From: an uncultured Paracoccaceae bacterium
Lineage (GTDB): Bacteria > Pseudomonadota > Alphaproteobacteria > Rhodobacterales > Rhodobacteraceae
Assembly (NCBI GenBank): GCA_947500135.1
Contig: CANMQX010000004.1
Location: 124,001-188,000 of the forward strand
Direction: 5' to 3'
DNA length: 64,000 bases
Positions 1-64,000 of this stretch are shown here, piece after piece; positions within the stretch are counted from its first letter, which is position 1; every line of letters begins with the position of its first letter. The notes beneath the pieces are model-generated. The model saw nothing but the letters and a program-made list of their open reading frames with translations, was not told where the DNA came from and did not search any database. Both the position numbers and the translations under genes were made by a program.

Positions 1-52
1 GCGCGTGGCCATTCAGTCGCTTGGCCGCCGCCCGGATCATATCAATATGCAT
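1..52 (-). CDS. Start of a probable threonine/serine dehydratase (partial, runs off the window)
   Basis: On the minus strand an ATG at 52-50 overlaps the stop codon of the upstream hydrolase gene (TAATG). It opens a frame of 17 residues beginning MHIDMIRAAAKRLNGHA before the window edge. Pyridoxal-phosphate threonine/serine dehydratases of this bacterial group commonly start with a similar 'I..AAxRL.GHA' helix, which is the only basis for the call. The coupling by overlapping start and stop suggests it is the third gene of the dehalogenase-hydrolase operon. The fragment is too short for certainty and no catalytic residue is inside the window. Confidence 0.4.
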   Translation of the reverse strand, partial: MHIDMIRAAAKRLNGHA

Positions 53-867
53 TACATTCTCTCCAGCCAGCGATGCAGCGCATCCAGCGCCTGCGGTTCA
101 TCCAGAAACGGCACATGGCCGCGACCGGGCACATCAACCCGGATCATGTCGGGGCGGCGCTCTGCCATCTTGTCAGCAGTCGCCACGCTGAGCAGATCAG
201 AATTGCCACCTCGGATCAGGGCCAACGGCAACCCATGCAACGCATCAAAAAGCGGCCATAGATCCGGTGTCGGTTGCGCGCCAGCCTCCAGCACCGCATC
301 GCGCAGCTTGGGATCATAGCGCAGAACCAGCCCGTCGGGGGTTTCCTCGTAATGGGCTGCCACCTCGGCCAACCAGCGATCCATCGGCACATCCTTGAAA
401 TGTACCCAATTGCGCGCCCGAAACGCGGCGGCCTCGGCATAGGTTTTCTGCGCGGGAGGCTTGCCAATGTAATTCTTGATAATCTCAAGGCCGGTTTCGG
501 CAAGCTCTGGCCCGATATCATTCAATGCAACGCCAATCAGGCGGTCACGGGCCGTGGCCGCCAGAACCATCCCGATCATCCCACCACGCGAGGTGCCCAG
601 AATCGCGGCCTTCTCCAGCCCCAGATGATCCATCAGGGCCAAGACATCCTGCGCCTCTTGCGGGATAGTATAGGTGGCATGATCACCCCATTCTGATAGG
701 CCGCGCCCGCGATAATCGGGCCGGATCAGGCGGACGGGCAGATGCGGGGCGACATGATCAAAATCAGCGGCATTCCGGGTTAACCCCGCCAATGCAATCA
801 CCGGCAGGCCCTCACCCTCATCCAGATAATGCAGGCGCAAACCATCCGCGCTTTGGAAATAGGGCAT
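52..867 (-). CDS. Alpha/beta-fold hydrolase
   Basis: A 271-residue protein with the standard alpha/beta hydrolase layout. It has an N-terminal strand pair (MPYFQSADGLRLHYLDEGEG), an oxyanion-loop region, the nucleophile elbow G-T-S-R-G-G near residue 95, and a C-terminal histidine in PGRGHVPFLDEP near residue 253. It probably hydrolyses a small ester, lactone or similar bond in the cytoplasm; the substrate cannot be read from sequence. Its start codon overlaps the stop of the dehalogenase gene upstream (TGATG) and its stop overlaps the next start, so the genes are translationally coupled. A role with the haloacid dehalogenase in catabolism of a small organic acid is an inference from context only. 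Confidence 0.85.
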   Translation of the reverse strand: MPYFQSADGLRLHYLDEGEGLPVIALAGLTRNAADFDHVAPHLPVRLIRPDYRGRGLSEWGDHATYTIPQEAQDVLALMDHLGLEKAAILGTSRGGMIGMVLAATARDRLIGVALNDIGPELAETGLEIIKNYIGKPPAQKTYAEAAAFRARNWVHFKDVPMDRWLAEVAAHYEETPDGLVLRYDPKLRDAVLEAGAQPTPDLWPLFDALHGLPLALIRGGNSDLLSVATADKMAERRPDMIRVDVPGRGHVPFLDEPQALDALHRWLERM

Positions 868-1544
868 CAGACAAGCTCCGGTATTTTGGTCAGATCAGAC
901 ATGACATGGGTGGGGGTTGCATAAAGCCTGTCCATCGGTTCACCCGCCCGGTTCACCCAGACAGTTTTAAAACCATAGCCAGCGGCACCGGCAGCGTCCC
1001 AGCCATTCGAGGACACGAATAACACATCTGACCGGGCACAGCCGAAATGCTGACCAACCAGATCATAAACCGTGTCATGCGGTTTAAAGACGCCAACCGA
1101 CTGGACCGACAAAACCGCATCCAACACATTGCCGATCCGGGCGGAGGCCACAGCACCATCCAGCATATCAGGTGATCCATTGGACAATATCGCCGTGGCC
1201 AGCCCGCGTTCCTTTAGCGTGGCCAGCATCGCAGGCACCTCTGCATAGGCGGCCAATTCCCAGTAAAGCTCCAGCAGCCGGGCGCGGGTGGCGTCATCGG
1301 CCAAACCACTTGCCTCCATTGCCCAATCAAGGCCATCCTGGGTGACCTGCCAGAAATCGCAATGCTGGCCTGCCACGGCGCGCAGCCAAGTATATTGCAA
1401 CTGCTTGAGGCGCCAGTCGCGGGCGATGGCGGGCCAGATAGCGGCCAATGCGGCATGGGCAGGCTCTTGGGCGGCCTGCGCGGCCGCGGCGTTCACATCG
1501 AACAATGTGCCATAGGCATCAAAAACACATGTGGTGATCGGCAT
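867..1544 (-). CDS. Type II haloacid dehalogenase (HAD superfamily)
   Basis: A 225-residue HAD protein. Motif I is FDAYGTLFD at residues 7-15, where the first Asp would be the nucleophile. SNGSPDML fits motif II, a Lys follows in VFKPHDTVYDL, and SSNGWDAAGA fits the substrate-cap and acidic motif of L-2-haloacid dehalogenases (haloacid to hydroxyacid plus halide). The start at 1544 is chosen because AGAGGA lies about five bases upstream and the HAD motif begins immediately. A longer frame back to 1598 adds a low-quality leader. First gene of the overlapping operon with the hydrolase. Many such genes are annotated 2-haloacid dehalogenase without proven activity; the physiological substrate could be a phosphate ester. 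Confidence 0.85.
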   Translation of the reverse strand: MPITTCVFDAYGTLFDVNAAAAQAAQEPAHAALAAIWPAIARDWRLKQLQYTWLRAVAGQHCDFWQVTQDGLDWAMEASGLADDATRARLLELYWELAAYAEVPAMLATLKERGLATAILSNGSPDMLDGAVASARIGNVLDAVLSVQSVGVFKPHDTVYDLVGQHFGCARSDVLFVSSNGWDAAGAAGYGFKTVWVNRAGEPMDRLYATPTHVMSDLTKIPELV

Positions 1545-1701
1545 GGGGTCCTCTTGCGTTTGGCGGTGTCGGCCAATCGCAGGCACCGCCTGGGACATGG
1601 TGTCACGGTCACGCTGCGGCGAAAAGGGGCAAAGCCGTTTGCAATAGGGTCAAAGGTTGCATAGCGTGCGTCAGCGATCCGGGACGGAAGGGATATGGGC
1701 G

Positions 1702-2136
1702 ATGGTTCAGGCCAAAAACGGCGATACGGTGCGTATCAATTACACGGGTACGTTGCAGGACGGGCAGGCGTTTGACAGCTCTGAAGGGCGTGATCCACTG
1801 GAATTCGTGTTAGGGTCCGGGCAGATCATCCCGGGGCTGGATGCCGCCATTTCCGGTATGGCCGTTGGCGACACAAAAACCGTGCAGGTGCCCAGTGATC
1901 AGGCTTATGGGGCGGTGAATGAAAACGCGCGCCAAGCCGTGCCGCGCAGCGAAATTCCCGGTAACGTCCCGCTTGATCTGGGCACGCAGCTGCAAATGCA
2001 GACACCACAAGGGCAGGTGGTGCAGGTGACCGTGGCCGAGGTGACAGCGGATGAGGTGACACTGGACGCCAACCACCCGCTGGCCGGCAAGGACCTGACC
2101 TTTGCCATCGAAATCATGGGGATCGACGCGGCCTAG
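1702..2136 (+). CDS. FKBP-type peptidyl-prolyl cis-trans isomerase (SlyD-like)
   Basis: A 144-residue protein with the FKBP core: VRINYTGTLQDGQAFDSSEG near residues 10-29, the FVLGSGQIIPGLDAAISGM segment with the family's I-I-P-G-L-(D/E) signature, and an insert-in-flap region typical of SlyD-type isomerases. It should accelerate X-Pro isomerisation and act as a folding helper in the cytoplasm, since no signal peptide is visible. The metal-binding His/Cys tail of E. coli SlyD is absent. The start at 1702 follows GGAAGGG by about nine bases; the frame extends upstream to 1657 without a better site. Converges with the next gene, and the two coding regions overlap by four bases. Confidence 0.9.
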   Translation: MVQAKNGDTVRINYTGTLQDGQAFDSSEGRDPLEFVLGSGQIIPGLDAAISGMAVGDTKTVQVPSDQAYGAVNENARQAVPRSEIPGNVPLDLGTQLQMQTPQGQVVQVTVAEVTADEVTLDANHPLAGKDLTFAIEIMGIDAA

Positions 2137-2759
2137 TTTGTCAGCAGCCTGTATTCGCGAATTTCTGCATCGGTCATGATATAGATATCGTCGGCAGGGG
2201 CCGCGTAGATGGTGAACCAATAAAACGCGTCATCACCCAGCATCCGTTCAATATATAGCCGGTTTTGTTCATGTTCCGGGGCACCACGGGGAAAATCCTT
2301 GGCCTCATTGGTGCCGTCTGACCATGAATGGACGCCAATTTTTGCGCCATCTTCCATTGTGCGTGTGACACCTGCCAGAAACAAATCAACGCCCCCGGAA
2401 TAGATCTCGCTTGTCGCGGTCAGATGGGTGTTCAGACCCAATTCGCGAACCCGGTAGGCCAGCGCGATCATCGTGTCATCGTCCAGCGACCCCGGAACCT
2501 CCAATTCAACCAATGTCTTGATATCGGGGTTTGCGGCGATGACGTCTTCAAACTGGTCCAGGGTCTTGCTGTTGATCTCACCTTGCATCAACAGCTGATC
2601 ACCACGCACGGAAAACTCCGTCGTTGTGATCTGGTTCATCGCAACCACGGCGATCTGTTCACAGCCCACGACACCCACGGCGGTCATCGACAGCACCAGC
2701 AAAGCAATAACCTTACCGTTGATGCGGCGCAGCGCGGATTTGGGTTGTGTAGACGGCAT
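2133..2759 (-). CDS. Putative ClpP/crotonase-fold periplasmic lipoprotein
   Basis: A 208-residue protein with an N-terminal hydrophobic helix ending in VGVVGC, compatible with a lipobox, so it is probably a lipoprotein or membrane-anchored periplasmic protein. The middle resembles the ClpP-like fold of periplasmic COG3904-type proteins. It reads as a beta segment (LVELEVPGS), a small-residue turn (SGGVDLFLAG) where that family places a serine in an oxyanion loop, and a following strand ending IGVHSW. Whether the Ser of SGG is a working nucleophile cannot be judged. The C-terminus is tail-to-tail with the FKBP gene. Function unknown; a protease-like or regulatory envelope role is inferred only from the fold. 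Confidence 0.55.
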   Translation of the reverse strand: MPSTQPKSALRRINGKVIALLVLSMTAVGVVGCEQIAVVAMNQITTTEFSVRGDQLLMQGEINSKTLDQFEDVIAANPDIKTLVELEVPGSLDDDTMIALAYRVRELGLNTHLTATSEIYSGGVDLFLAGVTRTMEDGAKIGVHSWSDGTNEAKDFPRGAPEHEQNRLYIERMLGDDAFYWFTIYAAPADDIYIMTDAEIREYRLLTN

Positions 2760-3394
2760 TCCGGCCTCCTGGGTTATAAGGTTTGACCAGTCAACCTTTA
2801 TCGGGCTGCTGGGATCACGGCGTTGCTCTAACCTGTGATAGAAAGTAAAGCAACAAAAAATTTACGTTTTATTTAAAACTTCTGAATCGTGGGACGGAGC
2901 TAAAATAGGCCTGCCGAACGTCAGATCACTATAACCGTTACGTCATCAACTAATCCAAAATGAATAAGCGAACCCTCGATCAGATCGCAGCGAGAACATA
3001 GGCACCAACTGATGAGATCTAGGACACAGGTGCCGTCAGTTATAGCGCTACGTTCCCACCGCAGCGCAGCCACCCGGATCAGAATCGGCTCTTCGTAGCC
3101 TAATGCACTTGTAGAAGTAATGCTTGTTGGTGCCGTTGGACAACGGCTATTCAACCCGGTGCTGATGTCAGGGTTTGGAAGAGAGCGTGCGGCAAGCTGT
3201 AGCGTCAGACGCAGACCTGATCCGGCAACCGTGATAAACCCGGGCGGGCTAAGTGGCGGAATTTGTGTGCTCCGGAATGCCAATATGGAGATGATCACTT
3301 GTTCTTCCGCTTTGGCGGACGGATTGTTTGAAATCGACGTGATTGAAAGCACATGGGATAACTTCGCCGAGGAATGACGGCGGAGGCTTTCCAT
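2760..3394. other. Intergenic region without a supported gene
   Basis: About 630 bases between the ClpP-like gene and the tonB-like gene. It contains an AT-rich stretch near 2845-2880 (probable promoter side of the 2759 gene). Two overlapping open frames on opposite strands (minus 2921-3394; plus 3120-3377) show no recognisable domain, signal peptide or clear ribosome site. It may be decayed coding DNA, but nothing in it can be identified. Confidence 0.4.
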
Positions 3395-4354
3395 TCACCT
3401 GCCTTTGATCTCAACGCTAAAACTGCGTGTGGCTCCCGGAGGTGGTAGGGGGAAAGGGCCTGCGCGTTGTACCAAGCGTTGCGCGGCCCGGTCCAGTTGT
3501 TGCGAGCCGGAGCTATGGGCGACTGAAACGCTGGCGACACGACCGTTGGCTGCAATGGTGAAAGCGATGGTTGCCGCGCCGCGCGCTGACAGGCGCGGTC
3601 GCCCAGCACGCGAAAGCTGGCGCATCACCTGGCCCGGGTAACTCGATGCCGCAGCATTGCCTGACTGTTGCGCCGTCGCTGTTGCCGTGCCTGTCGTGGG
3701 GGATGTGTTCTGCCGGTCGCCATCGGTCTGACCTTGTTGATTGGTCAACGTTCCGGTTTCCGAGGCGCGCGGCGTTGGTTCCGGCGCTGCCAGACGCCTC
3801 TGTGGCTCTGGGCGGATCATCTCCGGCGGAACGGCCTGGGGGTTGCGGCTTGCAGGTCGCGGGGACGAGCTGGGGGCTCGTGTGGTTTCATCGGTTGCCA
3901 TGAGGGTGTCTTGTGACGCAATCGGGGCCAATGTCTCCATCACGGGCGGCACCACTGGCATTGGTTGGGCTGCGGCGTTGACGGGCGTGGGGTCGGGGCG
4001 TGCTGCTCTCGTAGACGCAAGTGGCGCGGTCAGTCCGAGTGTCCGACTTGGCGTGATCCGGCGCCCGGTGTCAGCAGCGGTCTCGGTGGTAATTGGTGTC
4101 GGCCTTTGTGCGGCAAGGACCTCCTGCGGTGTGGCCGGGTTGAGCGTTTCGGTGGGTGTTTGGGCGCTGAATTGTCCGGCGCTCATATCCGCAAAACTGG
4201 TGCCCAATCGCGCAATGGAGGCTCCGGCACCAGCTTCGATCTCGACTGTCGTTTCCCAATTTGACGACACGATGCTGCCCATATGCACGGCGACTGCAAT
4301 GCCCATGGCGGCAAGCATGATGGCCGGGCTGGAGGGTACCTCGCGCCGCTTCAT
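3395..4354 (-). CDS. Energy transducer TonB-family protein
   Basis: A 319-residue protein with the TonB layout. It has one N-terminal transmembrane helix (residues 9-30), a long low-complexity Pro/Thr/Ala-rich periplasmic spacer, and a C-terminal TonB box-binding domain containing 'RPRLSARGAATIAFTI..NGRVASVSV..SSGSQQLDRAA', the typical 'G.v.v.f.I...G.v..v.v..SSG...LD.aA' pattern. Such proteins carry proton-motive-force energy from ExbB/ExbD to outer-membrane receptors, often for iron or haem uptake. The start at 4354 puts the membrane helix at the N-terminus; the frame extends to 4429, but that extension would cross the operator palindrome. Divergent from the TetR-type gene, which may regulate it. 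No exbB/exbD lies in the window. Confidence 0.85.
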   Translation of the reverse strand: MKRREVPSSPAIMLAAMGIAVAVHMGSIVSSNWETTVEIEAGAGASIARLGTSFADMSAGQFSAQTPTETLNPATPQEVLAAQRPTPITTETAADTGRRITPSRTLGLTAPLASTRAARPDPTPVNAAAQPMPVVPPVMETLAPIASQDTLMATDETTRAPSSSPRPASRNPQAVPPEMIRPEPQRRLAAPEPTPRASETGTLTNQQGQTDGDRQNTSPTTGTATATAQQSGNAAASSYPGQVMRQLSRAGRPRLSARGAATIAFTIAANGRVASVSVAHSSGSQQLDRAAQRLVQRAGPFPLPPPGATRSFSVEIKGR

Positions 4355-4366
4355 TGCAGGGCTCGT

Positions 4367-4385
4367 TTTCGTATGGCATACGAAA
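4367..4385. promoter_or_regulatory. Perfect 19-bp palindrome, probable TetR-family operator
   Basis: TTTCGTATG-G-CATACGAAA: two perfectly complementary 9-base arms around one central base, in the gap between the divergent tonB-like start (4354) and tetR-like start (4424). TetR-family dimers bind such palindromes in the promoter they share with their target gene. Binding by the adjacent regulator is an inference; the symmetry is seen directly. Confidence 0.75.
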
Positions 4386-4423
4386 TATATTCCGAGTGTT
4401 TTACTAAAGAAAGCTTTAACAGA

Positions 4424-5086
4424 ATGCACGAAGAAATTTCAAAGCCTGCAAAACCCGGTCCTGGCCGCTCGGGAAAGGCTGGCAGGCTCACGCATGCGCG
4501 TGTCATCAAGGCCGCAATTAATGTCGTGCGTCAGGAGGGTTTGGATGGCCTGACAATGAAGCGTGTCGCAGAGCAACTGGGGTGTGGAGTGATGTCACTC
4601 TATCACCATATCCGCAATCGCGATGACCTGCTGGACGGCATGCTTGATCATGTTGCAGCGACCATTGCTATGCCACCTGACACGCCATCACCTGTCGATC
4701 ATCTGACAGAATTCTTCGCGAAACTTTATGCGGCTTTTCGCCGTGATCCCTGGATTGTCCGGTGCCTTATTGATGGTCATCCCGGCAGCCCCGTAATCCT
4801 GCCCATGATGGAAAAGACCATGTTGGCAATCGAAGCACTGGGTTGGGAAGGAGCTGAGGCGGGCCATGTCTATCACTCACTACTGCACTACACCTATGGC
4901 GAGGTGTTGGTCATGGACGCACTTGATCGCAAGCCTGAATTCCTTACCGCTCGTGGTAACACCAGCACGATTGATTTCCCGGCATTGGAACGCACATTGG
5001 GCGTGATCGAATGCGATACAGAAGCACCTGAGCACTATCAACGTAACCTGAGACGACTACTGTCGAGTATCGGTAAAGGCGCGTAG
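4424..5086 (+). CDS. TetR-family transcriptional regulator
   Basis: A 220-residue protein with a TetR N-terminal helix-turn-helix: 'RVIKAAINVVRQEGLDGLTMKRVAEQLG' followed by 'GVMSLYHHIRNRDDLLDGMLD', the recognition helix with the family's 'S.LYHH..nr.dLl' signature. A larger all-alpha ligand-binding domain follows, resembling the TetR C-terminal class with an 'L.H.Y.YG' helix. The ATG at 4424 is preferred over one at 4373 because it leaves the palindrome at 4367-4385 upstream and starts just ahead of the basic N-terminal arm. It is divergent from the tonB-like gene and probably represses that gene and itself through the shared operator. The ligand is unknown. Confidence 0.88.
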   Translation: MHEEISKPAKPGPGRSGKAGRLTHARVIKAAINVVRQEGLDGLTMKRVAEQLGCGVMSLYHHIRNRDDLLDGMLDHVAATIAMPPDTPSPVDHLTEFFAKLYAAFRRDPWIVRCLIDGHPGSPVILPMMEKTMLAIEALGWEGAEAGHVYHSLLHYTYGEVLVMDALDRKPEFLTARGNTSTIDFPALERTLGVIECDTEAPEHYQRNLRRLLSSIGKGA

Positions 5087-5916
5087 CCCTTTCTACTCTG
5101 CGTCGATCTCAGCTTAGAAATTCGCCAATGAAACTTCGAAACCAGTTGCAAGAGCGACGAGACGGTCAACGAACTTCGTAACTCGCGCATCTATTTTCAG
5201 GCCACAGGATGATGCGTTCAGTGCGAATACCTGTCGCTCGCCGCATCACAGCTTTGAGGGCGGTCACGAAGCTGGTGCATGGTGGCCCAGTCTATTAACA
5301 AGTTCGGCCCCGATCATATGTTTGATCGACAATACAACTATTGTTTCCGCAATGTTCTCGGTGACCGGCAATTGGCGTAGCGATAGCGAGAGCAAAACTA
5401 TGTCCGGCATCTCGATTGTTTGAACCGCACACAGCAAAGGGTCAGCTTGAAATCCAAAGCGAGAGATGGGTCAGAAGGACCGCTTTGACGACAAAGGCCG
5501 CAACGCAGCACTTCCTTGCCGTTGCAGTAGCTGCATCTGCAAAAGGCGGGAGAGTCCATCCTGTCACCGTTGACCCAGTGCGCGCCCAAGGTCCGGTCTG
5601 GGTCGGGAATGCTAGACGTTTTGGTTAACATTGCGCGATGCGAACCCAAAATACGCTTCAGAACGTTCGCCGGATTGAGTCAACGGTGAGAAACGTTCCA
5701 CAAGGTGCTGACCCTAACAGCTTGTTTACGATTGCATCGCACGCAGCCTTAAGGGCGCAAAACGCAGTAATCGGGTCCGACGCAAGTCCGACGTTTCGCC
5801 GACGCTTTGCCGACAGCCGATTTGCCAGCAAATACGGGCGTTAACCGACCCAGCGGCGATTCGCTGGCAACAGGCTGTTGCGGGGGCCAAGGGTAACCAC
5901 CGAACGTTGCACGGGC
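5087..5916. other. Long intergenic region, no gene recognised
   Basis: About 830 bases between tetR and fabI. Short frames on both strands around 5398-5649 have no domain signature or ribosome site and look like non-coding interspersed sequence. Near its end (5780-5820) it holds a GTCGGC-rich repeat that recurs after cmk, listed separately. The last part probably contains the terminator of fabI, but no clear hairpin was picked out. Confidence 0.4.
5799..5814 (-). repeat. GTCGGC-type short interspersed repeat, copy 1
   Basis: Read on the minus strand this is GTCGGCAAAGCGTCGG, an exact 16-base match to 21631-21646. It sits in a longer run of related GTCGG(C/A) units (5776-5820). Both copies are intergenic. 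Function unknown. Confidence 0.6.
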
Positions 5917-6708
5917 TCAGACCAGATGATCGGGCTGCGGCATCCCAAGAACATGAAAACCGCCATCGACGCGGATAATTTCACCCGTCGTGCAGGCGCC
6001 TGCGTCAGAGGCCAGATAGACTGCCGTGCCGCCCACCGCCTCTAGCGTGGCATTGGACCGCATCGGCGCGTTCAAATCGGTGTGCTTATAGGTTTTGCGC
6101 GCACCGCCAATGGCCGCGCCGGCAAGGGTTTTCATCGGTCCTGGGCTGATCGCATTGACGCGAATACCCTGCGGGCCAAGATCATTGGCCAGATAGCGCG
6201 TGGTGCTTTCAAGTGCGGCCTTGGCCACGCCCATGACGTTGTAAAACGGGGTCACGCGGTTGCTGCCCTGATAGGTCAGGGTCAGCAATGTGCCCCCGTC
6301 CGGCATCAGTTGCGAGGCCCGGTTCGCCACATCGATGAAAGAATAGCAGGATATCGCGAGCGAGTTCTTGAAATTCTCGCGGCTGGTATTGATGAAACGG
6401 CCCGTCAGTTCGTTTTTGTCTGAAAAAGCAATGGCATGGACCAGAAAATCCAGCTTGCCCCAGCGCTCCTTTATCATCGCAAATGCGGCATCCATGCTGG
6501 CATCATCGGTGACATCGACATCCACCATCATGTCTGAACCGACCGATTGCGCCAGCGGTTCCAACCGCTTGCCAAAAGCCTCGCCCTGATAGGAAAATGC
6601 CAGTTCGGCACCGGCATCGGCCATCGCTTTGGCGATGCCCCAGGCGATGGAACGTTCATTGGCCACGCCCATGATCAGGCCGCGTTTTCCCTGCATCGAA
6701 ATGGTCAT
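5917..6708 (-). CDS. fabI: Enoyl-[acyl-carrier-protein] reductase (NADH)
   Basis: A 263-residue short-chain dehydrogenase of the FabI type, which reduces trans-2-enoyl-ACP in the last step of each fatty-acid elongation round. The N-terminal nucleotide-binding segment GLIMGVANERSIAWGIA is the FabI variant of the glycine motif. The catalytic Tyr and Lys appear in YNVMGVAK, spaced Tyr-x6-Lys as in FabI rather than Tyr-x3-Lys. The C-terminus keeps 'ISPGPMKTLA' and 'GEIIRVDGG'. The start at 6708 has GAGGA about ten bases upstream. It begins four bases after the fabB stop, so the two genes form one transcript. Confidence 0.95.
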   Translation of the reverse strand: MTISMQGKRGLIMGVANERSIAWGIAKAMADAGAELAFSYQGEAFGKRLEPLAQSVGSDMMVDVDVTDDASMDAAFAMIKERWGKLDFLVHAIAFSDKNELTGRFINTSRENFKNSLAISCYSFIDVANRASQLMPDGGTLLTLTYQGSNRVTPFYNVMGVAKAALESTTRYLANDLGPQGIRVNAISPGPMKTLAGAAIGGARKTYKHTDLNAPMRSNATLEAVGGTAVYLASDAGACTTGEIIRVDGGFHVLGMPQPDHLV

Positions 6709-6712
6709 CAGA

Positions 6713-7942
6713 TCATCCTCGGAATTTGGAAAGGAGCATTGATCCGTTGGTGCCGCCAAACCCGAAAGAGTTTGTCATCACCGTATCAAGCCCAGCATTA
6801 TCAACACGTTCAGTCGCGATTTCAGCCGGATCAAGGGCCGGATCAAGCGTTTCGACATTGATCGACGGCGCGATGAAGTCATCCTGCAACATCAACAGGC
6901 AATAGATCGCCTCTTGCGCGCCAGTGGCCCCTTGGGAATGGCCCGTCATCGACTTGGTTGAGCTGATCGGTGGGGTGGATCCTTCGCCAAAAACCCGCCG
7001 CACCGCCTCAACCTCACCCACATCACCCACCGGGGTCGATGTGCCGTGTGCGTTGATATAACTGACTTTTCTACCTTCGGGGATGGTTTCCAGCGCCAGA
7101 CGCATCGCCCGCTCGCCGCCCTCGCCTGATGGGGCGACCATATCGTGCCCATCCGATGTGGCGGCAAAGCCCGTGACCTCGGCATAGATCTTGGCACCAC
7201 GCGCCTGCGCATGTTCCAGATCCTCCAGCACGACGATCCCGCCGCCACCGGCAATCACAAAACCATCGCGGTCGGCATCAAAAGCGCGGGAGGCTTTTTC
7301 TGGTGTGTCATTATATTTCGACGACATCGCGCCCATCGCATCAAAAAGGCAGGACAGGGTCCAGTCCAGTTCCTCGCCACCACCTGCAAACATCACGTCC
7401 TGTTTGCCCATCATGATCTGCTCTGCCGCGTTGCCGATACAATGCAGGCTGGTCGAACAGGCAGAGGTGATCGAATAGTTGATCCCTTTGATTTTAAAGG
7501 CTGTTGAGAGGTTGGCCGATACGGTCGATGACATGCATTTTGGCACTGCAAAGGGACCAATCCGCTTGGTCGCACTCGTGTTCTTGACGACATCATGCGC
7601 CGTTAGCATGGCAGAAGTGGACGGCCCGCCAGAGCCAGCAACAAGGCCGGTACCCGGGTTCGAAACCGTGTCTTCACCCAGCCCTGCATCTGCAATCGCC
7701 TGTTGCATGGCGATATGGGCATAAGCCGCACCTGGCCCCATGAACCGCAAGGTGCGCTTGTCGACATGTTCCGTGATGTCGATCTTGAGCGTGCCTGCCA
7801 CTTGACTGCGAAACCCGTGTTCGGCCATTTCGGGCGAGGCTTCGATCCCGGATTTACCTGCCTTCAGGGCTGCGGCGACTTCTTCCGCATTGTTCCCAAT
7901 GGGCGAGACAATACCCAATCCTGTAATAACGACACGGCGCAT
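6713..7942 (-). CDS. fabB: Beta-ketoacyl-ACP synthase I
   Basis: A 409-residue ketosynthase. It carries the active-site Cys in [11 protein letters not shown] (near residue 163) and the two His of the Cys-His-His triad in [11 protein letters not shown] and [11 protein letters not shown]. The N-terminus [18 protein letters not shown] is the family start, with GGGAGC a few bases upstream. FabB condenses acyl-ACP with malonyl-ACP and is specifically needed for unsaturated fatty acids together with FabA. It is directly followed by fabI. Upstream, the usual adjacency to fabA is interrupted by a small gene on the opposite strand. Confidence 0.96.
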
Positions 7943-8108
7943 GGCTGCTCCCTCGATGACTTTTATTTCTGTGTAGGGGAGAGGGAGCGAGGGGGCAAGT
8001 GGGGGTGAGTACAGGCGCGTCGAGGGTTGTCTGGCCTGAGTCTAAACTGTTGGTTGGAGTTGCACCTTTTCCGGGTTCTATTAGTCAAAGCCGATAGCAG
8101 GAAGCACC

Positions 8109-8528
8109 ATGCCGAACCGTGAACTCATGATTGATGGCATCAAACCAAGCGAGCTAGTGAGACTAGATGATCTGGAAGCCTATGCGCTTGCCGGTCGTCC
8201 AATTGTGTTCGCTGTCGGCGAAGCCGAAGTTCTTGCAGAGTTCTCCAAATCAGGAAAAGTGCTTTTGGTTGAGATTGCTGTTGTAGAACAAGGCGGTGAG
8301 GGCGTTCTGCCTGTGTTAATTGGCACTATCGAACGAGCGGCATTGGCGCGGGAGTTTTCCGCAATCGAATGGTCTGTCTTGGCAAGGAACTGCTCAACAC
8401 CAAATCCGAAACTAATGCGAGTTCTAGAGAAAATCGGTTTCGAAGTGCGACAGTTCGATAGTGGTGCCGAGTCTTATTGGCAGCGTCGATCCACTAATGA
8501 CTCTCTTTTGCGGCGTGCTTCACGCTAG
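8109..8528 (+). CDS. Small GNAT-acetyltransferase-like protein inserted between fabA and fabB
   Basis: A 139-residue protein. The C-terminal half reads 'IEWSVLARNCSTPNPKLMRVLEKIGFEVR', a pattern found in GNAT-like proteins where a helix-strand pair follows the acyl-CoA loop. The typical Q/R-x-x-G-x-A phosphate loop is not seen, so acetyltransferase activity is doubtful. It lies on the plus strand in the 640-base gap between fabA and fabB, genes normally transcribed together on the other strand. It has no recognisable relation to lipid synthesis and looks like a single-gene insertion. The start at 8109 follows an AGCAGGAAGC stretch that can act as ribosome site. Confidence 0.55.
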   Translation: MPNRELMIDGIKPSELVRLDDLEAYALAGRPIVFAVGEAEVLAEFSKSGKVLLVEIAVVEQGGEGVLPVLIGTIERAALAREFSAIEWSVLARNCSTPNPKLMRVLEKIGFEVRQFDSGAESYWQRRSTNDSLLRRASR

Positions 8529-8578
8529 GTCTGCTTCCGTTCGCAAAAACCACCGCTCCCAAAGTCCTTCTTTGATCC

Positions 8579-9088
8579 TTAACTCTCGCTCAACGCGACT
8601 TTCATATCCTTGACCTGATAGATCACTTCGCCATCGGCCTCGACGATCCCGTCGGCCACGCCCATGGTGAGGCGGCGCGTTTGTACGGCTTTGGTGAAAT
8701 CAATCTTGTAGGTCAGCATCTTGCGGTCGGGGCGCACCATGCCGGTCAGTTTGACCTCGCCGACCCCCAGCGCATAGCCGCGCCCTTGCCAGCCGCGCCA
8801 GCCGAGGTTGAAGCCAGTCAGCTGCCATAACCCGTCAAGGCCCAGACAGCCGGGCATGATCGGGTTACCGGGGAAATGACACTCGAAAAACCACAGATCA
8901 GGGGTGATATCGAACTCTGCGACAACATGTCCTTTGCCATGCGCGCCACCATCGCCCGAGATATCAGTGATCCGGTCCATCATCAGCATGGGCGGGGCCG
9001 GAAGCTGCGCATTGCCGGGGCCAAAAAGCTCGCCACGGGCGCATTTCAACAGGTCGTCCTTGTCAAAACTGGATGGAAACTCGGCCAT
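8579..9088 (-). CDS. fabA: 3-hydroxydecanoyl-ACP dehydratase/isomerase
   Basis: A 169-residue hot-dog-fold enzyme with the FabA active-site His in [12 protein letters not shown] (near residue 70) and catalytic Asp in GLDGLWQL (near 84). Both match the His-Asp pair that dehydrates 3-hydroxyacyl-ACP and isomerises trans-2- to cis-3-decenoyl-ACP. This is the branch point to unsaturated fatty acids, with FabB acting next. Length is normal for the family. The promoter region (9089-9232) is shared with the divergent irr-like gene, an arrangement seen in related bacteria that could couple membrane-lipid synthesis to iron status. That coupling is inference. Confidence 0.95.
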
Positions 9089-9232
9089 ATCTTTGGTCTC
9101 ATTCTTGTCTGCTACGGTCTCTGACCTCTATCACCGAGCAGTTGAAAAGGGCAAGTGTAGGTGATTTCTGACTATTTTATTTGATCCGGGGGCATTTCTT
9201 ACCATATTAGGGAGGAAGGCAGAGTTTGGATA

Positions 9233-9652
9233 ATGATGACTGATCCTCGGATAGAGCGGAGCGCGGCCTGGCTGGCGGGCGCTGGATTGCGGCCAACGCG
9301 GCAGCGGCTTGCATTGGCCGGGCTGCTGGTTGGCGATGGGCAAGACCGTCACGTCACCGCCGAAAGCCTGTTTGATGCGGCATCTACGACTGGCGAAAAA
9401 GTATCGCTTGCGACCGTCTACAACACGCTGCGTGCGTTCTGCGATGCGGGTCTGATGCGTGAAATTACCGTGGATGGCTCAAAAAGCTATTTTGACACCA
9501 ATATGACAGATCACCCGCATTTCTACTGGGAAGACAGCGCCAAGCTGACGGATGCGCCCGCCCAGGACCTGCAAATCAGCAAATTACCCACGGCACCTGA
9601 TGGTGCAGAGATTGCATCTGTCGATGTTGTGATCCGGTTGCGTCGCACCTGA
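9233..9652 (+). CDS. irr: Fur-family regulator, Irr-like (iron response)
   Basis: A 139-residue Fur-superfamily protein. The winged helix reads 'GLRPTRQRLALAGLLV...HVTAESLFDAA...VSLATVYNTLRAFCDAGLMREI', the family signature with the TVYNTL recognition helix. The dimerisation part contains DHPHFY but no CxxC zinc pairs, which fits Irr of alphaproteobacteria rather than Fur or Zur. Irr represses or activates iron and haem genes when iron is low and is degraded when haem binds. The start at 9233 (or the second ATG at 9236) follows AGGGAGG at 9210-9216, some 16 bases upstream. Divergent from fabA. Assignment to Irr rather than PerR or Mur rests on length, context and missing cysteines. Confidence 0.8.
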   Translation: MMTDPRIERSAAWLAGAGLRPTRQRLALAGLLVGDGQDRHVTAESLFDAASTTGEKVSLATVYNTLRAFCDAGLMREITVDGSKSYFDTNMTDHPHFYWEDSAKLTDAPAQDLQISKLPTAPDGAEIASVDVVIRLRRT

Positions 9653-9742
9653 GCAACGACTGCTAAAGTCCGGATTTTCCGACCTTGTCGAAACCGGCAG
9701 ATGCCGACATGTTCCGCTTGACTGGCATCCAGAGGTTGATCG

Positions 9743-10471
9743 ATGGCGGAACAAAAACGCGAAGAAATGGTGTTGTCGTTTTATCGGGTGCGCACGGCGC
9801 TTGGTTTATTGGGTATATTCCTGCCCATCGTGCTGATTGTGGGCGGGCTGATTTATGATCAACGGATCGAGCCATCGATCAGCGATTTTTACCATACGAT
9901 CTATCGGGATATATTTGTTGGCAGCCTTTGTGCGATTGGGGTCTTTCTGATTTCCTATCGCGGCTATCAACTGCAAAGCGGTGAGCTGTTTGACGACAAT
10001 TGGGTGGCCACTGCCGCTGGCGTTTCGGCCTTTGGCGTTGCGTTGTTCCCCAATGAAGGCCCGCCTGAAAAACTGATTGTTTTGCAAGAGGCGGGCGTTC
10101 TGGTAGGCACAAACCCGCTTTGGCACTACTTGTCTGCGTTGGTTTTCTTTGGCTGCCTTGCGCGTTTTTGTTTCAAGTTCGCCCGGACAGCCAAGAAACG
10201 ACGTCGCCCCATTTATCTGACCTGTGGATGGGTTATCATCACGATGTTGCTGGCAATTGCTGCGGCATCTGCGATCAAGATCCACGGCAGCGGGTGGCCG
10301 CAGGAGCTGGTGGTGCGCTATAAACTGGTCCTTTGGTTAGAGGCGGTGGGAATTTGGGCTTTCGGTGTTTCGTGGTTGGTGAAAGGCCGCGCCGACATTG
10401 CCTTGGCCAATCTGACCGGGGCGCAGGTATTGGCGATCGATGATGCGGAATTGCCGATGAAGATGGGTTAA
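9743..10471 (+). CDS. Six-helix integral membrane protein, unknown function
   Basis: A 242-residue protein with about six predicted membrane spans: residues ~18-37, 55-70, 88-101, 128-150, 157-178 and 200-215. Between the first two lies a polar segment, YDQRIEPSISDFYHT. The layout resembles small DUF998-like membrane proteins, but no catalytic motif is visible and no function is proposed. The stop codon lies inside a REP palindrome (10462-10487), so the last codons are part of the repeat. Confidence 0.6.
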   Translation: MAEQKREEMVLSFYRVRTALGLLGIFLPIVLIVGGLIYDQRIEPSISDFYHTIYRDIFVGSLCAIGVFLISYRGYQLQSGELFDDNWVATAAGVSAFGVALFPNEGPPEKLIVLQEAGVLVGTNPLWHYLSALVFFGCLARFCFKFARTAKKRRRPIYLTCGWVIITMLLAIAAASAIKIHGSGWPQELVVRYKLVLWLEAVGIWAFGVSWLVKGRADIALANLTGAQVLAIDDAELPMKMG

Positions 10472-10487
10472 AACCCATCTTACGATG
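10462..10487 (+). repeat. REP palindrome, copy a (flanks the RAYT gene)
   Basis: GATGGGTTAAAACCCATC forms a 7-8 bp hairpin and is followed by TTACGATG. The same element, inverted, occurs at 10989-11014 and as a related pair at 18674-18746. REP elements of this kind are the cognate substrates of REP-associated tyrosine transposases, and one such gene lies between copies a and b. Confidence 0.85.
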
Positions 10488-10535
10488 TGGCGTCTGTTTA
10501 CGCCCCGTTAACGGTGATTGGGCAGGTTTGTCCGT

Positions 10536-11081
10536 ATGACCAGTTACATCCGGCGTTATGTCCCCGGCGGCACCTATTTCTTTACCGTGCGGTTGCATGA
10601 TCAGCAGTCCGATCTGCTGACGGCGCGCATTGATCTGCTGCGCAGTGCCACCCGTCTCTGCATGAAACGATGGCCGTTTGAGATTGCCGGTGCCGTTGTT
10701 CTACCGAACAAACTGCATATGATCTGGGTCTTGCCGGAAGGTGATGTGGGGTTTTCCAAGCGTTGGCGGCTGATCAAATCCACGTTCTCGCGCCATGTTC
10801 CGGCCCCGGCCCATATCACATCCAGTCAATTGAAACGGGGCGAAAAGGGGATCTGGCAGCGTCGGTTCTGGGAACATGTGATCCGCGATCCACAAGATTT
10901 CGATCTGCATATGCATGTGATCGCGTCTGCACCGGTTCATGCCGGGCTGGTCAAGCGCCCGCGTGACTGGCCATATTCGTCGTTGCAACATCGTAAGATG
11001 GGTCTTGACCCATCGCCGCCTAAAACCATTGGCCCGGTTCCATTAACCCCAAATCGCAAAGCTGCTGCGACTGCCAACTGA
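10536..11081 (+). CDS. Degenerate REP-associated tyrosine transposase (RAYT)
   Basis: A 181-residue protein clearly of the RAYT family: 'RRYVPGGTYFFTVRL', 'VVLPNKLHMIWVLPEGDVGFSKRWRLIK' and 'GIWQRRFWEHVIRD' are hallmarks. Family members carry a His-x-x-x-His pair in a (D/N)HxH motif and a catalytic Tyr in a 'YIHxNPVKHGLV' segment. Here the first reads NKLH, so one His is missing. The second reads HVIASAPVHAGLV, with Val at the Tyr position. The protein is therefore probably inactive as a transposase or has been repurposed. REP copies a and b flank it in inverted orientation, copy b inside its own 3' end. Its tail overlaps the convergent gene at 11020 by 62 bases. The start at 10536 gives the conserved MTSYIRRYVPGG N-terminus. 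Confidence 0.85.
   Translation: MTSYIRRYVPGGTYFFTVRLHDQQSDLLTARIDLLRSATRLCMKRWPFEIAGAVVLPNKLHMIWVLPEGDVGFSKRWRLIKSTFSRHVPAPAHITSSQLKRGEKGIWQRRFWEHVIRDPQDFDLHMHVIASAPVHAGLVKRPRDWPYSSLQHRKMGLDPSPPKTIGPVPLTPNRKAAATAN
10989..11014 (-). repeat. REP palindrome, copy b (inverted relative to copy a)
   Basis: CATCGTAA followed by GATGGGTCTTGACCCATC is the reverse complement of copy a with two changes in the loop. It lies within the last codons of the RAYT frame. The pair therefore brackets the transposase gene in the classical REPtron arrangement. Confidence 0.85.
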
Positions 11082-11871
11082 ACGGTTCTGAATTCTGCCA
11101 GTGAAAGCTATCGATCCGGTGGCGGCTGCTGGGGTTGCGTTTGAGCGCTTTTGCCGTTCGGAATGAACAGACGGCGGTTGTTATATTGTGATGCCATGGG
11201 CAGGCATATGTATTGTACTCCGCCAGATTGAATTGCCGATCCGCCAACATCTGCAACCCCGGCGTCGCCCGGAACAGGGATATGCGGTCAATCCGCCGCC
11301 GCCAGTAGGGCACATGTTCCTCAAAGCGCCACCGCAACCCGCCAAAGAAATCCATCTGCCTGTCCAGCGGTCTGCCAGTTTCATCCATGCGTGCCAGTGC
11401 ATAATAACCTGCGCGATCCAACCAGGCATCTTCACGGTTCACACCCAAAGGAGCCGCGTCCAGGTCGCGCGCATATAGATCAATCACATAGCTCAGAATG
11501 CTGTCGCGGCGCTCTTCAACACTGAAGGCGATCAACTCGCCCACGGATCGCGTTTCGCAAAACGGGTAGTACAGGAATTCGGCATTATAGCAGTAATGCA
11601 GCCAGATATCGGGGGCTGCCTTGCCAACAGCATTCACGATCTCAGGCAAGGCCCCTTCGGACAGAACCTCGTGATCGACCCGGTCGATATCTTCCGGCAC
11701 GGGTAATTCGGCGGCTCCAAAAGCAATCACCTTGGCAAACCCGCACCGTTGCAGATGTGCGAGCGTTGCGTCGATTTCGACCGCGTCTTCCAGTAAGACC
11801 AATGCAATCGGTCCTTGCGAAAGCGTGCGCTTTCGGTCTGCGACAAGGGCGTCAAGGCTGGGGTAATGCAT
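11020..11871 (-). CDS. Glycosyltransferase family 2-like protein
   Basis: A 283-residue cytoplasmic-looking protein of a type commonly annotated as family 2 glycosyltransferase in Rhodobacterales. Conserved-looking blocks include 'LHYCYNAEFLYYPFCETRSVGEL', 'FFGGLRWRFEEHVP', 'NTYACPWHHNITTAVCSF' and the C-terminus GLMEPGQWF. No clear DxD donor-binding motif was found, so the enzymatic call is weak and rests on family memory. The start at 11871 gives MHYPSLDALVADR; an upstream extension to 11985 would run into the miaB start and is unlikely. The C-terminus is overlapped by the RAYT tail. Divergent from miaB. Confidence 0.55.
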   Translation of the reverse strand: MHYPSLDALVADRKRTLSQGPIALVLLEDAVEIDATLAHLQRCGFAKVIAFGAAELPVPEDIDRVDHEVLSEGALPEIVNAVGKAAPDIWLHYCYNAEFLYYPFCETRSVGELIAFSVEERRDSILSYVIDLYARDLDAAPLGVNREDAWLDRAGYYALARMDETGRPLDRQMDFFGGLRWRFEEHVPYWRRRIDRISLFRATPGLQMLADRQFNLAEYNTYACPWHHNITTAVCSFRTAKALKRNPSSRHRIDSFHWQNSEPFSWQSQQLCDLGLMEPGQWF

Positions 11872-11984
11872 GCTGTCCGGTCGGGCTTGGGTTCTGCGCA
11901 AAATCGGTGAATTTGCGCCGCATTGCAAGCGGCCATCCAAATCGTTAGAAGGCCGAAGTCCTTTCCAGTGATAGAGCAACCCCA

Positions 11985-13295
11985 ATGTCCGCGCCCAAGA
12001 AGCTGTTTATCAAGACCTATGGCTGTCAGATGAATGTCTATGACAGCGAACGCATGGCCGAGGCGCTGGGCGGCAAGGGCTATGTGCAGACCGACACGGC
12101 GGATGATGCCGATATGATCCTGCTCAACACCTGCCATATTCGCGAGAAAGCAGCAGAAAAAGTGTATTCGGAGCTGGGGCGTTTCAAAGGGCTGAAAGCT
12201 GAAAAGCCGGACCTGAAAATCGGTGTGGCGGGCTGTGTGGCCCAGGCAGAAGGTGAAGAGATCATGCGCCGTCAGCCGCTGGTTGATCTGGTGGTTGGCC
12301 CGCAAAGCTATCACCGTCTGCCCGCGATGGATGATGCGATCCAAACCGGGGTCAAAGCGCTCGACACTGATTTTCCGGAAGATGATAAATTCGATACGCT
12401 CAAATCGCGGGCCAAGGCAAAGCGTGGCCCAACCGCGTTTCTGACCGTGCAGGAAGGGTGCGACAAGTTTTGTGCCTTTTGTGTGGTGCCTTACACACGC
12501 GGGGCAGAGGTGTCGCGCCCGGCTGACCGCATCCTGCGCGAAGCGCGGGAATTGGTGGAAAGCGGTGTGCGTGAAATCACCCTGCTGGGCCAGAATGTGA
12601 ACGCCTATCATGGTCATGAGAAGGGGTTGGCCGGTCTGATCTGGGCACTGGATAAGGTGGACGGGCTGGAACGGATCAGGTTTACCACATCGCATCCCAA
12701 CGACATGGACGACGCGCTGATTGACGCGCATGGCACCTGTGACAAGTTGATGCCTTATCTGCACTTACCGGTGCAATCCGGGTCAGATCGGATTTTGAAA
12801 GCGATGAACCGCAAACATACGGCTGAAAGCTACGTCCGTCTGATCGAACGGATCACGGCTGCAAGGCCTGACCTGTTGCTATCGGGCGACTTCATTGTGG
12901 GCTTCCCCGGTGAGACGGAGGAAGATTTTGAAGATACAATGCAACTGGTGCGTGACGTCCATTACGGGCAAGCCTATTCGTTCAAATACTCCACGCGCCC
13001 GGGCACGCCAGCGGCAGAGAAGCCGCAACTGCCCGAAGATGTGATGAACGACCGCTTGCAACGTTTGCAGGCGCTCTTGCGTGCGCAGCAGCAAAGCACA
13101 CAAGCATCCATGGTCGGGCGGGACGTGAAGGTTCTGTTTGAAAAACCGGGCCGTGAGCCGGGGCAGATGATCGGAAAATCTGAATACCTGCACGCTGTCT
13201 ATGCGGAAGCACCTGCCGAGGTGCTGGGCCAGGTGTGCCGCGTGCGCGTGGTCGCAGACAGTCCGAATTCGCTGAAAGGTAAGCTCATTCGCTGA
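11985..13295 (+). CDS. miaB: tRNA-2-methylthio-N6-dimethylallyladenosine synthase
   Basis: A 436-residue radical-SAM methylthiotransferase. It has an N-terminal UPF0004 domain with three cluster Cys (TYGCQMN, LNTCHIR, VAGCVAQ), a radical-SAM core with the CxxxCxxC motif in [11 protein letters not shown] near residue 161, and a C-terminal TRAM domain. It adds a methylthio group to i6A37 of tRNAs that read codons starting with U, using two 4Fe-4S clusters. Length and motif order are normal. It heads the conserved run miaB-phoH-ybeY-corC-lnt. Confidence 0.97.
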
Positions 13296-13312
13296 CCTTT
13301 GCTGCAGGGGCC

Positions 13313-13355
13313 AAATTCCTACAAAGGAATTTGTGCAGACTTTTTAAAAAAGTCT
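13313..13355 (+). terminator. Two consecutive hairpins after miaB
   Basis: AAATTCC (13313-13319) pairs with GGAATTT (13326-13332), and AGACTTTTT (13337-13345) pairs with AAAAAGTCT (13347-13355). The second is AT-rich with a T run in one arm and could work as a bidirectional terminator separating miaB from phoH. No long U tract follows, so termination is uncertain. Confidence 0.45.
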
Positions 13356-13481
13356 GATCCGCCCTTTGCGGTAAGTGTCGTGCTTTATTTCGTATCAAAT
13401 CCGTGACAATCACCCATCACCGCTTGCGCGTCGCGGTCGGACTTGCCACCATATCCGTATAGAGACTCAAAGGAGAGCTGA

Positions 13482-14501
13482 TTGGCCACTGGTGCCCTGA
13501 CCCCACCCGCTAAAGACGTTACAGAAGCCCTGTTGGAATTTCCCGACAATTTCCTGCTGATTGACCTATGCGGCGAATATGACCGCAACCTGACAACCAT
13601 CGAAGACAAGCTAAGCGTCCAGATCCTCCGTCGCGGCAATCAGCTTGCTGTGATTGGTGATGATGGACCACGTCAGGATGCGGTTGATGTGCTGAAATCG
13701 CTGTATTCGCGGTTAGAGGCCGGCCGGTCGCTGGAACCCGGTGATATTGATCGCGAATTGCGCATGGGTCCGGAAACCGTCCGCGGCCCTGCGCGTGATG
13801 GCGATCAGATTGAGCTGTTCAAAGGCGATGCATCCATTGCCCGCGTCGAAATCAAGACCCGCAAGAAACTGATCGAACCGCGCACAGACGCCCAAAAGGC
13901 TTACGTCAAATCGCTGTTTGACAATGAACTGGCCTTTGGCATCGGCCCGGCCGGTACTGGCAAGACCTATCTGGCCGTCGCCGTAGGTGTGAACATGCTG
14001 ATCAGTGGCCATGTGGATAAGATCATCCTGTCCCGCCCTGCGGTAGAGGCAGGCGAGAAGCTGGGCTATCTGCCCGGCGACATGAAAGACAAGGTCGACC
14101 CTTACATGCAGCCGCTTTACGATGCGCTGGGCGATTTTCTGCCTGGGAAACAAGCCGCCAAGATGATCGAAGAAAAGGTGATCGAAATTGCACCCCTAGC
14201 CTTCATGCGGGGGCGGACTCTGTCGAATGCCTTTGTCGTGCTGGACGAGGCGCAGAATGCCACCACCATGCAGATGAAGATGTTCCTGACCCGTCTGGGT
14301 GAAGGCAGCCGTATGGTGATAACCGGCGACCGGACACAGATTGATCTGCCGCGCGGCGTGAATTCAGGGCTTTGGGATGCAGAAAGATTGCTGAAGAGTA
14401 TCCCGAAGATCAGCTTTAACTATTTCACGTCCAAGGATGTGGTCCGTCATCCGTTGGTGGCGGCCATCATCGAAGCTTATGAGGCGGACGAAAACCGGTG
14501 A
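13482..14501 (+). CDS. phoH: PhoH-family ATPase
   Basis: A 339-residue P-loop protein of the PhoH/PhoL family. An N-terminal KH-like region (residues ~20-110) is followed by the PhoH ATPase domain with Walker A GPAGTGKTYLAVAV (near 150) and Walker B VVLDEAQNA (near 250). TGDRTQIDLP and the C-terminal 'RHPLVAAIIEAYE' are also conserved. It is thought to act with YbeY in RNA metabolism under stress. The start is TTG at 13482, preceded by AAAGGAG. Its stop overlaps the ybeY start (GTGA). Confidence 0.94.
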   Translation: MATGALTPPAKDVTEALLEFPDNFLLIDLCGEYDRNLTTIEDKLSVQILRRGNQLAVIGDDGPRQDAVDVLKSLYSRLEAGRSLEPGDIDRELRMGPETVRGPARDGDQIELFKGDASIARVEIKTRKKLIEPRTDAQKAYVKSLFDNELAFGIGPAGTGKTYLAVAVGVNMLISGHVDKIILSRPAVEAGEKLGYLPGDMKDKVDPYMQPLYDALGDFLPGKQAAKMIEEKVIEIAPLAFMRGRTLSNAFVVLDEAQNATTMQMKMFLTRLGEGSRMVITGDRTQIDLPRGVNSGLWDAERLLKSIPKISFNYFTSKDVVRHPLVAAIIEAYEADENR

Positions 14502-15013
14502 CCGTCGATTGTATCGTCGAGGATGCGCGCTGGGTCGATATTACTGACCACGCACAAACGGCGACTGAAGCCACGCTATGCAGGTTGGGGCTTGAGCCAA
14601 CCGCCTTTGAAATCAGCCTGCTTGCGTGTGATGATGCCCGTATCGCGCGCCTGAATGCTGATTTTCGTGGCAAAGCTGCTGCGACAAATGTCCTCAGCTG
14701 GCCCTCGGACGAACGGGCGGCGGCCATGGACGGCGAAATGCCGCTGCCCCCGCAGCCCGGGCCAGATACAGAACTGGGCGACATCGCCATTGCTTATGAG
14801 ACCTGCGTCCGCGAGGCGGCAGAGGCGGGTAAATCAATGTCGGATCACACCATTCATTTACTGGTCCATGGCACGCTGCATCTATTGGGCTTCGATCATG
14901 AGCGTGATGGTGACGCGACCTTGATGGAAGCGTTGGAAACTGAAATACTTGGCAAATTGGGTATTACTGACCCATATAAGGAAGAGACGGGCGATTTTAC
15001 CCGCAAGAGATAG
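14498..15013 (+). CDS. ybeY: Endoribonuclease YbeY (rRNA maturation)
   Basis: A 171-residue YbeY protein with the metal-binding motif HxxxHxxxxxH in HLLVHGTLHLLGFDH near residue 128, and the upstream 'TNVLSWP' strand typical of the family. It is a single-strand RNase needed for 16S rRNA 3'-end maturation and ribosome quality control. The GTG start at 14498 overlaps the phoH stop, and corC starts six bases after its stop. The phoH-ybeY-corC-lnt order is widely conserved. Confidence 0.95.
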   Translation: MTVDCIVEDARWVDITDHAQTATEATLCRLGLEPTAFEISLLACDDARIARLNADFRGKAAATNVLSWPSDERAAAMDGEMPLPPQPGPDTELGDIAIAYETCVREAAEAGKSMSDHTIHLLVHGTLHLLGFDHERDGDATLMEALETEILGKLGITDPYKEETGDFTRKR

Positions 15014-15019
15014 GATGAA

Positions 15020-15907
15020 ATGGGCGACACCGGCGACGGTCCTTCTATAGCAGCGCAAGGCGCGCTTACGGACCAGACAGCGCAAAACAAGGGCTTGTTC
15101 GCCCGTTTGCGCAACGCAATTTTCCTGACGCAAGCGCCGCAAGCGCCCGAGGATACGCCGCGCGAGGCCGTTATGAACGCAGCTGGCATGCTTGGCATGC
15201 TTAACCTGCGTCGCAAACGCGTCGAAGACGTAGCAATTCCCAAGACCGATATCATTGCCGTCCCGCTGAACGCGTCGAAAGACGAATTGGTCAGGACATT
15301 TCGGGATTGCGGTCTGACCCGGCTGCCGGTTTATGATGGGACGTTGGACACGCCTATCGGGATTGCCAACCTCAAGGATTTTGCCCTGCAACATGGGTTC
15401 AACGGCGACAGCCCCGGTTTCAACCTGCGCGATATGTTGCGCCCGCTGTTGTTTGTGCCGCCTTCGATGTCGCTTGGCGTGCTTTTGCAAAAAATGCAGG
15501 CCGAGCGTATCCATATGGCGCTGGTCATTGATGAATATGGCGGCACCGATGGGCTTGTCACCATCGAGGACCTGATCGAACAGGTGGTCGGCGAGATTGA
15601 GGATGAGCACGACATCGAAGAAGCCAAAAGCTGGGTTCTTGAAAAGCCGGGTATCTATCTGGCCCAGGCCCGGACCGAGCTTGAGGATTTCGAGGCGGAG
15701 ATTGGTCGGAAACTGACCGCCCATGCCGAGATTGACGAGGAAGAGATCGATACGCTGGGCGGGCTTGTGACCCTTCTGGCTGGTCATCTGCCTGCACGGG
15801 GTGAGGTGGTCGCCCACCCTGATGGCCCCGAGTTTGAGATCGTCGATGCCGATCCGCGCCGCATCAAACGGCTGCGGGTGTGTTTGAACGGGACAGAGCG
15901 TGGCTAA
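15020..15907 (+). CDS. corC: CorC/HlyC-type CBS-domain protein
   Basis: A 295-residue cytoplasmic protein with two CBS repeats: residues ~70-130, 'PKTDIIAVPLNASKDELVRTFRDCGLTRLPVY', and ~135-195, containing 'MALVIDEYGGTDGLVTIEDLIEQVVGEIEDEHD'. A C-terminal transporter-associated domain follows ('TLGGLVTLLAGHLPARGEVV..P.G.EFEIVDADPRRIKRLRV'). Members are linked to magnesium/cobalt efflux and are often misnamed hemolysins. There is no membrane part, so it is the short CorC form. It overlaps lnt by eight bases. Confidence 0.92.
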   Translation: MGDTGDGPSIAAQGALTDQTAQNKGLFARLRNAIFLTQAPQAPEDTPREAVMNAAGMLGMLNLRRKRVEDVAIPKTDIIAVPLNASKDELVRTFRDCGLTRLPVYDGTLDTPIGIANLKDFALQHGFNGDSPGFNLRDMLRPLLFVPPSMSLGVLLQKMQAERIHMALVIDEYGGTDGLVTIEDLIEQVVGEIEDEHDIEEAKSWVLEKPGIYLAQARTELEDFEAEIGRKLTAHAEIDEEEIDTLGGLVTLLAGHLPARGEVVAHPDGPEFEIVDADPRRIKRLRVCLNGTERG

Positions 15908-17399
15908 CCTGTTTGGCCGTGTTGCCGCGCTGTCAGCGAAGGGGCGGTTTGCCCTGTTTGCAGTGCTTGGCGTTATCGCGGCTGTGGGACAGGCCCCCTA
16001 CGATCTTTGGCCCGCAACGGTCTGCGCGCTTGCTGTTGTTCTGGCATTGCATCAATCCTGCACCACGCCACGTCGCGCCGCATTTCATGCGTGGGGCTTT
16101 GGTTTCGGATATTTCGCATTCAGTCTGCGCTGGATTGTAGAGCCGTTCTTGGTCGATATCGCCCGGCATGGCTGGATGGCGCCTTTCGCCCTGATCCTGA
16201 TGGCTGGTGGGGCTGCGTTGTTCTGGGCTTTTGCCGGTTATGTCGCGGCAAGACTGGCCCCCGGTCGTGTGTTGTTTTTCGGCCTGCTTCTGGTTGGTGC
16301 AGAGGTCACGCGATCCTTGATCCTGACTGGGTTCCCATGGGCGCTTTTGGGGCATGTCTGGATCACCACACCGCTCGCACAATTGGCTGCTTTTGGTGGT
16401 CCGCATCTGCTGACGCTATTGACCGTGTTTGCGGCGTGGTCGCTGATGTTGCTGGCCACTGGCCGAGTGCTGGGTGGTTGCACGGGGTTGGCAGGCTTGG
16501 CAATTGCGGCGTTTCTGGCGCAACCCGATCCGGTGGAACAAGCAGCGTCGGATGCACCCATCGTGCGGTTGGTTCAGCCCAACGCCCCGCAGCACCAAAA
16601 ATGGGATCCCGCCTTTCGCAAGCTCTTTGTCGATCGCATGATTGAGATGACCGGGGCAGGGGACGTGCCCGATCTTGTGGTGTGGCCCGAGACCGCCATC
16701 CCTTTCCTTCTTAATCATATTCAGGATGACATGAGCCCGTTGGTCGATGCTGCACGCGGTGCGCCGCTCGTCTTCGGTATTCAACGGGCCGACGAATTGC
16801 AGCAATACCGCAATAGCCTTGTTGTGATGGGGTCGGGTGGGCAGGTGCGCAGCATTTATGACAAGCAACACCTTGTACCCTTTGGCGAATACGTCCCCGG
16901 TGCTGCGCTTTTGGGGCGGGCGGGTGCGACTGGACTGGCGCGTAATTTGGGCACAGGGTTCACCCCTGGGGTTGATCAAGGGCCGGTATCGCTGCCCGGC
17001 ATTGGCTTGGCGATCCCACTGATCTGCTATGAAGGGATTTTTGCGGAAGAAATCGGCAGTGATGGTGACCGCGCGCGGCTTTTGTTGCTGATCACCAATG
17101 ATGCGTGGTTCGGCAAGGCGGCAGGTCCCTATCAACATCTGGCGCAGGCAAGATTGCGCGCCATCGAACAAGGTCTGCCGATGGTCCGCGTGGCCAATAC
17201 CGGGGTGACAGCCATGATCGATGCCCAAGGCCGGATCACACAGATGCTCCCGCTGGGGCAGGAAGGCGCGATTGATGCAGCCTTGCCGCCAGCGGAACCC
17301 GAAACCCGCTACGCGCAATGGGGTGATATGCCGGTCCTTGTGTTCTTGTTGGCACTGATGGTTGCGCAAACGGCAATGCAGCGCCGCTTTAGCGATTGA
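15900..17399 (+). CDS. lnt: Apolipoprotein N-acyltransferase
   Basis: A 499-residue inner-membrane enzyme that adds the third acyl chain to lipoproteins. The N-terminal half has about six to seven membrane helices, followed by a nitrilase-fold periplasmic domain. The catalytic triad positions are visible: Glu in WPETAIPF (near residue 262), Lys in YDKQHLVPFGEYVP (near 322) and Cys in ICYEGIF (near 376). A final membrane helix closes the protein. The GTG start at 15900 overlaps the corC stop. Confidence 0.96.
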   Translation: MANLFGRVAALSAKGRFALFAVLGVIAAVGQAPYDLWPATVCALAVVLALHQSCTTPRRAAFHAWGFGFGYFAFSLRWIVEPFLVDIARHGWMAPFALILMAGGAALFWAFAGYVAARLAPGRVLFFGLLLVGAEVTRSLILTGFPWALLGHVWITTPLAQLAAFGGPHLLTLLTVFAAWSLMLLATGRVLGGCTGLAGLAIAAFLAQPDPVEQAASDAPIVRLVQPNAPQHQKWDPAFRKLFVDRMIEMTGAGDVPDLVVWPETAIPFLLNHIQDDMSPLVDAARGAPLVFGIQRADELQQYRNSLVVMGSGGQVRSIYDKQHLVPFGEYVPGAALLGRAGATGLARNLGTGFTPGVDQGPVSLPGIGLAIPLICYEGIFAEEIGSDGDRARLLLLITNDAWFGKAAGPYQHLAQARLRAIEQGLPMVRVANTGVTAMIDAQGRITQMLPLGQEGAIDAALPPAEPETRYAQWGDMPVLVFLLALMVAQTAMQRRFSD

Positions 17400-17435
17400 C
17401 CTGACGCGGCCCGCCACGTAGGGACAACCTTGGTT

Positions 17436-17480
17436 CTGTCACAACGGCTTCCTGACGTGGCAGTTTTTTTTATTGGAGCA
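17436..17480 (+). promoter_or_regulatory. SAM/SAH riboswitch upstream of metK
   Basis: CTGTCAC (17436-17442) pairs with GTGGCAG (17457-17463) in a 7-bp stem around the conserved loop AACGGCTTCCTGAC. After a T-rich linker comes GGAGCA (17475-17480), which is both the metK Shine-Dalgarno sequence and the pseudoknot partner of GGCTTCC. Sequence and spacing match the SAM/SAH riboswitch class described upstream of metK in Rhodobacterales. Ligand binding is expected to sequester the ribosome site and lower SAM-synthetase translation. Confidence 0.93.
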
Positions 17481-17486
17481 TCTCCC

Positions 17487-18668
17487 ATGGCACGAAAAGA
17501 CTATATTTTTACCTCGGAATCTGTGTCCGAGGGGCACCCGGATAAGGTGTGCGACCGTATTTCAGACGCTATTCTTGACGCGTTTCTGGCCGAAGAACCC
17601 GAAGCGCGGGTTGCCTGCGAAACATTCGCGACGACCAATCGTGTGGTGATTGGCGGCGAGGTTGGGCTGGCAGATCAGGCCAAACTAAAGGATTATATGG
17701 GGCGGATCGACGATATCGCCCGGGCCTGTATCAAGGATATCGGTTACGAGCAGGACAAGTTTCACCACGCCACCTGCAAGATTACCAATCTGCTGCACGA
17801 ACAATCTGCGCATATTGCCCAAGGTGTCGATGCAAACACGAACAAGGATGAAGGGGCCGGTGATCAGGGGATCATGTTTGGCTATGCCACCACTGAAACC
17901 GATGCGCTGATGCCCGCGCCGATCCAATATGCCCACGCAGTTCTGCGTCGTTTGGCCGAGGTGCGCAAATCCGGGCAGGAACCGACCCTGCGCCCAGATG
18001 CCAAAAGCCAGATTTCCTTGCGTTATGCCAATGGCAAACCCGTCGAGGTTACATCCATCGTGCTGTCAACGCAGCACCGCGATGAAAGCCAGTCCAGCGC
18101 GGATATCCGTGCGATTGTGGAGCCTTACATTCGCGAGGTCCTGCCTGACGGTTTTATCACGGCCAATACTGAATGGTGGGTGAACCCGACGGGCACATTC
18201 GTGATCGGTGGCCCTGATGGTGACGCGGGCCTGACTGGGCGCAAGATCATCGTCGATACCTATGGCGGTGCCGCCCCGCATGGCGGTGGTGCGTTTTCGG
18301 GCAAGGACCCGACCAAGGTGGACCGATCGGCGGCTTACGTTTCGCGTTATCTGGCTAAAAATGTCGTGGCTTCCGGTATGGCAGAGCGTTGCACAATTCA
18401 GCTGAGCTATGCGATTGGCGTGGCTAAGCCGCTGTCGATTTATGCGGACACACATGGCACAGGCGAAGTGGCACCGGCCGCCATCGAGAAGGCCATTGCC
18501 GAGATCATGGACCTAACCCCGCGTGGCATTCGTAACCATCTGGGTCTGAACAAGCCGATTTATGAGCGCACTGCGGCTTACGGTCATTTTGGCCGGGCGC
18601 CTGATGCGGATGGCGGGTTCAGCTGGGAACGTACTGATCTGGTTGATGCGCTGAAAAAGGCGGTTTGA
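17487..18668 (+). CDS. metK: S-adenosylmethionine synthetase
   Basis: A 393-residue enzyme making SAM from ATP and methionine. The N-terminus contains [20 protein letters not shown] with the catalytic His and the Asp that binds magnesium. [12 protein letters not shown] and [19 protein letters not shown] (the P-loop-like phosphate-binding segment) follow. The ATG at 17487 lies seven bases after GGAGCA, which belongs to the SAM/SAH riboswitch, so the gene is probably feedback-controlled at translation. An upstream in-frame extension to 17430 covers the riboswitch and is rejected. Confidence 0.97.
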
Positions 18669-18673
18669 GGGGC

Positions 18674-18746
18674 GATGGGTTTAAATCCATCTTACGTTGC
18701 TGCAACGTCCGGCGTTGCCACGACGTAAGGTGGGTCTTGACCCACC
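18674..18746. repeat. Paired REP palindromes (BIME-like) between metK and trmB
   Basis: GATGGGTTTAAATCCATC plus TTACG (18674-18696) and, inverted, CGTAAGGTGGGTCTTGACCCACC (18724-18746) are the same REP family as the two copies around the RAYT gene at 10.5 kb. They are separated by a short GC-rich linker. The doublet lies just after the metK stop and may act as a transcript-end hairpin. Its origin by RAYT-type mobility is inferred from the family relation. Confidence 0.8.
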
Positions 18747-18774
18747 CCCCGATTTGGCAGGATTAAGCCACATC

Positions 18775-19488
18775 ATGAGTAAGACCAATCATCCATCCGG
18801 CGCGCCATGGCGTAATTTTTATGGCCGCTTCAAGGGCAAGACCATGCGGGCCAGTCAGCATGCTTATCTTGACAATGATCTTGCCAAGCTTTCGCCCGGT
18901 CCGATCAGTTGGGATGACAATCCTGATCGGGCACAGTTGAACCTGCAAAAACTGTTCGGGGATGCCGATCTATGGCTGGAGATCGGATTTGGCGGTGGCG
19001 AACATCTGGTCCATATGGCTGGGCGTTACCCCGATATCGGGCTGATTGGCTGCGAGCCTTATATCAACGGCGTGGCCATGCTTTTGGGCAAAATCCGTAA
19101 AGCCAATGTCGATAATTTGCGTGTTCATCCTGGCGATGTCCGCGACCTTTTTGACGTGTTGCCTGATCGGTCGCTGGCCAAGGTTTTCCTGAATTATCCG
19201 GATCCCTGGCCCAAGAAACGCCATCATCGTCGCCGTTTCGTGACACCCGAACATCTGGAACCACTGTCTCGCGTGATGAAGCCGGGTGCAGAACTGCGTG
19301 TGGCAACAGACATCGCGGATTATGTACGCCAGACCATTGAACAGGTGCCGCGCCACGGGTTTGTCTGGACTGCCGAACGCCCAGCAGACTGGCGCGCGCC
19401 TTGGGATGATTGGGTGTCCACGCGCTATGAACAGAAGGCTTTGCGTGAAGGCCGTGTGCCCCACTATCTGACCTTTCGCCGGGTGTGA
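18775..19488 (+). CDS. trmB: tRNA (guanine-N7-)-methyltransferase
   Basis: A 237-residue SAM-dependent methyltransferase. Motif I is LEIGFGGGEHLVHMA (near residue 67), and the family block 'VFLNYPDPWPKKRHHRRRF' (near 145) carries the catalytic and tRNA-binding residues. It makes m7G46 in the variable loop of tRNA. The start at 18775 follows the REP doublet; an in-frame extension to 18697 would run through the repeat and is rejected. It follows metK on the same strand, so enzyme and cofactor synthesis are neighbours. Confidence 0.95.
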   Translation: MSKTNHPSGAPWRNFYGRFKGKTMRASQHAYLDNDLAKLSPGPISWDDNPDRAQLNLQKLFGDADLWLEIGFGGGEHLVHMAGRYPDIGLIGCEPYINGVAMLLGKIRKANVDNLRVHPGDVRDLFDVLPDRSLAKVFLNYPDPWPKKRHHRRRFVTPEHLEPLSRVMKPGAELRVATDIADYVRQTIEQVPRHGFVWTAERPADWRAPWDDWVSTRYEQKALREGRVPHYLTFRRV

Positions 19489-19497
19489 CCGCCCATT

Positions 19498-19520
19498 GCC
19501 TCCGGCGGGAGTATTTTTGG
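19498..19520 (+). terminator. GCCTCCGGCGGGAG motif with following T run
   Basis: GCCTCCGGCGGGAGTATTTTTGG lies ten bases after the trmB stop. TCC/GGA-type pairing around GGC with the downstream T run resembles a short intrinsic terminator. The same motif is common after genes in Rhodobacteraceae, as known to me. The stem is short, so function is uncertain. Confidence 0.4.
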
Positions 19521-19595
19521 CAAAATGATGGGTGGTGATGGACCCTGTGTGGCCGCTGCGCTATCACCCGCCCGAAGTTGAAAGAAAGTCCGCAT

Positions 19596-20948
19596 ATGTC
19601 CGCCCACGGCACCCCAACCCCCATGACATCCCATCCGTCCGGCGCGCTGAGCGGCGTCGCGCATGTTCCCGGGGACAAGTCAATTTCACACAGGTCGCTG
19701 ATTTTGGGTGCATTGGCCGTGGGTGAGACCCATATCACCGGCCTTTTGGAAGGCGAGGATGTGCTGGATACGGCCCACGCGATGCGCGCCTTTGGCGCCA
19801 CGGTGACCGATCATGGCGACGGCGAATGGACTGTAAATGGTGTTGGCGTCGGCGGGTTTGCGGAACCCGATGCTGTCATTGATTGTGGCAATTCCGGCAC
19901 TGGCGTCCGCCTGATCATGGGTGCCATGGCGACCTCGCCCATTACTGTGACCTTTACCGGTGATGCATCGCTGAGCAGTCGTCCGATGGCGCGGGTCACT
20001 GATCCGCTTGCTCTGTTTGGTACGCAGGCTGTGGGCCGTCAGGGTGGCCGCTTGCCGATGACGATTGTTGGTGCTGCGGACCCGGTTCCGGTTCGTTACA
20101 CCGTGCCTGTCCCGTCTGCGCAGGTGAAGTCGGCCGTTCTGCTGGCCGGGCTGAACGCTCCGGGCCAAACTGTTGTGGTTGAGAAGGAAGCGACACGTGA
20201 CCATACCGAACGGATGTTGCAAGGCTTTGGTGCCGCCTTGTCGGTGGAAGAAACGGATGAAGGCCGGGTCATCACCTTGACCGGTCAGCCGGAACTTACC
20301 CCCCAGACGATCATTGTGCCGCGTGATCCTTCATCGGCGGCCTTCCCTGTTTGTGCGGCGATCATCACCCCTGGTTCTGATGTACTGGTGCCCAATATCG
20401 GGCTGAATCCGACGCGGGCTGGCTTGTTCACAACCTTGCAGGAGATGGGCGCTGATCTGGTTTTTGAAAACATGCGCGAGGAAGGCGGCGAGCCTGTGGC
20501 CGATCTGCGCGCCAAGTTCTCGCCCGATCTCAAAGGGATAGCGGTTCCGCCCGCACGTGCCGCCAGTATGATTGATGAATATCCTGTCCTGTCGGTTGTG
20601 GCCTGTTTTGCCGAAGGCGTCACAGATATGCAGGGTGTGAAGGAATTGCGGGTCAAGGAAAGCGATCGGATCGATGCGATGGCCAAGGGGTTGCGCGCTG
20701 CGGGCGTCAGCGTTGATGAGGGGCCCGATTGGTGGAAGGTCACGGGCCTCGGCCATGGCAATGTGCCGGGCGGGGCGACAGTGGCGAGCGTGCTGGACCA
20801 TCGGATTGCCATGGCGTTCATGGTGATGGGGATGGCGACGCAAAAGCCGATGAGCGTGGATGACGGATCGCCGATTGCGACGTCGTTTCCGATTTTTGAG
20901 GGGTTGATGAAAGCGCTTGGCGCGCAGATCATGCGGGTGAACAGCTAG
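19596..20948 (+). CDS. aroA: 3-phosphoshikimate 1-carboxyvinyltransferase (EPSP synthase)
   Basis: A 450-residue two-domain enzyme of the shikimate pathway that joins shikimate-3-phosphate and PEP. Conserved blocks are [18 protein letters not shown] (near residue 21), [17 protein letters not shown] (near 88), [13 protein letters not shown] and VKESDRI near 350. The NSGTGVRL and [10 protein letters not shown] forms resemble class II EPSP synthases more than the E. coli type. The start at 19596 is used because the ATG follows an AAAGAAAG stretch; another ATG at 19623 is possible. It is followed 51 bases later by cmk on the same strand. Confidence 0.95.
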
Positions 20949-20999
20949 CTGTTTTGTGTCTTAACATGTTGATACAATACTCGAATTAAGGAGTGGATC

Positions 21000-21617
21000 G
21001 TGACCTTTACAGTGGCGATTGACGGCCCCGCTGCTGCGGGTAAGGGAACGATATCGAAGGCCGTCGCCGTCCATTTTGGCTTTGCGCATCTGGATACCGG
21101 CCTGCTCTATCGTGCTGTGGGGGCAAAGGTTCTGGCCGGTGGCGCGCCAGCAGAGATGGCCCGCGCGCTGGACCCTGTCGATCTGGAAGATTACAGCCTG
21201 CGCACGCCAGCGGTCGCACAGGCTGCAAGTGAGGTTGCAGTAATCCCGGAAGTTCGCAGCTTATTGATTGATTTTCAAAGAAAATTCGCAAGTCGTATAG
21301 AAGGCGCTGTGCTGGATGGCCGCGATATTGGCACGGTGATTTGTCCTGACGCGCATGTGAAACTGTTTGTGACCGCCAGTGCGGAATGCCGCGCCGACCG
21401 GCGCTATAAAGAACTGACCGGCAAGGGTTTGGATGTCACGCCTGAAGGTGTTCTGGCTGATGTCAAGGAACGCGACGAACGCGACCGGAACCGGGCGACC
21501 GCCCCTTTGGTTCCTGCTGAGGATGCGATCCTTCTGGATACATCTGACCTGACGATTGAGGCGGCCATTGCCCGTGCCGTGGGCATCGTCGAAGCCGCCA
21601 AAAACGCTGTCGGCTAA
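21000..21617 (+). CDS. cmk: Cytidylate kinase
   Basis: A 205-residue nucleoside-monophosphate kinase with a Walker A segment [17 protein letters not shown] near residues 7-23. It continues [23 protein letters not shown] (CMP-binding) and the lid region '[18 protein letters not shown]'. It phosphorylates CMP and dCMP. The GTG start at 21000 follows AAGGAG. In many alphaproteobacteria rpsA comes next; here a YbjN-like gene follows instead. Confidence 0.95.
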
Positions 21618-21630
21618 GCGTCGGCGCAAT

Positions 21631-21646
21631 GTCGGCAAAGCGTCGG
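21631..21646 (+). repeat. GTCGGC-type short interspersed repeat, copy 2
   Basis: GTCGGCAAAGCGTCGG, identical over 16 bases to the reverse complement of 5799-5814. It is embedded in a run of three GTCGG units right after the cmk stop (21618-21646). Confidence 0.6.
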
Positions 21647-21741
21647 ACCCCAGCGTACGGTTCATATTGCAAAACTTCACCAAAGCTTGCTTAGGTTTCA
21701 CGCCACGTTCGGGCATAGGATCGTTGCAAAGGAGTTTCCCC

Positions 21742-22260
21742 ATGATCCGTACCCTTGCCCTGGTCGCCCTGATGATCCCCGTTAAACTGCCCGCCCAAGA
21801 GGCAGAGCCGCATATGACCTTGCCGCGCATGGCCGAAATTGTACAGGCGCTGGATCCGGACGCGCGGGTTGCCGGGTCTGGTTTCGAGTTCACGATTGAC
21901 GATATCCCGGTACTGATCGTGACGGATGTGCGTGCCAACCGGATGCGTGCCATGGTGCCGATCAGATCTACCGACGGCATGACGGATGCAGAATTGCTGC
22001 GGGTCATGCAGGCCAATTTTGATAGCGCGCTGGATGCCCGCTATGCCATTGCAAATGACAGCTTGTGGGGTGTGTTCATTCATCCGTTTGCGGAGTTGGA
22101 AAAGAACCAGTTCATTTCCGGCGTCGCACAGACCGTGAATGTGGCCAAGACCTATGGCACGCTTTATTCCGGCGGTGCCGCCCAGTTTGGTGCAGGTGAT
22201 AGCGGTGATCTGCAACGTGCCCTGATCGAGGAATTGCTGGATCGCGGGCAGGAGATTTAA
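21742..22260 (+). CDS. YbjN-domain secreted protein
   Basis: A 172-residue protein with a short N-terminal signal-like helix (MIRTLALVALMIPVKLPAQ), followed by a YbjN/T3SS-chaperone-like alpha-beta domain. The domain's 'MRAMVPIRSTDG' strand and 'LLRVMQANFDSALDARYAI' helix fit the fold. YbjN-type domains mediate protein-protein contacts; here the protein is probably periplasmic, with unknown partner. AAAGGAG lies just upstream of the ATG at 21742. It is the last intact core gene before the accessory region. Confidence 0.75.
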   Translation: MIRTLALVALMIPVKLPAQEAEPHMTLPRMAEIVQALDPDARVAGSGFEFTIDDIPVLIVTDVRANRMRAMVPIRSTDGMTDAELLRVMQANFDSALDARYAIANDSLWGVFIHPFAELEKNQFISGVAQTVNVAKTYGTLYSGGAAQFGAGDSGDLQRALIEELLDRGQEI

Positions 22261-22298
22261 CGCCCGCCCCACGTCGTCGCAAACCGGGGTCAGGTTTG

Positions 22299-22380
22299 TT
22301 GATCCACCCTGATCAAGGCGCGCAATTTACCAGCCAAAAATGGGCCGCGTTTCTGCAAGAGTGCATTTTTGAACGGCGCG
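22299..22380 (+). pseudogene. Fragment of IS3-family transposase (integrase core)
   Basis: The frame beginning at 22299 reads LIHPDQGAQFTSQKWAAFLQ and on to CIFERR, the rve-core block around the second catalytic Asp of IS3-type OrfB ('HSDqGsQFTS..W..fL'). It ends without the rest of the domain and no start is present. This is the first mobile-element relic after the core genes and marks the left edge of the accessory region. Confidence 0.8.
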
Positions 22381-22402
22381 TGGTGGTGAACGTCAACACG
22401 AT

Positions 22403-22572
22403 CTAGGAGGCTCGAGCTTGCATTCGCTGCCCGATTGCCACGATTTCCTCCAGTGTCTGAGGCTTGCCAAAAAATAGCCCTGCACATTGTCGCAGTTCAG
22501 CTCATCCAGAAGTTCGACGTGATCGACAGTTTCCGCCCCTTCGCACAGGACGTCAAACCCATGCTCATGTCC
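22403..22572 (-). pseudogene. C-terminal fragment of an EAL-domain protein, frameshifted
   Basis: On the minus strand HEHGFDVLCEGAETVDHVEL and LLDELNCDNVQGYF match the end of cyclic-di-GMP phosphodiesterase EAL domains ('G.EGVET.eq...L..lgcd..QGY.fgkP'). A one-base deletion in a T run shifts the frame. The continuation GKPQTLEEIVAIGQRMQARA is in another frame and ends at a TAG at 22405-22403. No N-terminal part is nearby, so this is a remnant. Confidence 0.75.
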
Positions 22573-22575
22573 GGC

Positions 22576-22715
22576 TCGAAGAACTCAAGGTAACGCGCGA
22601 GGACGCACGGCGTGACGTCTTCGAATACATCGAGCTATTCTGCAATCCGACGCGCAAGCACAAGACTAACGGCATGCTGTCGCTGTCCAGCCCCATTTCT
22701 ATGGGCCATTTTTGA
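22576..22715 (+). pseudogene. C-terminal fragment of IS3-family transposase
   Basis: EELKVTREDARRDVFEYIEL followed by FCNPTRKHKTNGMLS is the conserved C-terminal block of IS3 OrfB proteins ('..a..dVfdYIe.fYNp.RrH...g.lsP'). It is separated from the earlier fragment at 22299 by unrelated EAL sequence in reverse orientation, so the two are not one intact copy. Confidence 0.75.
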
Positions 22716-23105
22716 GCAAGGTTTCTGGGATGGGCAGGCGCATGTTTAGAGCCTGATGTGGCCGAACGCGGTTGCCCTAAAACTCATCAAGAGTGGTGAA
22801 AGTCACGTTTTTACCCGTCAAAAGTTGCATCTCTCGCCGGACAAGTCGCGATTCATGCCGGACGCCACACAGGAAGTGTGTGGCTGTGCACGCAGTCTCG
22901 AGCTAACCCGTCTCAGCCCGAAATTCCCTGATAACAGGGAAAATACAGGGAAAAACCGTCAGTTTTGGCGAGTTGGCGGTTCCGTTCGACGGTATCCCCA
23001 CTGCATTTCTGGGCTTTTGGGCCAATTCCCTAAGTGTTCAAACAGGGAAAATATCCGGCCTATGCAGGGAAATGAATGGCGGGATCAAGGAAGCCTGAGC
23101 TCTTT
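22716..23105. other. Intergenic remnant sequence, no gene recognised
   Basis: About 390 bases of low coding character. AACAGGGAAAATA occurs twice (around 22933 and 23039) and further GGGAAAA units lie between. An open frame runs through it, but its translation has no domain or usable start. It is probably decayed mobile-element DNA. Confidence 0.4.
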
Positions 23106-23462
23106 CTAATATTGGGCGTCTTCCAGGACCGTGATGACCCTGGACAGGGCTGAGTGGATTTCTTTGATTTCTAAAGCCAACCCACAGTTATCTCGCTCGG
23201 ACAGTCTCAACACCGCAATACAAACCTCCTCTGAGTGGCGCATCAATTCGATTAAGTGCTCGCCAGCGGGACCGTGTGAACCCGCCAACCAATTCTTTGC
23301 CGTGCGCTCCGAAACGCCTGTCCATCTCATCGTAGTTTTAATTGCCCGATGAGATCCGCCTAGTTCCCGTTTCAGCGCCGCCGCAATGGCCATCTGGTAT
23401 GTTAGTCGATCGATCTTCCGTTCATTGTCATCTGGAAAAGTCTTGCCCATCTTAGGAAACAT
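23106..23462 (-). CDS. Small helix-turn-helix protein, unknown function
   Basis: A 118-residue protein. Residues 28-70 contain 'ALKRELGGSHRAIKTTMRWTGVSERTAKNWLAGSHGPAGEHLIELMRHS', a helix-turn-helix segment followed by a conserved-looking linker. Short proteins with this segment are common in prophage-like and island regions of alphaproteobacteria. A C-terminal helix with 'IKEIHSALSRVITVLE' may dimerise. It lies between transposase relics and the recombinase fragment and probably regulated a lost element. The start is inferred from the longest frame. Confidence 0.55.
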   Translation of the reverse strand: MFPKMGKTFPDDNERKIDRLTYQMAIAAALKRELGGSHRAIKTTMRWTGVSERTAKNWLAGSHGPAGEHLIELMRHSEEVCIAVLRLSERDNCGLALEIKEIHSALSRVITVLEDAQY

Positions 23463-23610
23463 TTTACCGAACCTCCGCGTCTATGCTGCGGCCCCATGGA
23501 ATCACAGGCATTCCTATCAATTTGGCGAAAGCGAACAATGAAAGGCTCGGTATCTGAGCTCGAGGGACGTACATGACCAGAACGCAAAGACTCCCAAGGG
23601 AACATCGCCC

Positions 23611-23877
23611 CGGCGCGCCGCTCAATACATTCGCATGTCCACCGATCACCAACGCTATTCGACCGAGAACCAATCTGATGCGATCAAGCACTACGCAGAG
23701 CAACATGGCATCGAGATCGTCCGCACCTACTCAGACCAAGGTAAGAGTGGATTAAATATCCAGGGCAGAGATGGGCTCAAGCAGCTCATCGATGATATTC
23801 AATCCAGCCAGGCAGATTTCGAAGTGGTGCTTGTCTATGACATCAGCGAAAGCAGTCATTCGCTGCAATTGCAATAA
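23611..23877 (+). pseudogene. N-terminal fragment of a large serine recombinase
   Basis: The translation RRAAQYIRMSTDHQRYSTEN continues through 'QSDAIKHYAEQHGIEIVRTYSDQGKSGLNIQGRDGLKQLIDDI' to FEVVLVYDIS. This is the resolvase N-terminal domain with its YIRMS catalytic-serine motif. It breaks off at VYDIS, where intact homologues continue RWGRFQD, and runs into unrelated sequence and a stop. No proper start codon lies upstream in this frame. It is a truncated relic and unlike the intact recombinase at 59.2 kb. Confidence 0.8.
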
Positions 23878-24068
23878 CAGTAGTCGAAGATTATTTCGAA
23901 GCCAATAGCTTCGTCACATTCTTTGAGCCTTTCGCGAATGCCGGTGACTGGACGAAAGGGTTGCTGTGGAGTATTGGATCGAAGGCATCGCTGATCCTCC
24001 ATCTTACCGGGCAATCTATCCCAGATGGTGGACCACTTTCAGTGGGTTACTCCAAAGCCAGAAATTAA
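23840..24068 (+). pseudogene. Orphan C-terminal coding fragment of unknown family
   Basis: In the frame after the recombinase break, an open stretch without a start reads 'KQSFAAIAITVVEDYFEANSFVTFFEPFANAGDWTKGLLWSIGSKASL', continuing to a stop at 24066-24068. It looks like natural protein sequence, so a deletion probably fused the recombinase 5' end to the 3' end of another gene. Family not recognised. Confidence 0.4.
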
Positions 24069-24227
24069 GAGACGGATTCTCCCAACGGCCAGAGGAGAGT
24101 AAGATCTCAGGTCAGTGCAAGTGATTTGTGAAAAAGATATTCGGAATCGGGTGCGTCGGTTGCTGTTGCAAAGAGAATCGTGCTTTTATCGGACAGGATC
24201 ATTTTAGAGATTTAGATTAGAGTTACC

Positions 24228-27200
24228 GTGAACCCCATTGTCTTGGTCCCAAGCATTAAAGAACTCATACCGCTGGGTGCCGACGCTGTTTTTGTTGATC
24301 GCGGCGCTGTCAGCCTAGTTGCTAATTTGAAAGCGCCGTCGGACGGTCCTATCGCGGCGGTGACTGTCAATAAGAGAATCGAGGGTTACGCTTGGCTTAG
24401 CGCGATACTGATGGATTCGTTGGGAAGCGAGAGGTATGCCACAGCGATTGAGCCGGGGCAGCAGTGTGAGCTTATGCTGCGTTCGAATGCCACGCTGACC
24501 GATGCGCAGATCGATCAGCTGTTGCGAAATCCGCGCGCGCTGGATGTTGCGGCCCAGATTTCCTTTGGCGACGGAGGAGCGCCGGTCGACGTTGATTTCC
24601 GGCTTGCGTCGCCGTCTTTCGTTACCACCGTACTACACGCTCCGGTCTGCGAAGCAATTGAACCGGCAGATACGCGCATTAACCATTTAGATGTCTTGAG
24701 GGGTGGTGACAAGAGCCTCGGGTTTCTGAAGGTCACGATCCCGGAAAGCCCCCTTCAATATGCGGTTCCAGGGCCGAACGGGCCGACCCGAAATGCCCCC
24801 GAATTGAGCGTTGACGCGTTTCTAACACGCACACATGAAGTGAAAGGGATGACTGGCGGTCCGCCGCAAAACATATCTGTGGAGGTTGTTCCCAAGGGCA
24901 AAAGCCGGACATCGCCGTCGCCCAAAACGATCCAGTTGAAGCCACGCAGTGAGTACGTGTTTGAGGCGCGCGCCAAGGTGGCGGAACTCAGCCCGGATAC
25001 TGATGGGCGTGTGGTACTTCGGCTTCAATGGCGGTTTGAAGATGGCGCGGATGGGGTCCGCGGACAGGCGTCTTCGCGCTTGGCTGAGGATCAACGTATT
25101 GAATTGACGCAGAAGGATAGCGACATCCTTCAGGTACAGCTGGAAGGGTGCACAACGGCGTCTCCTGGCGGTCCGGAAGAGGTGCTGACACCTATTATGT
25201 TGCCCGGTGACATACTTGAGGTGGTGCGCGCAGAACAATCGCTTCAAATTCGGGCAGATCACGGTGGCTCCGCAGAGCAGCGTGTCAGACTGGCGATCTG
25301 GTTTTATCGGCGCGAGATGCCTGTTGTGACCCTGCAGGCTGCGATCGGCTTTGCCGATACAGCCGACATACCGGAGGCGCAGAAAGTTTCGGTTGAGAAG
25401 TCTTTTCTGAGGGTGGCACCGCTTGATCCGCTTCATTTTGAATTCGGGCTGGCTGATCTGCTTGCCAAGGCAGACCTAGAAGAAGCTCGCAACGGCATGG
25501 AATTGCGTTTCGATATCTCGGCAAGCACCGAGGATGGGGTGCTCCCGCAAAAAGCCTTCAATGGCCGCATTACGGTTCCAGTGCTGGCACCCGAGACAGC
25601 CAAGGAGTTTTCGGCCTGTCTCGATCTCGGGGCATCTGCGACGACTTTTTCGTTCGGACGTGCAAACGCGCTTGGGCGGTCGGGCACCGTCCCGCTGGGG
25701 GACTTTGTCTACTCGCTAACGCGGCAGCCGTTCGCGGACTACAACCCGGATACCCCTGGAAAGAACGCGCTTTTGCCGATGGATATTGGTCTTTCGTCAC
25801 AAACCGGGCTGCGCAATCAGGCCGACCCGTTGTCGCTCGGGACCTTGGACCGGTTGGGTGGCAGCGAAGACGCGATACGCAACAGACTTGTGCATTTCGA
25901 CCGAACCTATGACGTGTCGGTGCCAGGGCCAAAGGTCGGCGCGCATGAGCAGCTGCTGCCATTGGTCAACGACCTGAAGAGGCGGCTGCTGTCCAAGGGC
26001 AAGATGCCCATTTTGCCTGAGATATATGCGCATACCAAGGATGGTTTGAGCCTGGTCTCTGAGATCGACCTTTATGTGCTGCTGCGGGACGTTCTTGACG
26101 AGATTGCGGTGTATCTGATCCCGCGCGCCATGCTTCTGTCGGAGGATTTGGTGCAGGATGAGGTGTATTTTGGTGGAGTGAACACCGGCGGAGCCGAGAC
26201 CTACAAGGAATTCAATGATCTGAATGCCTCCAATCTTGATCTGGTGATCACGCATCCCACTCGGCTCGACAAGAAACTGTTGCGGGAATTCAAAGATGCA
26301 GGTCGACATTTCTTCCGGCAGCTGATCGCCGAAGGAAATGCTGAAGAGAAATGTGAGCCGATCTTTGTGTCGGAGGCTCTCGCGGCAGCGCACTACTGTG
26401 TTTATGCAGGCGTTCCGGAAGAGGTCCGCAAAAGCTACGCTGGTCGCACGACGCATCTTGCCGTCATCGACATGGGCGCAAGCACGTTTGACGCAATCAT
26501 TGTCTCCGTCACCTGGGGCTCTGCCGGGATTGCAAAGAGCTGGGAGGTGAAATCGCATTTCGGTGAGCGTGTCGGCGGACACAATTTGGACGACGCGCTG
26601 CGGTCGATCGCGCTGCAGGCTCTTGACGCTGAGCTGGACCCGACCGACCCGAACGGGCTGCGGCTCGACGAAGACTATGCGCGCTCTGAAATCCGCCTCA
26701 GCGACGCGCTTGATCGGGCGATACAGAATGCGAAAATCAGCCTGTGCGATGCCGTGCGAAGTGCGACGAAGCCCGGCCCCTACCGCTGGGAGGGAAGTTC
26801 GGTTCCACAGGACCTGAATGTAAGTCTCAGGGGCATTCTGTTGCCGCCGCAGGTCGGCTCTGCAAACCGACGCAACCACCGACTGGCCACTCAGGATGCC
26901 CCCCATATTGTCTACGACGCGGAAGCCCGCCACTATGTGCTTCGTATCCCGCGCGACATCTTGTTGGCGCATAATGACGTGAACACAGAGAATGCCGAGC
27001 AATGGAAGCGACCGTCACCACGCAACCCTGCGATGGTCGCGCGCCTTCTGGGGGCCGGTATTCCGAGCATGATGGCAAGAGAGGCAGAACGCCTTGGCCT
27101 GCGCGATGTCGAATGGGTGGTCACCGGCCGAACTGCCTTGTGGCCGCCGATCTATCAGGCGGTCTTGGACACGGTCTCGTCATTGGGCGGAGGCAAGGTG

Positions 27201-27698
27201 CGGTCCCCCCAGCCTTTCGGTCCGGATGAAATGAAAGAAGTTGTCGTTCATGGTGCGCGCGCGTTCCCGCAAAGCGCGCTCACATTGACCGAAGATCAGA
27301 TCTACACGGTGGCCGTGATCTCGGAAGATGCGATCCCGCGTCCCAATGATCAGGGCTACAGAATCCTTCCGATTATGACCGTGACATACCTAGACGATCA
27401 GCGAATTCGTCTGACAAGCGATGGCGACGAGTTCGAAATCAAGTCGCAAGGCCACCTCAAGCTGGCACTTGCCAAGCCCGGATTGCACAATAAGGGTGAA
27501 GGTAGCGCAATAACGCTGGCAGAAATCCAGGGGCTGTTCGACATGTTCGGGCTTGATATCTATGAAAGCGCTCAAGAACTGCCTGCCAAGAACCAGGAAA
27601 ACCTCGTAGTCCAGACTGAAAAGCGGTCTGGCGGGGTGCTCTACAAGTTCGGAACGGTGTCGCATTTTATCGGGCCGAACAGGCCGGGGAACAGGTGA
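24228..27698 (+). CDS. HSP70/actin-fold ATPase with long N-terminal beta-rich extension
   Basis: A 1156-residue protein, first gene of the large operon. Residues ~1-455 are beta-rich and unidentified. Residues ~460-1120 read as an HSP70/actin-type ATPase. Phosphate-1 motif is CLDLGASATTFSFG (D466, G468), a connect-like region is LVITHPTRL, and SEALAAAHY stands where HSP70 has its 'EPtAAA' helix. Phosphate-2 is VIDMGASTFDAII (D748, G750), followed by GERVGGHNLDDAL and an adenosine-pocket-like VVTGRTALWPPI. No signal peptide or membrane helix is seen, so it should be cytoplasmic. Size and layout recall large SrfB-type HSP70-like proteins, but I could not establish that family. It may polymerise or act as a switch driving the membrane proteins downstream. 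GTG start at 24228; the stop overlaps the next start (GTGA). Confidence 0.75.
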   Translation: MNPIVLVPSIKELIPLGADAVFVDRGAVSLVANLKAPSDGPIAAVTVNKRIEGYAWLSAILMDSLGSERYATAIEPGQQCELMLRSNATLTDAQIDQLLRNPRALDVAAQISFGDGGAPVDVDFRLASPSFVTTVLHAPVCEAIEPADTRINHLDVLRGGDKSLGFLKVTIPESPLQYAVPGPNGPTRNAPELSVDAFLTRTHEVKGMTGGPPQNISVEVVPKGKSRTSPSPKTIQLKPRSEYVFEARAKVAELSPDTDGRVVLRLQWRFEDGADGVRGQASSRLAEDQRIELTQKDSDILQVQLEGCTTASPGGPEEVLTPIMLPGDILEVVRAEQSLQIRADHGGSAEQRVRLAIWFYRREMPVVTLQAAIGFADTADIPEAQKVSVEKSFLRVAPLDPLHFEFGLADLLAKADLEEARNGMELRFDISASTEDGVLPQKAFNGRITVPVLAPETAKEFSACLDLGASATTFSFGRANALGRSGTVPLGDFVYSLTRQPFADYNPDTPGKNALLPMDIGLSSQTGLRNQADPLSLGTLDRLGGSEDAIRNRLVHFDRTYDVSVPGPKVGAHEQLLPLVNDLKRRLLSKGKMPILPEIYAHTKDGLSLVSEIDLYVLLRDVLDEIAVYLIPRAMLLSEDLVQDEVYFGGVNTGGAETYKEFNDLNASNLDLVITHPTRLDKKLLREFKDAGRHFFRQLIAEGNAEEKCEPIFVSEALAAAHYCVYAGVPEEVRKSYAGRTTHLAVIDMGASTFDAIIVSVTWGSAGIAKSWEVKSHFGERVGGHNLDDALRSIALQALDAELDPTDPNGLRLDEDYARSEIRLSDALDRAIQNAKISLCDAVRSATKPGPYRWEGSSVPQDLNVSLRGILLPPQVGSANRRNHRLATQDAPHIVYDAEARHYVLRIPRDILLAHNDVNTENAEQWKRPSPRNPAMVARLLGAGIPSMMAREAERLGLRDVEWVVTGRTALWPPIYQAVLDTVSSLGGGKVRSPQPFGPDEMKEVVVHGARAFPQSALTLTEDQIYTVAVISEDAIPRPNDQGYRILPIMTVTYLDDQRIRLTSDGDEFEIKSQGHLKLALAKPGLHNKGEGSAITLAEIQGLFDMFGLDIYESAQELPAKNQENLVVQTEKRSGGVLYKFGTVSHFIGPNRPGNR

Positions 27699-28492
27699 TG
27701 GTGATGTCGATCGAGTTGTATCTTGCTGTTGCGGCAAGCGTGGCATTCGTGCTGTGCGCGGTGCTCTTCCATATCTGGCGCCGACGGGCCCGGGCGGGCG
27801 GGCGGCGTATTGAAGAGCTCAGCGCGCAGAACTCCAAGCTTCGCCGCGCGTTCGGCGAGCTCGCAGGATGGGGCGAAGACGGCAAGCTGCCCAAGGATTT
27901 CGTTGAAGTCATCCGCACAAACCTGACTAGGCGCGAGGCCGTCGCGATTGAGCAGACCTCAGACTGGGACGGCTTCATGACCGTTATCGCGGATGCAATG
28001 GCGAAGACGGTACCGCCTGACGCCCGGTTTGTTGGTGGTGGGGCGACCTCGCAGGATCGGCACGAACGTCTGGTGCGGACGCTCCGGACCTGGACCGCCG
28101 ACGAGGATCGCGCGCAGGCAGCGCTTGTGAATGGCGAGTTGAACTATATGTTTCGTATGCATTTGAGAATGCAGGCCTATAATCCGCGTGACCCGGCTGC
28201 CCCTGTGTATGCTGTGGCGGTGCAACTAGTCAGCTATCTGCTGGATCGCGAGGGCATGACAGTCGCATTGGCATGGCCGATGTCCGTTGCAGTACCGACC
28301 GTTGAACAGACTGCCGATGACGTAGATGGTCTGAGCGGCATCGAGGCCGTGCGCTCTGTTTGGGACGAAGCGCGCACCAAACTGGACGCGCCGCTCAACG
28401 GGCTTGTCGTGGATTGTGTTGCACCGGGCTGGAGCGTTGATGGCGCGCTTCGGCAGCCGCCGCTCGTTCTTACAATGAACAGTTTCTGGTGA
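27695..28492 (+). CDS. Membrane-anchored protein of unknown function
   Basis: A 265-residue protein with one N-terminal membrane helix (about residues 5-27), then a basic stretch HIWRRRARAGGRR that predicts a cytoplasmic body. A coiled-coil-prone segment follows (IEELSAQNSKLRRAFGEL). The rest is a mixed alpha-beta domain with no motif I can name. Its GTG start overlaps the stop of the ATPase gene by four bases, so the two are translationally coupled and likely partners; it could be the membrane anchor of that ATPase. Alternative in-frame starts at 27698 or 27704 would not change the helix. Confidence 0.65.
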   Translation: MMVMSIELYLAVAASVAFVLCAVLFHIWRRRARAGGRRIEELSAQNSKLRRAFGELAGWGEDGKLPKDFVEVIRTNLTRREAVAIEQTSDWDGFMTVIADAMAKTVPPDARFVGGGATSQDRHERLVRTLRTWTADEDRAQAALVNGELNYMFRMHLRMQAYNPRDPAAPVYAVAVQLVSYLLDREGMTVALAWPMSVAVPTVEQTADDVDGLSGIEAVRSVWDEARTKLDAPLNGLVVDCVAPGWSVDGALRQPPLVLTMNSFW

Positions 28493-28508
28493 TGAGGGCC
28501 TCGCAGTC

Positions 28509-30008
28509 ATGAAATGGTTCCGCGTATCACGGTCCGATCAACCGACCAAACCGCATATTCAGCTGACCGGCGTTACGGGCAACGCGAACGATACAGAAAT
28601 CTGGCGACCGAAGATTTTTGAGGAGGTCTCGACGTTTCGGTTCAATGGGCCGCACAAGTCCGACACCGGTAACTTGCTAAAGCGCTGGCTTGCAACTGAC
28701 CGTTGGCTCGGCGCAAGGGCGAGCCGCAGGACTGAAAGATACGCCATTGCACAGGCTATGCGGCACTACACACGCACCGAGATGGTCGCGGAACGTTCCG
28801 GCCGGCAGGAGTGGCAGGTTGCGCAGGATTCGCTGATTTGCGCCAGTGCCGTTGACGGGCCATTTGATGGGGAGTTGCACGATGGACTGGAGACGAGGCT
28901 ACTCGGGCATCTCCAGGACAACCTGAAGGGTCTTTTTGATCCGGAAAAGGGGATCAGTGTCCGTTGTATTGGGTCTGCGGCGCTGCCCAAAGAGACTGTG
29001 TCCATGTTTTTGGGCGAACATGTCTTTGCGCCACGCTCTGGTACTGTGCCGATTGGCTCCCTGACGCTACAGATTGACGGAGCAGCGCAGGCGTCGCGCA
29101 CCGAGCCTGTGCTTCTGAACGGCGAGCCCGGGGCACTCTATTCAGGGCAGTCGGTTATCGGGTTTGCTCTGCGCGGCCAGGGGGACACCATTCTGAGTCC
29201 GGTTGAGCTGGACTTGGGCTTTCTACACTCCTACTCGTGTTTCATTTCGGTGCGGGCCGACAAGTCAAAGAACCCGGAGTTTCCATTCAGAGTCGATCGG
29301 TATCAGGGACCAAGGGGCAACGCGCTCCCGCGGTTTACGCCAGTTCAGCCGACCGAACCATGTGATGCGGAGTGGAAGCTTCTGTTCTTCGGTGAGGACG
29401 ATGCGCAAGAGGGAAGGCTCAGGCTTGTTCTCGACAAGCGGTTGTCGCGATTGCATGTAAAGCGCCCAGCGCTGGCAGAACACCAGAAAATAGTCGAAAT
29501 CGTTGGGATCAATGTGACACCCGATTTGCTGGCACGCCCAGCTGAACGGGTCTGGTTCGAGATGACTCCGGAGCGCACATTACGCCAGTCCAGTTTGCAG
29601 GCGAAATCCATGTCGCTGGTCTGGATATCTGATGGGAGCCGCGCTTATCGCTATGACTGGGCCGACTACCAGATCCGCGGAGATGCGAAGTCAGGCCTTG
29701 CGCCGTCGCCGGGAGGCGGTGTCCGGCTGGGGCCGGCATGGACCGGCGGATCGCTCGGCTATTTGAGGGTGCCGGATGCTGACCAGCGTCTGAGGTATTC
29801 GCCGGAATGGGAAGCGGATGAAGGGTACCATGTTGACTGGCTTAATGCGGCCGCGGTTGTGGATTTCGGCGACCGGCGTGTCGGGCTGGCAGACGCAATG
29901 CACGAAGCAGGCACAGGCGCTGATTTGATCGGGCCGGATCTGATTGCGCGGCTGCGCGCTGCGGAGGGCCCACTAAAGCTTGGGCCGTTCCTGCTGGCGC
30001 TGCCATAA
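28509..30008 (+). CDS. Soluble beta-rich protein of unknown function
   Basis: A 499-residue protein without signal peptide or membrane helix. Residues ~100-175 form an alpha-beta segment ('AVDGPFDGELHDGLETRLLGHLQDNLKGLFDPEKG'). The centre ('GQSVIGFALRGQGDTILSPVELDLGFLHSYSCFISV') could be a divergent FHA-like beta sandwich, which would fit a phosphopeptide or scaffold role. This is speculative, because the Gly-Arg and Ser-x-x-His signature residues are not clearly present. It lies 16 bases after the previous stop and 18 bases before the transpeptidase gene, inside the operon. Confidence 0.6.
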   Translation: MKWFRVSRSDQPTKPHIQLTGVTGNANDTEIWRPKIFEEVSTFRFNGPHKSDTGNLLKRWLATDRWLGARASRRTERYAIAQAMRHYTRTEMVAERSGRQEWQVAQDSLICASAVDGPFDGELHDGLETRLLGHLQDNLKGLFDPEKGISVRCIGSAALPKETVSMFLGEHVFAPRSGTVPIGSLTLQIDGAAQASRTEPVLLNGEPGALYSGQSVIGFALRGQGDTILSPVELDLGFLHSYSCFISVRADKSKNPEFPFRVDRYQGPRGNALPRFTPVQPTEPCDAEWKLLFFGEDDAQEGRLRLVLDKRLSRLHVKRPALAEHQKIVEIVGINVTPDLLARPAERVWFEMTPERTLRQSSLQAKSMSLVWISDGSRAYRYDWADYQIRGDAKSGLAPSPGGGVRLGPAWTGGSLGYLRVPDADQRLRYSPEWEADEGYHVDWLNAAAVVDFGDRRVGLADAMHEAGTGADLIGPDLIARLRAAEGPLKLGPFLLALP

Positions 30009-30026
30009 CGGAAAGGTTGGGTTGCT

Positions 30027-32858
30027 TTGTTTAAGCTTTTGGAAAAGTTCTATTCGGTTGCTGCGATTGTCTGTCTCGGCGGGCTGATTTTCCTCGCCAC
30101 GATCTGGGTAATAGGCAAGACCTCGGACACGCGACACTGGATGAAGAACGCGGATGTGCCGGTGGTCTCGGACCTCGACACGCAGCTTTTGCGGCGGTTC
30201 CGTGAGGCGGGAATTGTCTGGCCGGCGCGCAACGATACGCAGCTTGCCATCCGTTACCCGCATTGCACAAGGATCGTGCGCGAAGATCCTGCCAGCGCAG
30301 CGACACTGCCCATCGTGCCTGACCCGGCCGCCACGCGGAGCGAACTGCGCGCAACCGAAGATGCGCGGATCGCGATGGTTAACGAATTCTGCCAGTCCGA
30401 TCAGGGACATCGAATTCGCAACGAGATCGATCTGTTTAATGCCGGTCAGCTGCTACTGGCGGCGCGGGACAACAGGGCCAGTGTCAGGAACGCAGGCAGC
30501 ACCATGGACGTGCAGTGCAGCGACGGGCGCATTGTTCAGGCCCTGTTTCCGCCGGCTGATTGTCTGCGATCCGACTGGTCCGTGCGGCTGCCGGGGATCG
30601 GCGCGGCACTGGGGGACCTGTCGGACAGCGCTATTCCGCTGCGCAACTACGTCTTTATGGCGGACCCATCTGCGGCGCTGATGTCGGACTGGGCGGTGGC
30701 CTCGCCGGCGACGGGCGCGGGCACTGGCCGGCCGCCGGTGCATGAGCTCGCAACGGACGCTCAGCTGAAAAGTGGGCTTTTCGTAGTTCAGGTGATCGGA
30801 GAGGTCGAAACCATCACTGTCGATGGAAGCGAACTGGTCCATAGCGGCGATGCGACACAAGGGTTGCTGCGCAATGATGCGGGGCAGGTGCTGCGCGTGC
30901 GGGTTGATAAGCTGTGTAGCGGGCGCAGCGGGATGCAGGCGCTGTGCGAGGGGCTGAATGCCTCCACGCGCGCCCAATATAAGACGCCAGTGGCATACCG
31001 TGTGACAATCAGCGGCCCGTCGGGTGCTGATTTTTCTCTTGTGGTGGAGGCGCGGCCAAGCGCGCTTTCGGTCGATATGATGATCGGGGCCGGTATTCTG
31101 CAGCGTTCGTCTGGGAAGCGACTGACCGGATCGGGGCAGATCCGGCTGGCCTGCACCTCGGACGCACCGTTCGAAGCGCCGGCGCAAGCCGAAGGTGAGG
31201 CGGGAACTGGGTGCGATATCGTCTGGCTGCGCCCCCGCGATCCGAACCCCGAGAATGAGGGAACGCGGCGCAGCGCGCCGTTCCAGTTGGCCATCGATGG
31301 AGTGGAAATCCTCGATGAAGACGGAAATCTGACGGCAGAAGGGTTCCTGCTGGGTTATGGCGATCTGCTGGGCTTTGGGGTCGAGGACCCTGGCTCCTTC
31401 GCCTCGCTGCTGAGCCGTCAGAGGCTGCCGGACGATTTCACGCTGACGGTTCGCCCGGCGATGCAGCGGCTGATCGAGCGGAGTGTTGTGAGCGGCGGGC
31501 AGGTGCCGTGCCTCGAGAACGAAAATTGCGGTGACCGGCGTGTTGACCTCATTGTGCTGGATGCGGACGGGGAGGATGCTGGTGAGCTTCTGGGGTTTGC
31601 CTCGCTGCCGCGGTCGGGCATCGGGCTGTCGCGCTGGGATCTGATCGCGTTGGACACAGCCGCACCTGCGCGAAGCCCCTTTGCTGCCAGTGCCTGGCGC
31701 GCCCATGACGGGACGGCTACGCCGGGTTCGACATTCAAGATGGTGACATCGCTCGCAGGTGCTGAACACGCGATGGCCACGTCCGACTCGCAGCTAGAGG
31801 CGCTGTTGCTGGGTAATATGAGCGAAGGCAATGTTGCGCGGATGCTGGGGCTGGCGGGGAGCCCGAACCTAGAGGCGGCGAGGGCGGGGCGCGAAGTTTG
31901 CAAGCATGACAGCGCCTTGGGAGAGGCTGGCCGCCGGGATGTTCTGCCGGTGCCAACGTCAAATGGCGCTGAAACTGCGCGCTGCATCGCAAATGCAAGC
32001 GACGCGCCGTATCTCTCGATCGCTCAAGGCCGGTGCGAAACGCTTGGCCGAAACAGCAGTGGAGTCTGCGAGGCGATGACCAGATCCTCGAACCTTTATT
32101 TTGGTGGGTTGGCGCTCTATATGGACAGCTCCCGCCTGTTGCTGCGGGGCAGCCAAGTCGAGCATCGCGAAACGGCCGATGACCTGGCGATGGTGCAGAT
32201 GGCTGCTCGGCTGTTCGGGCGCGACACTGACAAAGGAGCGGCGTTGTCGGTGTTTGATGCGCTGTCGCCGCATTACGGCGCAAATGTGCGGTCGCGGTCT
32301 TCGCCCGTGACGTTGGCGGTTCGGGATGTCCCTGCAGACCTGAACCCGCGGCGTCTGGACCTAGCACTGTCCGGGATCGGGCAGGCCGTGAGTGCTACGC
32401 CGCTTGCGATGGCGGCGATTTCGGCCTCGGTCGCTGAGGGGCGGGTGATCGAGCCGCGCATTATCCCGCTGGAGCTGCGCACCCGTCTGGGGGCTGCACC
32501 GCCAGCCAATGTTCCGCTGCTGTCCGGGCAGGGGAGCGGTGGGTTTTCCGATGAGCTTCTTACCCATCTGCGCGCGGGCATGGCCAATGCCGTTAGAGAG
32601 GGGACAGCGAGAGGCGCGCGTGGTGGATTGAACCAGGGGCTTGCGCATTTCAAGACGGGCACCGCCCAGATCTTGATCAGTGGAGCGCGAACGCAGGCTG
32701 CATGGACCGTGGGCTATGTCGAAGCGCCTGGCGGGAATTCTAACATTAAGCAGCGCATTTCGATTGCATGCCGCGTGGCGCCTACAAGCCAAAGCAGCGG
32801 ATTGTGCGCCCGAATCGTGGGTGACTTGGTGCGCGACCTGAATGCGGGGATGCCCTGA
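30027..32858 (+). CDS. Large bitopic penicillin-binding transpeptidase
   Basis: A 943-residue protein with one N-terminal membrane helix (residues ~10-32), a long periplasmic region, and a C-terminal transpeptidase domain holding all three active-site motifs. These are S568-T-F-K571 (in PGSTFKMVTSLAGAEHA), S687-S-N689 (in MTRSSNLYF) and K876-T-G-T879 (in HFKTGTAQ). This is the penicilloyl-serine D,D-transpeptidase signature of class B PBPs, so it is expected to cross-link peptidoglycan in the periplasm. Spacings are wider than usual: 119 residues between motifs 1 and 2 and 189 between 2 and 3. The ~530-residue stretch ahead of the domain is unidentified. The TTG start at 30027 follows GGAAAGG. 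It is followed directly by a SEDS-type gene, the classical FtsW-FtsI/RodA-PBP2 partner arrangement. Confidence 0.85.
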   Translation: MFKLLEKFYSVAAIVCLGGLIFLATIWVIGKTSDTRHWMKNADVPVVSDLDTQLLRRFREAGIVWPARNDTQLAIRYPHCTRIVREDPASAATLPIVPDPAATRSELRATEDARIAMVNEFCQSDQGHRIRNEIDLFNAGQLLLAARDNRASVRNAGSTMDVQCSDGRIVQALFPPADCLRSDWSVRLPGIGAALGDLSDSAIPLRNYVFMADPSAALMSDWAVASPATGAGTGRPPVHELATDAQLKSGLFVVQVIGEVETITVDGSELVHSGDATQGLLRNDAGQVLRVRVDKLCSGRSGMQALCEGLNASTRAQYKTPVAYRVTISGPSGADFSLVVEARPSALSVDMMIGAGILQRSSGKRLTGSGQIRLACTSDAPFEAPAQAEGEAGTGCDIVWLRPRDPNPENEGTRRSAPFQLAIDGVEILDEDGNLTAEGFLLGYGDLLGFGVEDPGSFASLLSRQRLPDDFTLTVRPAMQRLIERSVVSGGQVPCLENENCGDRRVDLIVLDADGEDAGELLGFASLPRSGIGLSRWDLIALDTAAPARSPFAASAWRAHDGTATPGSTFKMVTSLAGAEHAMATSDSQLEALLLGNMSEGNVARMLGLAGSPNLEAARAGREVCKHDSALGEAGRRDVLPVPTSNGAETARCIANASDAPYLSIAQGRCETLGRNSSGVCEAMTRSSNLYFGGLALYMDSSRLLLRGSQVEHRETADDLAMVQMAARLFGRDTDKGAALSVFDALSPHYGANVRSRSSPVTLAVRDVPADLNPRRLDLALSGIGQAVSATPLAMAAISASVAEGRVIEPRIIPLELRTRLGAAPPANVPLLSGQGSGGFSDELLTHLRAGMANAVREGTARGARGGLNQGLAHFKTGTAQILISGARTQAAWTVGYVEAPGGNSNIKQRISIACRVAPTSQSSGLCARIVGDLVRDLNAGMP

Positions 32859-32859
32859 T

Positions 32860-35800
32860 ATGCGCTCTCTCCGCCGGATTGTGACATCACGGTTGCTCCG
32901 CGGGACAGTGATCGTCCTCGGCACGCTGATATTGCTGCTCTGGCATTTTGAAACGATTTCCGGGCTAGATCGGGTTGCGCCAAAGCTGACGCGGCCGGGT
33001 GATATCCTGATCGAAGTGCCGGCGCAGGGCGAGGTGGTTATCGGCCGGCCAGAACTCGGCCAGCCGCGAGGCCGTGATACGGCCGCGCTTGATCACATTG
33101 CTTTCCGGCAGGACCCGGTGAGTGGTACCGTGGTCCTGCAGCGGGTTACGGACCAGCGGCGTCTGTCGCTGTCTTTCGGTGATGCTGATCTGAACGGAGG
33201 ATCGGACCGAGTTTCGATTCCATGGCGGGAATCGGGCAACGCCAAACAGGTGGCGGACCGGCTTCAGATAGCGGTTACAGGACATGTGATCGAGCTGCAC
33301 CTGAGCCCCGAAAAAGCACTGAAGGTATCGATATTTGCCGAAGACACTGGCGAGACCCCTGCAGCGTCGGATTTGCCGTTTTCGACCGGAGCGCTTGTGG
33401 CCGACTATGAGATCCACCGAAGCGGCTGGGCACAGCGGAATGGCCGCGACTTGAGCTACTGCACGCCGCGACCGGATGGATTTTTCGACCGCGTGTCGCG
33501 GCGGCTCGCGGCTTCGAAACGGTTAACCAGCGCATGGCAGGCGTCAAGGCGGCAGGTGGCGGTACTGGGCGGATTGCAGGACTGTGTTCTGGGCTCGCAG
33601 ATTAATATGTTCGCATTACCTGCATCCGATCCGAGGGTCGAGATCGCGATTAACTGGTTCCTGCGCACGGAACGTGCGGATGTGAGGGTCGCGCAGATCG
33701 CGGGCGGGGCGGCCGTTTCCTTCAAGCGAATAGAAGGCGGGGAGGTGGTATTCAGCCACGCCGGTGTACGGCGCTTTGACTGGCCCGTGACAGCACTGCC
33801 GCTGCACGTGGACACCTACATAAACGACGTGAGCATGCTTAACGAGGCCTGGGGCTCTCATCAGGCGACTGCTGCCGAAGTAGTGCGCTTTATCGCAGGG
33901 CGGACACATTATCATGCCGCAGTTCTAGACGGCGATGCAGGGGCGCGGCACGTGCTGCTGCGGGTCAAGGAGGACGGGGCCGGCACCCTGCGTGATGTCG
34001 ATTTCTGTGCCAGCGGCACGCCCGAGGCCGAGGGGATCGACATGTGTCCCGACGTGCGCCCAGACAAGCCGGTCCAGAGCTTTGAAGAGGTGTTGCCGCG
34101 GCCCATAGAAAAGCTGTACCAGTCTTTCTTCACGCATCACCTCAATTTTAAGGAACAGCTCGCGTGGCTGGTGATCATGGGCTGTTCTGGTCTTTTTGGC
34201 GCCGTTGCCGCGCGCCGGCACCTCCAGACGGCACCAGCACTGGCAGGAAGTCTGGTTGCGCTAGGTCTTGTCGTCGCTGTGCTGCTGCTGCTGGTGCCGA
34301 TCTGGCTGCCCTTCTCTGCTGATGCTCTAGAAATCAGAAACTTCGGGCAGGCAATGTTGATCGGCAATCTGCTGCTCTTCTTCGTTGCCGGGCTCTTTGT
34401 GGCGCTGGATCAGGACGGCAGTTGGCTTTCGGGCGGCTTGTGGCTCGCGCTGATCGCGATCGTTTTCCTTGGCGCGGTGTCGCTGTTTAACTTAAGCGCG
34501 GGTGGCCTTCACTCAAATGAGGAACGGTATTTCGTGAAGCATCTGATCTTTGGTCTGTGGCCGTTGCCGTTTCTTGTGATCGTTATGGTCCTGATCCCGG
34601 CTCAGAGGTTTCGGATTGCTCTGGGGGCGGACGTAACCGGCAAGATGAACCTCTTCTCACCTTTGTTGTGGCTGTTTATCGTCACACTTCTGGGGTTTGT
34701 TGCATGGCTGCTGATCGGGGCGCAGGACGGGCTCGACGGGTTCCAGCCAGTGGAATTCGGTAAGTTTGTCGTCGTCGTCGGTCTTGCAGTGATCCTGTCG
34801 CTGTGGCTGGTGACGCAGCGCAAGCTGAGCGAGCGGCGGGCAGGTTTGAGTGTTCTGGCTTATGCGGTTGTTGTCGGTCTGGCCCTGTTTGTGCCGCTGG
34901 TGCCGATTGCGCGAAGCGATTACAGCCCGCTCATCATCATTGTCAGCGTTTCGCTTATTGTGATTTCCTTGATGATGACCGCCACCGGCCTGCGCATCTT
35001 ACGCGAAGGCGCAGGAGATGATTTCATCCTGTCCCTTGTGCCGGTCAGGTTCCGTCCGCGCACACGACGCCCCAGTTTGTTGGGAACTGCGTGGATCGGA
35101 GCGGTGTCGTCCTTCTGGGCACAGCGGACGATTGCATCGCGGCCGTTTATTGCTGCACTTGTTTTATTGGCGTTGGCTCTGCCAGCAGTTCTGTGGACCT
35201 CGCGCGATATGCCCGTGCGCGTAGAGCCGTTTGGCGTGTCGGGGTGGTCGTGGGGTGCTGAAAAAGCCGAACAGATGGAGGTGCTGCAGCACTCGCTCGG
35301 CACTGGGCGGCGGCTTGTGAAAGAGCGGTTGATGATCTGGGTTGATCTGTATATGCCGGGAGGCCAGGCCGCAGAGACGTACAAAGCCAACGTTGATCTG
35401 CCTGACCTCGGGTTTCAGGTCATGCGCTCGCGGGCCTCTATCGCCCATGCCCGCTGCGGGTTTCACCCTGCGCTGGTCTTTGGACAGACGGGGCCAGTGT
35501 CGAGCCCCAATCCTGCTGCAACAGAGCAGATGGCATGCCACATGTCGGGTGACGCTTTGTTCGGGGCCTGCTTCCTTGAGCGACGGGGTATCTGTGAAGC
35601 TATCGCGCCCGATGACCGTGTCGAACCGACCCGGGACTGCCGCGCCTCTGACCTCAAGCTGCCTGTACAGGCACACTGCATTCCGGTTGTTGAAAGCGAT
35701 TTTGCCGTGACGTTCCTGCTGGCGGAATTTGGGATCGGTGCGGGACTTTTTCTGCTGGCTGTGCAATTTTCGTTTACGGCGCTGGCTCTATTCACGGTGT

Positions 35801-36162
35801 ACCGGCTGGTCCTGCCTCCATGGTCGACAGCAGTCGCGCAGCGGCGGAGGTTTGACAAAGTTGACGACGAGGTGCGGGCGCTGTCCTCGATGCCGCGCGA
35901 TCCCGTGCTGGCTGCGGGGGGCAAGGCGCTTGCGGTTCTCGTGCTGGGCTCGATCCTTCTTTATCAGATGCAGTGGATCTTGGCGTGGAGCAATTCCATG
36001 GGGCTGCTTCCAGTCATGGGTCAGCCGATGACGTGGTTGTCGGCCGCTACATCGCATCACCTGTTCATGGCGATCCCCGCTGCGTTGGCCATTCTGATGG
36101 GGGCACGCGTAGTTGAAGCTCAGAAAGATACTGTTAGGTTTAACTGGGTGCCCTTGAAGTAG
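32860..36162 (+). CDS. Giant SEDS-family (FtsW/RodA-like) membrane protein
   Basis: A 1100-residue protein. After one N-terminal membrane helix comes a ~400-residue beta-rich periplasmic-looking domain, then about ten membrane spans from residue ~434 to the end. SEDS landmarks are Q629-P-V-E-F-G-K635 (family QPSEFxK) and V-E-S-D947-F followed by AEFGIGAGLFLL (family T-D-F-I-F...EELGFIG, with the essential Asp). Near residue 1048 lies GLLPVMGQP...LSAATSHHL (family GLLPVTGxPLPFLSYGGS). SEDS proteins polymerise lipid II into glycan strands together with a class B PBP, and such a PBP is encoded immediately upstream. A ~160-residue Cys-containing loop lies before the ESDF motif. ATG at 32860 with GGGGA upstream; an in-frame ATG at 32842 overlapping the PBP gene is possible. 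Confidence 0.82.
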   Translation: MRSLRRIVTSRLLRGTVIVLGTLILLLWHFETISGLDRVAPKLTRPGDILIEVPAQGEVVIGRPELGQPRGRDTAALDHIAFRQDPVSGTVVLQRVTDQRRLSLSFGDADLNGGSDRVSIPWRESGNAKQVADRLQIAVTGHVIELHLSPEKALKVSIFAEDTGETPAASDLPFSTGALVADYEIHRSGWAQRNGRDLSYCTPRPDGFFDRVSRRLAASKRLTSAWQASRRQVAVLGGLQDCVLGSQINMFALPASDPRVEIAINWFLRTERADVRVAQIAGGAAVSFKRIEGGEVVFSHAGVRRFDWPVTALPLHVDTYINDVSMLNEAWGSHQATAAEVVRFIAGRTHYHAAVLDGDAGARHVLLRVKEDGAGTLRDVDFCASGTPEAEGIDMCPDVRPDKPVQSFEEVLPRPIEKLYQSFFTHHLNFKEQLAWLVIMGCSGLFGAVAARRHLQTAPALAGSLVALGLVVAVLLLLVPIWLPFSADALEIRNFGQAMLIGNLLLFFVAGLFVALDQDGSWLSGGLWLALIAIVFLGAVSLFNLSAGGLHSNEERYFVKHLIFGLWPLPFLVIVMVLIPAQRFRIALGADVTGKMNLFSPLLWLFIVTLLGFVAWLLIGAQDGLDGFQPVEFGKFVVVVGLAVILSLWLVTQRKLSERRAGLSVLAYAVVVGLALFVPLVPIARSDYSPLIIIVSVSLIVISLMMTATGLRILREGAGDDFILSLVPVRFRPRTRRPSLLGTAWIGAVSSFWAQRTIASRPFIAALVLLALALPAVLWTSRDMPVRVEPFGVSGWSWGAEKAEQMEVLQHSLGTGRRLVKERLMIWVDLYMPGGQAAETYKANVDLPDLGFQVMRSRASIAHARCGFHPALVFGQTGPVSSPNPAATEQMACHMSGDALFGACFLERRGICEAIAPDDRVEPTRDCRASDLKLPVQAHCIPVVESDFAVTFLLAEFGIGAGLFLLAVQFSFTALALFTVYRLVLPPWSTAVAQRRRFDKVDDEVRALSSMPRDPVLAAGGKALAVLVLGSILLYQMQWILAWSNSMGLLPVMGQPMTWLSAATSHHLFMAIPAALAILMGARVVEAQKDTVRFNWVPLK

Positions 36163-36203
36163 AATGATGTCGGCGTTTGGGGGTCGAACAATGGAATTTG
36201 GCT

Positions 36204-38555
36204 ATGTTTCGTGAAGAGATGACAAAATCGGATCGTGGAATCCTCGCTGTTTTGTGGATTGTGGCGCTTGGCGGCCTCGGGGTGACGATGAACGCCCTGT
36301 TCAGCGGTGCACTGGAGCTCTTTTCAACGCCAGGTACCAGCGACGCCCTCGGCATTGCGGCGATGCTGACCTTGCTTTTTGGCGGGGGCTTTGTTGCTCT
36401 CTCGGTCAGTTTTGCGCGGGTGGTGACGTCCCGACGGTCGAACTTTGGGACAATAATTACTTGGGCCCTTGCGATGTCTGTCGCGTTGTCGGTGATCGCT
36501 TTTTTCTCTTTCCGGTTCTGGTATGACGAGGCGAATAGTTCCCTTAATCTGGACAGCTATGAGATCTCAGATGACATCACCGCCGTTGCCGAGATAAACA
36601 CGCGCGTCTCACGGGTGGCGACTGCTGAACTGGAACGAGCAACGCGTGATTATGAGGCCAACCCCGCCGTGCCGGACTACAATTCTCAGATGCTGGCGAT
36701 TTCGGAAGAGCTGGGCCAGGGCGAGGGACTGCGTCTGGTCATCGCTGGTCTCGCATCGAACCGCGAAGAGCGCCGGGCCGCGGCAGAGGCGCTGGAAGGC
36801 ACTCTTGAAGGTCGGGTCGAAGAGCTTTCAAGGACAATACGTGATCAGGAGGCCCGTCGCCCCATCTTGGAAACTGACTTTGCGCAGGCTCTTGAGGCGC
36901 TTACCCCCTATGGGGCTGGTAACGAAGAGTGGCAAACCCTGCTGAGCCAGACACGCGCCGCCTTTCTGTTGGAATGCCCCGAACCTGCGACTGACCCTTT
37001 CGAGCCGGGGTTTGTGCGACCGGAGCGATTTCAGACCGGGTGTGGCCCGCGCCAGCAGGTTGAGCAGCCACTGCTGGCCGTCGAATTGGAAGCTCAGTTT
37101 GTCGAAGAGGGGGTCGAACAAGTCTGCAGAGAACGCAATTCGAACGGGAACATTCGAAGTACTGGCGCCGGGCCGTGCACGGATGTCATGCTGGCGAACT
37201 ATTTTCAGCTTCAGAGCCTGATTGCCGAGTATGAAGTCGCGACCGAAGAGCTTGAGACGAGCCAGGACCTGATTGAACGCAGCCGCCAGCAGCTGCCACT
37301 AGCGGAGGATGATCTGGAAGCAGCGAAGACCGAGTTGAGCGGCATCAACCAAGAAGAGGCCTTGGCAAGGAGCACCTTGCAACCCTTTCAGTCGGCGATT
37401 GCCGCGTTCCAGCAGGAACCTACAACGGCAGGTCTGGCGACGCTCAGGGACGACTGCCGGGATGTGATCAGCCTCGCGCGTTCGGGTGCCGGCTTCGATG
37501 CTGACACCGCGCCCGATGCGCTGTCGATCGATTGTACCGGGCGTGGTCTGGACCAGGTCTTGGGCACGTTCGCAGGAGCCAAGGAACGTTCCGTAGCTGT
37601 GGTGCTGGCCTGCGATGCAGGGCGCGAGACGATTGATCAGGCGCGGAGCGTTCTGCGGTCCTCAACGCAGCAGTTTTCAACCGGGGAACTGTCGGAGACG
37701 ATTAATACCCTGAAGACGGGCGCGATTGATCCCTGCCTCGCTGCGGCGCGGTCCAACGGGTTCGATGTGGCCGACCTAACGACCGAACTGGACAGGCTGG
37801 TGGCCGAAATCACGCGAAATAGGTCAGGTGTAGCCGCAGCACTTGATCGCTATGCTGAAATGCTAACTCTTCGTTCAAACATTCCCACGTATGCTGTGCT
37901 CATCTTTACACTAATCGTGGAGCTTTGGTTCTTTGGCATGAAAGTTTATATCAACAATTTCATGCGGTCACGGACAGGTGACTATCAGCGGAATCGTATG
38001 CTCGACGATGCCGATCGCGCAGCGGTCCAGGCGATTTTGACCGAAGTTCAGTATCGTAATAATGGATCGCCATACCTGCCGGCGAGCTACGCTGATGAAT
38101 ACTGCGATGGGCTTCGCGGGCGGATGAAACGCCTGATTGCCCAGTTCAGCGCTGAGAAGATGACACTCATCAACCGTAGTACTGGCGATGTTGATTTCTC
38201 GACTGATTTTCTGCTGGAGTTGGATGCTTTGGTGAAAATTCCTGCGGAGAATGGGTTTGTAAAGCCGGTTCCGCCGATTGAACCAGCAGGGCCCGCGGCA
38301 CAGGATGGTACTGATGGGGGCGAAGCTGTACCAACTATTTTTTCGGGTTCTCCTCAAAATGATAGTCTTAGTCCTAAGCAGAATCGGCGGCCAGTTGTAC
38401 ACACTGGCGCCGACGAAATGCCTTCACCGACATTCAGGCCCAATGATTCAGCGCGGAGCAAACCGCTGACAGGGCCCCAGCAGCGAAGCCCGGTTGCGAC
38501 GACAAACGCGATGGCAGATCGTATTATGAACGCGCATGCTCGTCGACGTCGCTGA
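36204..38555 (+). CDS. Membrane protein with periplasmic coiled coil, unknown function
   Basis: A 783-residue protein. Three N-terminal membrane helices (within residues ~10-105) are followed by a long region rich in heptad-like Glu/Leu/Arg sequence, for example 'VATEELETSQDLIERSRQQLPLAEDDLEAAKTELS', with several spaced Cys that suggest disulfides in the periplasm. A fourth membrane helix lies at ~562-585, and a ~200-residue C-terminal tail is probably cytoplasmic, with a Pro/Ser-rich end. It may be a scaffold spanning the envelope for the PBP-SEDS pair; that role is inferred from operon position and topology. ATG at 36204 chosen; the frame opens at TTG 36177. Last gene of the rightward operon, facing the convergent gene at 38654. 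Confidence 0.65.
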   Translation: MFREEMTKSDRGILAVLWIVALGGLGVTMNALFSGALELFSTPGTSDALGIAAMLTLLFGGGFVALSVSFARVVTSRRSNFGTIITWALAMSVALSVIAFFSFRFWYDEANSSLNLDSYEISDDITAVAEINTRVSRVATAELERATRDYEANPAVPDYNSQMLAISEELGQGEGLRLVIAGLASNREERRAAAEALEGTLEGRVEELSRTIRDQEARRPILETDFAQALEALTPYGAGNEEWQTLLSQTRAAFLLECPEPATDPFEPGFVRPERFQTGCGPRQQVEQPLLAVELEAQFVEEGVEQVCRERNSNGNIRSTGAGPCTDVMLANYFQLQSLIAEYEVATEELETSQDLIERSRQQLPLAEDDLEAAKTELSGINQEEALARSTLQPFQSAIAAFQQEPTTAGLATLRDDCRDVISLARSGAGFDADTAPDALSIDCTGRGLDQVLGTFAGAKERSVAVVLACDAGRETIDQARSVLRSSTQQFSTGELSETINTLKTGAIDPCLAAARSNGFDVADLTTELDRLVAEITRNRSGVAAALDRYAEMLTLRSNIPTYAVLIFTLIVELWFFGMKVYINNFMRSRTGDYQRNRMLDDADRAAVQAILTEVQYRNNGSPYLPASYADEYCDGLRGRMKRLIAQFSAEKMTLINRSTGDVDFSTDFLLELDALVKIPAENGFVKPVPPIEPAGPAAQDGTDGGEAVPTIFSGSPQNDSLSPKQNRRPVVHTGADEMPSPTFRPNDSARSKPLTGPQQRSPVATTNAMADRIMNAHARRRR

Positions 38556-38653
38556 GAGCGAGAAAGTTTGGAAAATAACAGGGTCTTGGCCGCTCGTACC
38601 AATTAAGATGCGTCTTGCCTTGTACGCAACCTGGGCCGTAGCTCATCGAACCT

Positions 38654-41143
38654 TTACGCGCTTGCCTGTTGTGACAATCTCACCGCCAACTCAGCCCCGG
38701 CGGGCCAGGAATTCAGCGACTTCTTAAGATTCCGGTAGCAATCGGATGACGTTTGCATTGATGCAAGAACTGCGCTGCAGGATTGGTACTCCCGCTCCAT
38801 CTCATAGACTGCATAGCCTGCTACGATTGCGCGCCCGAGGTCCTTGTCCGACGGAGTTTCAAGGCCTAGGCTGTCCACCTGACTTTTGAGAGCATCGCGT
38901 TTCTTTACGATTTCCGGGAGCAGCATCTCCTTAGAAACCGAACCTGTGATACGTTCAAGCTCAATCAATTTTTCGGCGGTAGGTGCGCCATGTTCAAACG
39001 CGTCTGACATGATCTCGACTAATTCCTTGTGTGCTGGCCTTTTCTCATCGGGGTACAATTCCGCGATCAATTCCAGAATGACGGTCTGAACATCTGGTGC
39101 ACCATTGGCGGCATCAAGTTGCGCCAGTAGGGTATGTGCCTTCTCAGCTTTCGCTGCATCACCTGATGTCAGCATGGGTTCAAGCATTTCGTATGCCGGA
39201 CCCTTGTCGTTTAGACCTACTGGGTCGTTTTTGGACGCGTCATCCTTCTTCATCGCTTGAATAGTCCGCATGATTTCAGCCATTTCAAGCTGATGTTGCT
39301 CCACCTCGGTGGCAGCGGACAAAATCTCCGCGGCAGTAAACTTTTTCTGGGCGTCGTTCTCTAGGATGGCGCGAAGCGCAGCAGAACAGCCACCAAGGGC
39401 CTTACGTCTTACGCCGAGTTCACTTTGCGCGGAATTGATGCGCGTTAGAGCGTCGCCAACGTTTGACAGAGTATGAGCCGATCGGTTGAAAGCCAGATCA
39501 GGAAGCCATTGCAAAGCAGCTACCAGTTGGTCGGTATCCTTCTGTGCCCAGATTTCGGCTATCAGCCGCAGCTGTAAGTTAATTTCTGTGGCGGTCCAGT
39601 TAAACTCATGAGCCGGAACAACAAGGCTGAGACCCCGAGACAGCAGGTCAGAACCCGCCTTTGAGCGGTGGCGGGTCGGTCGGGCTAGTTTATGACCCCG
39701 GAAAAGCGACCAAGCGGCGATTGCCTGCGCAGGATCGGCCATGAACTCCTGCCAAAGGTCGATGGACGCAAAAGTCTTGCCACCATAGAACCTGGACACC
39801 TCGGCGAAAGCCGGCACCAAATGCCCTGCATCCCGTGAAGCACCCGTTCTTACGAGCCAGTCTTCGAGGCTTCGGTCTAGATCCTGCGACTTGTTCTGCG
39901 TGTCGTCGTCCTCTGCCACATGCCGCATTTTTCGGACCATATCGGCAACTATCGGATCTGAGGACGCAGTTTGCATAATTCGTTCGAGACCGACTTCGAA
40001 AGTTGCGAGACCGTCATCGGACGCAGGCGATCCGTCAACGATGATGCGTCGTTTCCGCAAATCGACGATGGTCAGCAGATCGCCCACTGACACGTGTGGA
40101 ATTCCGACGGTCTCGTCAACTCCCATCGGACCAATTTCTGGTTTTGGAATTGTGACGGCAAAGTCATCGAAACCCTTGTGCGTGGGATCAAGTATTATCT
40201 GCCTCACGGAATTCTGAACGACATCTGCGAAGTTGTCTTTCGCAGCTGCGATATCAGCTTCGTATTGCGCCGGATCGTATTGACCTTCGTCTACAGACCC
40301 AACCACCGACGCCGCGAGCTCGATAAACGCATAAAATGCGATCCTGTTGATTTCCTGCCAGTCTGCATCAGACAACCCCAGTGTTGACTTCAATTGCTCT
40401 TGAAGTCGTGCGAGGCCGCGTGCATGAATCAATCGCAGGTCCTTGAGTGTGTTTTCGTCATCGCCGCTGATTTTGATCGAGACGGTTCGGATTCGGGCCT
40501 TGGCTGCTTCCGTTTCGATCCCGGAAGGATGGTTTGGGCCGAAAACACCTTGATTGGAGCTCACGTATCCCGCCGCGGGGCTGATGTGCAGCGTTCCACG
40601 TGAGCCAGGAACAATCATGGTCGCTGGACCGATATCTTGGAAGGTTGGCGCGGCAAGCTCGTCCAACGGACCGACAATTGCACGCATTTCCCAGACCGAT
40701 GGCAGCTGATCCCATTCGGCAACCGGAAAATCATCCGGCGTCACAAAAGTCGCCGAAGATACATTTGGTTCGTCGTTTGCGGCCGTTTTCATGTAGATGC
40801 AGATGCGTTCGCGGTCACCGGTGGCTTCGAGCAGAGCCTGGTTTAGCCGCAAAACCTTAATAGGGTGGAAACTGCTGTCGCCGTCAAATATCAGGATTTC
40901 CACAATGTCCTGCGCGCGCAAGGAGCTTGTTGCAAAGCGCATCCCTAGCTGGCTGCGGCGGGTTGGATCGGGTTCGATCGAGCAAACACCGATCAGCTGC
41001 GTCTTTTGATCGCGATGGACCAGCGCCACGCAGAGCGCGCCGGTTGAGATGCCGGTCGTCGAGTCAAAATTTGCTCCGATCACGGCATTGCGTGCACCAT
41101 CCCATAGCATCCAGACTTGCTTGGACAAATCGGCGTAATTCAT
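38654..41143 (-). CDS. Large soluble protein of unknown function, divergent from the GTPase
   Basis: An 829-residue protein without membrane segments. The N-terminal ~150 residues ('LSKQVWMLWDGARNAVIGANFDSTTGISTGALCVALV') form a beta-rich domain. The central part contains helical stretches, and the C-terminal third is almost all helical ('AAEILSAATEVEQHQLEMAEIMRTIQAM'). Large GTPase-associated proteins in bacterial conflict systems have a comparable size and layout, but I could not match a named family. ATG at 41143 is chosen; the frame extends to 41206, but that would overlap the divergent GTPase frame. It shares a ~90-base promoter region with the GTPase gene, which suggests joint regulation. 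Confidence 0.6.
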   Translation of the reverse strand: MNYADLSKQVWMLWDGARNAVIGANFDSTTGISTGALCVALVHRDQKTQLIGVCSIEPDPTRRSQLGMRFATSSLRAQDIVEILIFDGDSSFHPIKVLRLNQALLEATGDRERICIYMKTAANDEPNVSSATFVTPDDFPVAEWDQLPSVWEMRAIVGPLDELAAPTFQDIGPATMIVPGSRGTLHISPAAGYVSSNQGVFGPNHPSGIETEAAKARIRTVSIKISGDDENTLKDLRLIHARGLARLQEQLKSTLGLSDADWQEINRIAFYAFIELAASVVGSVDEGQYDPAQYEADIAAAKDNFADVVQNSVRQIILDPTHKGFDDFAVTIPKPEIGPMGVDETVGIPHVSVGDLLTIVDLRKRRIIVDGSPASDDGLATFEVGLERIMQTASSDPIVADMVRKMRHVAEDDDTQNKSQDLDRSLEDWLVRTGASRDAGHLVPAFAEVSRFYGGKTFASIDLWQEFMADPAQAIAAWSLFRGHKLARPTRHRSKAGSDLLSRGLSLVVPAHEFNWTATEINLQLRLIAEIWAQKDTDQLVAALQWLPDLAFNRSAHTLSNVGDALTRINSAQSELGVRRKALGGCSAALRAILENDAQKKFTAAEILSAATEVEQHQLEMAEIMRTIQAMKKDDASKNDPVGLNDKGPAYEMLEPMLTSGDAAKAEKAHTLLAQLDAANGAPDVQTVILELIAELYPDEKRPAHKELVEIMSDAFEHGAPTAEKLIELERITGSVSKEMLLPEIVKKRDALKSQVDSLGLETPSDKDLGRAIVAGYAVYEMEREYQSCSAVLASMQTSSDCYRNLKKSLNSWPAGAELAVRLSQQASA

Positions 41144-41235
41144 TAGTTGTTGTCCCCAGCAAATACCAGCTAAGTTGAGTGTAGGCAGGGCCACTAACCT
41201 TGGCAAGCCAGCGTTGGGTAGATGGACGAGAGCTG

Positions 41236-42153
41236 ATGTTGTTGAGGAAAATTACAATGGTGGGCGCCAAGTCTTCGGGAAAGACGGTAGCTTTGGCGCA
41301 GCTCCTTGATGCGGTGCGCAACAATGCCAGTGGCTATACGCCGGATGTATTTGAAAACCCTATGCCACTGACGATCAGTACCGAGGACATGATCGATCAA
41401 GGTCGGCTGCTGAACGGCGCCCTGCCTGGGGGGACGATCGATGCGCTGGAGGCGCGTTATGCATTGAATGTAAACGTTCCGGGGAACGGGGATGCGCCAA
41501 CTAGCGAGGAATTTGCCATACTGGACGTGCCCGGGGAAATATTCAGGAGGTCTGAGACTGGGAGGACATCTGATCTCGCTGATCAGTCGCCGGAGTCAAA
41601 GGCAGCGCGTGCGGAGTATGAGTCCTGGATCGAGGAGTCGGTAGGTATTGTTTTCTTTGTCCCGGCCACAGGGTTTGCCAACAACGCGCTCTTTACAATG
41701 CCGCGTCAGGAATTGTCGGCAATCCTGAAAGCAAAACATGACGGGAAGTGCCCAAACCTTGATCGCCTTATCATCGCTATAGCGATGTTTGATGTGCTTC
41801 TGCTTCATCTCGGGGATCTTGCGTTGGATGTCGCGATCCGTCCTGACTCGGTAAAGAAAATTCTCAAGCTGTGCCTTCGACGGGTAAAACTGCAGGCACA
41901 GGACATGATGAGCAAGGCAGGCTTTAACGAGCTTGATATCAAAATCACGCCTATTTCAGCGTTCGGGTTCAACAGGGAGTTCGGTTGCGCCAATGTAGAC
42001 CCGAACGCCTTGGAAAAGGATCAAAGTGGCATTCGGATGAAGCACCAGCGCAACAGTGAAACCTTGCCTTACCTTGTTGGTGATCCGTTCCTTTGGGCCG
42101 CCTTTGAACATGAGACACCGTTCATGTTTGACCTTAAGGAGATCGTAGGTTGA
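41236..42153 (+). CDS. P-loop GTPase-like protein
   Basis: A 305-residue protein. A perfect Walker A, G10-A-K-S-S-G-K16-T17, lies at the N-terminus. A switch-II-like DVPGE (D97-E101) follows a hydrophobic strand (FAILDVPGE), as in TRAFAC GTPases (DxxG). The G4 position shows AIAMFD instead of NKxD, so nucleotide specificity is not certain. The following ITPISAFGFN may be the G5 strand. Such small GTPases with unusual G4 occur in bacterial conflict and SrfC-like loci. ATG at 41236 with GGACGAGAG upstream is preferred to the TTG at 41200, because the P-loop then starts at residue 10. Its stop overlaps the TTG start of the next gene. Confidence 0.75.
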   Translation: MLLRKITMVGAKSSGKTVALAQLLDAVRNNASGYTPDVFENPMPLTISTEDMIDQGRLLNGALPGGTIDALEARYALNVNVPGNGDAPTSEEFAILDVPGEIFRRSETGRTSDLADQSPESKAARAEYESWIEESVGIVFFVPATGFANNALFTMPRQELSAILKAKHDGKCPNLDRLIIAIAMFDVLLLHLGDLALDVAIRPDSVKKILKLCLRRVKLQAQDMMSKAGFNELDIKITPISAFGFNREFGCANVDPNALEKDQSGIRMKHQRNSETLPYLVGDPFLWAAFEHETPFMFDLKEIVG

Positions 42154-43127
42154 CGCAGACGGACAATGCGAGACTCGTGCCCCGAACGCAGATCCGCGTT
42201 GAACGCGGGATTTCTGGGAAGTTCGTTATTTCTGAGGGCGGCGCAGAGGTGCCTGATGGGCCGTACGGGTTAATCGCTCAGTCTGACAACTTTCCTCAGC
42301 ACTTTACCACCAGATCGGGCGAGCGGCTAACACTTGATAAGCTCGCAAAGGCCATGCGTGGCGACACGCAACTGTCCGCAAAGGACATTGACCTAACATT
42401 GCGAAGTGTTGGTACCCTACAGTTTCTTACAACTGTTGAAGGTTTGTTCGTCGCGCGTTTGAGGACTCGCTCGCAGAGCGGGGAGGGAGGGAGCGACCGG
42501 GCTTTTGAAGTCGCTCAATTTCTTTTTCTGAAAGATGTGTGCGACTGGCGGTCTGTGCCGGCGGGCTTTTTTCGCTTTTGCTGGAACGAGCTTCGAGCGA
42601 ACCCGCCGGTACAAGGTCGAAAATTCGTGGACCCGCTGGTCTTTGCTGTTGATGACGATGTCGAGGCGTATATGCTTGATGGCATAGAACAAATTGTAGC
42701 TAATTTGACCGAAACCGGAACGCTTGGAGAAGTTCCGGTGAGTGAAGAGCTTCAATCGCTGCTGTCTTTGCTACAGCACAACAAGACGGAAGGATATTTT
42801 CCTCTTGAAACCCAATATTTTGTGGCCGCCAGCAAATCTGAGGTTCCAACCGTTTGGGCGCTAGATCTGGCAGCAGCCCTTGCGCGTGTGGACGAGCCTG
42901 AATGGGGACGGCGGCATTTTCGGATTAATGTGGGATTGCCACCGGCGTCCACGGGGCCGGCCCTGCATTTTGTAGAAAGCCGAAAAGACTGGGTGCTGCA
43001 TGGCAGCGGCGCAAATGTTGACCTCGGCGGTTTTCCCGGCAGCCCCAGCGCCAACGATGCGCACCCAGAAGCAAAAGTGATGATAAGCAGTGGGCGCCGA
43101 GTTGGCGTAGATCCGATCACAATCTGA
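42150..43127 (+). CDS. Protein of unknown function coupled to the GTPase
   Basis: A 325-residue soluble protein starting at TTG 42150, overlapping the GTPase stop by four bases (TTGA). It has mixed alpha-beta composition and no recognised motif. Segments such as 'VPAGFFRFCWNELRANPPVQGRKFVDPLVFAVDDDVEAYM' look like a folded globular domain. The tight coupling suggests it binds or regulates the GTPase. It is the last intact gene before IS remnants, so the locus probably ends here. Confidence 0.6.
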   Translation: MTQTDNARLVPRTQIRVERGISGKFVISEGGAEVPDGPYGLIAQSDNFPQHFTTRSGERLTLDKLAKAMRGDTQLSAKDIDLTLRSVGTLQFLTTVEGLFVARLRTRSQSGEGGSDRAFEVAQFLFLKDVCDWRSVPAGFFRFCWNELRANPPVQGRKFVDPLVFAVDDDVEAYMLDGIEQIVANLTETGTLGEVPVSEELQSLLSLLQHNKTEGYFPLETQYFVAASKSEVPTVWALDLAAALARVDEPEWGRRHFRINVGLPPASTGPALHFVESRKDWVLHGSGANVDLGGFPGSPSANDAHPEAKVMISSGRRVGVDPITI

Positions 43128-43222
43128 TCGGAACAACGGCTGCGAAACTAGGGGCTGTTGACGTTGAGGTTTCCCAAATCACCTGGCCTCTGATTCAGGG
43201 TTGCAAACAGAGGAGAGCAGCC

Positions 43223-43285
43223 TTGACCCGAAGAGTATTAACCGATGCGCAATGGTGGATCATCGAACCGTATTGCCTTGGGAAG
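43223..43285 (+). pseudogene. N-terminal remnant of IS5-type transposase
   Basis: TTG at 43223 after GAGGAG opens LTRRVLTDAQWWIIEPYCLG, the start of IS5-family transposases ('..R..LtDaQW..iEP...G'). The homology stops after about 21 residues. The preceding sequence from ~43140 looks like the left end of such an element. Confidence 0.65.
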
Positions 43286-43298
43286 TTAAGCACTCTCC

Positions 43299-43370
43299 GC
43301 TAAAGTCGTCGATGACGTTGAAAATGCGGAACCGGCGGCCACACGACAGGCGGTCAGTGACCTGCTCCCC
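43299..43370 (-). pseudogene. Remnant of IS3-family transposase OrfB, reverse strand
   Basis: The minus strand translates to VTDRLSCGRRFRIFNVIDD, the start of the IS3 rve domain ('fV.D.l..GrrfRvL.ivDd') with the first catalytic Asp region. It is cut off on both sides. Confidence 0.6.
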
Positions 43371-43422
43371 TGAAAAGTCCGGTGTTTTTGGTTAGCCTGT
43401 TTTCCAACTGAGGAGACAGACG

Positions 43423-43673
43423 ATGAAGAGAAGCCCTTTCAGCGGAGAACGGACATTTGGATTTTGAAGGAGCATAAGACTGGCGCGTCGGCTGCTGACC
43501 TATGCCGCAAGCATGGCGTGAGCGATGCGACCATTTACAAATGGCGATCCAAGGATGGCGGCATGGAAGTGTCCGATGCCAAGAAACTGAAGGCGCTTGT
43601 CGGCTATGGAGCCGAGAGCTGTAATTTGGCGATGAAAAGGCAAACGGCAGCTTTGTCCGCGTGGCGGAACTGA
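43423..43673 (+). pseudogene. Frameshifted IS3-family OrfA
   Basis: ATG at 43423 starts MKRSPFSGE, then a one-base shift leads into WILKEHKTGASAADLCRKHG and VSDATIYKWRSKDGGMEVSD. This is the helix-turn-helix OrfA of IS3 elements ('MKRSRFSEEQIIGILKEHEAG...'). The leucine-zipper end is replaced by unrelated sequence, so the element is dead. Confidence 0.8.
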
Positions 43674-43736
43674 AAGGGAGCTTTCGCGAGGGTCTGCTTT
43701 ATGCGCATTTATTCACGGGGCATCGCGCATGCGCTG

Positions 43737-44240
43737 CTAAGATGTTTTCCGCTCGAACAGATGATCCGCAAGCCTTGCAATGTTCGGTATGATTTTGAAC
43801 TGGCCCTTGTTCAACACCCTTATTGCGCCGCGCCGCGCCTTGTGTCCTTCCTTGTTGGCCTTCGAGTGTTTACCCACTCTTTCACCGAGATCAGGTAAGG
43901 CAACTCCCGGGCCGCTACCAAACCATAAGTAATTTGCAAGCTCGAGTGTCGCCGGATCGAACTGAACCCAGATCACGCAACCAGAAGGCCGGTCCGCTAG
44001 CTTAACATTGACTTTCTGCCGCGCCGTCTTAGCCCCGACAAAACTGGATTTCAGCTGGACATGGCGTTCGACGCCATTGGCTTCGAGCACGATATCATAA
44101 CCACCGCGATCAGTATGGCTTCGCAAGATGTCCATTTCGATGCCACGCTTCCACATTTCGCGGCAAAGCTCGCCCAGGAATCCGTACTCGAGGTACTGTT
44201 CTCTCAGGCTTGATGCGTCATTGTGCAAGGTGTCAGGCAT
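43737..44240 (-). CDS. PD-(D/E)XK nuclease-like protein
   Basis: A 167-residue protein with GGYDIVLEANGVERHVQLKSS around residues 47-67. The arrangement Asp - strand - Gln-x-Lys matches the D...(D/E/Q)xK core of PD-(D/E)XK nucleases, as in DUF4365-like proteins. An N-terminal helix (EYGFLGELCREMWKRG) supplies a possible upstream Glu. It may cut DNA as an orphan restriction-type enzyme, but the glutamine variant could also be inactive. It is divergent from the XRE-type gene at 44353, the usual layout of a C-protein controlled restriction gene. No cognate methylase is directly beside it. Confidence 0.55.
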   Translation of the reverse strand: MPDTLHNDASSLREQYLEYGFLGELCREMWKRGIEMDILRSHTDRGGYDIVLEANGVERHVQLKSSFVGAKTARQKVNVKLADRPSGCVIWVQFDPATLELANYLWFGSGPGVALPDLGERVGKHSKANKEGHKARRGAIRVLNKGQFKIIPNIARLADHLFERKTS

Positions 44241-44352
44241 TGTTGCTCCGTCTTGATGCTTAGACAGTCATGCTTCGCGAAGGCCAGCAGTCAAGCAAAA
44301 AGAGACTCATAGTCTGTAGATACATTGAGTGCATCCATGCCTCAAGATTGGG

Positions 44353-44571
44353 ATGGATATTCGCAAGCTTGTTGGTCTCAATCTCAGGAAATGCCGCAAG
44401 GCAGCCGGCTTCTCACAAGAGGGGTTGGCGCTCGAATGCGGTCTACACCGGACATATGTCAGTGGCGTTGAACGTGGCATTCGGAACCCCACGGTCACCG
44501 TCCTCGAGAAACTTGCTGCACCGCTGAATATCCCCACCAGTCGCTTGCTCGATGTGCCAGACGATGTCTGA
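44353..44571 (+). CDS. Small XRE-type regulator (C-protein-like)
   Basis: A 72-residue single-domain helix-turn-helix protein: 'NLRKCRKAAGFSQEGLALECGLHRTYVSGVERGIRNPTV' is the Cro/C1-type fold with a 'R.yvS..ERG.RNPT' recognition helix, as in controller proteins of restriction-modification systems. Start at 44353 chosen to give a typical length. It overlaps the next gene by eight bases and is divergent from the nuclease-like gene, so it may time expression of neighbouring restriction genes; that is inference. Confidence 0.8.
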   Translation: MDIRKLVGLNLRKCRKAAGFSQEGLALECGLHRTYVSGVERGIRNPTVTVLEKLAAPLNIPTSRLLDVPDDV

Positions 44572-45046
44572 CCAGGAAGACGAAAAGAGCCCTTTTGGCT
44601 ATCTTAAGATGTCGGCTGCCGAAGAACTGACATTCCGATTGGACCAGGACAAGTTCCTGACAAGCAGAGTGATCGCCGACTTCCTCCGAAACACACCTCC
44701 GGATGATTGGCCAGAACGGCTATCAATGTACGTTGCCGACCTTCTGGACGGGTCCGGGAAAGCGCCTCGCGGTCGCCCACCAAACAAATTTCAGGCTATT
44801 GAGGATGCCCGCATTCAAATCTTTCGCCGGTCAGCCTTGAAAGTCTTGCAGGGCGAGATGGACGACATTCCATCCGAATTTGTGGAATTTGTCTTGCAAA
44901 TGAAAGACGATCTGGACCCATCATTGGCGCCCCATCAGATAGCGAATGCGATTACGTCGACTCTGATTTTTGGCCACGATGGACATGCAAAAAAAGTACA
45001 AGAGCGGTACAGTTCGGGAAAAACCAGAATTGTCTGGAATGATTAA
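44564..45046 (+). CDS. Hypothetical protein downstream of the XRE regulator
   Basis: A 160-residue soluble, mainly helical protein: 'DKFLTSRVIADFLRNTPPDDWPERLSMYVADLLDGSGKAPRGRPPNK'. No family recognised. Its ATG at 44564 overlaps the XRE gene, so the two are co-translated. It could be a small phage packaging or replication accessory, given the terminase further on, but the sequence itself does not show this. Confidence 0.5.
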   Translation: MSDQEDEKSPFGYLKMSAAEELTFRLDQDKFLTSRVIADFLRNTPPDDWPERLSMYVADLLDGSGKAPRGRPPNKFQAIEDARIQIFRRSALKVLQGEMDDIPSEFVEFVLQMKDDLDPSLAPHQIANAITSTLIFGHDGHAKKVQERYSSGKTRIVWND

Positions 45047-45096
45047 TCCGGCTTCTAAGCCGATGATGATTGGGCCTGTTTATAAGGAGCGGTCCA

Positions 45097-45309
45097 ATGA
45101 AAACAAAATCCGTGCGCCCGGAGCGCAATCCAATCCATATCAAACGCAGACATCAGATACAGTCTGACTGCTTCGGTAACGTAACTGTCTTTGTTCAGGA
45201 CCAAGTGACGTCCCCCACCGGACGAACGGTTTTGTACAGGTGGCAGTTCTCGTTCCGACCTGAACCCGGAGACGTCATCGCTCAGGTCGCGCGACGGTTG
45301 TCGCTATGA
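45097..45309 (+). CDS. Small hypothetical protein
   Basis: A 70-residue basic protein, chosen because AAGGAG sits nine bases before the ATG at 45097 and the stop overlaps the start of the methyltransferase gene. 'VFVQDQVTSPTGRTVLYRWQFSFRPEPGDVI' reads as a small beta sheet. Function unknown. Confidence 0.5.
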   Translation: MKTKSVRPERNPIHIKRRHQIQSDCFGNVTVFVQDQVTSPTGRTVLYRWQFSFRPEPGDVIAQVARRLSL

Positions 45310-46622
45310 GTGATTACATTTGCTCACAGCATATGCCGGTCGATGCACTTCGACCCTATGCCAACAATCCCCGTACACATTCAAAGAAGCAAGTGCGTCA
45401 GATTGCCGACAGCATTGAAGAGTTTGGCTGGACCAATCCGGTCCTGATTGACGCCGACAATGGCGTTATCGCTGGCCATGGACGGATAGCAGCGGCGAGG
45501 CTGCTCGGCATGTCTAACGTTCCGGTGATGCGCGTCGATCATCTGACAGACGTGCAAAAGCGCGCCTATATAATAGCGGACAACAAGCTTGCCGAGAATG
45601 CTGGCTGGGATGATGAGCTGCTTTCCATCGAATTGCAGGCGCTGTTGGATCTCGAAATCAACTTCGATGTTGAACTGACCGGCTTTGAGATGGGCGAGAT
45701 TGATGTCTTGCTCGCGGGGGACGAACCTGCAGAGCCTGAACAAGTGCCCGCGCCTGAAACTGATACACCGCCGGTCAGCCGAGCCGGCGACCTATGGTAT
45801 GTTGGCCCGCATCGTCTCTTTTGCGGGGATGCACTTGATCCTTTGTCGTGGCGCACGCTGTTGCAGGATGACAAAGCCCAGATGGTCTTCATTGATCCAC
45901 CTTATAATGTGCCGATTGCGGGTCATGTCTCTGGTCTGGGCAAAGCTAAGCACCGAGAATTTGCGATGGCGTCAGGCGAGATGACGCAGGATGGCTTCAC
46001 TGAGTTCCTGCACAGCGCCTTCCAGAACCTCGCCAATATCAGTGAAGATGGCGCGATCCACTTCATCTGCATGGACTGGCGCCATATGCGCGAAGTGCTG
46101 GATGCTGCAGACGGCATTTATACAGAGCTAAAGAACGTATGTGTCTGGGCCAAAACAAATGCAGGCATGGGGAGCTTCTATCGCTCGCAGCACGAACTGG
46201 TGTTTGTGTTCAAGAAGGGTGCTGCGAGCCACATCAACAATTTCAAGCTGGGTGAGGCTGGCCGACACCGATCGAACTTATGGACCTACGCCGGCGCCAA
46301 TACTTTCCGTGAAGGGCGTATGGAGGATCTTGATGCCCACCCAACTGTCAAACCAGTGAAGATGGTTGCAGATGCCATTCTGGATTGCTCCAAGCGCGGC
46401 GGGCTGATCGTTGATGCCTTTGCTGGATCAGGCACGACTTTACTGGCAGCTACTCAAACCGGGCGCGTTGGTGCCGGTATCGAAATCGACCCCCACTATG
46501 CGGACCTGATCATCCGCCGCCTTGAGGCCGAAACATGCGAAACCGCAGTTCATGCCGAAACTCTGGACAGCTTTGCTGAAACAGCGCGGCGTCGCGCGGG
46601 GGACGGTGTCGATGTCGGATGA
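45306..46622 (+). CDS. ParB-domain / DNA methyltransferase fusion
   Basis: A 438-residue protein. Residues ~5-110 are a ParB/Sulfiredoxin-like nuclease domain ('LRPYANNPRTHSKKQVRQIADSIEEFGWTNPVLID...VIAGHGR..AARLLG'). Residues ~165-420 form an amino-methyltransferase with catalytic DPPY in FIDPPYNVP and the SAM-binding AFAGSGTTLLAA near the C-terminus. That order is beta-class, for N4-cytosine or N6-adenine. Such fusions are typical of phages and integrated elements, where they protect DNA or act in partition. The stop overlaps the next gene, which leads to the terminase, so this is one phage-like operon. Confidence 0.9.
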   Translation: MSDYICSQHMPVDALRPYANNPRTHSKKQVRQIADSIEEFGWTNPVLIDADNGVIAGHGRIAAARLLGMSNVPVMRVDHLTDVQKRAYIIADNKLAENAGWDDELLSIELQALLDLEINFDVELTGFEMGEIDVLLAGDEPAEPEQVPAPETDTPPVSRAGDLWYVGPHRLFCGDALDPLSWRTLLQDDKAQMVFIDPPYNVPIAGHVSGLGKAKHREFAMASGEMTQDGFTEFLHSAFQNLANISEDGAIHFICMDWRHMREVLDAADGIYTELKNVCVWAKTNAGMGSFYRSQHELVFVFKKGAASHINNFKLGEAGRHRSNLWTYAGANTFREGRMEDLDAHPTVKPVKMVADAILDCSKRGGLIVDAFAGSGTTLLAATQTGRVGAGIEIDPHYADLIIRRLEAETCETAVHAETLDSFAETARRRAGDGVDVG

Positions 46623-46998
46623 TGATTATGAAGTTGGTTATGGCCGGCCGCCAAAGCATGGGCAGTTCAGGAAAGGCCAGTCGGGAAACCCAAAGGGACG
46701 CAAGAAGGGCGCCCGCGGGCTAAAGACGGACCTAAAGGCCGAACTAGGTGAACGTCTCGCGATCACTGAAAATGGGAAGACGAAGAAGCTGACAAAGCAG
46801 CAGGCGATGATCAAGCAGCTAACAGCAAAGGCATTGGGAGGTGACATGCGCGCCGTTCGCATATTGACCGACCTTGTACTGACGTTGTTGGGCCCGGATG
46901 ATGAACAGGTGGTAACCCGTAAATCGCTTTCGGCGGATGATGACGCCATTCTCAGAAATTTTCTAAACAGACAGCAAGGCGGATCAAACCATGCATGA
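46612..46998 (+). CDS. DUF5681 protein
   Basis: A 128-residue basic protein beginning 'MSDDDYEVGYGRPPKHGQFRKGQSGNPKGRKKG', the DUF5681 signature (Gly-rich 'FkkGqSGNPkGRPkG'). It is almost always found just upstream of phage terminase genes, probably as a DNA-binding small-terminase-like partner. Overlaps both neighbours. Confidence 0.85.
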   Translation: MSDDDYEVGYGRPPKHGQFRKGQSGNPKGRKKGARGLKTDLKAELGERLAITENGKTKKLTKQQAMIKQLTAKALGGDMRAVRILTDLVLTLLGPDDEQVVTRKSLSADDDAILRNFLNRQQGGSNHA

Positions 46999-48436
46999 TC
47001 ACCAGGCCGTCCTGGACGCCATCTTGCGAAGTGATTTTCCATCATTCGTTGCAAAGGCCTTCGCGGAGGTGTCTGGTGGCGATGTCTTCCAGCCAAACTG
47101 GCATCTTGAGGCTATCGGCTGGCAACTGGACCGTATCCGAGATGGCGCAAACACGCGGCTGGTTGTGACCATGCCGCCCCGGTATCTGAAATCGATCACA
47201 ATCTCTGTTGCCTGGGTCGCGTGGATGTTGGGACACAATCCACAGCTCAAGTTCGTTTGCGTCAGCTACTCATCGGATCTCGCGCGCAAGCATGCAAACG
47301 ATTGCCGCGCATTGATGCAGACGGGCTGGTATCGCCGTCTCTTTCCCAGGACACTACTTCAAAAGGGGAGATCGGCCGAAATGGACTTCAGTACGACAGC
47401 TGGTGGTGGACGTCTGTCGACCTCGGTCGGCGGCACACTGACCGGTCGCGGCGGTGACATCATCATAATTGATGACCCGATCAAACCGGATGAAGCCTTG
47501 TCTGAAACAACCCGCAAGGCTGTTCTGTCCTGGTTCAGCAATACATTGTCATCGCGACTGAACGACAAGAAACGAGGTGCCATCGTTCTTGTTATGCAGC
47601 GTCTGCATGAAGAAGATCTGGCCGGGCATCTGCTTGAAGCTGGTGGCTGGCACCATTTGTCGCTGCCGGCGATCGCAGGAACGGATCTGGAAATCCCTGT
47701 AGGTCAGAACCAACTGCATCAGTTTGCGGAAGGATCAGCACTGCATCCCGAACGCGAAAGCGTTGCACAGCTGGAAATCCTGCGCCGCAGCATGGGCTCG
47801 GCAAACTTCTCGGCTCAATATCAGCAAAGCCCGGTACCCTTGGAAGGCTTGCACATCAAACGTGACTGGCTGCGATACTGTGAGGCACCACCAGTGCAAG
47901 TCCCCGGCGACAGAATTGTGCAAAGCTGGGATACCGCAAGTAAAGACGGCGTCTTCAGCGACTATTCAGTCTGCGTCACGGCCCTGATCCGCAAGCGTGA
48001 GGTCTACGTCCTTGATGTCTACCGAGCTAAACTGCAGTTTCCGGACCTGAAGCGCAGGGTTGTTGAGCTGGCGGTTAAATGGAACGCTAGGGTATTGTTG
48101 ATTGAAGACGCGGCAAGCGGCCAGCAACTGATCCAGGTATTGCGGAGCGAAGCCCCAACATCAGTACCGCGACCCATCGCCCGAAAGCCGGTTGGTGACA
48201 AAGTGACGCGGTTTGCGGCGCAGTCCCATCGGATAGAGGCGGGAGAACTCATCTTATGCAAGCCAGGCCCGTGGATAGGAGAATTTGAACGCGAGTTGCT
48301 GGGGTTTCCAAATCTTAAGCACGATGACCAGGTCGATGCGCTGACGCAGTTGCTGGCATGGCATTCCTTCAGCCAGCAACAGACCGTTGTACCGATTGGA
48401 GACTCACCGCTAAGGCCGCAGCTGATTGAACCGTGA
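46991..48436 (+). CDS. Phage terminase large subunit
   Basis: A 481-residue terminase. The ATPase half contains TMPPRYLKSITISVAWVAW (a Walker-A-like loop in the variant form seen in this family), FVCVSYSSDLARKHANDCR, and a Walker B-like DIIIIDDP. The nuclease half has QSWDTASKDG, LLIEDAASGQQL and DDQVDAL, the three acidic clusters of the RNase-H-fold packaging nuclease. It would pump and cut phage DNA. No portal, capsid or tail genes follow, so this is a lone packaging cassette or phage remnant. Confidence 0.9.
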   Translation: MHDHQAVLDAILRSDFPSFVAKAFAEVSGGDVFQPNWHLEAIGWQLDRIRDGANTRLVVTMPPRYLKSITISVAWVAWMLGHNPQLKFVCVSYSSDLARKHANDCRALMQTGWYRRLFPRTLLQKGRSAEMDFSTTAGGGRLSTSVGGTLTGRGGDIIIIDDPIKPDEALSETTRKAVLSWFSNTLSSRLNDKKRGAIVLVMQRLHEEDLAGHLLEAGGWHHLSLPAIAGTDLEIPVGQNQLHQFAEGSALHPERESVAQLEILRRSMGSANFSAQYQQSPVPLEGLHIKRDWLRYCEAPPVQVPGDRIVQSWDTASKDGVFSDYSVCVTALIRKREVYVLDVYRAKLQFPDLKRRVVELAVKWNARVLLIEDAASGQQLIQVLRSEAPTSVPRPIARKPVGDKVTRFAAQSHRIEAGELILCKPGPWIGEFERELLGFPNLKHDDQVDALTQLLAWHSFSQQQTVVPIGDSPLRPQLIEP

Positions 48437-48626
48437 TGGTGATGTTGTGGCCGGGATCATGGAGCTGGCTTGTGTTAGGGGCACGCGGCACTTGTTCGGA
48501 GCCACAGTCAAATTCGAAGCCAAAAACAACTGGTGTTTCCACAATGTTCTTGCCTCAAGGGAATCCTAACGGCATAACGATAAAAAAATTCCCAGGATGA
48601 GTTGAGCTGGGAAATGGAGGCGTAAA

Positions 48627-49859
48627 ATGACAGAGTTCGACATGCTGTTGCAAAAGACAGGCCATTCAGTCTCGGAAGCAGCAAACTTACTTGGTTATTC
48701 TGAGAGCCACATCTACCGGTGGAAACGCGGAGAGGAAAGCCCGCGTGAAGGCATCATGCACCTGTTGCGCTTGGAAGCTGAGGCGCGGCAATCCGACAGC
48801 TCAGGTGCGGCGTTCTCCTTTATTGATCTCTTTGCCGGGATCGGCGGCCTCAGGAAAGCCATGGAAGGAGCCGGAGGGCGGTGCGTGTTTACGTCAGAAT
48901 GGGACCGCTTCGCGCAACAGACCTATGATGCCAACTTCCCGGATAATCGACCTATTGCAGGGGATATCACTGAGATAGACGCAGAGGAAATCCCGGAGCA
49001 TGACGTGCTGGTTGCGGGCTTCCCCTGTCAGCCATTTTCAATCGCAGGTGTGTCAAAAAAGAACGCACTGGGTCGCGCTCATGGCTTTGACGATGAAACT
49101 CAGGGCACGTTGTTCTTTGATGTACTGCGCATTCTTAAGCACCACCGCCCGGCGGCGTTCATGCTTGAAAATGTTAAGAACCTGCGAAGCCACGACAAAG
49201 GCAGAACATTCAAAGTCATCATGCGTAAACTCAGAGATGAACTGGGTTACTTTGTGCCAGAGCCGCGGGTGATTGATGCAGCACACTTTGTCCCTCAGCA
49301 TCGCCAGCGTGTCGTGATTGTAGGCTTCCGGCAGGAAGTGCCTTTTGATTTTGATGATGTCCAGCTGCCAAAGCGCGGGGCGTTGCGCATGCGTGATATT
49401 CTTCATTCCGAAAATGGCGTCGAAGATATTGAGAGCCACTACACGGTTGGCGACAATTCAGTGGTTAGCGACAAATATACGCTGTCCGACAAGCTGTGGA
49501 ATTATTTGCAGGGCTATGCCGCAAAACACAAAGCCAAAGGCAACGGGTTTGGATTTGGTCTGGTGGATGGCGATAGTATCGCAAGGACCTTGTCAGCCCG
49601 TTATTACAAAGACGGATCAGAAATCCTTGTAGACCGGGGCGAGGGGAACAACCCACGCCGCTTAACGCCGCGCGAATGCGCCCGCCTCATGGGATACCCT
49701 GATGAGTTTCGTATCCCGGTCTCGGATACGCAGGCCTATAAACAGTTCGGCAATTCTGTTGCAGTGCCGGTGTTTGCAGAGGTCGCGCGCGTGATGGCGC
49801 CACATATTGAGAGCATAAAGGAACAACAGTTGGCTGAGCCGGTTTCGGACGTTGGCTGA
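48627..49859 (+). CDS. C5-cytosine DNA methyltransferase with N-terminal HTH
   Basis: A 410-residue enzyme. Residues 1-55 are a helix-turn-helix domain ('[28 protein letters not shown]'), which could let it repress its own promoter. From residue 65 it is a typical m5C methylase: [16 protein letters not shown] (SAM-binding motif I), [11 protein letters not shown] (catalytic Cys, motif IV), FMLENVKNL (motif VI, ENV), then a variable recognition region. Near the end come [13 protein letters not shown] and [11 protein letters not shown] (motifs IX and X). With Vsr and an MvaI/BcnI-type endonuclease next door, the target is probably a CCNGG-class site. The AUG at 48627 follows GGAGG. Its stop overlaps the vsr start. 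Confidence 0.93.
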
Positions 49860-50331
49860 CGTCCATGATCCCCTTACCAGAAGTCGCAATATGGCAGCAA
49901 TCCGGGGCGCTGACACCAAGCCCGAGTTTGTCATACGGCACGGACTGCACGCGCGCGGTATCAGGTATCGCCTGCACGATCGCAAATTGCCGGGACGGCC
50001 AGATATGGTCTTCCCAAAGTACAAGGCTGTGATTTTCGTCAATGGCTGTTTCTGGCACGGCCATGGCTGTGCGCACTTCAAATGGCCGATGACGCGAGAA
50101 GAGTTCTGGCGCGCCAAGATTGAAGGCAACGTCAAACGGGACAAAAGAAACATCGCGCAACTGAACGCCGTGGGATGGCGCGTTGGTATCGTTTGGGAAT
50201 GCGCCCTGAAAGGGAAGTTCAGGCTGCCGCATGCGGATGTTTTCGCGCATCTGTCCGAATGGCTTTTCAGCGACCTGCCGCTTTGTTCAATCGAAGGTGG
50301 TGATCACGAGACAACGGTTACTCGTGCATAA
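49852..50331 (+). CDS. vsr: Very-short-patch repair endonuclease
   Basis: A 159-residue Vsr protein: '[38 protein letters not shown]', [20 protein letters not shown] (catalytic Asp) and CFWHGHGC (zinc- and catalysis-related His/Cys). It nicks beside T:G mismatches that arise when 5-methylcytosine deaminates, and so always accompanies m5C methylases. TTG start at 49852, translationally coupled to the methylase gene. It converges with the endonuclease gene, overlapping by 28 bases. Confidence 0.94.
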
Positions 50332-51650
50332 AGCTGTCTTAGTGCGGGTTCTAGTTTGGTCGTTGCGATCCGCCATTGCGGTCGAACCTTTGCGCTGCCA
50401 TCGGCATAGATCGTATGCGCCGGATCATAATATACCAGACCAGAAGCGATGGCCCGCAGCAGACGCCAGACATCGGTGCCCTCACACATAAACCAGTGGG
50501 GACCAAATCTGTAGAGATCATCCGCGTTACTGGTCACATGTCCGAGTTCAGCCGGTACATAGGCCGCCAACGCATGTTTGGTGTTCCAGGCATTGGCCAG
50601 TTTTTCCAAAGACCAGCCGCCAATCAACAGACCTGTTCCGGGATCGGTGATCCCGACAAAGATTTCATCTGGTTGCTCACTGAATTTACCACTTGCCAGA
50701 TCGAATCCCATAACCTCCAGCAGGTATCCTGTAGATGTGCAGAGCTTGCCTACGCGATGCACACCTGTAAACCGACGCGATCCATCGTCCTTTTTTCCCG
50801 CCCAGCCGTAGGCCAACATGAATTCTCGAAACGGCAAATCTCCCTCCGCACCCAGATCCGCTGTGGGTGTCATCAGGCTGATCTTACTTCCCCGGAAAGA
50901 CTTGATTTCGTGACCGTAAGCATCTGGTTCTTTGAGTGCGTTGGTTTCCACACCAAGTAGTGCCTCAAGTGTATAACCAGCACCCTGGTTGCCTTTGAAC
51001 GGGATGAACGTACCCCCCTTGTTCCTGACTGATGGATGCCAACCCGCAGCCACGATGCGGCGGAGTTCATCGGTCAATTCCTCCTGCGGGGTGATGGACG
51101 TGTTGCCAGTAACATTCAGGATCCCAAGCACGCCGGATATCCCAGATGGCGAGAGCGCCGGAATTCTCGCAACAAGCGGGTCGTTCCGTTCTGTCAGGAG
51201 TAAGCCAAAGACTTCACCTTGGCGATTTGCGCCAATCCCGAGAACGCGCTTTCCGAACGCGGCTTGCTCCGTTCTTCTGATTGCCTGCGGCGCCCAATTG
51301 GCGCCCTTGATAAAGCCGGACAGGCGGGCTTCCGGATACTGAAAGTACTCGATCAGCTTTGTATTTGGAGCGTGATGACGATCACCATGTTCATCAAGCC
51401 AGAAGAAATTGAGGTGTGCCTCAGTGATCGGCCTGCCTGCAGCGGAGTTTCTTTTCTTCGTGCTGCTACTTGGCTCGCGGAGTTTGATTTCACGTGCCGG
51501 GAAAGCGTTAACCAATCCCTCCAGTTGGCTGGCAAGGACAACCTGGTTCTTGTCGTTGTCCTGTTTGGGGGCCAGAACTTTGACGTAGATCTTGCTGACG
51601 CCGACCTCTCCGAACAATGCACGGAATTGATCAATGGAAGAGATGCCCAT
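50304..51650 (-). CDS. MvaI/BcnI-family restriction endonuclease
   Basis: A 448-residue protein. The C-terminal half shows 'GNQGAGYTLEALLGVETNALKEPDAYGHEIKSF', the Glu...Asp-x(n)-Glu-x-Lys core of MvaI/BcnI enzymes, which cut CCWGG or CCSGG as monomers. The N-terminal ~200 residues form an additional domain not seen in the short family members and may contact DNA. It sits tail-to-tail with the methylase-vsr pair, completing a type II restriction-modification system. Exact specificity cannot be read from the sequence. Confidence 0.82.
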   Translation of the reverse strand: MGISSIDQFRALFGEVGVSKIYVKVLAPKQDNDKNQVVLASQLEGLVNAFPAREIKLREPSSSTKKRNSAAGRPITEAHLNFFWLDEHGDRHHAPNTKLIEYFQYPEARLSGFIKGANWAPQAIRRTEQAAFGKRVLGIGANRQGEVFGLLLTERNDPLVARIPALSPSGISGVLGILNVTGNTSITPQEELTDELRRIVAAGWHPSVRNKGGTFIPFKGNQGAGYTLEALLGVETNALKEPDAYGHEIKSFRGSKISLMTPTADLGAEGDLPFREFMLAYGWAGKKDDGSRRFTGVHRVGKLCTSTGYLLEVMGFDLASGKFSEQPDEIFVGITDPGTGLLIGGWSLEKLANAWNTKHALAAYVPAELGHVTSNADDLYRFGPHWFMCEGTDVWRLLRAIASGLVYYDPAHTIYADGSAKVRPQWRIATTKLEPALRQLYARVTVVS

Positions 51651-51934
51651 GTGCGGACACTAGCGCGTTGGTTGAGTTGCGCACAATGGGTCATCATGGC
51701 TGCCAGATTTAAGGCAGATCGCTAAGGTGTATTGCAGAAGCTTTGCCGAAAGCACCCGTTGGGTGAGAATGAAACCAATGGCAGTAACTAGTCGCGTTCG
51801 ACGTAAAGCTGAGTTCGGGAGAGCGATCTCGAAGCCTCCGCTCGCACCATGGGCAAATGGCGCAGCTGGCATTTTCGGGTCGAAGATTGGCTCCGCGACC
51901 TATGGTCCGCCGCGAAGCCCGATGCTCACCTGCT

Positions 51935-53089
51935 TTAATCGCCGCCATTACCGCGGAGAACAACGCCATGCTTTTCGTAGGTGTCGAGCAACATCTGCAC
52001 ATACTCGCTTGTACTCGTGGTGACGTGCCCCAATCCTGGCCAGGTGAAGGGAAACGTCATGCTAGTCACTTCTAACTCCATGCCGACGCTAAGTTTGTCT
52101 GCAACAGCCATCGCGGCTTTAGGGTCCTTTTCTTCGGGCCAAAGGTCGATGTCGAACTTGATCCAGGCGCCGAACTCATCATCGACACTTATCTCCGCGA
52201 GCAAGGCACCTAGGCGCTCCCCTGGCGTGTTCGCATCTTCAAGTAGGGCGACGCGAAGTAGCAAAGACATGCTCTGCTCATCGAGCGGTAGAGTAGGCCG
52301 AGAGTCCACCACTTCGACTTTGGGCTCTGGCCGCTTCCTATCCCTAGCATATTCAATAGTGGTTGGCTTCTTATCGCTGCCTTCCAGCCACCATGGAGAG
52401 GTAAAGATGTTCAAAGGCGACGCATTACATCTCGGACAGTGCCACAAGTTCTCGGCGATCTGAGCTCCGGTCATTTTGCCGTCGCAATGAAGGCAAAACC
52501 ACTCTGCGGCGCCATCGCCATGAATAGGATGCACGACTTCGCCTTTGGAGTTGGGCTTAGTGGAACGGCGCGGCCAATCTGAAGCGATCCCAGCACGGGC
52601 CTTCGCGGCCTGTGTTTCGGCAACATTAAGTGCCTTGTCTAAAAAATCACGATCATAGGCTGGGCTGGTCTTTTTGTGCGTTGCTTCAATCTCGACTATC
52701 GGCTGTGAGAAATCTGCCTCTCCGATGATGATGCGCCACCCTTCGCCTTCCATACGGATATCGCCGGAGAATTCAAAAACCTGATACGTGTGGCCGTCGA
52801 TCTCACCGATCTTGATCGGCTCCTCAACTGGACGCGACATGCTCTGTTCAATGAATTGCGGCCTCCCTTCAAGAGAAGGAAAATATTCGAGAACAAAAGC
52901 GTCTACCTTTGCGAGGTCTTCCACGGTTGGAATCCAGCCTTGGCCGACCTTGACAGTGAGTGCCTTCCAATGCGGAAAGCTTAGCTCGGCAGCGATCGCA
53001 TCTAGAGCATCGCGGTGAGTTGAACGCGTAGCATGTGCAAAGCGCTTCGCCAGCAGTTTCAATTGGTCGATTTCATTCTTGTTAGTCAT
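51935..53089 (-). CDS. Zinc-ribbon protein of unknown function
   Basis: A 384-residue soluble protein. The N-terminal helix segment 'LAKRFAHATRSTHRDALDAIAAELSFPHWKAL' is seen in several uncharacterised alphaproteobacterial proteins. A zinc ribbon of two CxxC pairs (CLHC...CPRC, residues ~199-221) lies in the middle, and an alpha-beta region follows. No enzyme motif. Stand-alone accessory gene. Confidence 0.6.
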   Translation of the reverse strand: MTNKNEIDQLKLLAKRFAHATRSTHRDALDAIAAELSFPHWKALTVKVGQGWIPTVEDLAKVDAFVLEYFPSLEGRPQFIEQSMSRPVEEPIKIGEIDGHTYQVFEFSGDIRMEGEGWRIIIGEADFSQPIVEIEATHKKTSPAYDRDFLDKALNVAETQAAKARAGIASDWPRRSTKPNSKGEVVHPIHGDGAAEWFCLHCDGKMTGAQIAENLWHCPRCNASPLNIFTSPWWLEGSDKKPTTIEYARDRKRPEPKVEVVDSRPTLPLDEQSMSLLLRVALLEDANTPGERLGALLAEISVDDEFGAWIKFDIDLWPEEKDPKAAMAVADKLSVGMELEVTSMTFPFTWPGLGHVTTSTSEYVQMLLDTYEKHGVVLRGNGGD

Positions 53090-53291
53090 GGTTCAGTTCC
53101 CAAAATAGGGATCCGACTAGGTGCCCGCTACTAACCAGATCCTGCAATTGGTCTGGGTGCTCATCCAATAAGAAAGTGCTGCGTAGCTTTGCGTGGCGGG
53201 CACACCGGCATGCACTGAAGGCCAAAATCAAGATGCCGTAGTTTAGACCAGTCGTCAACCGGCCCAAAGGCGACATCGATTGGGTTGGTTA

Positions 53292-53326
53292 GCGCTGCAG
53301 TGCAGCTTTCCAAAAGCGGACATTGA
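53292..53326 (+). repeat. Interspersed repeat, copy 1
   Basis: It reads GCGCTGCAGTGCAGC, then TTTCCAAAAGCGGACATTGA. A related copy lies at 56195-56230 (GCGCTGTAGTGCAGG, then TTGTCCAAAGCGGACATCGG). It contains the palindrome GCTGCA-G-TGCAGC. Such non-coding elements are frequent between genes in Roseobacter-group genomes. Both copies lie in the accessory region. Confidence 0.65.
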
Positions 53327-53344
53327 TTTCTCAGAAACAACGAA

Positions 53345-53372
53345 GAGAGCCCCGCATTAAAACGGGGCTCTC
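53345..53372. terminator. Strong bidirectional hairpin terminator
   Basis: GAGAGCCCCG and CGGGGCTCTC form a perfect 10-bp stem around the 8-base loop CATTAAAA, flanked by T-rich sequence on the plus side and by AAC/GTT-rich sequence on the other. It lies 20 bases downstream of the ABM-protein stop (minus strand). Confidence 0.85.
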
Positions 53373-53391
53373 GTTGCTTTTGTCATCGGCC

Positions 53392-54117
53392 TCACTTGAT
53401 CGCGATGATGTCATAGTTGCGCACATTGGCTACGACACCGTCATCCCAACCGCCTTTGACCAGATCAGAAGCTTGCGCATTCAGAAGACCAGCAACCTGC
53501 CCGGCGAAGTGGGCTTCACGGCCTGAGTTGTCAGCGAAAATGTCGTAGATCGCGAAGTTGTTTTCGTCGATCTGTAGTGCCACCCAGAACAAAGTCTTTG
53601 GCTCTGTTTCGGCGACGATGGGACCGGCCGCGGTCAATAGGGCCGCCAACTCGTCCGCTTTTCCGGGTGCCGCCTCAATGGCGATGTAGGTGGCGGTTGT
53701 CGCGGTGTAGAGATCAACCGGTGCCTTTGCCGACAATACGTTCGAGTTGTTGATGTTGGCGACAACGCCCGCGTCCCAGCCGCCATCGACAAGAGCATCG
53801 GCGTTTTCGTTCAACGCGCCTGCGACAGCGCCAGAGAAGTGCGCATTGCGTGCCTCTTCGTCGACGAAAATGTCAAATATGGCCAGTGTCCCACTGTCTT
53901 GCAGTGCGAACCAGAGCTCGGTTCCCGGCTCTGTTTCCTTTACGATGGGTGCAGCACCCGCGAGAAACTCGGCGAAGGCTTCGGTTTGGCCTTCGGCGGC
54001 TGGCATAGCTATGTAGCTTGCGGTGTAGTTGTCCATAACGTTTTCCTGTGCGTGAGAAGTGGATGCAGTTGCGATCAGTGCGATTGCGCCGAGTGCGTTG
54101 AGGATTAGCGTTTTCAT
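53392..54117 (-). CDS. Secreted protein with two tandem ABM-type domains
   Basis: A 241-residue protein with a cleavable signal peptide (MKTLILNALGAIALIATASTSHA). Two homologous ~100-residue repeats follow: 'TASYIAMPAAEGQTEAFAEFLAGAAPIVKETEPGTELWFALQD', and later 'TATYIAIEAAPGKADELAALLTAAGPIVAETEPKTLFWVALQI'. Each has the ferredoxin-like antibiotic-biosynthesis-monooxygenase pattern ('..E.gT..w.a.....f.i.d.F.d...r.aH..G.va..l'). The tandem repeat would form an intramolecular dimer. Export to the periplasm is unusual for this fold. Function unknown; divergent from the LysR-type gene that probably controls it. Confidence 0.8.
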   Translation of the reverse strand: MKTLILNALGAIALIATASTSHAQENVMDNYTASYIAMPAAEGQTEAFAEFLAGAAPIVKETEPGTELWFALQDSGTLAIFDIFVDEEARNAHFSGAVAGALNENADALVDGGWDAGVVANINNSNVLSAKAPVDLYTATTATYIAIEAAPGKADELAALLTAAGPIVAETEPKTLFWVALQIDENNFAIYDIFADNSGREAHFAGQVAGLLNAQASDLVKGGWDDGVVANVRNYDIIAIK

Positions 54118-54266
54118 TTGTCGTCTCCTGGTTTGAGTTCATCTGATCTTGTTTCGATGCACTCTTGTCTCACGGCGGATGTCCTCAGCTCCAATCCCGA
54201 GATTCTATTTTACGATAGACAATGGCTATGGTTCACTCAGGACAATGGGACGGGAGGCTAACCACT

Positions 54267-55133
54267 ATGGAAATGAATCAAGTTCGCTACTTCCTAGCGG
54301 TTTGCGAGCACCGCAACTTCACCCACGCAGCAAGCGCGTCCAATGTTTCACAACCCTCGCTCACGACGGCGATCAAGAAGCTTGAGGACGAACTCGGCGG
54401 TGCATTGTTCATTCGCGATCGCGCAGGCTGTCGCCTCACACAGTTGGGGCAGCTCGTGAAACCAAGGCTTGAGAGAGTTCATTCAGAAACGCGTGAGGCC
54501 AAGGCGGAGGCAATACGCCACACGCGACTGGAACGTGTACCAATAGGCATCGGCATTGGGGAGACGGTCGGGAACAACAAACTCGCTGCCGCGGTGGAGA
54601 GGTTCAGGGAACGCCTGCCGCAAGCGGAAATTGAGCTGATTGTCGGGCGTACTGAAGACCTGCTAACGAAGCTTCGAGATGGGCAATTGGATGTCTTAGT
54701 CGCCTCAATAGATGCGAGCCCTGACCTGTATCGAATAGATGATCTCTATAGCGAACAGTATCGTGTGGTGGTTAAGAAGGATCACGAATTAACCAAGCTG
54801 GACGCCGTTACACTCAGCGATCTTGCAAAAACGACTATGCTGGACCGGCCAAACTGCGAGATGCGAGACACCTTGCACGCGACGTGCTCCGATCTGGGGC
54901 ATGCGCTCTATGCCTCCTACAGGTCAAATCGCGTAGATTGGCTCGTTGATCTAGCGCGCCAAGGTTCCGGCGCGGTCATCCTGCCTGAGACTGCTATCCC
55001 AAACGACAATGCGCTAACGACAATGCCAATCGAAGGTATGCAAATTCAAAGGGACATCGTAGCGCTTAGATACCGACACCAATCAGGGCGACCAGAAGCT
55101 GATGAACTGGTGAAAGAGATGGCGCGACGATAA
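54267..55133 (+). CDS. LysR-family transcriptional regulator
   Basis: A 288-residue LysR protein. The N-terminal winged HTH is 'MNQVRYFLAVCEHRNFTHAASASNVSQPSLTTAIKKLEDELGGALFIR', and the C-terminal part is the periplasmic-binding-protein-like effector domain. ATG at 54267 chosen because GGGAGG lies ahead and MEMNQVRYF is the canonical start. It is divergent from the ABM-domain gene (149 bases apart), the classical position of a LysR activator relative to its target. The inducer is unknown. Confidence 0.9.
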   Translation: MEMNQVRYFLAVCEHRNFTHAASASNVSQPSLTTAIKKLEDELGGALFIRDRAGCRLTQLGQLVKPRLERVHSETREAKAEAIRHTRLERVPIGIGIGETVGNNKLAAAVERFRERLPQAEIELIVGRTEDLLTKLRDGQLDVLVASIDASPDLYRIDDLYSEQYRVVVKKDHELTKLDAVTLSDLAKTTMLDRPNCEMRDTLHATCSDLGHALYASYRSNRVDWLVDLARQGSGAVILPETAIPNDNALTTMPIEGMQIQRDIVALRYRHQSGRPEADELVKEMARR

Positions 55134-55456
55134 CGTCAACGGCCCATAGGAGACATTCGGCGTGCTGTTGCCATGCTCCGTTTGCAACCCGCTTTCCGGA
55201 CATTCGCTGCAGGCGCAAAATCCGACGCTGGTCGAACTTACAGATGGCGGGACTTTGCGACCTTTCGCTCAACCGCGGGCTATGACGGCAAGCAGCCTGA
55301 AGCGGACATTGCCCGGTTCGGTCCAATCGAACGGTCTGCGAACCAAGCGGCGCCTCTCAGCGATCAATTCGGGGCCTAATTTGGAGTGAAAGTCCGGCTT
55401 GTAGAGTTCGGTTTTGTCAAACTGATGCTCTGAACTTTATGGGTTGAGGGATGACA
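55134..55456. other. Intergenic region with degenerate repeat sequence
   Basis: About 320 bases after the LysR gene. 55187-55213 (CCCGCTTTCCGGACATTCGC, then TGCAGGC) resembles, in reverse, part of the repeat at 53292 and 56195. Overlapping short frames are not credible genes. Confidence 0.45.
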
Positions 55457-55882
55457 TTACCGACATGGAGGCAGTCTGCAAAAGGATTGATCATTTGACG
55501 GGCATGTGACGTCGATAGGCCTGCAGTTGAAGCCGAATCTAGAAGCAGGTCGCAGCCTATGGCCCATATCCGCAATGTTACCTGCAAGAACATTAATCGC
55601 GTTAGCATGGCTATCTAAAAGCTGACGTTGGTACACCGGATCGCTTTGAGCGTGAGTCCTACAGTTTGCTGTAACAATAGTAATGTTGTCATCGTAGGTC
55701 CTCTGTGCTTGTTGCTCTGATCCAGTTCTAATGTGTTCAACGGCGTACATCAATTGTACCCGACGTTTGGATAAGATAAGGCAAGAGTCTGTGAAATCTT
55801 GAGCTACCACCGAATATGGTTGCACTATCAAGAGGGCCGCCGCGACCAATATTGCAGTGGGAGTTCTTTTGTGAATTCGCAT
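55457..55882 (-). CDS. Small secreted protein, unknown function
   Basis: A 141-residue protein with a signal peptide (MRIHKRTPTAILVAAALLIVQPYSVVAQ), then a helical domain 'DSCLILSKRRVQLMYAVEHIRTGSEQQAQRTYDDNI' with Cys residues. It is probably periplasmic. GAGGAG precedes the ATG at 55882. The frame extends to 56074, but without the signal peptide at the front. The tail 'CRPIDVTCPSNDQSFCRLPPC' is Cys-rich. No family recognised. Confidence 0.5.
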   Translation of the reverse strand: MRIHKRTPTAILVAAALLIVQPYSVVAQDFTDSCLILSKRRVQLMYAVEHIRTGSEQQAQRTYDDNITIVTANCRTHAQSDPVYQRQLLDSHANAINVLAGNIADMGHRLRPASRFGFNCRPIDVTCPSNDQSFCRLPPCR

Positions 55883-56254
55883 TATGCTCTCCTCAAACAG
55901 CAAACACTGATGCACTGTGAATATGCAGTAGTGTAATTGCGTGAGCGAGCAAACTCTATCGCTAAAGAGTGTAGTGGTATATTGGATGTTTTTGGACTCA
56001 CGGACACTGGTTCGCAAACTCCAAGATCTCATAGCATGACATCGCAAATTCGGCAGGAAGGACTTTCGTTGCATCGCAGCAATTTGGTAATTTTGGGCTC
56101 AATGCCGACCTCGGAGGCAGCGCAGCAACCGTAGTTGGGCAACACGCCAGACACATCGAGTACGGCCCAAAACTGACATTGGTCACGTCGTGATGCGCTG
56201 TAGTGCAGGTTGTCCAAAGCGGACATCGGAGGCGGCTTGTAAAGTATTATAGGC
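55883..56254. other. Intergenic region containing interspersed repeat copy 2
   Basis: About 370 bases. It holds the promoter side of the 55882 gene and the repeat at 56195-56230. No credible gene. Confidence 0.45.
56195..56230 (+). repeat. Interspersed repeat, copy 2
   Basis: GCGCTGTAGTGCAGGTTGTC, then CAAAGCGGACATCGGA; about three-quarters identical to 53292-53326, same orientation. The two copies bracket the ABM/LysR/small secreted protein segment. Confidence 0.65.
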
Positions 56255-56749
56255 TTATCTGCGCAGGTTGAAGTCGAGGGCGTTGTACATATCCCAATCG
56301 GTACACCAGTTGACGCCACAGTCATTGCAGGCGTCCGGCATGTGACGGTTACCCCTTCGCCTTTTGGGCTTTGACACCTCTTTTGTGACAATGATCCTTG
56401 AAATGTCCACGAGACCGTAACTGACAATGAAGGCGTCTCTACCAATCTTGTCTAACTCACTGTCTGTGAATTCGGCGTCGTCACCCTCGTATCCGTTTTG
56501 CACCACGCGCTGCACCAATGCGGGGTCAGGGTCTTCCAATAGCAACAGGGCGTCTTTGGTGTGTCCGTCCCTAGCCCAGTCCCCCAGCGGATTGTCTCGT
56601 TCGCTGATTTCGTCGTGGATTTCACGTGGCATCTTGATGTTGCCAGCTTCACCCATGTCTATCAACCACTCCCAAAACTGAGGGATGCGGTCTAATGGGT
56701 AATACTCGTTCTTTGCGGTGATCAAGACGTTAGCGTCGATTAGGTACAT
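56255..56749 (-). CDS. DUF4411 / PIN-like toxin candidate
   Basis: A 164-residue protein starting MYLIDANVLITAKNEYYPLD. The N-terminal Asp in 'IDANVLI' followed by acidic residues (KMPREIHDEI, GRDAFIVSY, 'RIIVTKEVS') matches PIN-fold RNases of the DUF4411 group. It carries four Cys near the end (CNDCGVNWC), unusual for the fold and possibly metal-binding. Its ATG overlaps the stop of the ImmA/IrrE-type gene, so the pair is co-expressed. Such pairs are annotated as toxin-antitoxin-like modules. RNase activity is expected from family, not shown. Confidence 0.78.
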   Translation of the reverse strand: MYLIDANVLITAKNEYYPLDRIPQFWEWLIDMGEAGNIKMPREIHDEISERDNPLGDWARDGHTKDALLLLEDPDPALVQRVVQNGYEGDDAEFTDSELDKIGRDAFIVSYGLVDISRIIVTKEVSKPKRRRGNRHMPDACNDCGVNWCTDWDMYNALDFNLRR

Positions 56750-58002
56750 TAGGACGCCCCATTGAACAAATCGGACCTGTTCATCTTGGCTTCGTAACCG
56801 CGCAATAAAGTCTCAACCCTATTCGCTCTGGAACCCAAAAGGTTGGCCGCTTTGGTATAGGTCAGGGCTTTTGTACGGACGTTGCGAGATACAACTCCGA
56901 GCAGCGCATCGCCAAGGTTGTGCGCCTTAACAACGTTTGGGTTAGGGCCTCTATCATCGGTTTTCTTATTCTTTTGGGACGCGAGAAATGCCTGCCAGCG
57001 TGCGTGATACATGCCCCTGAGTGCAGTGTAGGCCGTAGTCGTTAGATCACCCATGCGATACAGCTTATAGGCCACCATTGGGGCGCTGACGGACCAGCGA
57101 TATGCGATGGACTCGATAATCGGTTCCGCTGCAGCAGGGTCGTTTGGATCAAATGCAACAGTGTCCGCTTTGAAATACTCAGAGGGCAAAAGGAACTCGC
57201 CTGCCACGTCATTACAGAACTGTTCAATCCTGGCAGCTTGGGTCATGGGGTTGCCAGTGTAGGCTTGCCCACTGACACCCGTAGCCCCCAGCCAAATGTG
57301 CGCGAGTTCGTGCATCAACGTGAAGGATCGGGATGTTCTAGCTTCTCGGGCGTTGATCACCACAAACGGCGCAACATCGTCGGCAATCGCAAAGCCACGA
57401 AAAACGCTGGACGGAATTGGGTTGTGTTGCGCGGACCCCAGATCAGACAGCAACAGCACAAAGATACCGATGTCCTCAGCCGCAGCCCTGAGGGTTTTGA
57501 ACAGCTTGTCAGGTTCCCCTCTCCTAAGGCTTTTGTCCCTATTGTCGAAACCCAAGGCCAAGCTGAGGGAGGACACCACAGTGGTCACAGGTGTGTCCAT
57601 CGTCATGGAACCAACGAACTTATGTTTCCAAAAATCATCATCGTCCAAAATCAGGTCGCGCACGGCTTCTTGCCTTGCCTTCACGTCCCTCAGCAGCGTG
57701 TCCAGCATCGCGTTTTCACGCTTGGTGCGGTCGTCTGGGCTTTGGCGAAAGTCTTGTCCACGCCGACCAGTGCGCGGAGGCTCAGCCATGTAAAACGCCA
57801 GCAACGGGCGCTTATACACCTTAGCGAATTTTGCCAATTGATTGCGGGTCGGCTTTTTTTCGCCTTCTTCCATCGCAGCCAAGTTTTCAGCGGCCGTCGC
57901 CTTAGCCCCGTCCTTGAACAATTTGGGCGCAGCTTCTTCCAGCGCGAAACCTGCAGTTTCACGCGCCCAGACTAGGACAGCGGGGTTAACTTGGATGGTC
58001 AT
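56749..58002 (-). CDS. XRE / ImmA-IrrE-type metalloprotease (antitoxin candidate)
   Basis: A 417-residue protein. Residues ~5-65 form a helix-turn-helix-like region ('ARETAGFALEEAAPKLFKDGAKATAAENLAAMEEGEKKPTRNQLAKFA'). The central domain has HELAHIWLG, the HExxH zinc-protease motif of the ImmA/IrrE family, with a downstream acidic helix (EQFCNDVAGEFLLP). Proteins of this type cleave repressors or act as antitoxins for PIN-like partners; the next gene is such a PIN protein, overlapping by one base. The length is typical for the fused form. Confidence 0.88.
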   Translation of the reverse strand: MTIQVNPAVLVWARETAGFALEEAAPKLFKDGAKATAAENLAAMEEGEKKPTRNQLAKFAKVYKRPLLAFYMAEPPRTGRRGQDFRQSPDDRTKRENAMLDTLLRDVKARQEAVRDLILDDDDFWKHKFVGSMTMDTPVTTVVSSLSLALGFDNRDKSLRRGEPDKLFKTLRAAAEDIGIFVLLLSDLGSAQHNPIPSSVFRGFAIADDVAPFVVINAREARTSRSFTLMHELAHIWLGATGVSGQAYTGNPMTQAARIEQFCNDVAGEFLLPSEYFKADTVAFDPNDPAAAEPIIESIAYRWSVSAPMVAYKLYRMGDLTTTAYTALRGMYHARWQAFLASQKNKKTDDRGPNPNVVKAHNLGDALLGVVSRNVRTKALTYTKAANLLGSRANRVETLLRGYEAKMNRSDLFNGAS

Positions 58003-58283
58003 GGATACTTGAGGCCGTTCGTTTTTTGTTTTTCGTTCCAGAAAACCTAGGCCAATTTGTAGAGGACGCCTAGTGCTCAGATGTCACAGATAGTGACAGT
58101 TGGTTAAGTTTGCGACACGAGTGGCAAGCACATAGGCACATCCAATGAACCAAAGTCTGCTTTAAGGATTTCGGGTTGGATTTCTCTTACAGGTAGCGAA
58201 GGTCCGCAATCCGCCCTCTGTTACAGTATCCCGCCTTCAACAAACGACTGGACTTGTGTGCCGCCGCAAGCATGTGTGGAGCC

Positions 58284-58487
58284 ATGGAACGGAATGGCTC
58301 ATACAATTTTGCGGCGACGTTTGCGCGGTTGACCTGCGTGTTTGAGGATGCGGCGGGGGTTGCCAGCGAGGGACAAGCGGCAGGTCTTTCACGATCGCGG
58401 CGGACGGCGCTTGCAGCTGAACTTCGTGCCATGCACGGTGAGGCCGGCAGTATTCTGGAGGAGCTGGAGGTTGCTTTAGTGCGATAG
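58284..58487 (+). CDS. Small hypothetical protein upstream of DUF3489
   Basis: A 67-residue protein, MERNGSYNFAATFARLTCVF, then 'EDAAGVASEGQAAGLSRSRRTALAAELRAMHGEAG', helical. GGAG lies eight bases ahead of the ATG at 58284. It precedes the DUF3489-DUF2924-recombinase module on the same strand and may belong to it. No function known to me. Confidence 0.5.
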   Translation: MERNGSYNFAATFARLTCVFEDAAGVASEGQAAGLSRSRRTALAAELRAMHGEAGSILEELEVALVR

Positions 58488-58584
58488 CCGCGGCCCAAGT
58501 CGCTTAAGACCCCGCCCGGGGCAGGCCCGGGTTTGTCTCAGTACAAGGCTGTAGATGCTCTACAGCCCCAAACTGGAGACAGAT

Positions 58585-58800
58585 ATGACCAAATCGACAA
58601 CCAAACGCGCGCAGCTGACCAAACTGATCAGCCGTAAGTCAGGCGCAACGATTAAGACGCTGCAAAAGCAACTTGCCTGGCAACCGCATACTATCCGGGC
58701 GGAGATCTCAAGGTTGCGCAAAGGAGGGCTTGCGATTGACTGCAGCACATCGGCCAAAGGCTCTCTCTATCAAGCCAAACCAGTCGAGAAGGGCGCATGA
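58585..58800 (+). CDS. DUF3489 protein
   Basis: A 71-residue protein 'TKRAQLTKLISRKSGATIKTLQKQLAWQPHTIRAEISRLRKGGLAI', a winged-helix DNA-binding domain of the DUF3489 family. It is typically the first gene of a three-gene module with DUF2924 and a serine recombinase, and presumably acts as a recombination directionality or regulatory factor. Its stop overlaps the next start (ATGA). TGGAG precedes the ATG. Confidence 0.88.
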   Translation: MTKSTTKRAQLTKLISRKSGATIKTLQKQLAWQPHTIRAEISRLRKGGLAIDCSTSAKGSLYQAKPVEKGA

Positions 58801-59234
58801 TGGCCGACCTTCCTCTCGAGTTTGTTGACATCGCTGGGTCTGCCAAGGCGAAATGCGCTGCGGAGTGGCTGAAGCTGACCGGGACAGATGCCGGACGTCA
58901 CCTGTCAGTGACATTCCTGCGCAAAGCACTCGCCTTCGAGACCCAATGCAAGGCGCTGGGTAGTCACAGCGCGACAGTGAAGCGACAACTGCGCTGTCAG
59001 ACCAGCAACAGCGCCCGCAATGACGGTGCTGCTGCATCTAAACCCAATGTTGCTTTGACACCGGGAACCCAGCTCGTCCGAGAATGGAATGGTCGCATCT
59101 ACCGGGTCCTTGTGAAGGATGACGGGTTTGAGATGGACGGGCAGACCCATCGATCGTTGAGCGCGATCGCCAAACGGATCACAGGGGCGGGATGGAGCGG
59201 CCCGCGCTTCTTTGGCTTGAACAAAGCCAAATGA
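58797..59234 (+). CDS. DUF2924 protein
   Basis: A 145-residue protein. The C-terminal 'LTPGTQLVREWNGRIYRVLVKDDGFEMDGQTHRSLSAIAKRITG', with SGPRFFGL, is the DUF2924 signature. It is always linked to a serine recombinase and probably helps target or regulate it. Overlaps both neighbours by four bases. Confidence 0.92.
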   Translation: MMADLPLEFVDIAGSAKAKCAAEWLKLTGTDAGRHLSVTFLRKALAFETQCKALGSHSATVKRQLRCQTSNSARNDGAAASKPNVALTPGTQLVREWNGRIYRVLVKDDGFEMDGQTHRSLSAIAKRITGAGWSGPRFFGLNKAK

Positions 59235-60832
59235 ACCGTGTCCGCTGTGCCATCTATACCCGCAAGAGCTCAGAAGACGGATTGGAACAGGACTTCAATT
59301 CGCTGGATGCCCAGCGTGAAGCCTGTGAGGCCTATGTTGCCAGTCAGCGCCATGAAGGCTGGGAACTGCTACCTGATCACTATGATGACGGTGGCATCTC
59401 TGGCGGCCATCTGGAACGCCCCGCGTTGCAGCGGTTGATGGACCAAGTTGATGCCAAGCAGGTTGATCAGATTGTGGTTTACAAGATCGACCGCCTGACC
59501 AGATCGCTGGCTGACTTTGCCAAACTGGTCGATCGGTTGGATGAGGCGGGCACGTCGTTCGTGTCGGTGACCCAAAGTTTTAATACATCGACGAGCATGG
59601 GGCGGCTCACACTCAATGTGCTGCTCAGCTTTGCGCAGTTTGAACGTGAGGTCACAGCAGAGCGCATCCGCGACAAGATCGCTGCCTCCAAACGCAAAGG
59701 ACTTTGGATGGGGGGCAATGTGCCACTGGGCTACGATCCAGATGGTCGGACTCTCAAGATCAACGCGACAGAAGCCCGAACAATCAAAACGATCTATGAT
59801 CTCTATGACGAGCATCGCGCGATGAACAAGGTCCGTGAACAGGCAGAGCGTCTTGGTTTGCGATCTAAGCGATGCCAGCTTGCGGTTGGCACGCAGCGCG
59901 GCGGACATCTGATGTCACGGGGACAGTTGCATCATATCCTGACTAATCCGATCTATGCCGGACGCATCCGGCACAAAGGGCAAGTCTTTGTGGGACAGCA
60001 TACCGCCATTATTGATCCTGAGAGATGGGATCGACTTCAGCAGCAACTCTCAAGCAAGAGTTCAAAGGAACGTAATACTAAACAGCATCGCGATCCATCC
60101 CCGCTAGCAGGGAAGATCGTCGATGAGGCAGGCCAAAAGCTTACGCCGAGTCATACCAAGAAAGGCGACCGACGTTACCGGTATTACATCTCACAGAAAC
60201 TTGTGACGGGTGTTGGCCACACTGATGAGAAGCAGCGGACATGGCGAATCCCGGCAAAACAATTGGAAGAACCCATCGGACGGGCAGTGCAAAGACATAT
60301 CCGTGATCTTCGTGTTCGCGGTTCAGATCAAATCATCGCTGCTGGTGAAGACATGATCATTGACCACAACGGCGCACTCGAGATGATCGCGTGCGTAAAG
60401 ATCAAACCTGGCGTGCTAACGATCCAGCTGGATCCGAAACGAGTCCAAGCTTGCTATGAGTCCAAAACACCCATCAACTCAGATGCGCTACAGTTGATCT
60501 TGCCATTTACCGAGCGTCGTCGGGGTGTTGAGATGAAGCTCATCATTGAAGGCGATACCACAGTCGATGGACGGTTGTTGCGCAATATTGCCAATGCCAA
60601 CCATTGGTACAAACGGATCAAAGAGGGAGCGACCTTCGATCAGATCTCAAATGAAACAGGGACATCCAAGCGCCGCATCCAGCAGATGATCCATCTCGCA
60701 TTCCTTGCCCCGGACATTGTCCGTCAGATCACGCAAGGCAGACAGCCTATGGGTCTGACCTCCGACTGGCTGCTGCGTCACGGCATGCCCGCCGGCTGGG
60801 ATGCGCAGCGCAAGCGCATCGCAAATCTCTAA
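59231..60832 (+). CDS. Serine recombinase (integrase of the island)
   Basis: A 533-residue large serine recombinase. The catalytic domain starts 'RCAIYTRKSSEDGLEQDFNSLDAQ', where S13 of YTRKS fits the nucleophile. 'YKIDRLTRSLADFAKLVDRL' and 'FAQFEREVTAERIRDKIAASKRKG' follow. A recombinase domain covers residues ~160-285 ('SRGQLHHILTNPIYAGRIRHKG'). No Cys zinc-ribbon is present, as is usual for this subfamily. ATG at 59231 overlaps the DUF2924 stop. It ends 167 bases before tRNA-Gln and is the best candidate for having integrated the accessory DNA, or at least its right part. Confidence 0.92.
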   Translation: MNRVRCAIYTRKSSEDGLEQDFNSLDAQREACEAYVASQRHEGWELLPDHYDDGGISGGHLERPALQRLMDQVDAKQVDQIVVYKIDRLTRSLADFAKLVDRLDEAGTSFVSVTQSFNTSTSMGRLTLNVLLSFAQFEREVTAERIRDKIAASKRKGLWMGGNVPLGYDPDGRTLKINATEARTIKTIYDLYDEHRAMNKVREQAERLGLRSKRCQLAVGTQRGGHLMSRGQLHHILTNPIYAGRIRHKGQVFVGQHTAIIDPERWDRLQQQLSSKSSKERNTKQHRDPSPLAGKIVDEAGQKLTPSHTKKGDRRYRYYISQKLVTGVGHTDEKQRTWRIPAKQLEEPIGRAVQRHIRDLRVRGSDQIIAAGEDMIIDHNGALEMIACVKIKPGVLTIQLDPKRVQACYESKTPINSDALQLILPFTERRRGVEMKLIIEGDTTVDGRLLRNIANANHWYKRIKEGATFDQISNETGTSKRRIQQMIHLAFLAPDIVRQITQGRQPMGLTSDWLLRHGMPAGWDAQRKRIANL

Positions 60833-60999
60833 AACACCGCCGAAGTGTATCGTGGAAAATGCAAACGCAGACTGATGCAGTTGTTTGGCAGATAGGAGCG
60901 GCTGCAGACTGTCTGCTTCCGGAATGTACCCTCGCAACCCGCGGGAACAACGGCACTATTTACCGGAGCGCAGTGTATCAGCGGTTTGGGGGGAAATGC

Positions 61000-61074
61000 T
61001 GGCTGGGATGGTAGGATTCGAACCTACGGTACACTGTACCAAAAACAGTTGCCTTACCACTTGGCTACATCCCA
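61000..61074 (-). tRNA. tRNA-Gln (anticodon TTG)
   Basis: The minus strand folds as a cloverleaf. The acceptor stem is TGGGATG/CATCCCA and the D-arm is GCCAAGTGGTAAGGC. The anticodon stem ACTGT/ACAGT closes the loop TTTTGGT with anticodon TTG, and the T-arm contains TTCGAAT. GCCA is encoded at the 3' end. It lies between the island recombinase and the mscS gene; tRNA 3' ends are common integration sites. Confidence 0.96.
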
Positions 61075-61135
61075 ACGCGAGATGTGGCATACTGCGAAGG
61101 CGGGGTTGGTGCAAGACCCGTTTCGACAAAAAATT

Positions 61136-62422
61136 CTACTCCTGCAGCCCTTCCTCGCGCAGCAGGTCATCGGCGCTTTCGGTGTCGCGTTCGGCGGTCA
61201 CGATCCGTTCAAGTGCTTCATCCTCGCTGGCATCTACCGGGTCGACGCGCGTGGTCTCGCGTGGTGGGATTGATGGGCCGGATGTGTCGCGGGTCAGGGT
61301 GATAGCCTGGGTGGCGTCGGGAATGATGACCCCCGCACCCTGGATGGACAGCTTCACCTGGCGCAGCGCCTCGCCTTTGGCGCGCACGATGGATGTTTCG
61401 TTTTGGTCGACCCAGCCGGTGACGACCAGCTCAATTCCTGCGGGATGCAAGGTTTCGATCCAGGTCTGTGCAGCTGGTTCGGACAGTATGAAAGGCAGCT
61501 TTTGCACTGTGTCTTCGACCAGTTGGCGGGTGGCCTGCAGATCGGCACTGCGTTCCACCATGACCGAAAACATGAACCGCCGTTCCGCATTTTGACTGTA
61601 ATTGATGATCCTGCTTTTGAAGACGGTCGCGTTGGGGATACGAATGTGATTGCCATCAAAGGAGAGCAGGATCGTGGCCCGGCTGGTCAGTCGGATGACT
61701 TTGCCGGTATCACCGTTAATCTCAACCGTGTCGTTGGGCCGAAACGGTTGGCGGAACGATAGCATGACCGATGCGATGAAGTTTTCGACTGTGTCACGCA
61801 CGGCAAAACCCAAGGCCAGACCGATGATGCCTGCGGCCCCCAGAATCGTGCTGAGCAGGGCGGTCGCGTTCAGGATATCGAGTGCGATCACGATGCCGAG
61901 GATGACGAATGTGATCCGCAGCAACTGCCGATAGATTTCGGCCACAAACGCATTGGGTGCCAGTCTTTCCCAAGGTTGGCGCGACCGTGCGATGGCAAAA
62001 CCGATCAAGACGACAAGGGTGAAGACTAATGCCGCGATCAGGGCCAGCGGCAGGAATACGATCACCTGGTCAATCCGGGTGCGGAACCTGTCAAAAGCCG
62101 GGTTCAGTCGGTCGCCGATATCGGCTGTTTCGGTCACGTTATTCTTGACGGCGACTACCCCTTCGATCCGAGTGGCGAGCGGTTCAAGCGCCAGCGCCTC
62201 CACGGCAGAGGTGGTTGTGCCCCGCAAGCTGACGATCCCCTCACTGACTGTCACGGTGACATCATCGTAATTGCCCAACTCGGCCAGGATTTCGCGCATC
62301 CGGTTTGCGATGGCCGCATCTTGCTGGGCCGAGTTTTCGGTGGTGATCGTGCCTGTTGCCTCTTGGGCAGCCGCAGGCAGGGCCAGCGTCAATAACAAAC
62401 AGATAGCGAGCAAAATGCGCAT
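61136..62422 (-). CDS. BON-domain mechanosensitive channel (MscS family)
   Basis: A 428-residue membrane protein. A signal peptide (MRILLAICLLLTLALPAAAQ) precedes a BON domain (residues ~30-100, 'VTVTVSEGIVSLRGTTTSAVEALALEPLATRIEGVVAVKNNV'). Three membrane helices follow, then the MscS pore helix and beta domain: 'GAAGIIGLALGFAVRDTVENFIASVMLSFRQPFRPNDTVEI...GKVIRLTSRAT.L...DG..I.IPNA.V'. It should open under osmotic downshock to release solutes. The C-terminal ~60 residues are acidic and low-complexity. It is a core gene just beyond the tRNA. Confidence 0.92.
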   Translation of the reverse strand: MRILLAICLLLTLALPAAAQEATGTITTENSAQQDAAIANRMREILAELGNYDDVTVTVSEGIVSLRGTTTSAVEALALEPLATRIEGVVAVKNNVTETADIGDRLNPAFDRFRTRIDQVIVFLPLALIAALVFTLVVLIGFAIARSRQPWERLAPNAFVAEIYRQLLRITFVILGIVIALDILNATALLSTILGAAGIIGLALGFAVRDTVENFIASVMLSFRQPFRPNDTVEINGDTGKVIRLTSRATILLSFDGNHIRIPNATVFKSRIINYSQNAERRFMFSVMVERSADLQATRQLVEDTVQKLPFILSEPAAQTWIETLHPAGIELVVTGWVDQNETSIVRAKGEALRQVKLSIQGAGVIIPDATQAITLTRDTSGPSIPPRETTRVDPVDASEDEALERIVTAERDTESADDLLREEGLQE

Positions 62423-62487
62423 GAAGAATGATCCGGTCAGGCTTTGCCTGACCCTATTGCGTTGGCGCGCGCGCGAAAACCCTTTTG

Positions 62488-63321
62488 TCAGACCCGCAGG
62501 GGGTCAGCCTTGGCCAGGGCATCAAACCCCATCAGGCTGGCGATCAGGGCATCCATCTGATCAAGCGGGATCATGTTTGGCCCGTCAGAGGGGGCGTTAT
62601 CGGGGTCTTCATGCGTTTCGATGAACACCGCCGCGATCCCAAGAGAGACGGCAGCGCGTGCCATCACGGGCGCAAATTCGCGCTGACCGCCGGATGATCC
62701 GCCTTGCCCGCCAGGCTGTTGCACCGAATGGGTGGCATCCATCACAACCGGATAACCTGTGCGCGCCATGGTGGGCAGGGACCGCATATCAGCAACCAGC
62801 GTGTTATAGCCAAATGATGCCCCGCGTTCGGTCAGTAGGATCTTTTTATTGCCAGTGCTTTCGACCTTGGCGACCACGTTGACCATATCCCATGGGGCCA
62901 GGAACTGCCCCTTTTTGATGTTGATCACGGCACCCGTCTGGCCTGCCGCCAGCAAAAGATCGGTCTGGCGGCACAAAAAGGCGGGTATTTGCAGGATGTC
63001 ACAGACCTCTGCCACCGGGGCGCAGTGTTCGGCGGTATGCACATCGGTCACGGTGGGGCAGCCGACCTTGTCTTTGACGGCTTGCATGATCTGCATGCCA
63101 TCGGACAAACCTGCGCCGCGCTTGCCGCTGACAGAGGTGCGGTTGGCCTTGTCAAAGCTGCCTTTGAACACGAATTGTGCGCCATGGGCGGCACAAACCT
63201 TCGACATTTGACCGGCTATCATCAAGGCGTGATCTTCGGTTTCCAACTGGCAGGGACCGGCGATGACCAAAAGCGGACGGTCATTGCTGACGGTCAACTG
63301 CCCAATTTTGACATCGTGCAT
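62488..63321 (-). CDS. kdsA: 3-deoxy-8-phosphooctulonate synthase (KDO-8-P synthase)
   Basis: A 277-residue TIM-barrel aldolase: VIAGPCQLETEDHALMIAG (PEP binding), FKGSFDKANRTSVSGKRGAG, TDVHTAEHC, IPAFLCRQTDLL and 'FIETHEDPDNAPSDGPNMI' are diagnostic. It makes KDO-8-P from PEP and arabinose-5-P for lipopolysaccharide core or KDO-containing capsule. Its start overlaps the stop of the KpsE-like gene (TGATG), which suggests the KDO feeds capsule or surface-polysaccharide export. Confidence 0.96.
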   Translation of the reverse strand: MHDVKIGQLTVSNDRPLLVIAGPCQLETEDHALMIAGQMSKVCAAHGAQFVFKGSFDKANRTSVSGKRGAGLSDGMQIMQAVKDKVGCPTVTDVHTAEHCAPVAEVCDILQIPAFLCRQTDLLLAAGQTGAVINIKKGQFLAPWDMVNVVAKVESTGNKKILLTERGASFGYNTLVADMRSLPTMARTGYPVVMDATHSVQQPGGQGGSSGGQREFAPVMARAAVSLGIAAVFIETHEDPDNAPSDGPNMIPLDQMDALIASLMGFDALAKADPLRV

Positions 63322-64000
63322 CAGGAACTGACCTGTTCGCGCAGGATGGCGGCCGTAAGTGAAATCATCAGATAAATCCCCGAGAAGATGAGAAAAGCCA
63401 AGATCGTGTTTTCAAACGCGCGCGGATATGTCGCCTGATCCGGGGCGATGGGCCGCACACTTTGCGACAGGTAGCGGACTTGCCTGTTGGCTTCAATACG
63501 GGCTGTTTCCATTTGGGTCAGGGCCTGCTGCACCAGCACTGTGCGAAAGGCGTAGTCTTCTTCGGCGGTGCGCAATTCAGTGTTACGGGCGGCCAGCGAT
63601 GTCCCTGATCCGTTGCCAGATGTCATGTCCGTGCGCAGTTGGGCGGCCAATTCATCAATATTGGCGATCTGGTCGCGCAGGCTTTGGACCTGTAATTCGC
63701 TGGGGCGGGCGACATTCAGCCGCGATTGCAGGATCAGGTTAAGTCGCTGACGCTCTGTCTCTAACGATGCAATCTGCGCCATCTGTGCAGAGGTTTCAGC
63801 AGCGACGTCAATCTGCTGAAAATCCTGCTGGATGCGCAACAGCTCTGCCAGCGCCTCGGCCCGTTGGCGTTCGGCAACCTCGTAGCTTTCGCGCGCCCCG
63901 CTCATCTGGTCAGCGCGCAGCCGACTGGTCAGTTGATCCACCTGTTCTTCTGCGTAACTGATAAGGGCTTGCGAAAACTCGGCACTTTTCTGCGGATCGG
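63321..64000 (-). CDS. KpsE/Wzz-like polysaccharide export inner-membrane protein (partial)
   Basis: The C-terminal ~226 residues of a chain-length/export protein; the 5' end lies outside the window. The frame is open to position 64000 ('DPQKSAEFSQALISYAEEQVDQLTSRL'). It contains long coiled coils (SYEVAERQRAEALAELLRIQ and the stretch after LRDQIANIDELAAQL), then a C-terminal membrane helix (residues 'FENTILAFLIFSGIYLMISLTAAI') preceded by 'RPIAPDQATYPRAFEN', a Pro-rich segment typical of KpsE/Wzz proteins. It probably helps export capsule through an ABC transporter. Coupled to kdsA. Confidence 0.82.
   Translation of the reverse strand, partial: DPQKSAEFSQALISYAEEQVDQLTSRLRADQMSGARESYEVAERQRAEALAELLRIQQDFQQIDVAAETSAQMAQIASLETERQRLNLILQSRLNVARPSELQVQSLRDQIANIDELAAQLRTDMTSGNGSGTSLAARNTELRTAEEDYAFRTVLVQQALTQMETARIEANRQVRYLSQSVRPIAPDQATYPRAFENTILAFLIFSGIYLMISLTAAILREQVSS

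What the first reader, a model, noticed from the sequence alone, without database searches (positions are those of the whole stretch)
24228..43127. Candidate undescribed nine-gene envelope system: HSP70/actin ATPase + PBP-SEDS + GTPase
Six genes in one rightward operon (ATPase, TM anchor, soluble beta protein, PBP, SEDS, TM coiled-coil) meet a divergent arm (large soluble protein; GTPase; coupled unknown). Overlapping stops and starts tie neighbours together. The combination of an actin/HSP70-fold ATPase with a wall-synthesis pair imitates the MreB-RodA-PBP2 logic, but with a second nucleotide switch and five proteins I cannot name. The borders are IS relics on both sides, so it travels as a unit. 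Possible roles: localised wall growth, an envelope-spanning device, or defence triggered by the GTPase.
Basis: partly seen in the sequence, partly recalled or inferred. Interest (0 to 1): 0.95.

Follow-up and report, generated by a model that had tools for sequence, protein, structure and literature searches.

The report
Mobile HSP70- and GTPase-linked wall synthase
Nine neighbouring bacterial genes recur together in unrelated genomes and appear to build cell wall under the control of a chaperone-like ATPase and a GTPase, a combination we did not find described.

Summary
Nine genes lie at 24228-43127, and the same nine recur together elsewhere. Ten loci have all nine by homology: the window, Puniceibacterium, five Hoeflea, a Rhizobium and, with a weak seventh gene, Methylobacterium aquaticum and an alphaproteobacterial MAG. 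Two Neomegalonema loci have eight. In Hoeflea the nine-gene block is conserved while the right flanks mostly differ (left flanks not held), and all nine genes are under purifying selection.

The host has two canonical SEDS proteins besides, so this is an extra synthase. SEDS relatives outside this type often lie near a Ser/Thr kinase (39 of 57 loci); nine-gene and Bosea types do not (0 of 29 entries).

Best reading: an accessory, switch-controlled peptidoglycan synthase. Its trigger is unknown.

The parts
24228..27698 (+). g1: HSP70-fold ATPase, 1156 aa (about 460-residue N-terminal part of unknown fold, then nucleotide-binding domain)
   Evidence: Profile of 12 relatives matches DnaK nucleotide-binding domain, E 1.1e-7, profile positions 681-852; phosphate-1, phosphate-2 and adenosine motifs kept in 20 of 20 near-full-length members (of 22)
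27695..28492 (+). g2: membrane anchor, one TM then about 240 aa predicted cytoplasmic; overlaps g1
   Evidence: Hydropathy, arginine-rich stretch after the TM; homologues L121 and L122 begin with signal-peptide-like sequence, read by eye; only weak library hits
28509..30008 (+). g3: soluble protein, 499 aa; its C-terminus is FHA-like by eye in some kinase-type relatives, not recognisably so here
   Evidence: HMM family; no Pfam family at E below 0.1 in 19 members (one hits Yop-YscD_cpl at 0.14); FHA link not significant
30027..32858 (+). g4: class B penicillin-binding protein, 943 aa, one TM, transpeptidase domain at the C-terminus
   Evidence: Pfam Transpeptidase E 4.9e-13; PBP2/MrdA E 3.6e-10; SxxK, SxN, KTG in 33 of 33 members of at least 780 aa (of 38)
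32842..36162 (+). g5: SEDS glycosyltransferase with an added TM, 402-residue predicted periplasmic domain and 3 further TMs ahead of the 10-TM core
36177..38555 (+). g6: membrane protein, 3 TM, a 463-residue predicted periplasmic domain holding 8 of 9 Cys, 1 TM, 200-residue C-terminal part
   Evidence: Hydropathy and cysteine positions in 7 members; HMM family
38654..41206 (-). g7: large soluble protein, 850 aa (likely start inside the listed ORF)
   Evidence: Homologues divergent from g8 in the loci with a g7 match; no family over cut-off; AlphaFold2 model unusable, pLDDT 40.7
41200..42153 (+). g8: GTPase, 317 aa
   Evidence: Walker A and DxxG kept in 11 of 11 aligned; hhalign to double-GTPases 93.5%, E 2.3e-7 over 161 columns
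42150..43127 (+). g9: unknown soluble protein, 325 aa, overlapping g8
   Evidence: HMM family of 10; no Pfam family over cut-off in 10 members; no link to GAP1
22263..23874 (.). left border relics: IS integrase piece, EAL piece (minus strand), truncated serine recombinase
   Evidence: Pfam rve E 0.0012 (below cut-off), EAL 4.7e-6 (below cut-off), Resolvase 9.1e-19 on separate pieces
43374..43670 (+). right border relic: IS transposase OrfA piece
   Evidence: Pfam HTH_Tnp_1 E 1.1e-12

Best explanation
The nine genes encode an accessory, inner-membrane peptidoglycan synthase with its own control unit. g5 (SEDS) polymerises glycan and g4 (class B PBP) cross-links it, with g6 as a periplasmic scaffold (inferred). 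In the cytoplasm the HSP70-like ATPase g1 is tethered by the anchor g2 and contacts g3; its ATP cycle switches the synthase between silent and active. The GTPase g8, with its partner g9 and the large divergent protein g7, supplies the second, upstream switch that sets when or where the complex fires. In many related modules without g1, a Ser/Thr kinase lies nearby and may hold the controlling place; here nucleotide switches may have taken it over. Shown: gene set, co-occurrence, selection, profile identities of g1, g4 and g5, fold of g5, intact active sites, the kinase contrast. Inferred: complex formation, topology beyond hydropathy, direction of control, and that the polymer is peptidoglycan. 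The trigger is unknown; localised wall synthesis or wall repair under envelope stress is my preferred guess.
Against: No experiment. The kinase contrast is confounded with taxonomy: most kinase-bearing core-only loci are Oxalobacteraceae, and 18 of 57 show no kinase (many on short contigs). Bosea-type loci keep g1, g3, g4, g5, with only a weak g8-like ORF (E 3.1e-5, no Walker A match, missed) and an unassigned gene divergent from it in the one locus extended, so some parts are dispensable or greatly changed. One MAG with g6 shows no g1 (G947). Complex formation was not modelled.
Confidence: 0.5

Rival explanations
1. A defence or conflict system: the GTPase senses an invader and, with g7 and g9 (and the HSP70-like ATPase), triggers wall remodelling or cell death through the SEDS-PBP pair. 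It would work like the published GTPase-centric systems that pair double-GTPases with HSP70.
For: g8 resembles double-GTPases, and the published systems sometimes include HSP70 and TM proteins (passages of PMC7159879). The window copy lies in a mosaic region with a C5 methylase, an MvaI/BcnI-type endonuclease, phage terminase and recombinases. Patchy distribution.
Against: g9 does not match GAP1, the constant partner. None of the nine matches a PADLOC defence model convincingly (three weak hits, best E 0.0024). Hoeflea proteins are under purifying selection (dN/dS 0.04-0.18) with no variable effector seen. Defence neighbours were looked for only at the window.
Confidence: 0.2
2. An envelope-spanning device (secretion, adhesion or surface-polymer assembly) in which the SEDS-PBP pair rebuilds wall around a structure, or makes a polymer other than peptidoglycan.
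For: Large predicted periplasmic mass: g4 about 910 aa, g5 N-domain 402 aa, g6 463 aa.
Against: No outer-membrane, pilus, needle or exported-substrate family recurs beside the nine in the loci clustered. The PBP keeps a complete transpeptidase active site in 33 of 33, which points to peptidoglycan.
Confidence: 0.15
3. A member of the SrfABC group, whose SrfB is also an actin/HSP70-fold ATPase.
For: g1 and SrfB profiles share 134 columns around the phosphate-2 motif, 86.9%, E 4.2e-6.
Against: The host genome has no match to the SrfB family model and g1 does not hit it; the shared part is the general ATPase core, not full length. SrfB loci were held with about 1.5 kb flanks at most, so co-occurrence with SEDS or PBP genes there was not tested.
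Confidence: 0.04
4. A chance run of unrelated or decaying genes in a mobile-element graveyard.
For: IS and recombinase relics on both borders.
Against: Co-occurrence in at least six lineages, intact active sites, purifying selection in Hoeflea.
Confidence: 0.01

Closest known systems
Rod complex / elongasome (MreB-RodZ-RodA-PBP2-MreCD; composition recalled)
   Same: An actin/HSP70-superfamily ATPase with a SEDS glycosyltransferase, a class B PBP, a membrane anchor and a large periplasmic-domain protein
   Different: g1 is HSP70-like with a large extra N-terminal part, not MreB; the SEDS is only a distant profile relative of the host's canonical pair; adds a GTPase and g3, g7, g9
Core-only SEDS modules found here, many with a kinase (Oxalobacteraceae, some gamma-, alpha- and deltaproteobacteria)
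   Same: Same SEDS family (g5), often g3 and, in some, g4; closest SEDS relatives found outside the nine-gene and Bosea types
   Different: No g1, g2, g6-g9 in the loci held; 39 of 57 have a Ser/Thr kinase, and of the two scanned one has an FHA protein (L069) and one a PP2C phosphatase (L070)
Actinobacterial PknB-PstP-FhaAB-RodA-PbpA cluster (recalled, not tested here)
   Same: SEDS and PBP encoded with a cytoplasmic control unit
   Different: Control by kinase, phosphatase and FHA proteins rather than HSP70-like ATPase and GTPase
GTPase-centric (DO-GTPase/GAP1) systems, eLife 2020 e52696 (PMC7159879, passages read)
   Same: A divergent GTPase next to a partner gene, sometimes with HSP70 genes and TM proteins
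   Different: g9 is not GAP1-like by profile; one GTPase gene, not a pair; no SEDS/PBP in the passages I read
SrfABC (SrfB)
   Same: Large HSP70-fold ATPase with non-canonical extra regions
   Different: Only the ATPase core aligns; family model absent from the host genome

Membership tests
SEDS glycosyltransferases | 10-TM RodA/FtsW fold | tested here: met
SEDS glycosyltransferases | Essential Asp in the large periplasmic loop (role recalled) | tested here: met
   Asp953 aligns with HTDF of host RodA, kept in 74 of 74
SEDS glycosyltransferases | Polymerises lipid II | not testable with these tools
   Needs biochemistry
Class B PBP | SxxK, SxN and KTG motifs in a transpeptidase domain after one TM | tested here: met
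   (33 of 33)
HSP70 / actin-fold ATPases | Phosphate-1, phosphate-2 and adenosine motifs | tested here: met
   DnaK E 1.1e-7; 20 of 20
HSP70 chaperones proper | Substrate-binding domain after the ATPase domain | tested here: inconclusive
   No match outside the nucleotide-binding part among the 60 of 116 sequences shown; the extra mass lies N-terminal; fold not predicted
Rod complex | ATPase belongs to MreB | tested here: not met
   The 60 best solved structures shown (of 116) are all HSP70/DnaK, none MreB
DO-GTPase family | Match to the DO-GTPase2 family model over its cut-off | tested here: not met
   15.7 bits against a cut-off of 27; 3 of 10 members hit weakly, best E 0.012. Profile-profile similarity E 2.3e-7, without a control against other GTPase families
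DO-GTPase/GAP1 systems | Adjacent GAP1 protein | tested here: not met
   g9 vs two GAP1-like proteins from L131 and L132: probability 0.16%. Their GAP1 identity rests on position next to DO-GTPase genes; the template had only two rows
SrfB | Match to PF07520 over cut-off | tested here: not met
FHA-containing proteins (g3, g5 N-domain) | FHA domain | tested here: inconclusive
   hhalign 5-6% probability, E 0.006-0.008 for core-type g3 and g5 N-domain; nothing for nine-type or Oxalobacteraceae g3
Known anti-phage systems (PADLOC 2.0.0) | Convincing match to a defence model | tested here: not met
   Three weak hits, best E 0.0024 over g2 residues 4-59, which include its TM

The most novel reading that the evidence does not exclude
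A previously unrecognised, horizontally mobile third kind of bacterial wall-synthesis machine: a SEDS-PBP synthase whose activity is set by an HSP70-like ATPase and a GTPase through several protein families of unknown fold. It would have evolved from a kinase-controlled module by replacing phosphorylation with nucleotide switches, and serve an inducible task (wall repair, defence or building an envelope structure) separate from growth and division.
Probability: 0.4. Interest if true: 0.9.

Novelty: new variant of a known kind. Interest (0 to 1): 0.76.

Why it matters
SEDS-PBP pairs are known as growth and division engines. A recurring, patchily distributed set that couples one to an HSP70-like ATPase and a GTPase would show that wall synthesis can be packaged as an accessory, switch-controlled function and moved between bacteria. 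It offers five protein families without names, a possible natural experiment in swapping kinase control for nucleotide-switch control, and environmental hosts (Hoeflea, Puniceibacterium) in which to test it.

Tried and rejected
SrfB: family model absent from the host genome, and only the ATPase core aligns. The hit in G336: a 415-aa HSP70-fold protein (YegD-like by eye) with no other member of the nine in the 20 kb fetched. GAP1 identity of g9: no support. FHA in g3 and the g5 N-domain: suggestive by eye (GR...SRRH in core relatives), not significant; the predicted topology places the g5 domain in the periplasm, which also speaks against a phosphothreonine reader there. g7 fold: AlphaFold2 gave pLDDT 40.7, so no fold search. 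Genes in g7's position in G803, G814, G815 and G436 could not be shown homologous to g7 (best E 0.0011 for L123). Single-protein searches found nothing in plasmids, viral contigs or the first genome-contig scan; the SEDS alignment opened the family (119 relatives, best 80 kept). In the class sample the g1 profile hit only the window's own genome, 1 of 385 at E 1e-20, scoring at most two candidates per genome, so prevalence is a lower bound. A clean empty site could not be shown: both flanks are conserved in 8 of 8 same-genus relatives searched, but lie on different contigs in six and about 200-225 kb apart in two. Residues 1-520 of the SEDS model had no convincing match in the VIA comparison, which barely tested them; that is not evidence of a new fold.

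Limits of the Hoeflea comparison: default blastn, hits over 300 bases; the loci begin about 0.3 kb before g9, so left flanks were not tested, and right flanks of 2.4-3.8 kb were. In L034/L038 the middle of the block (about 7.9-15.3 kb) gave no listed alignment, and in L034/L037 and L034/L039 alignments stop short of the g6 end.

In one search the 20 nine-type entries include second pieces of four genomes (L120-L123), so they stand for 16 genomes, and not all of these loci hold g1 itself. The SEDS tree used 36 rows (34 of 85 family hits plus two canonical), quick method, with long-branch warnings for L084 and the outgroup. SrfB rows L006 and L007 were left out of the alignment after a frame error.

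Full report
Observation. The window (G000:C4:124001-188000) carries nine consecutive ORFs at 24228-43127, called g1 to g9 here: g1-g6 rightward, g7 leftward, g8-g9 rightward. Of the nine, Pfam and NCBIfam recognise only the PBP over a curated cut-off (Pfam Transpeptidase on g4); g8 has a sub-threshold double-GTPase hit, and PADLOC gives only weak hits.

Recurrence. A GTPase search of 394 family genomes hit three besides the window. In one of them, G485, all nine genes are present; its contig has the length of one of Puniceibacterium sediminis. A SEDS alignment then found 119 relatives in a collection of 84,980 species genomes, of which the tool kept 80. Iterative HMMs at E 1e-5 gave all nine families in seven loci: the window, Puniceibacterium and five Hoeflea loci. 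Fetching neighbouring DNA completed the set in a Rhizobium (g7 E 1.9e-44, g8 1.5e-59) and, with weaker g7 matches, in the MAG AP_29 (1.8e-4) and Methylobacterium aquaticum (4.6e-5). Two Neomegalonema loci have eight plus an unassigned large gene in g7's position. Nine loci of Bosea and kin have g1, g3, g4, g5; in the one extended locus a weak g8-like ORF without Walker A and an 816-aa gene lie divergent upstream. A gammaproteobacterial MAG has g1-g4 on one contig and g5-g6 on another. Among 29 loci clustered, no other family recurs beside the nine across lineages; one generic short-chain dehydrogenase pair lies well away. The arrangement varies: in Puniceibacterium the g1-g6 arm is inverted relative to the window, and in Hoeflea g9 precedes g1 while g8 and g7 follow g6. 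g7, or the gene in its place, is divergent from g8 in each locus where I saw both.

Unit and selection. Among five Hoeflea loci (10 pairs), DNA similarity of 76-86% runs from just before g9 to the g7 stop, with gaps around the g6 3' end and the g6-g8 spacer, and with a larger gap in the L034/L038 pair. Right flanks mostly do not align; exceptions are a displaced 2.2 kb shared by L034 and L038, and about 0.6 kb past g7 in L038/L039. Left flanks were held for under 0.3 kb and so were not tested. dN/dS is 0.04-0.18 for all nine genes, 10 of 10 pairs each. Of 60 genomes searched (36 of the window's genus, own included) only the window's own has g1. The window borders carry mobile-element relics on both sides, and the Rhizobium locus has a tyrosine-recombinase-like ORF about 0.65 kb beyond g7 (read from sequence). 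No PLSDB plasmid matched. So the block probably moves, but no vehicle is shown.

Relation to other SEDS modules. The host has two separate canonical SEDS proteins, one beside a PBP2-like gene and one beside a murG-like gene (read from sequence). SEDS from nine-gene- and Bosea-type loci form one clade (SH-aLRT 99, 14 of 36 rows), with Bosea nested inside, so Bosea probably lost parts (quick method, long-branch warnings). A kinase domain lies in the fetched DNA of 39 of 57 core-only loci and of 0 of 20 nine-type and 0 of 9 Bosea-type entries (16 genomes behind the 20). Pfam confirms a kinase in both core loci scanned (L069, L070), an FHA protein in L069 and PP2C in L070. The GTPase is present in 7 of 7 genomes with g2/g6-type systems and 0 of 6 without at E 0.001, although a weak g8-like ORF was later seen in one of those six, a Bosea. 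The HSP70-like gene is in 5 of 6 genomes with g2/g6-type loci, in the one Bosea, and in 0 of 7 core-only genomes. I chose these genomes; they are not a random sample. The kinase contrast is confounded with taxonomy because Oxalobacteraceae dominate the kinase-bearing set.

Mechanism. The simplest reading is an accessory peptidoglycan synthase: g4-g5 catalytic, g6 periplasmic scaffold, g1-g2-g3 an ATP-driven cytoplasmic clamp or gate, g8 with g9 and g7 a GTP switch upstream. Enzyme identities are shown by profile and, for g5, by fold; the complex, its direction of control and its trigger are inferred. Defence is the main rival, favoured by the mobile setting and the double-GTPase resemblance, disfavoured by the lack of GAP1, of convincing PADLOC matches and of variable effectors.

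Literature. I searched the held PubMed Central papers and found no description; for PMC7159879 I read passages, for the rest only search listings with the starts of abstracts. Subscription papers and preprints were not searchable, so absence from print is not proven.

Noticed in passing
L069 to L109 (Oxalobacteraceae and others): A SEDS protein of the same family lies near a Ser/Thr kinase in many Duganella and Massilia genomes, with an FHA protein near it in L069 and a PP2C phosphatase in Cocleimonas (L070): an apparently kinase-controlled SEDS module in Gram-negatives.
   Followed up: partly
window:45306-60832: Mosaic mobile region: DNA methylase, terminase, C5 methylase, MvaI/BcnI-type endonuclease, M78 peptidase (RmrA/CapP-like by PADLOC), LysR regulator, and a large serine recombinase next to tRNA-Gln at 61000.
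   Followed up: partly
window:21600-21660: A roughly 50-base repeat downstream of cmk occurs in at least 20 further places in the host genome (82-92% identity).
   Followed up: no
window:17433-17480: SAM/SAH riboswitch, 61.3 bits.
   Followed up: no
L131:6165-10717 and L132:9312-13619: Neighbouring GTPase genes, one matching DO-GTPase2, with a GAP1-like neighbour (by position) in a same-family genome (G189) and another proteobacterium (G853).
   Followed up: partly
L120:7384-7953: Tyrosine-recombinase-like ORF (by eye) about 0.65 kb beyond g7 in the Rhizobium copy of the system.
   Followed up: no
L065:15406-18703: The Neomegalonema copy lies near glmS- and glmU-like genes (read from sequence), which make wall precursors; possibly coincidence.
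   Followed up: no
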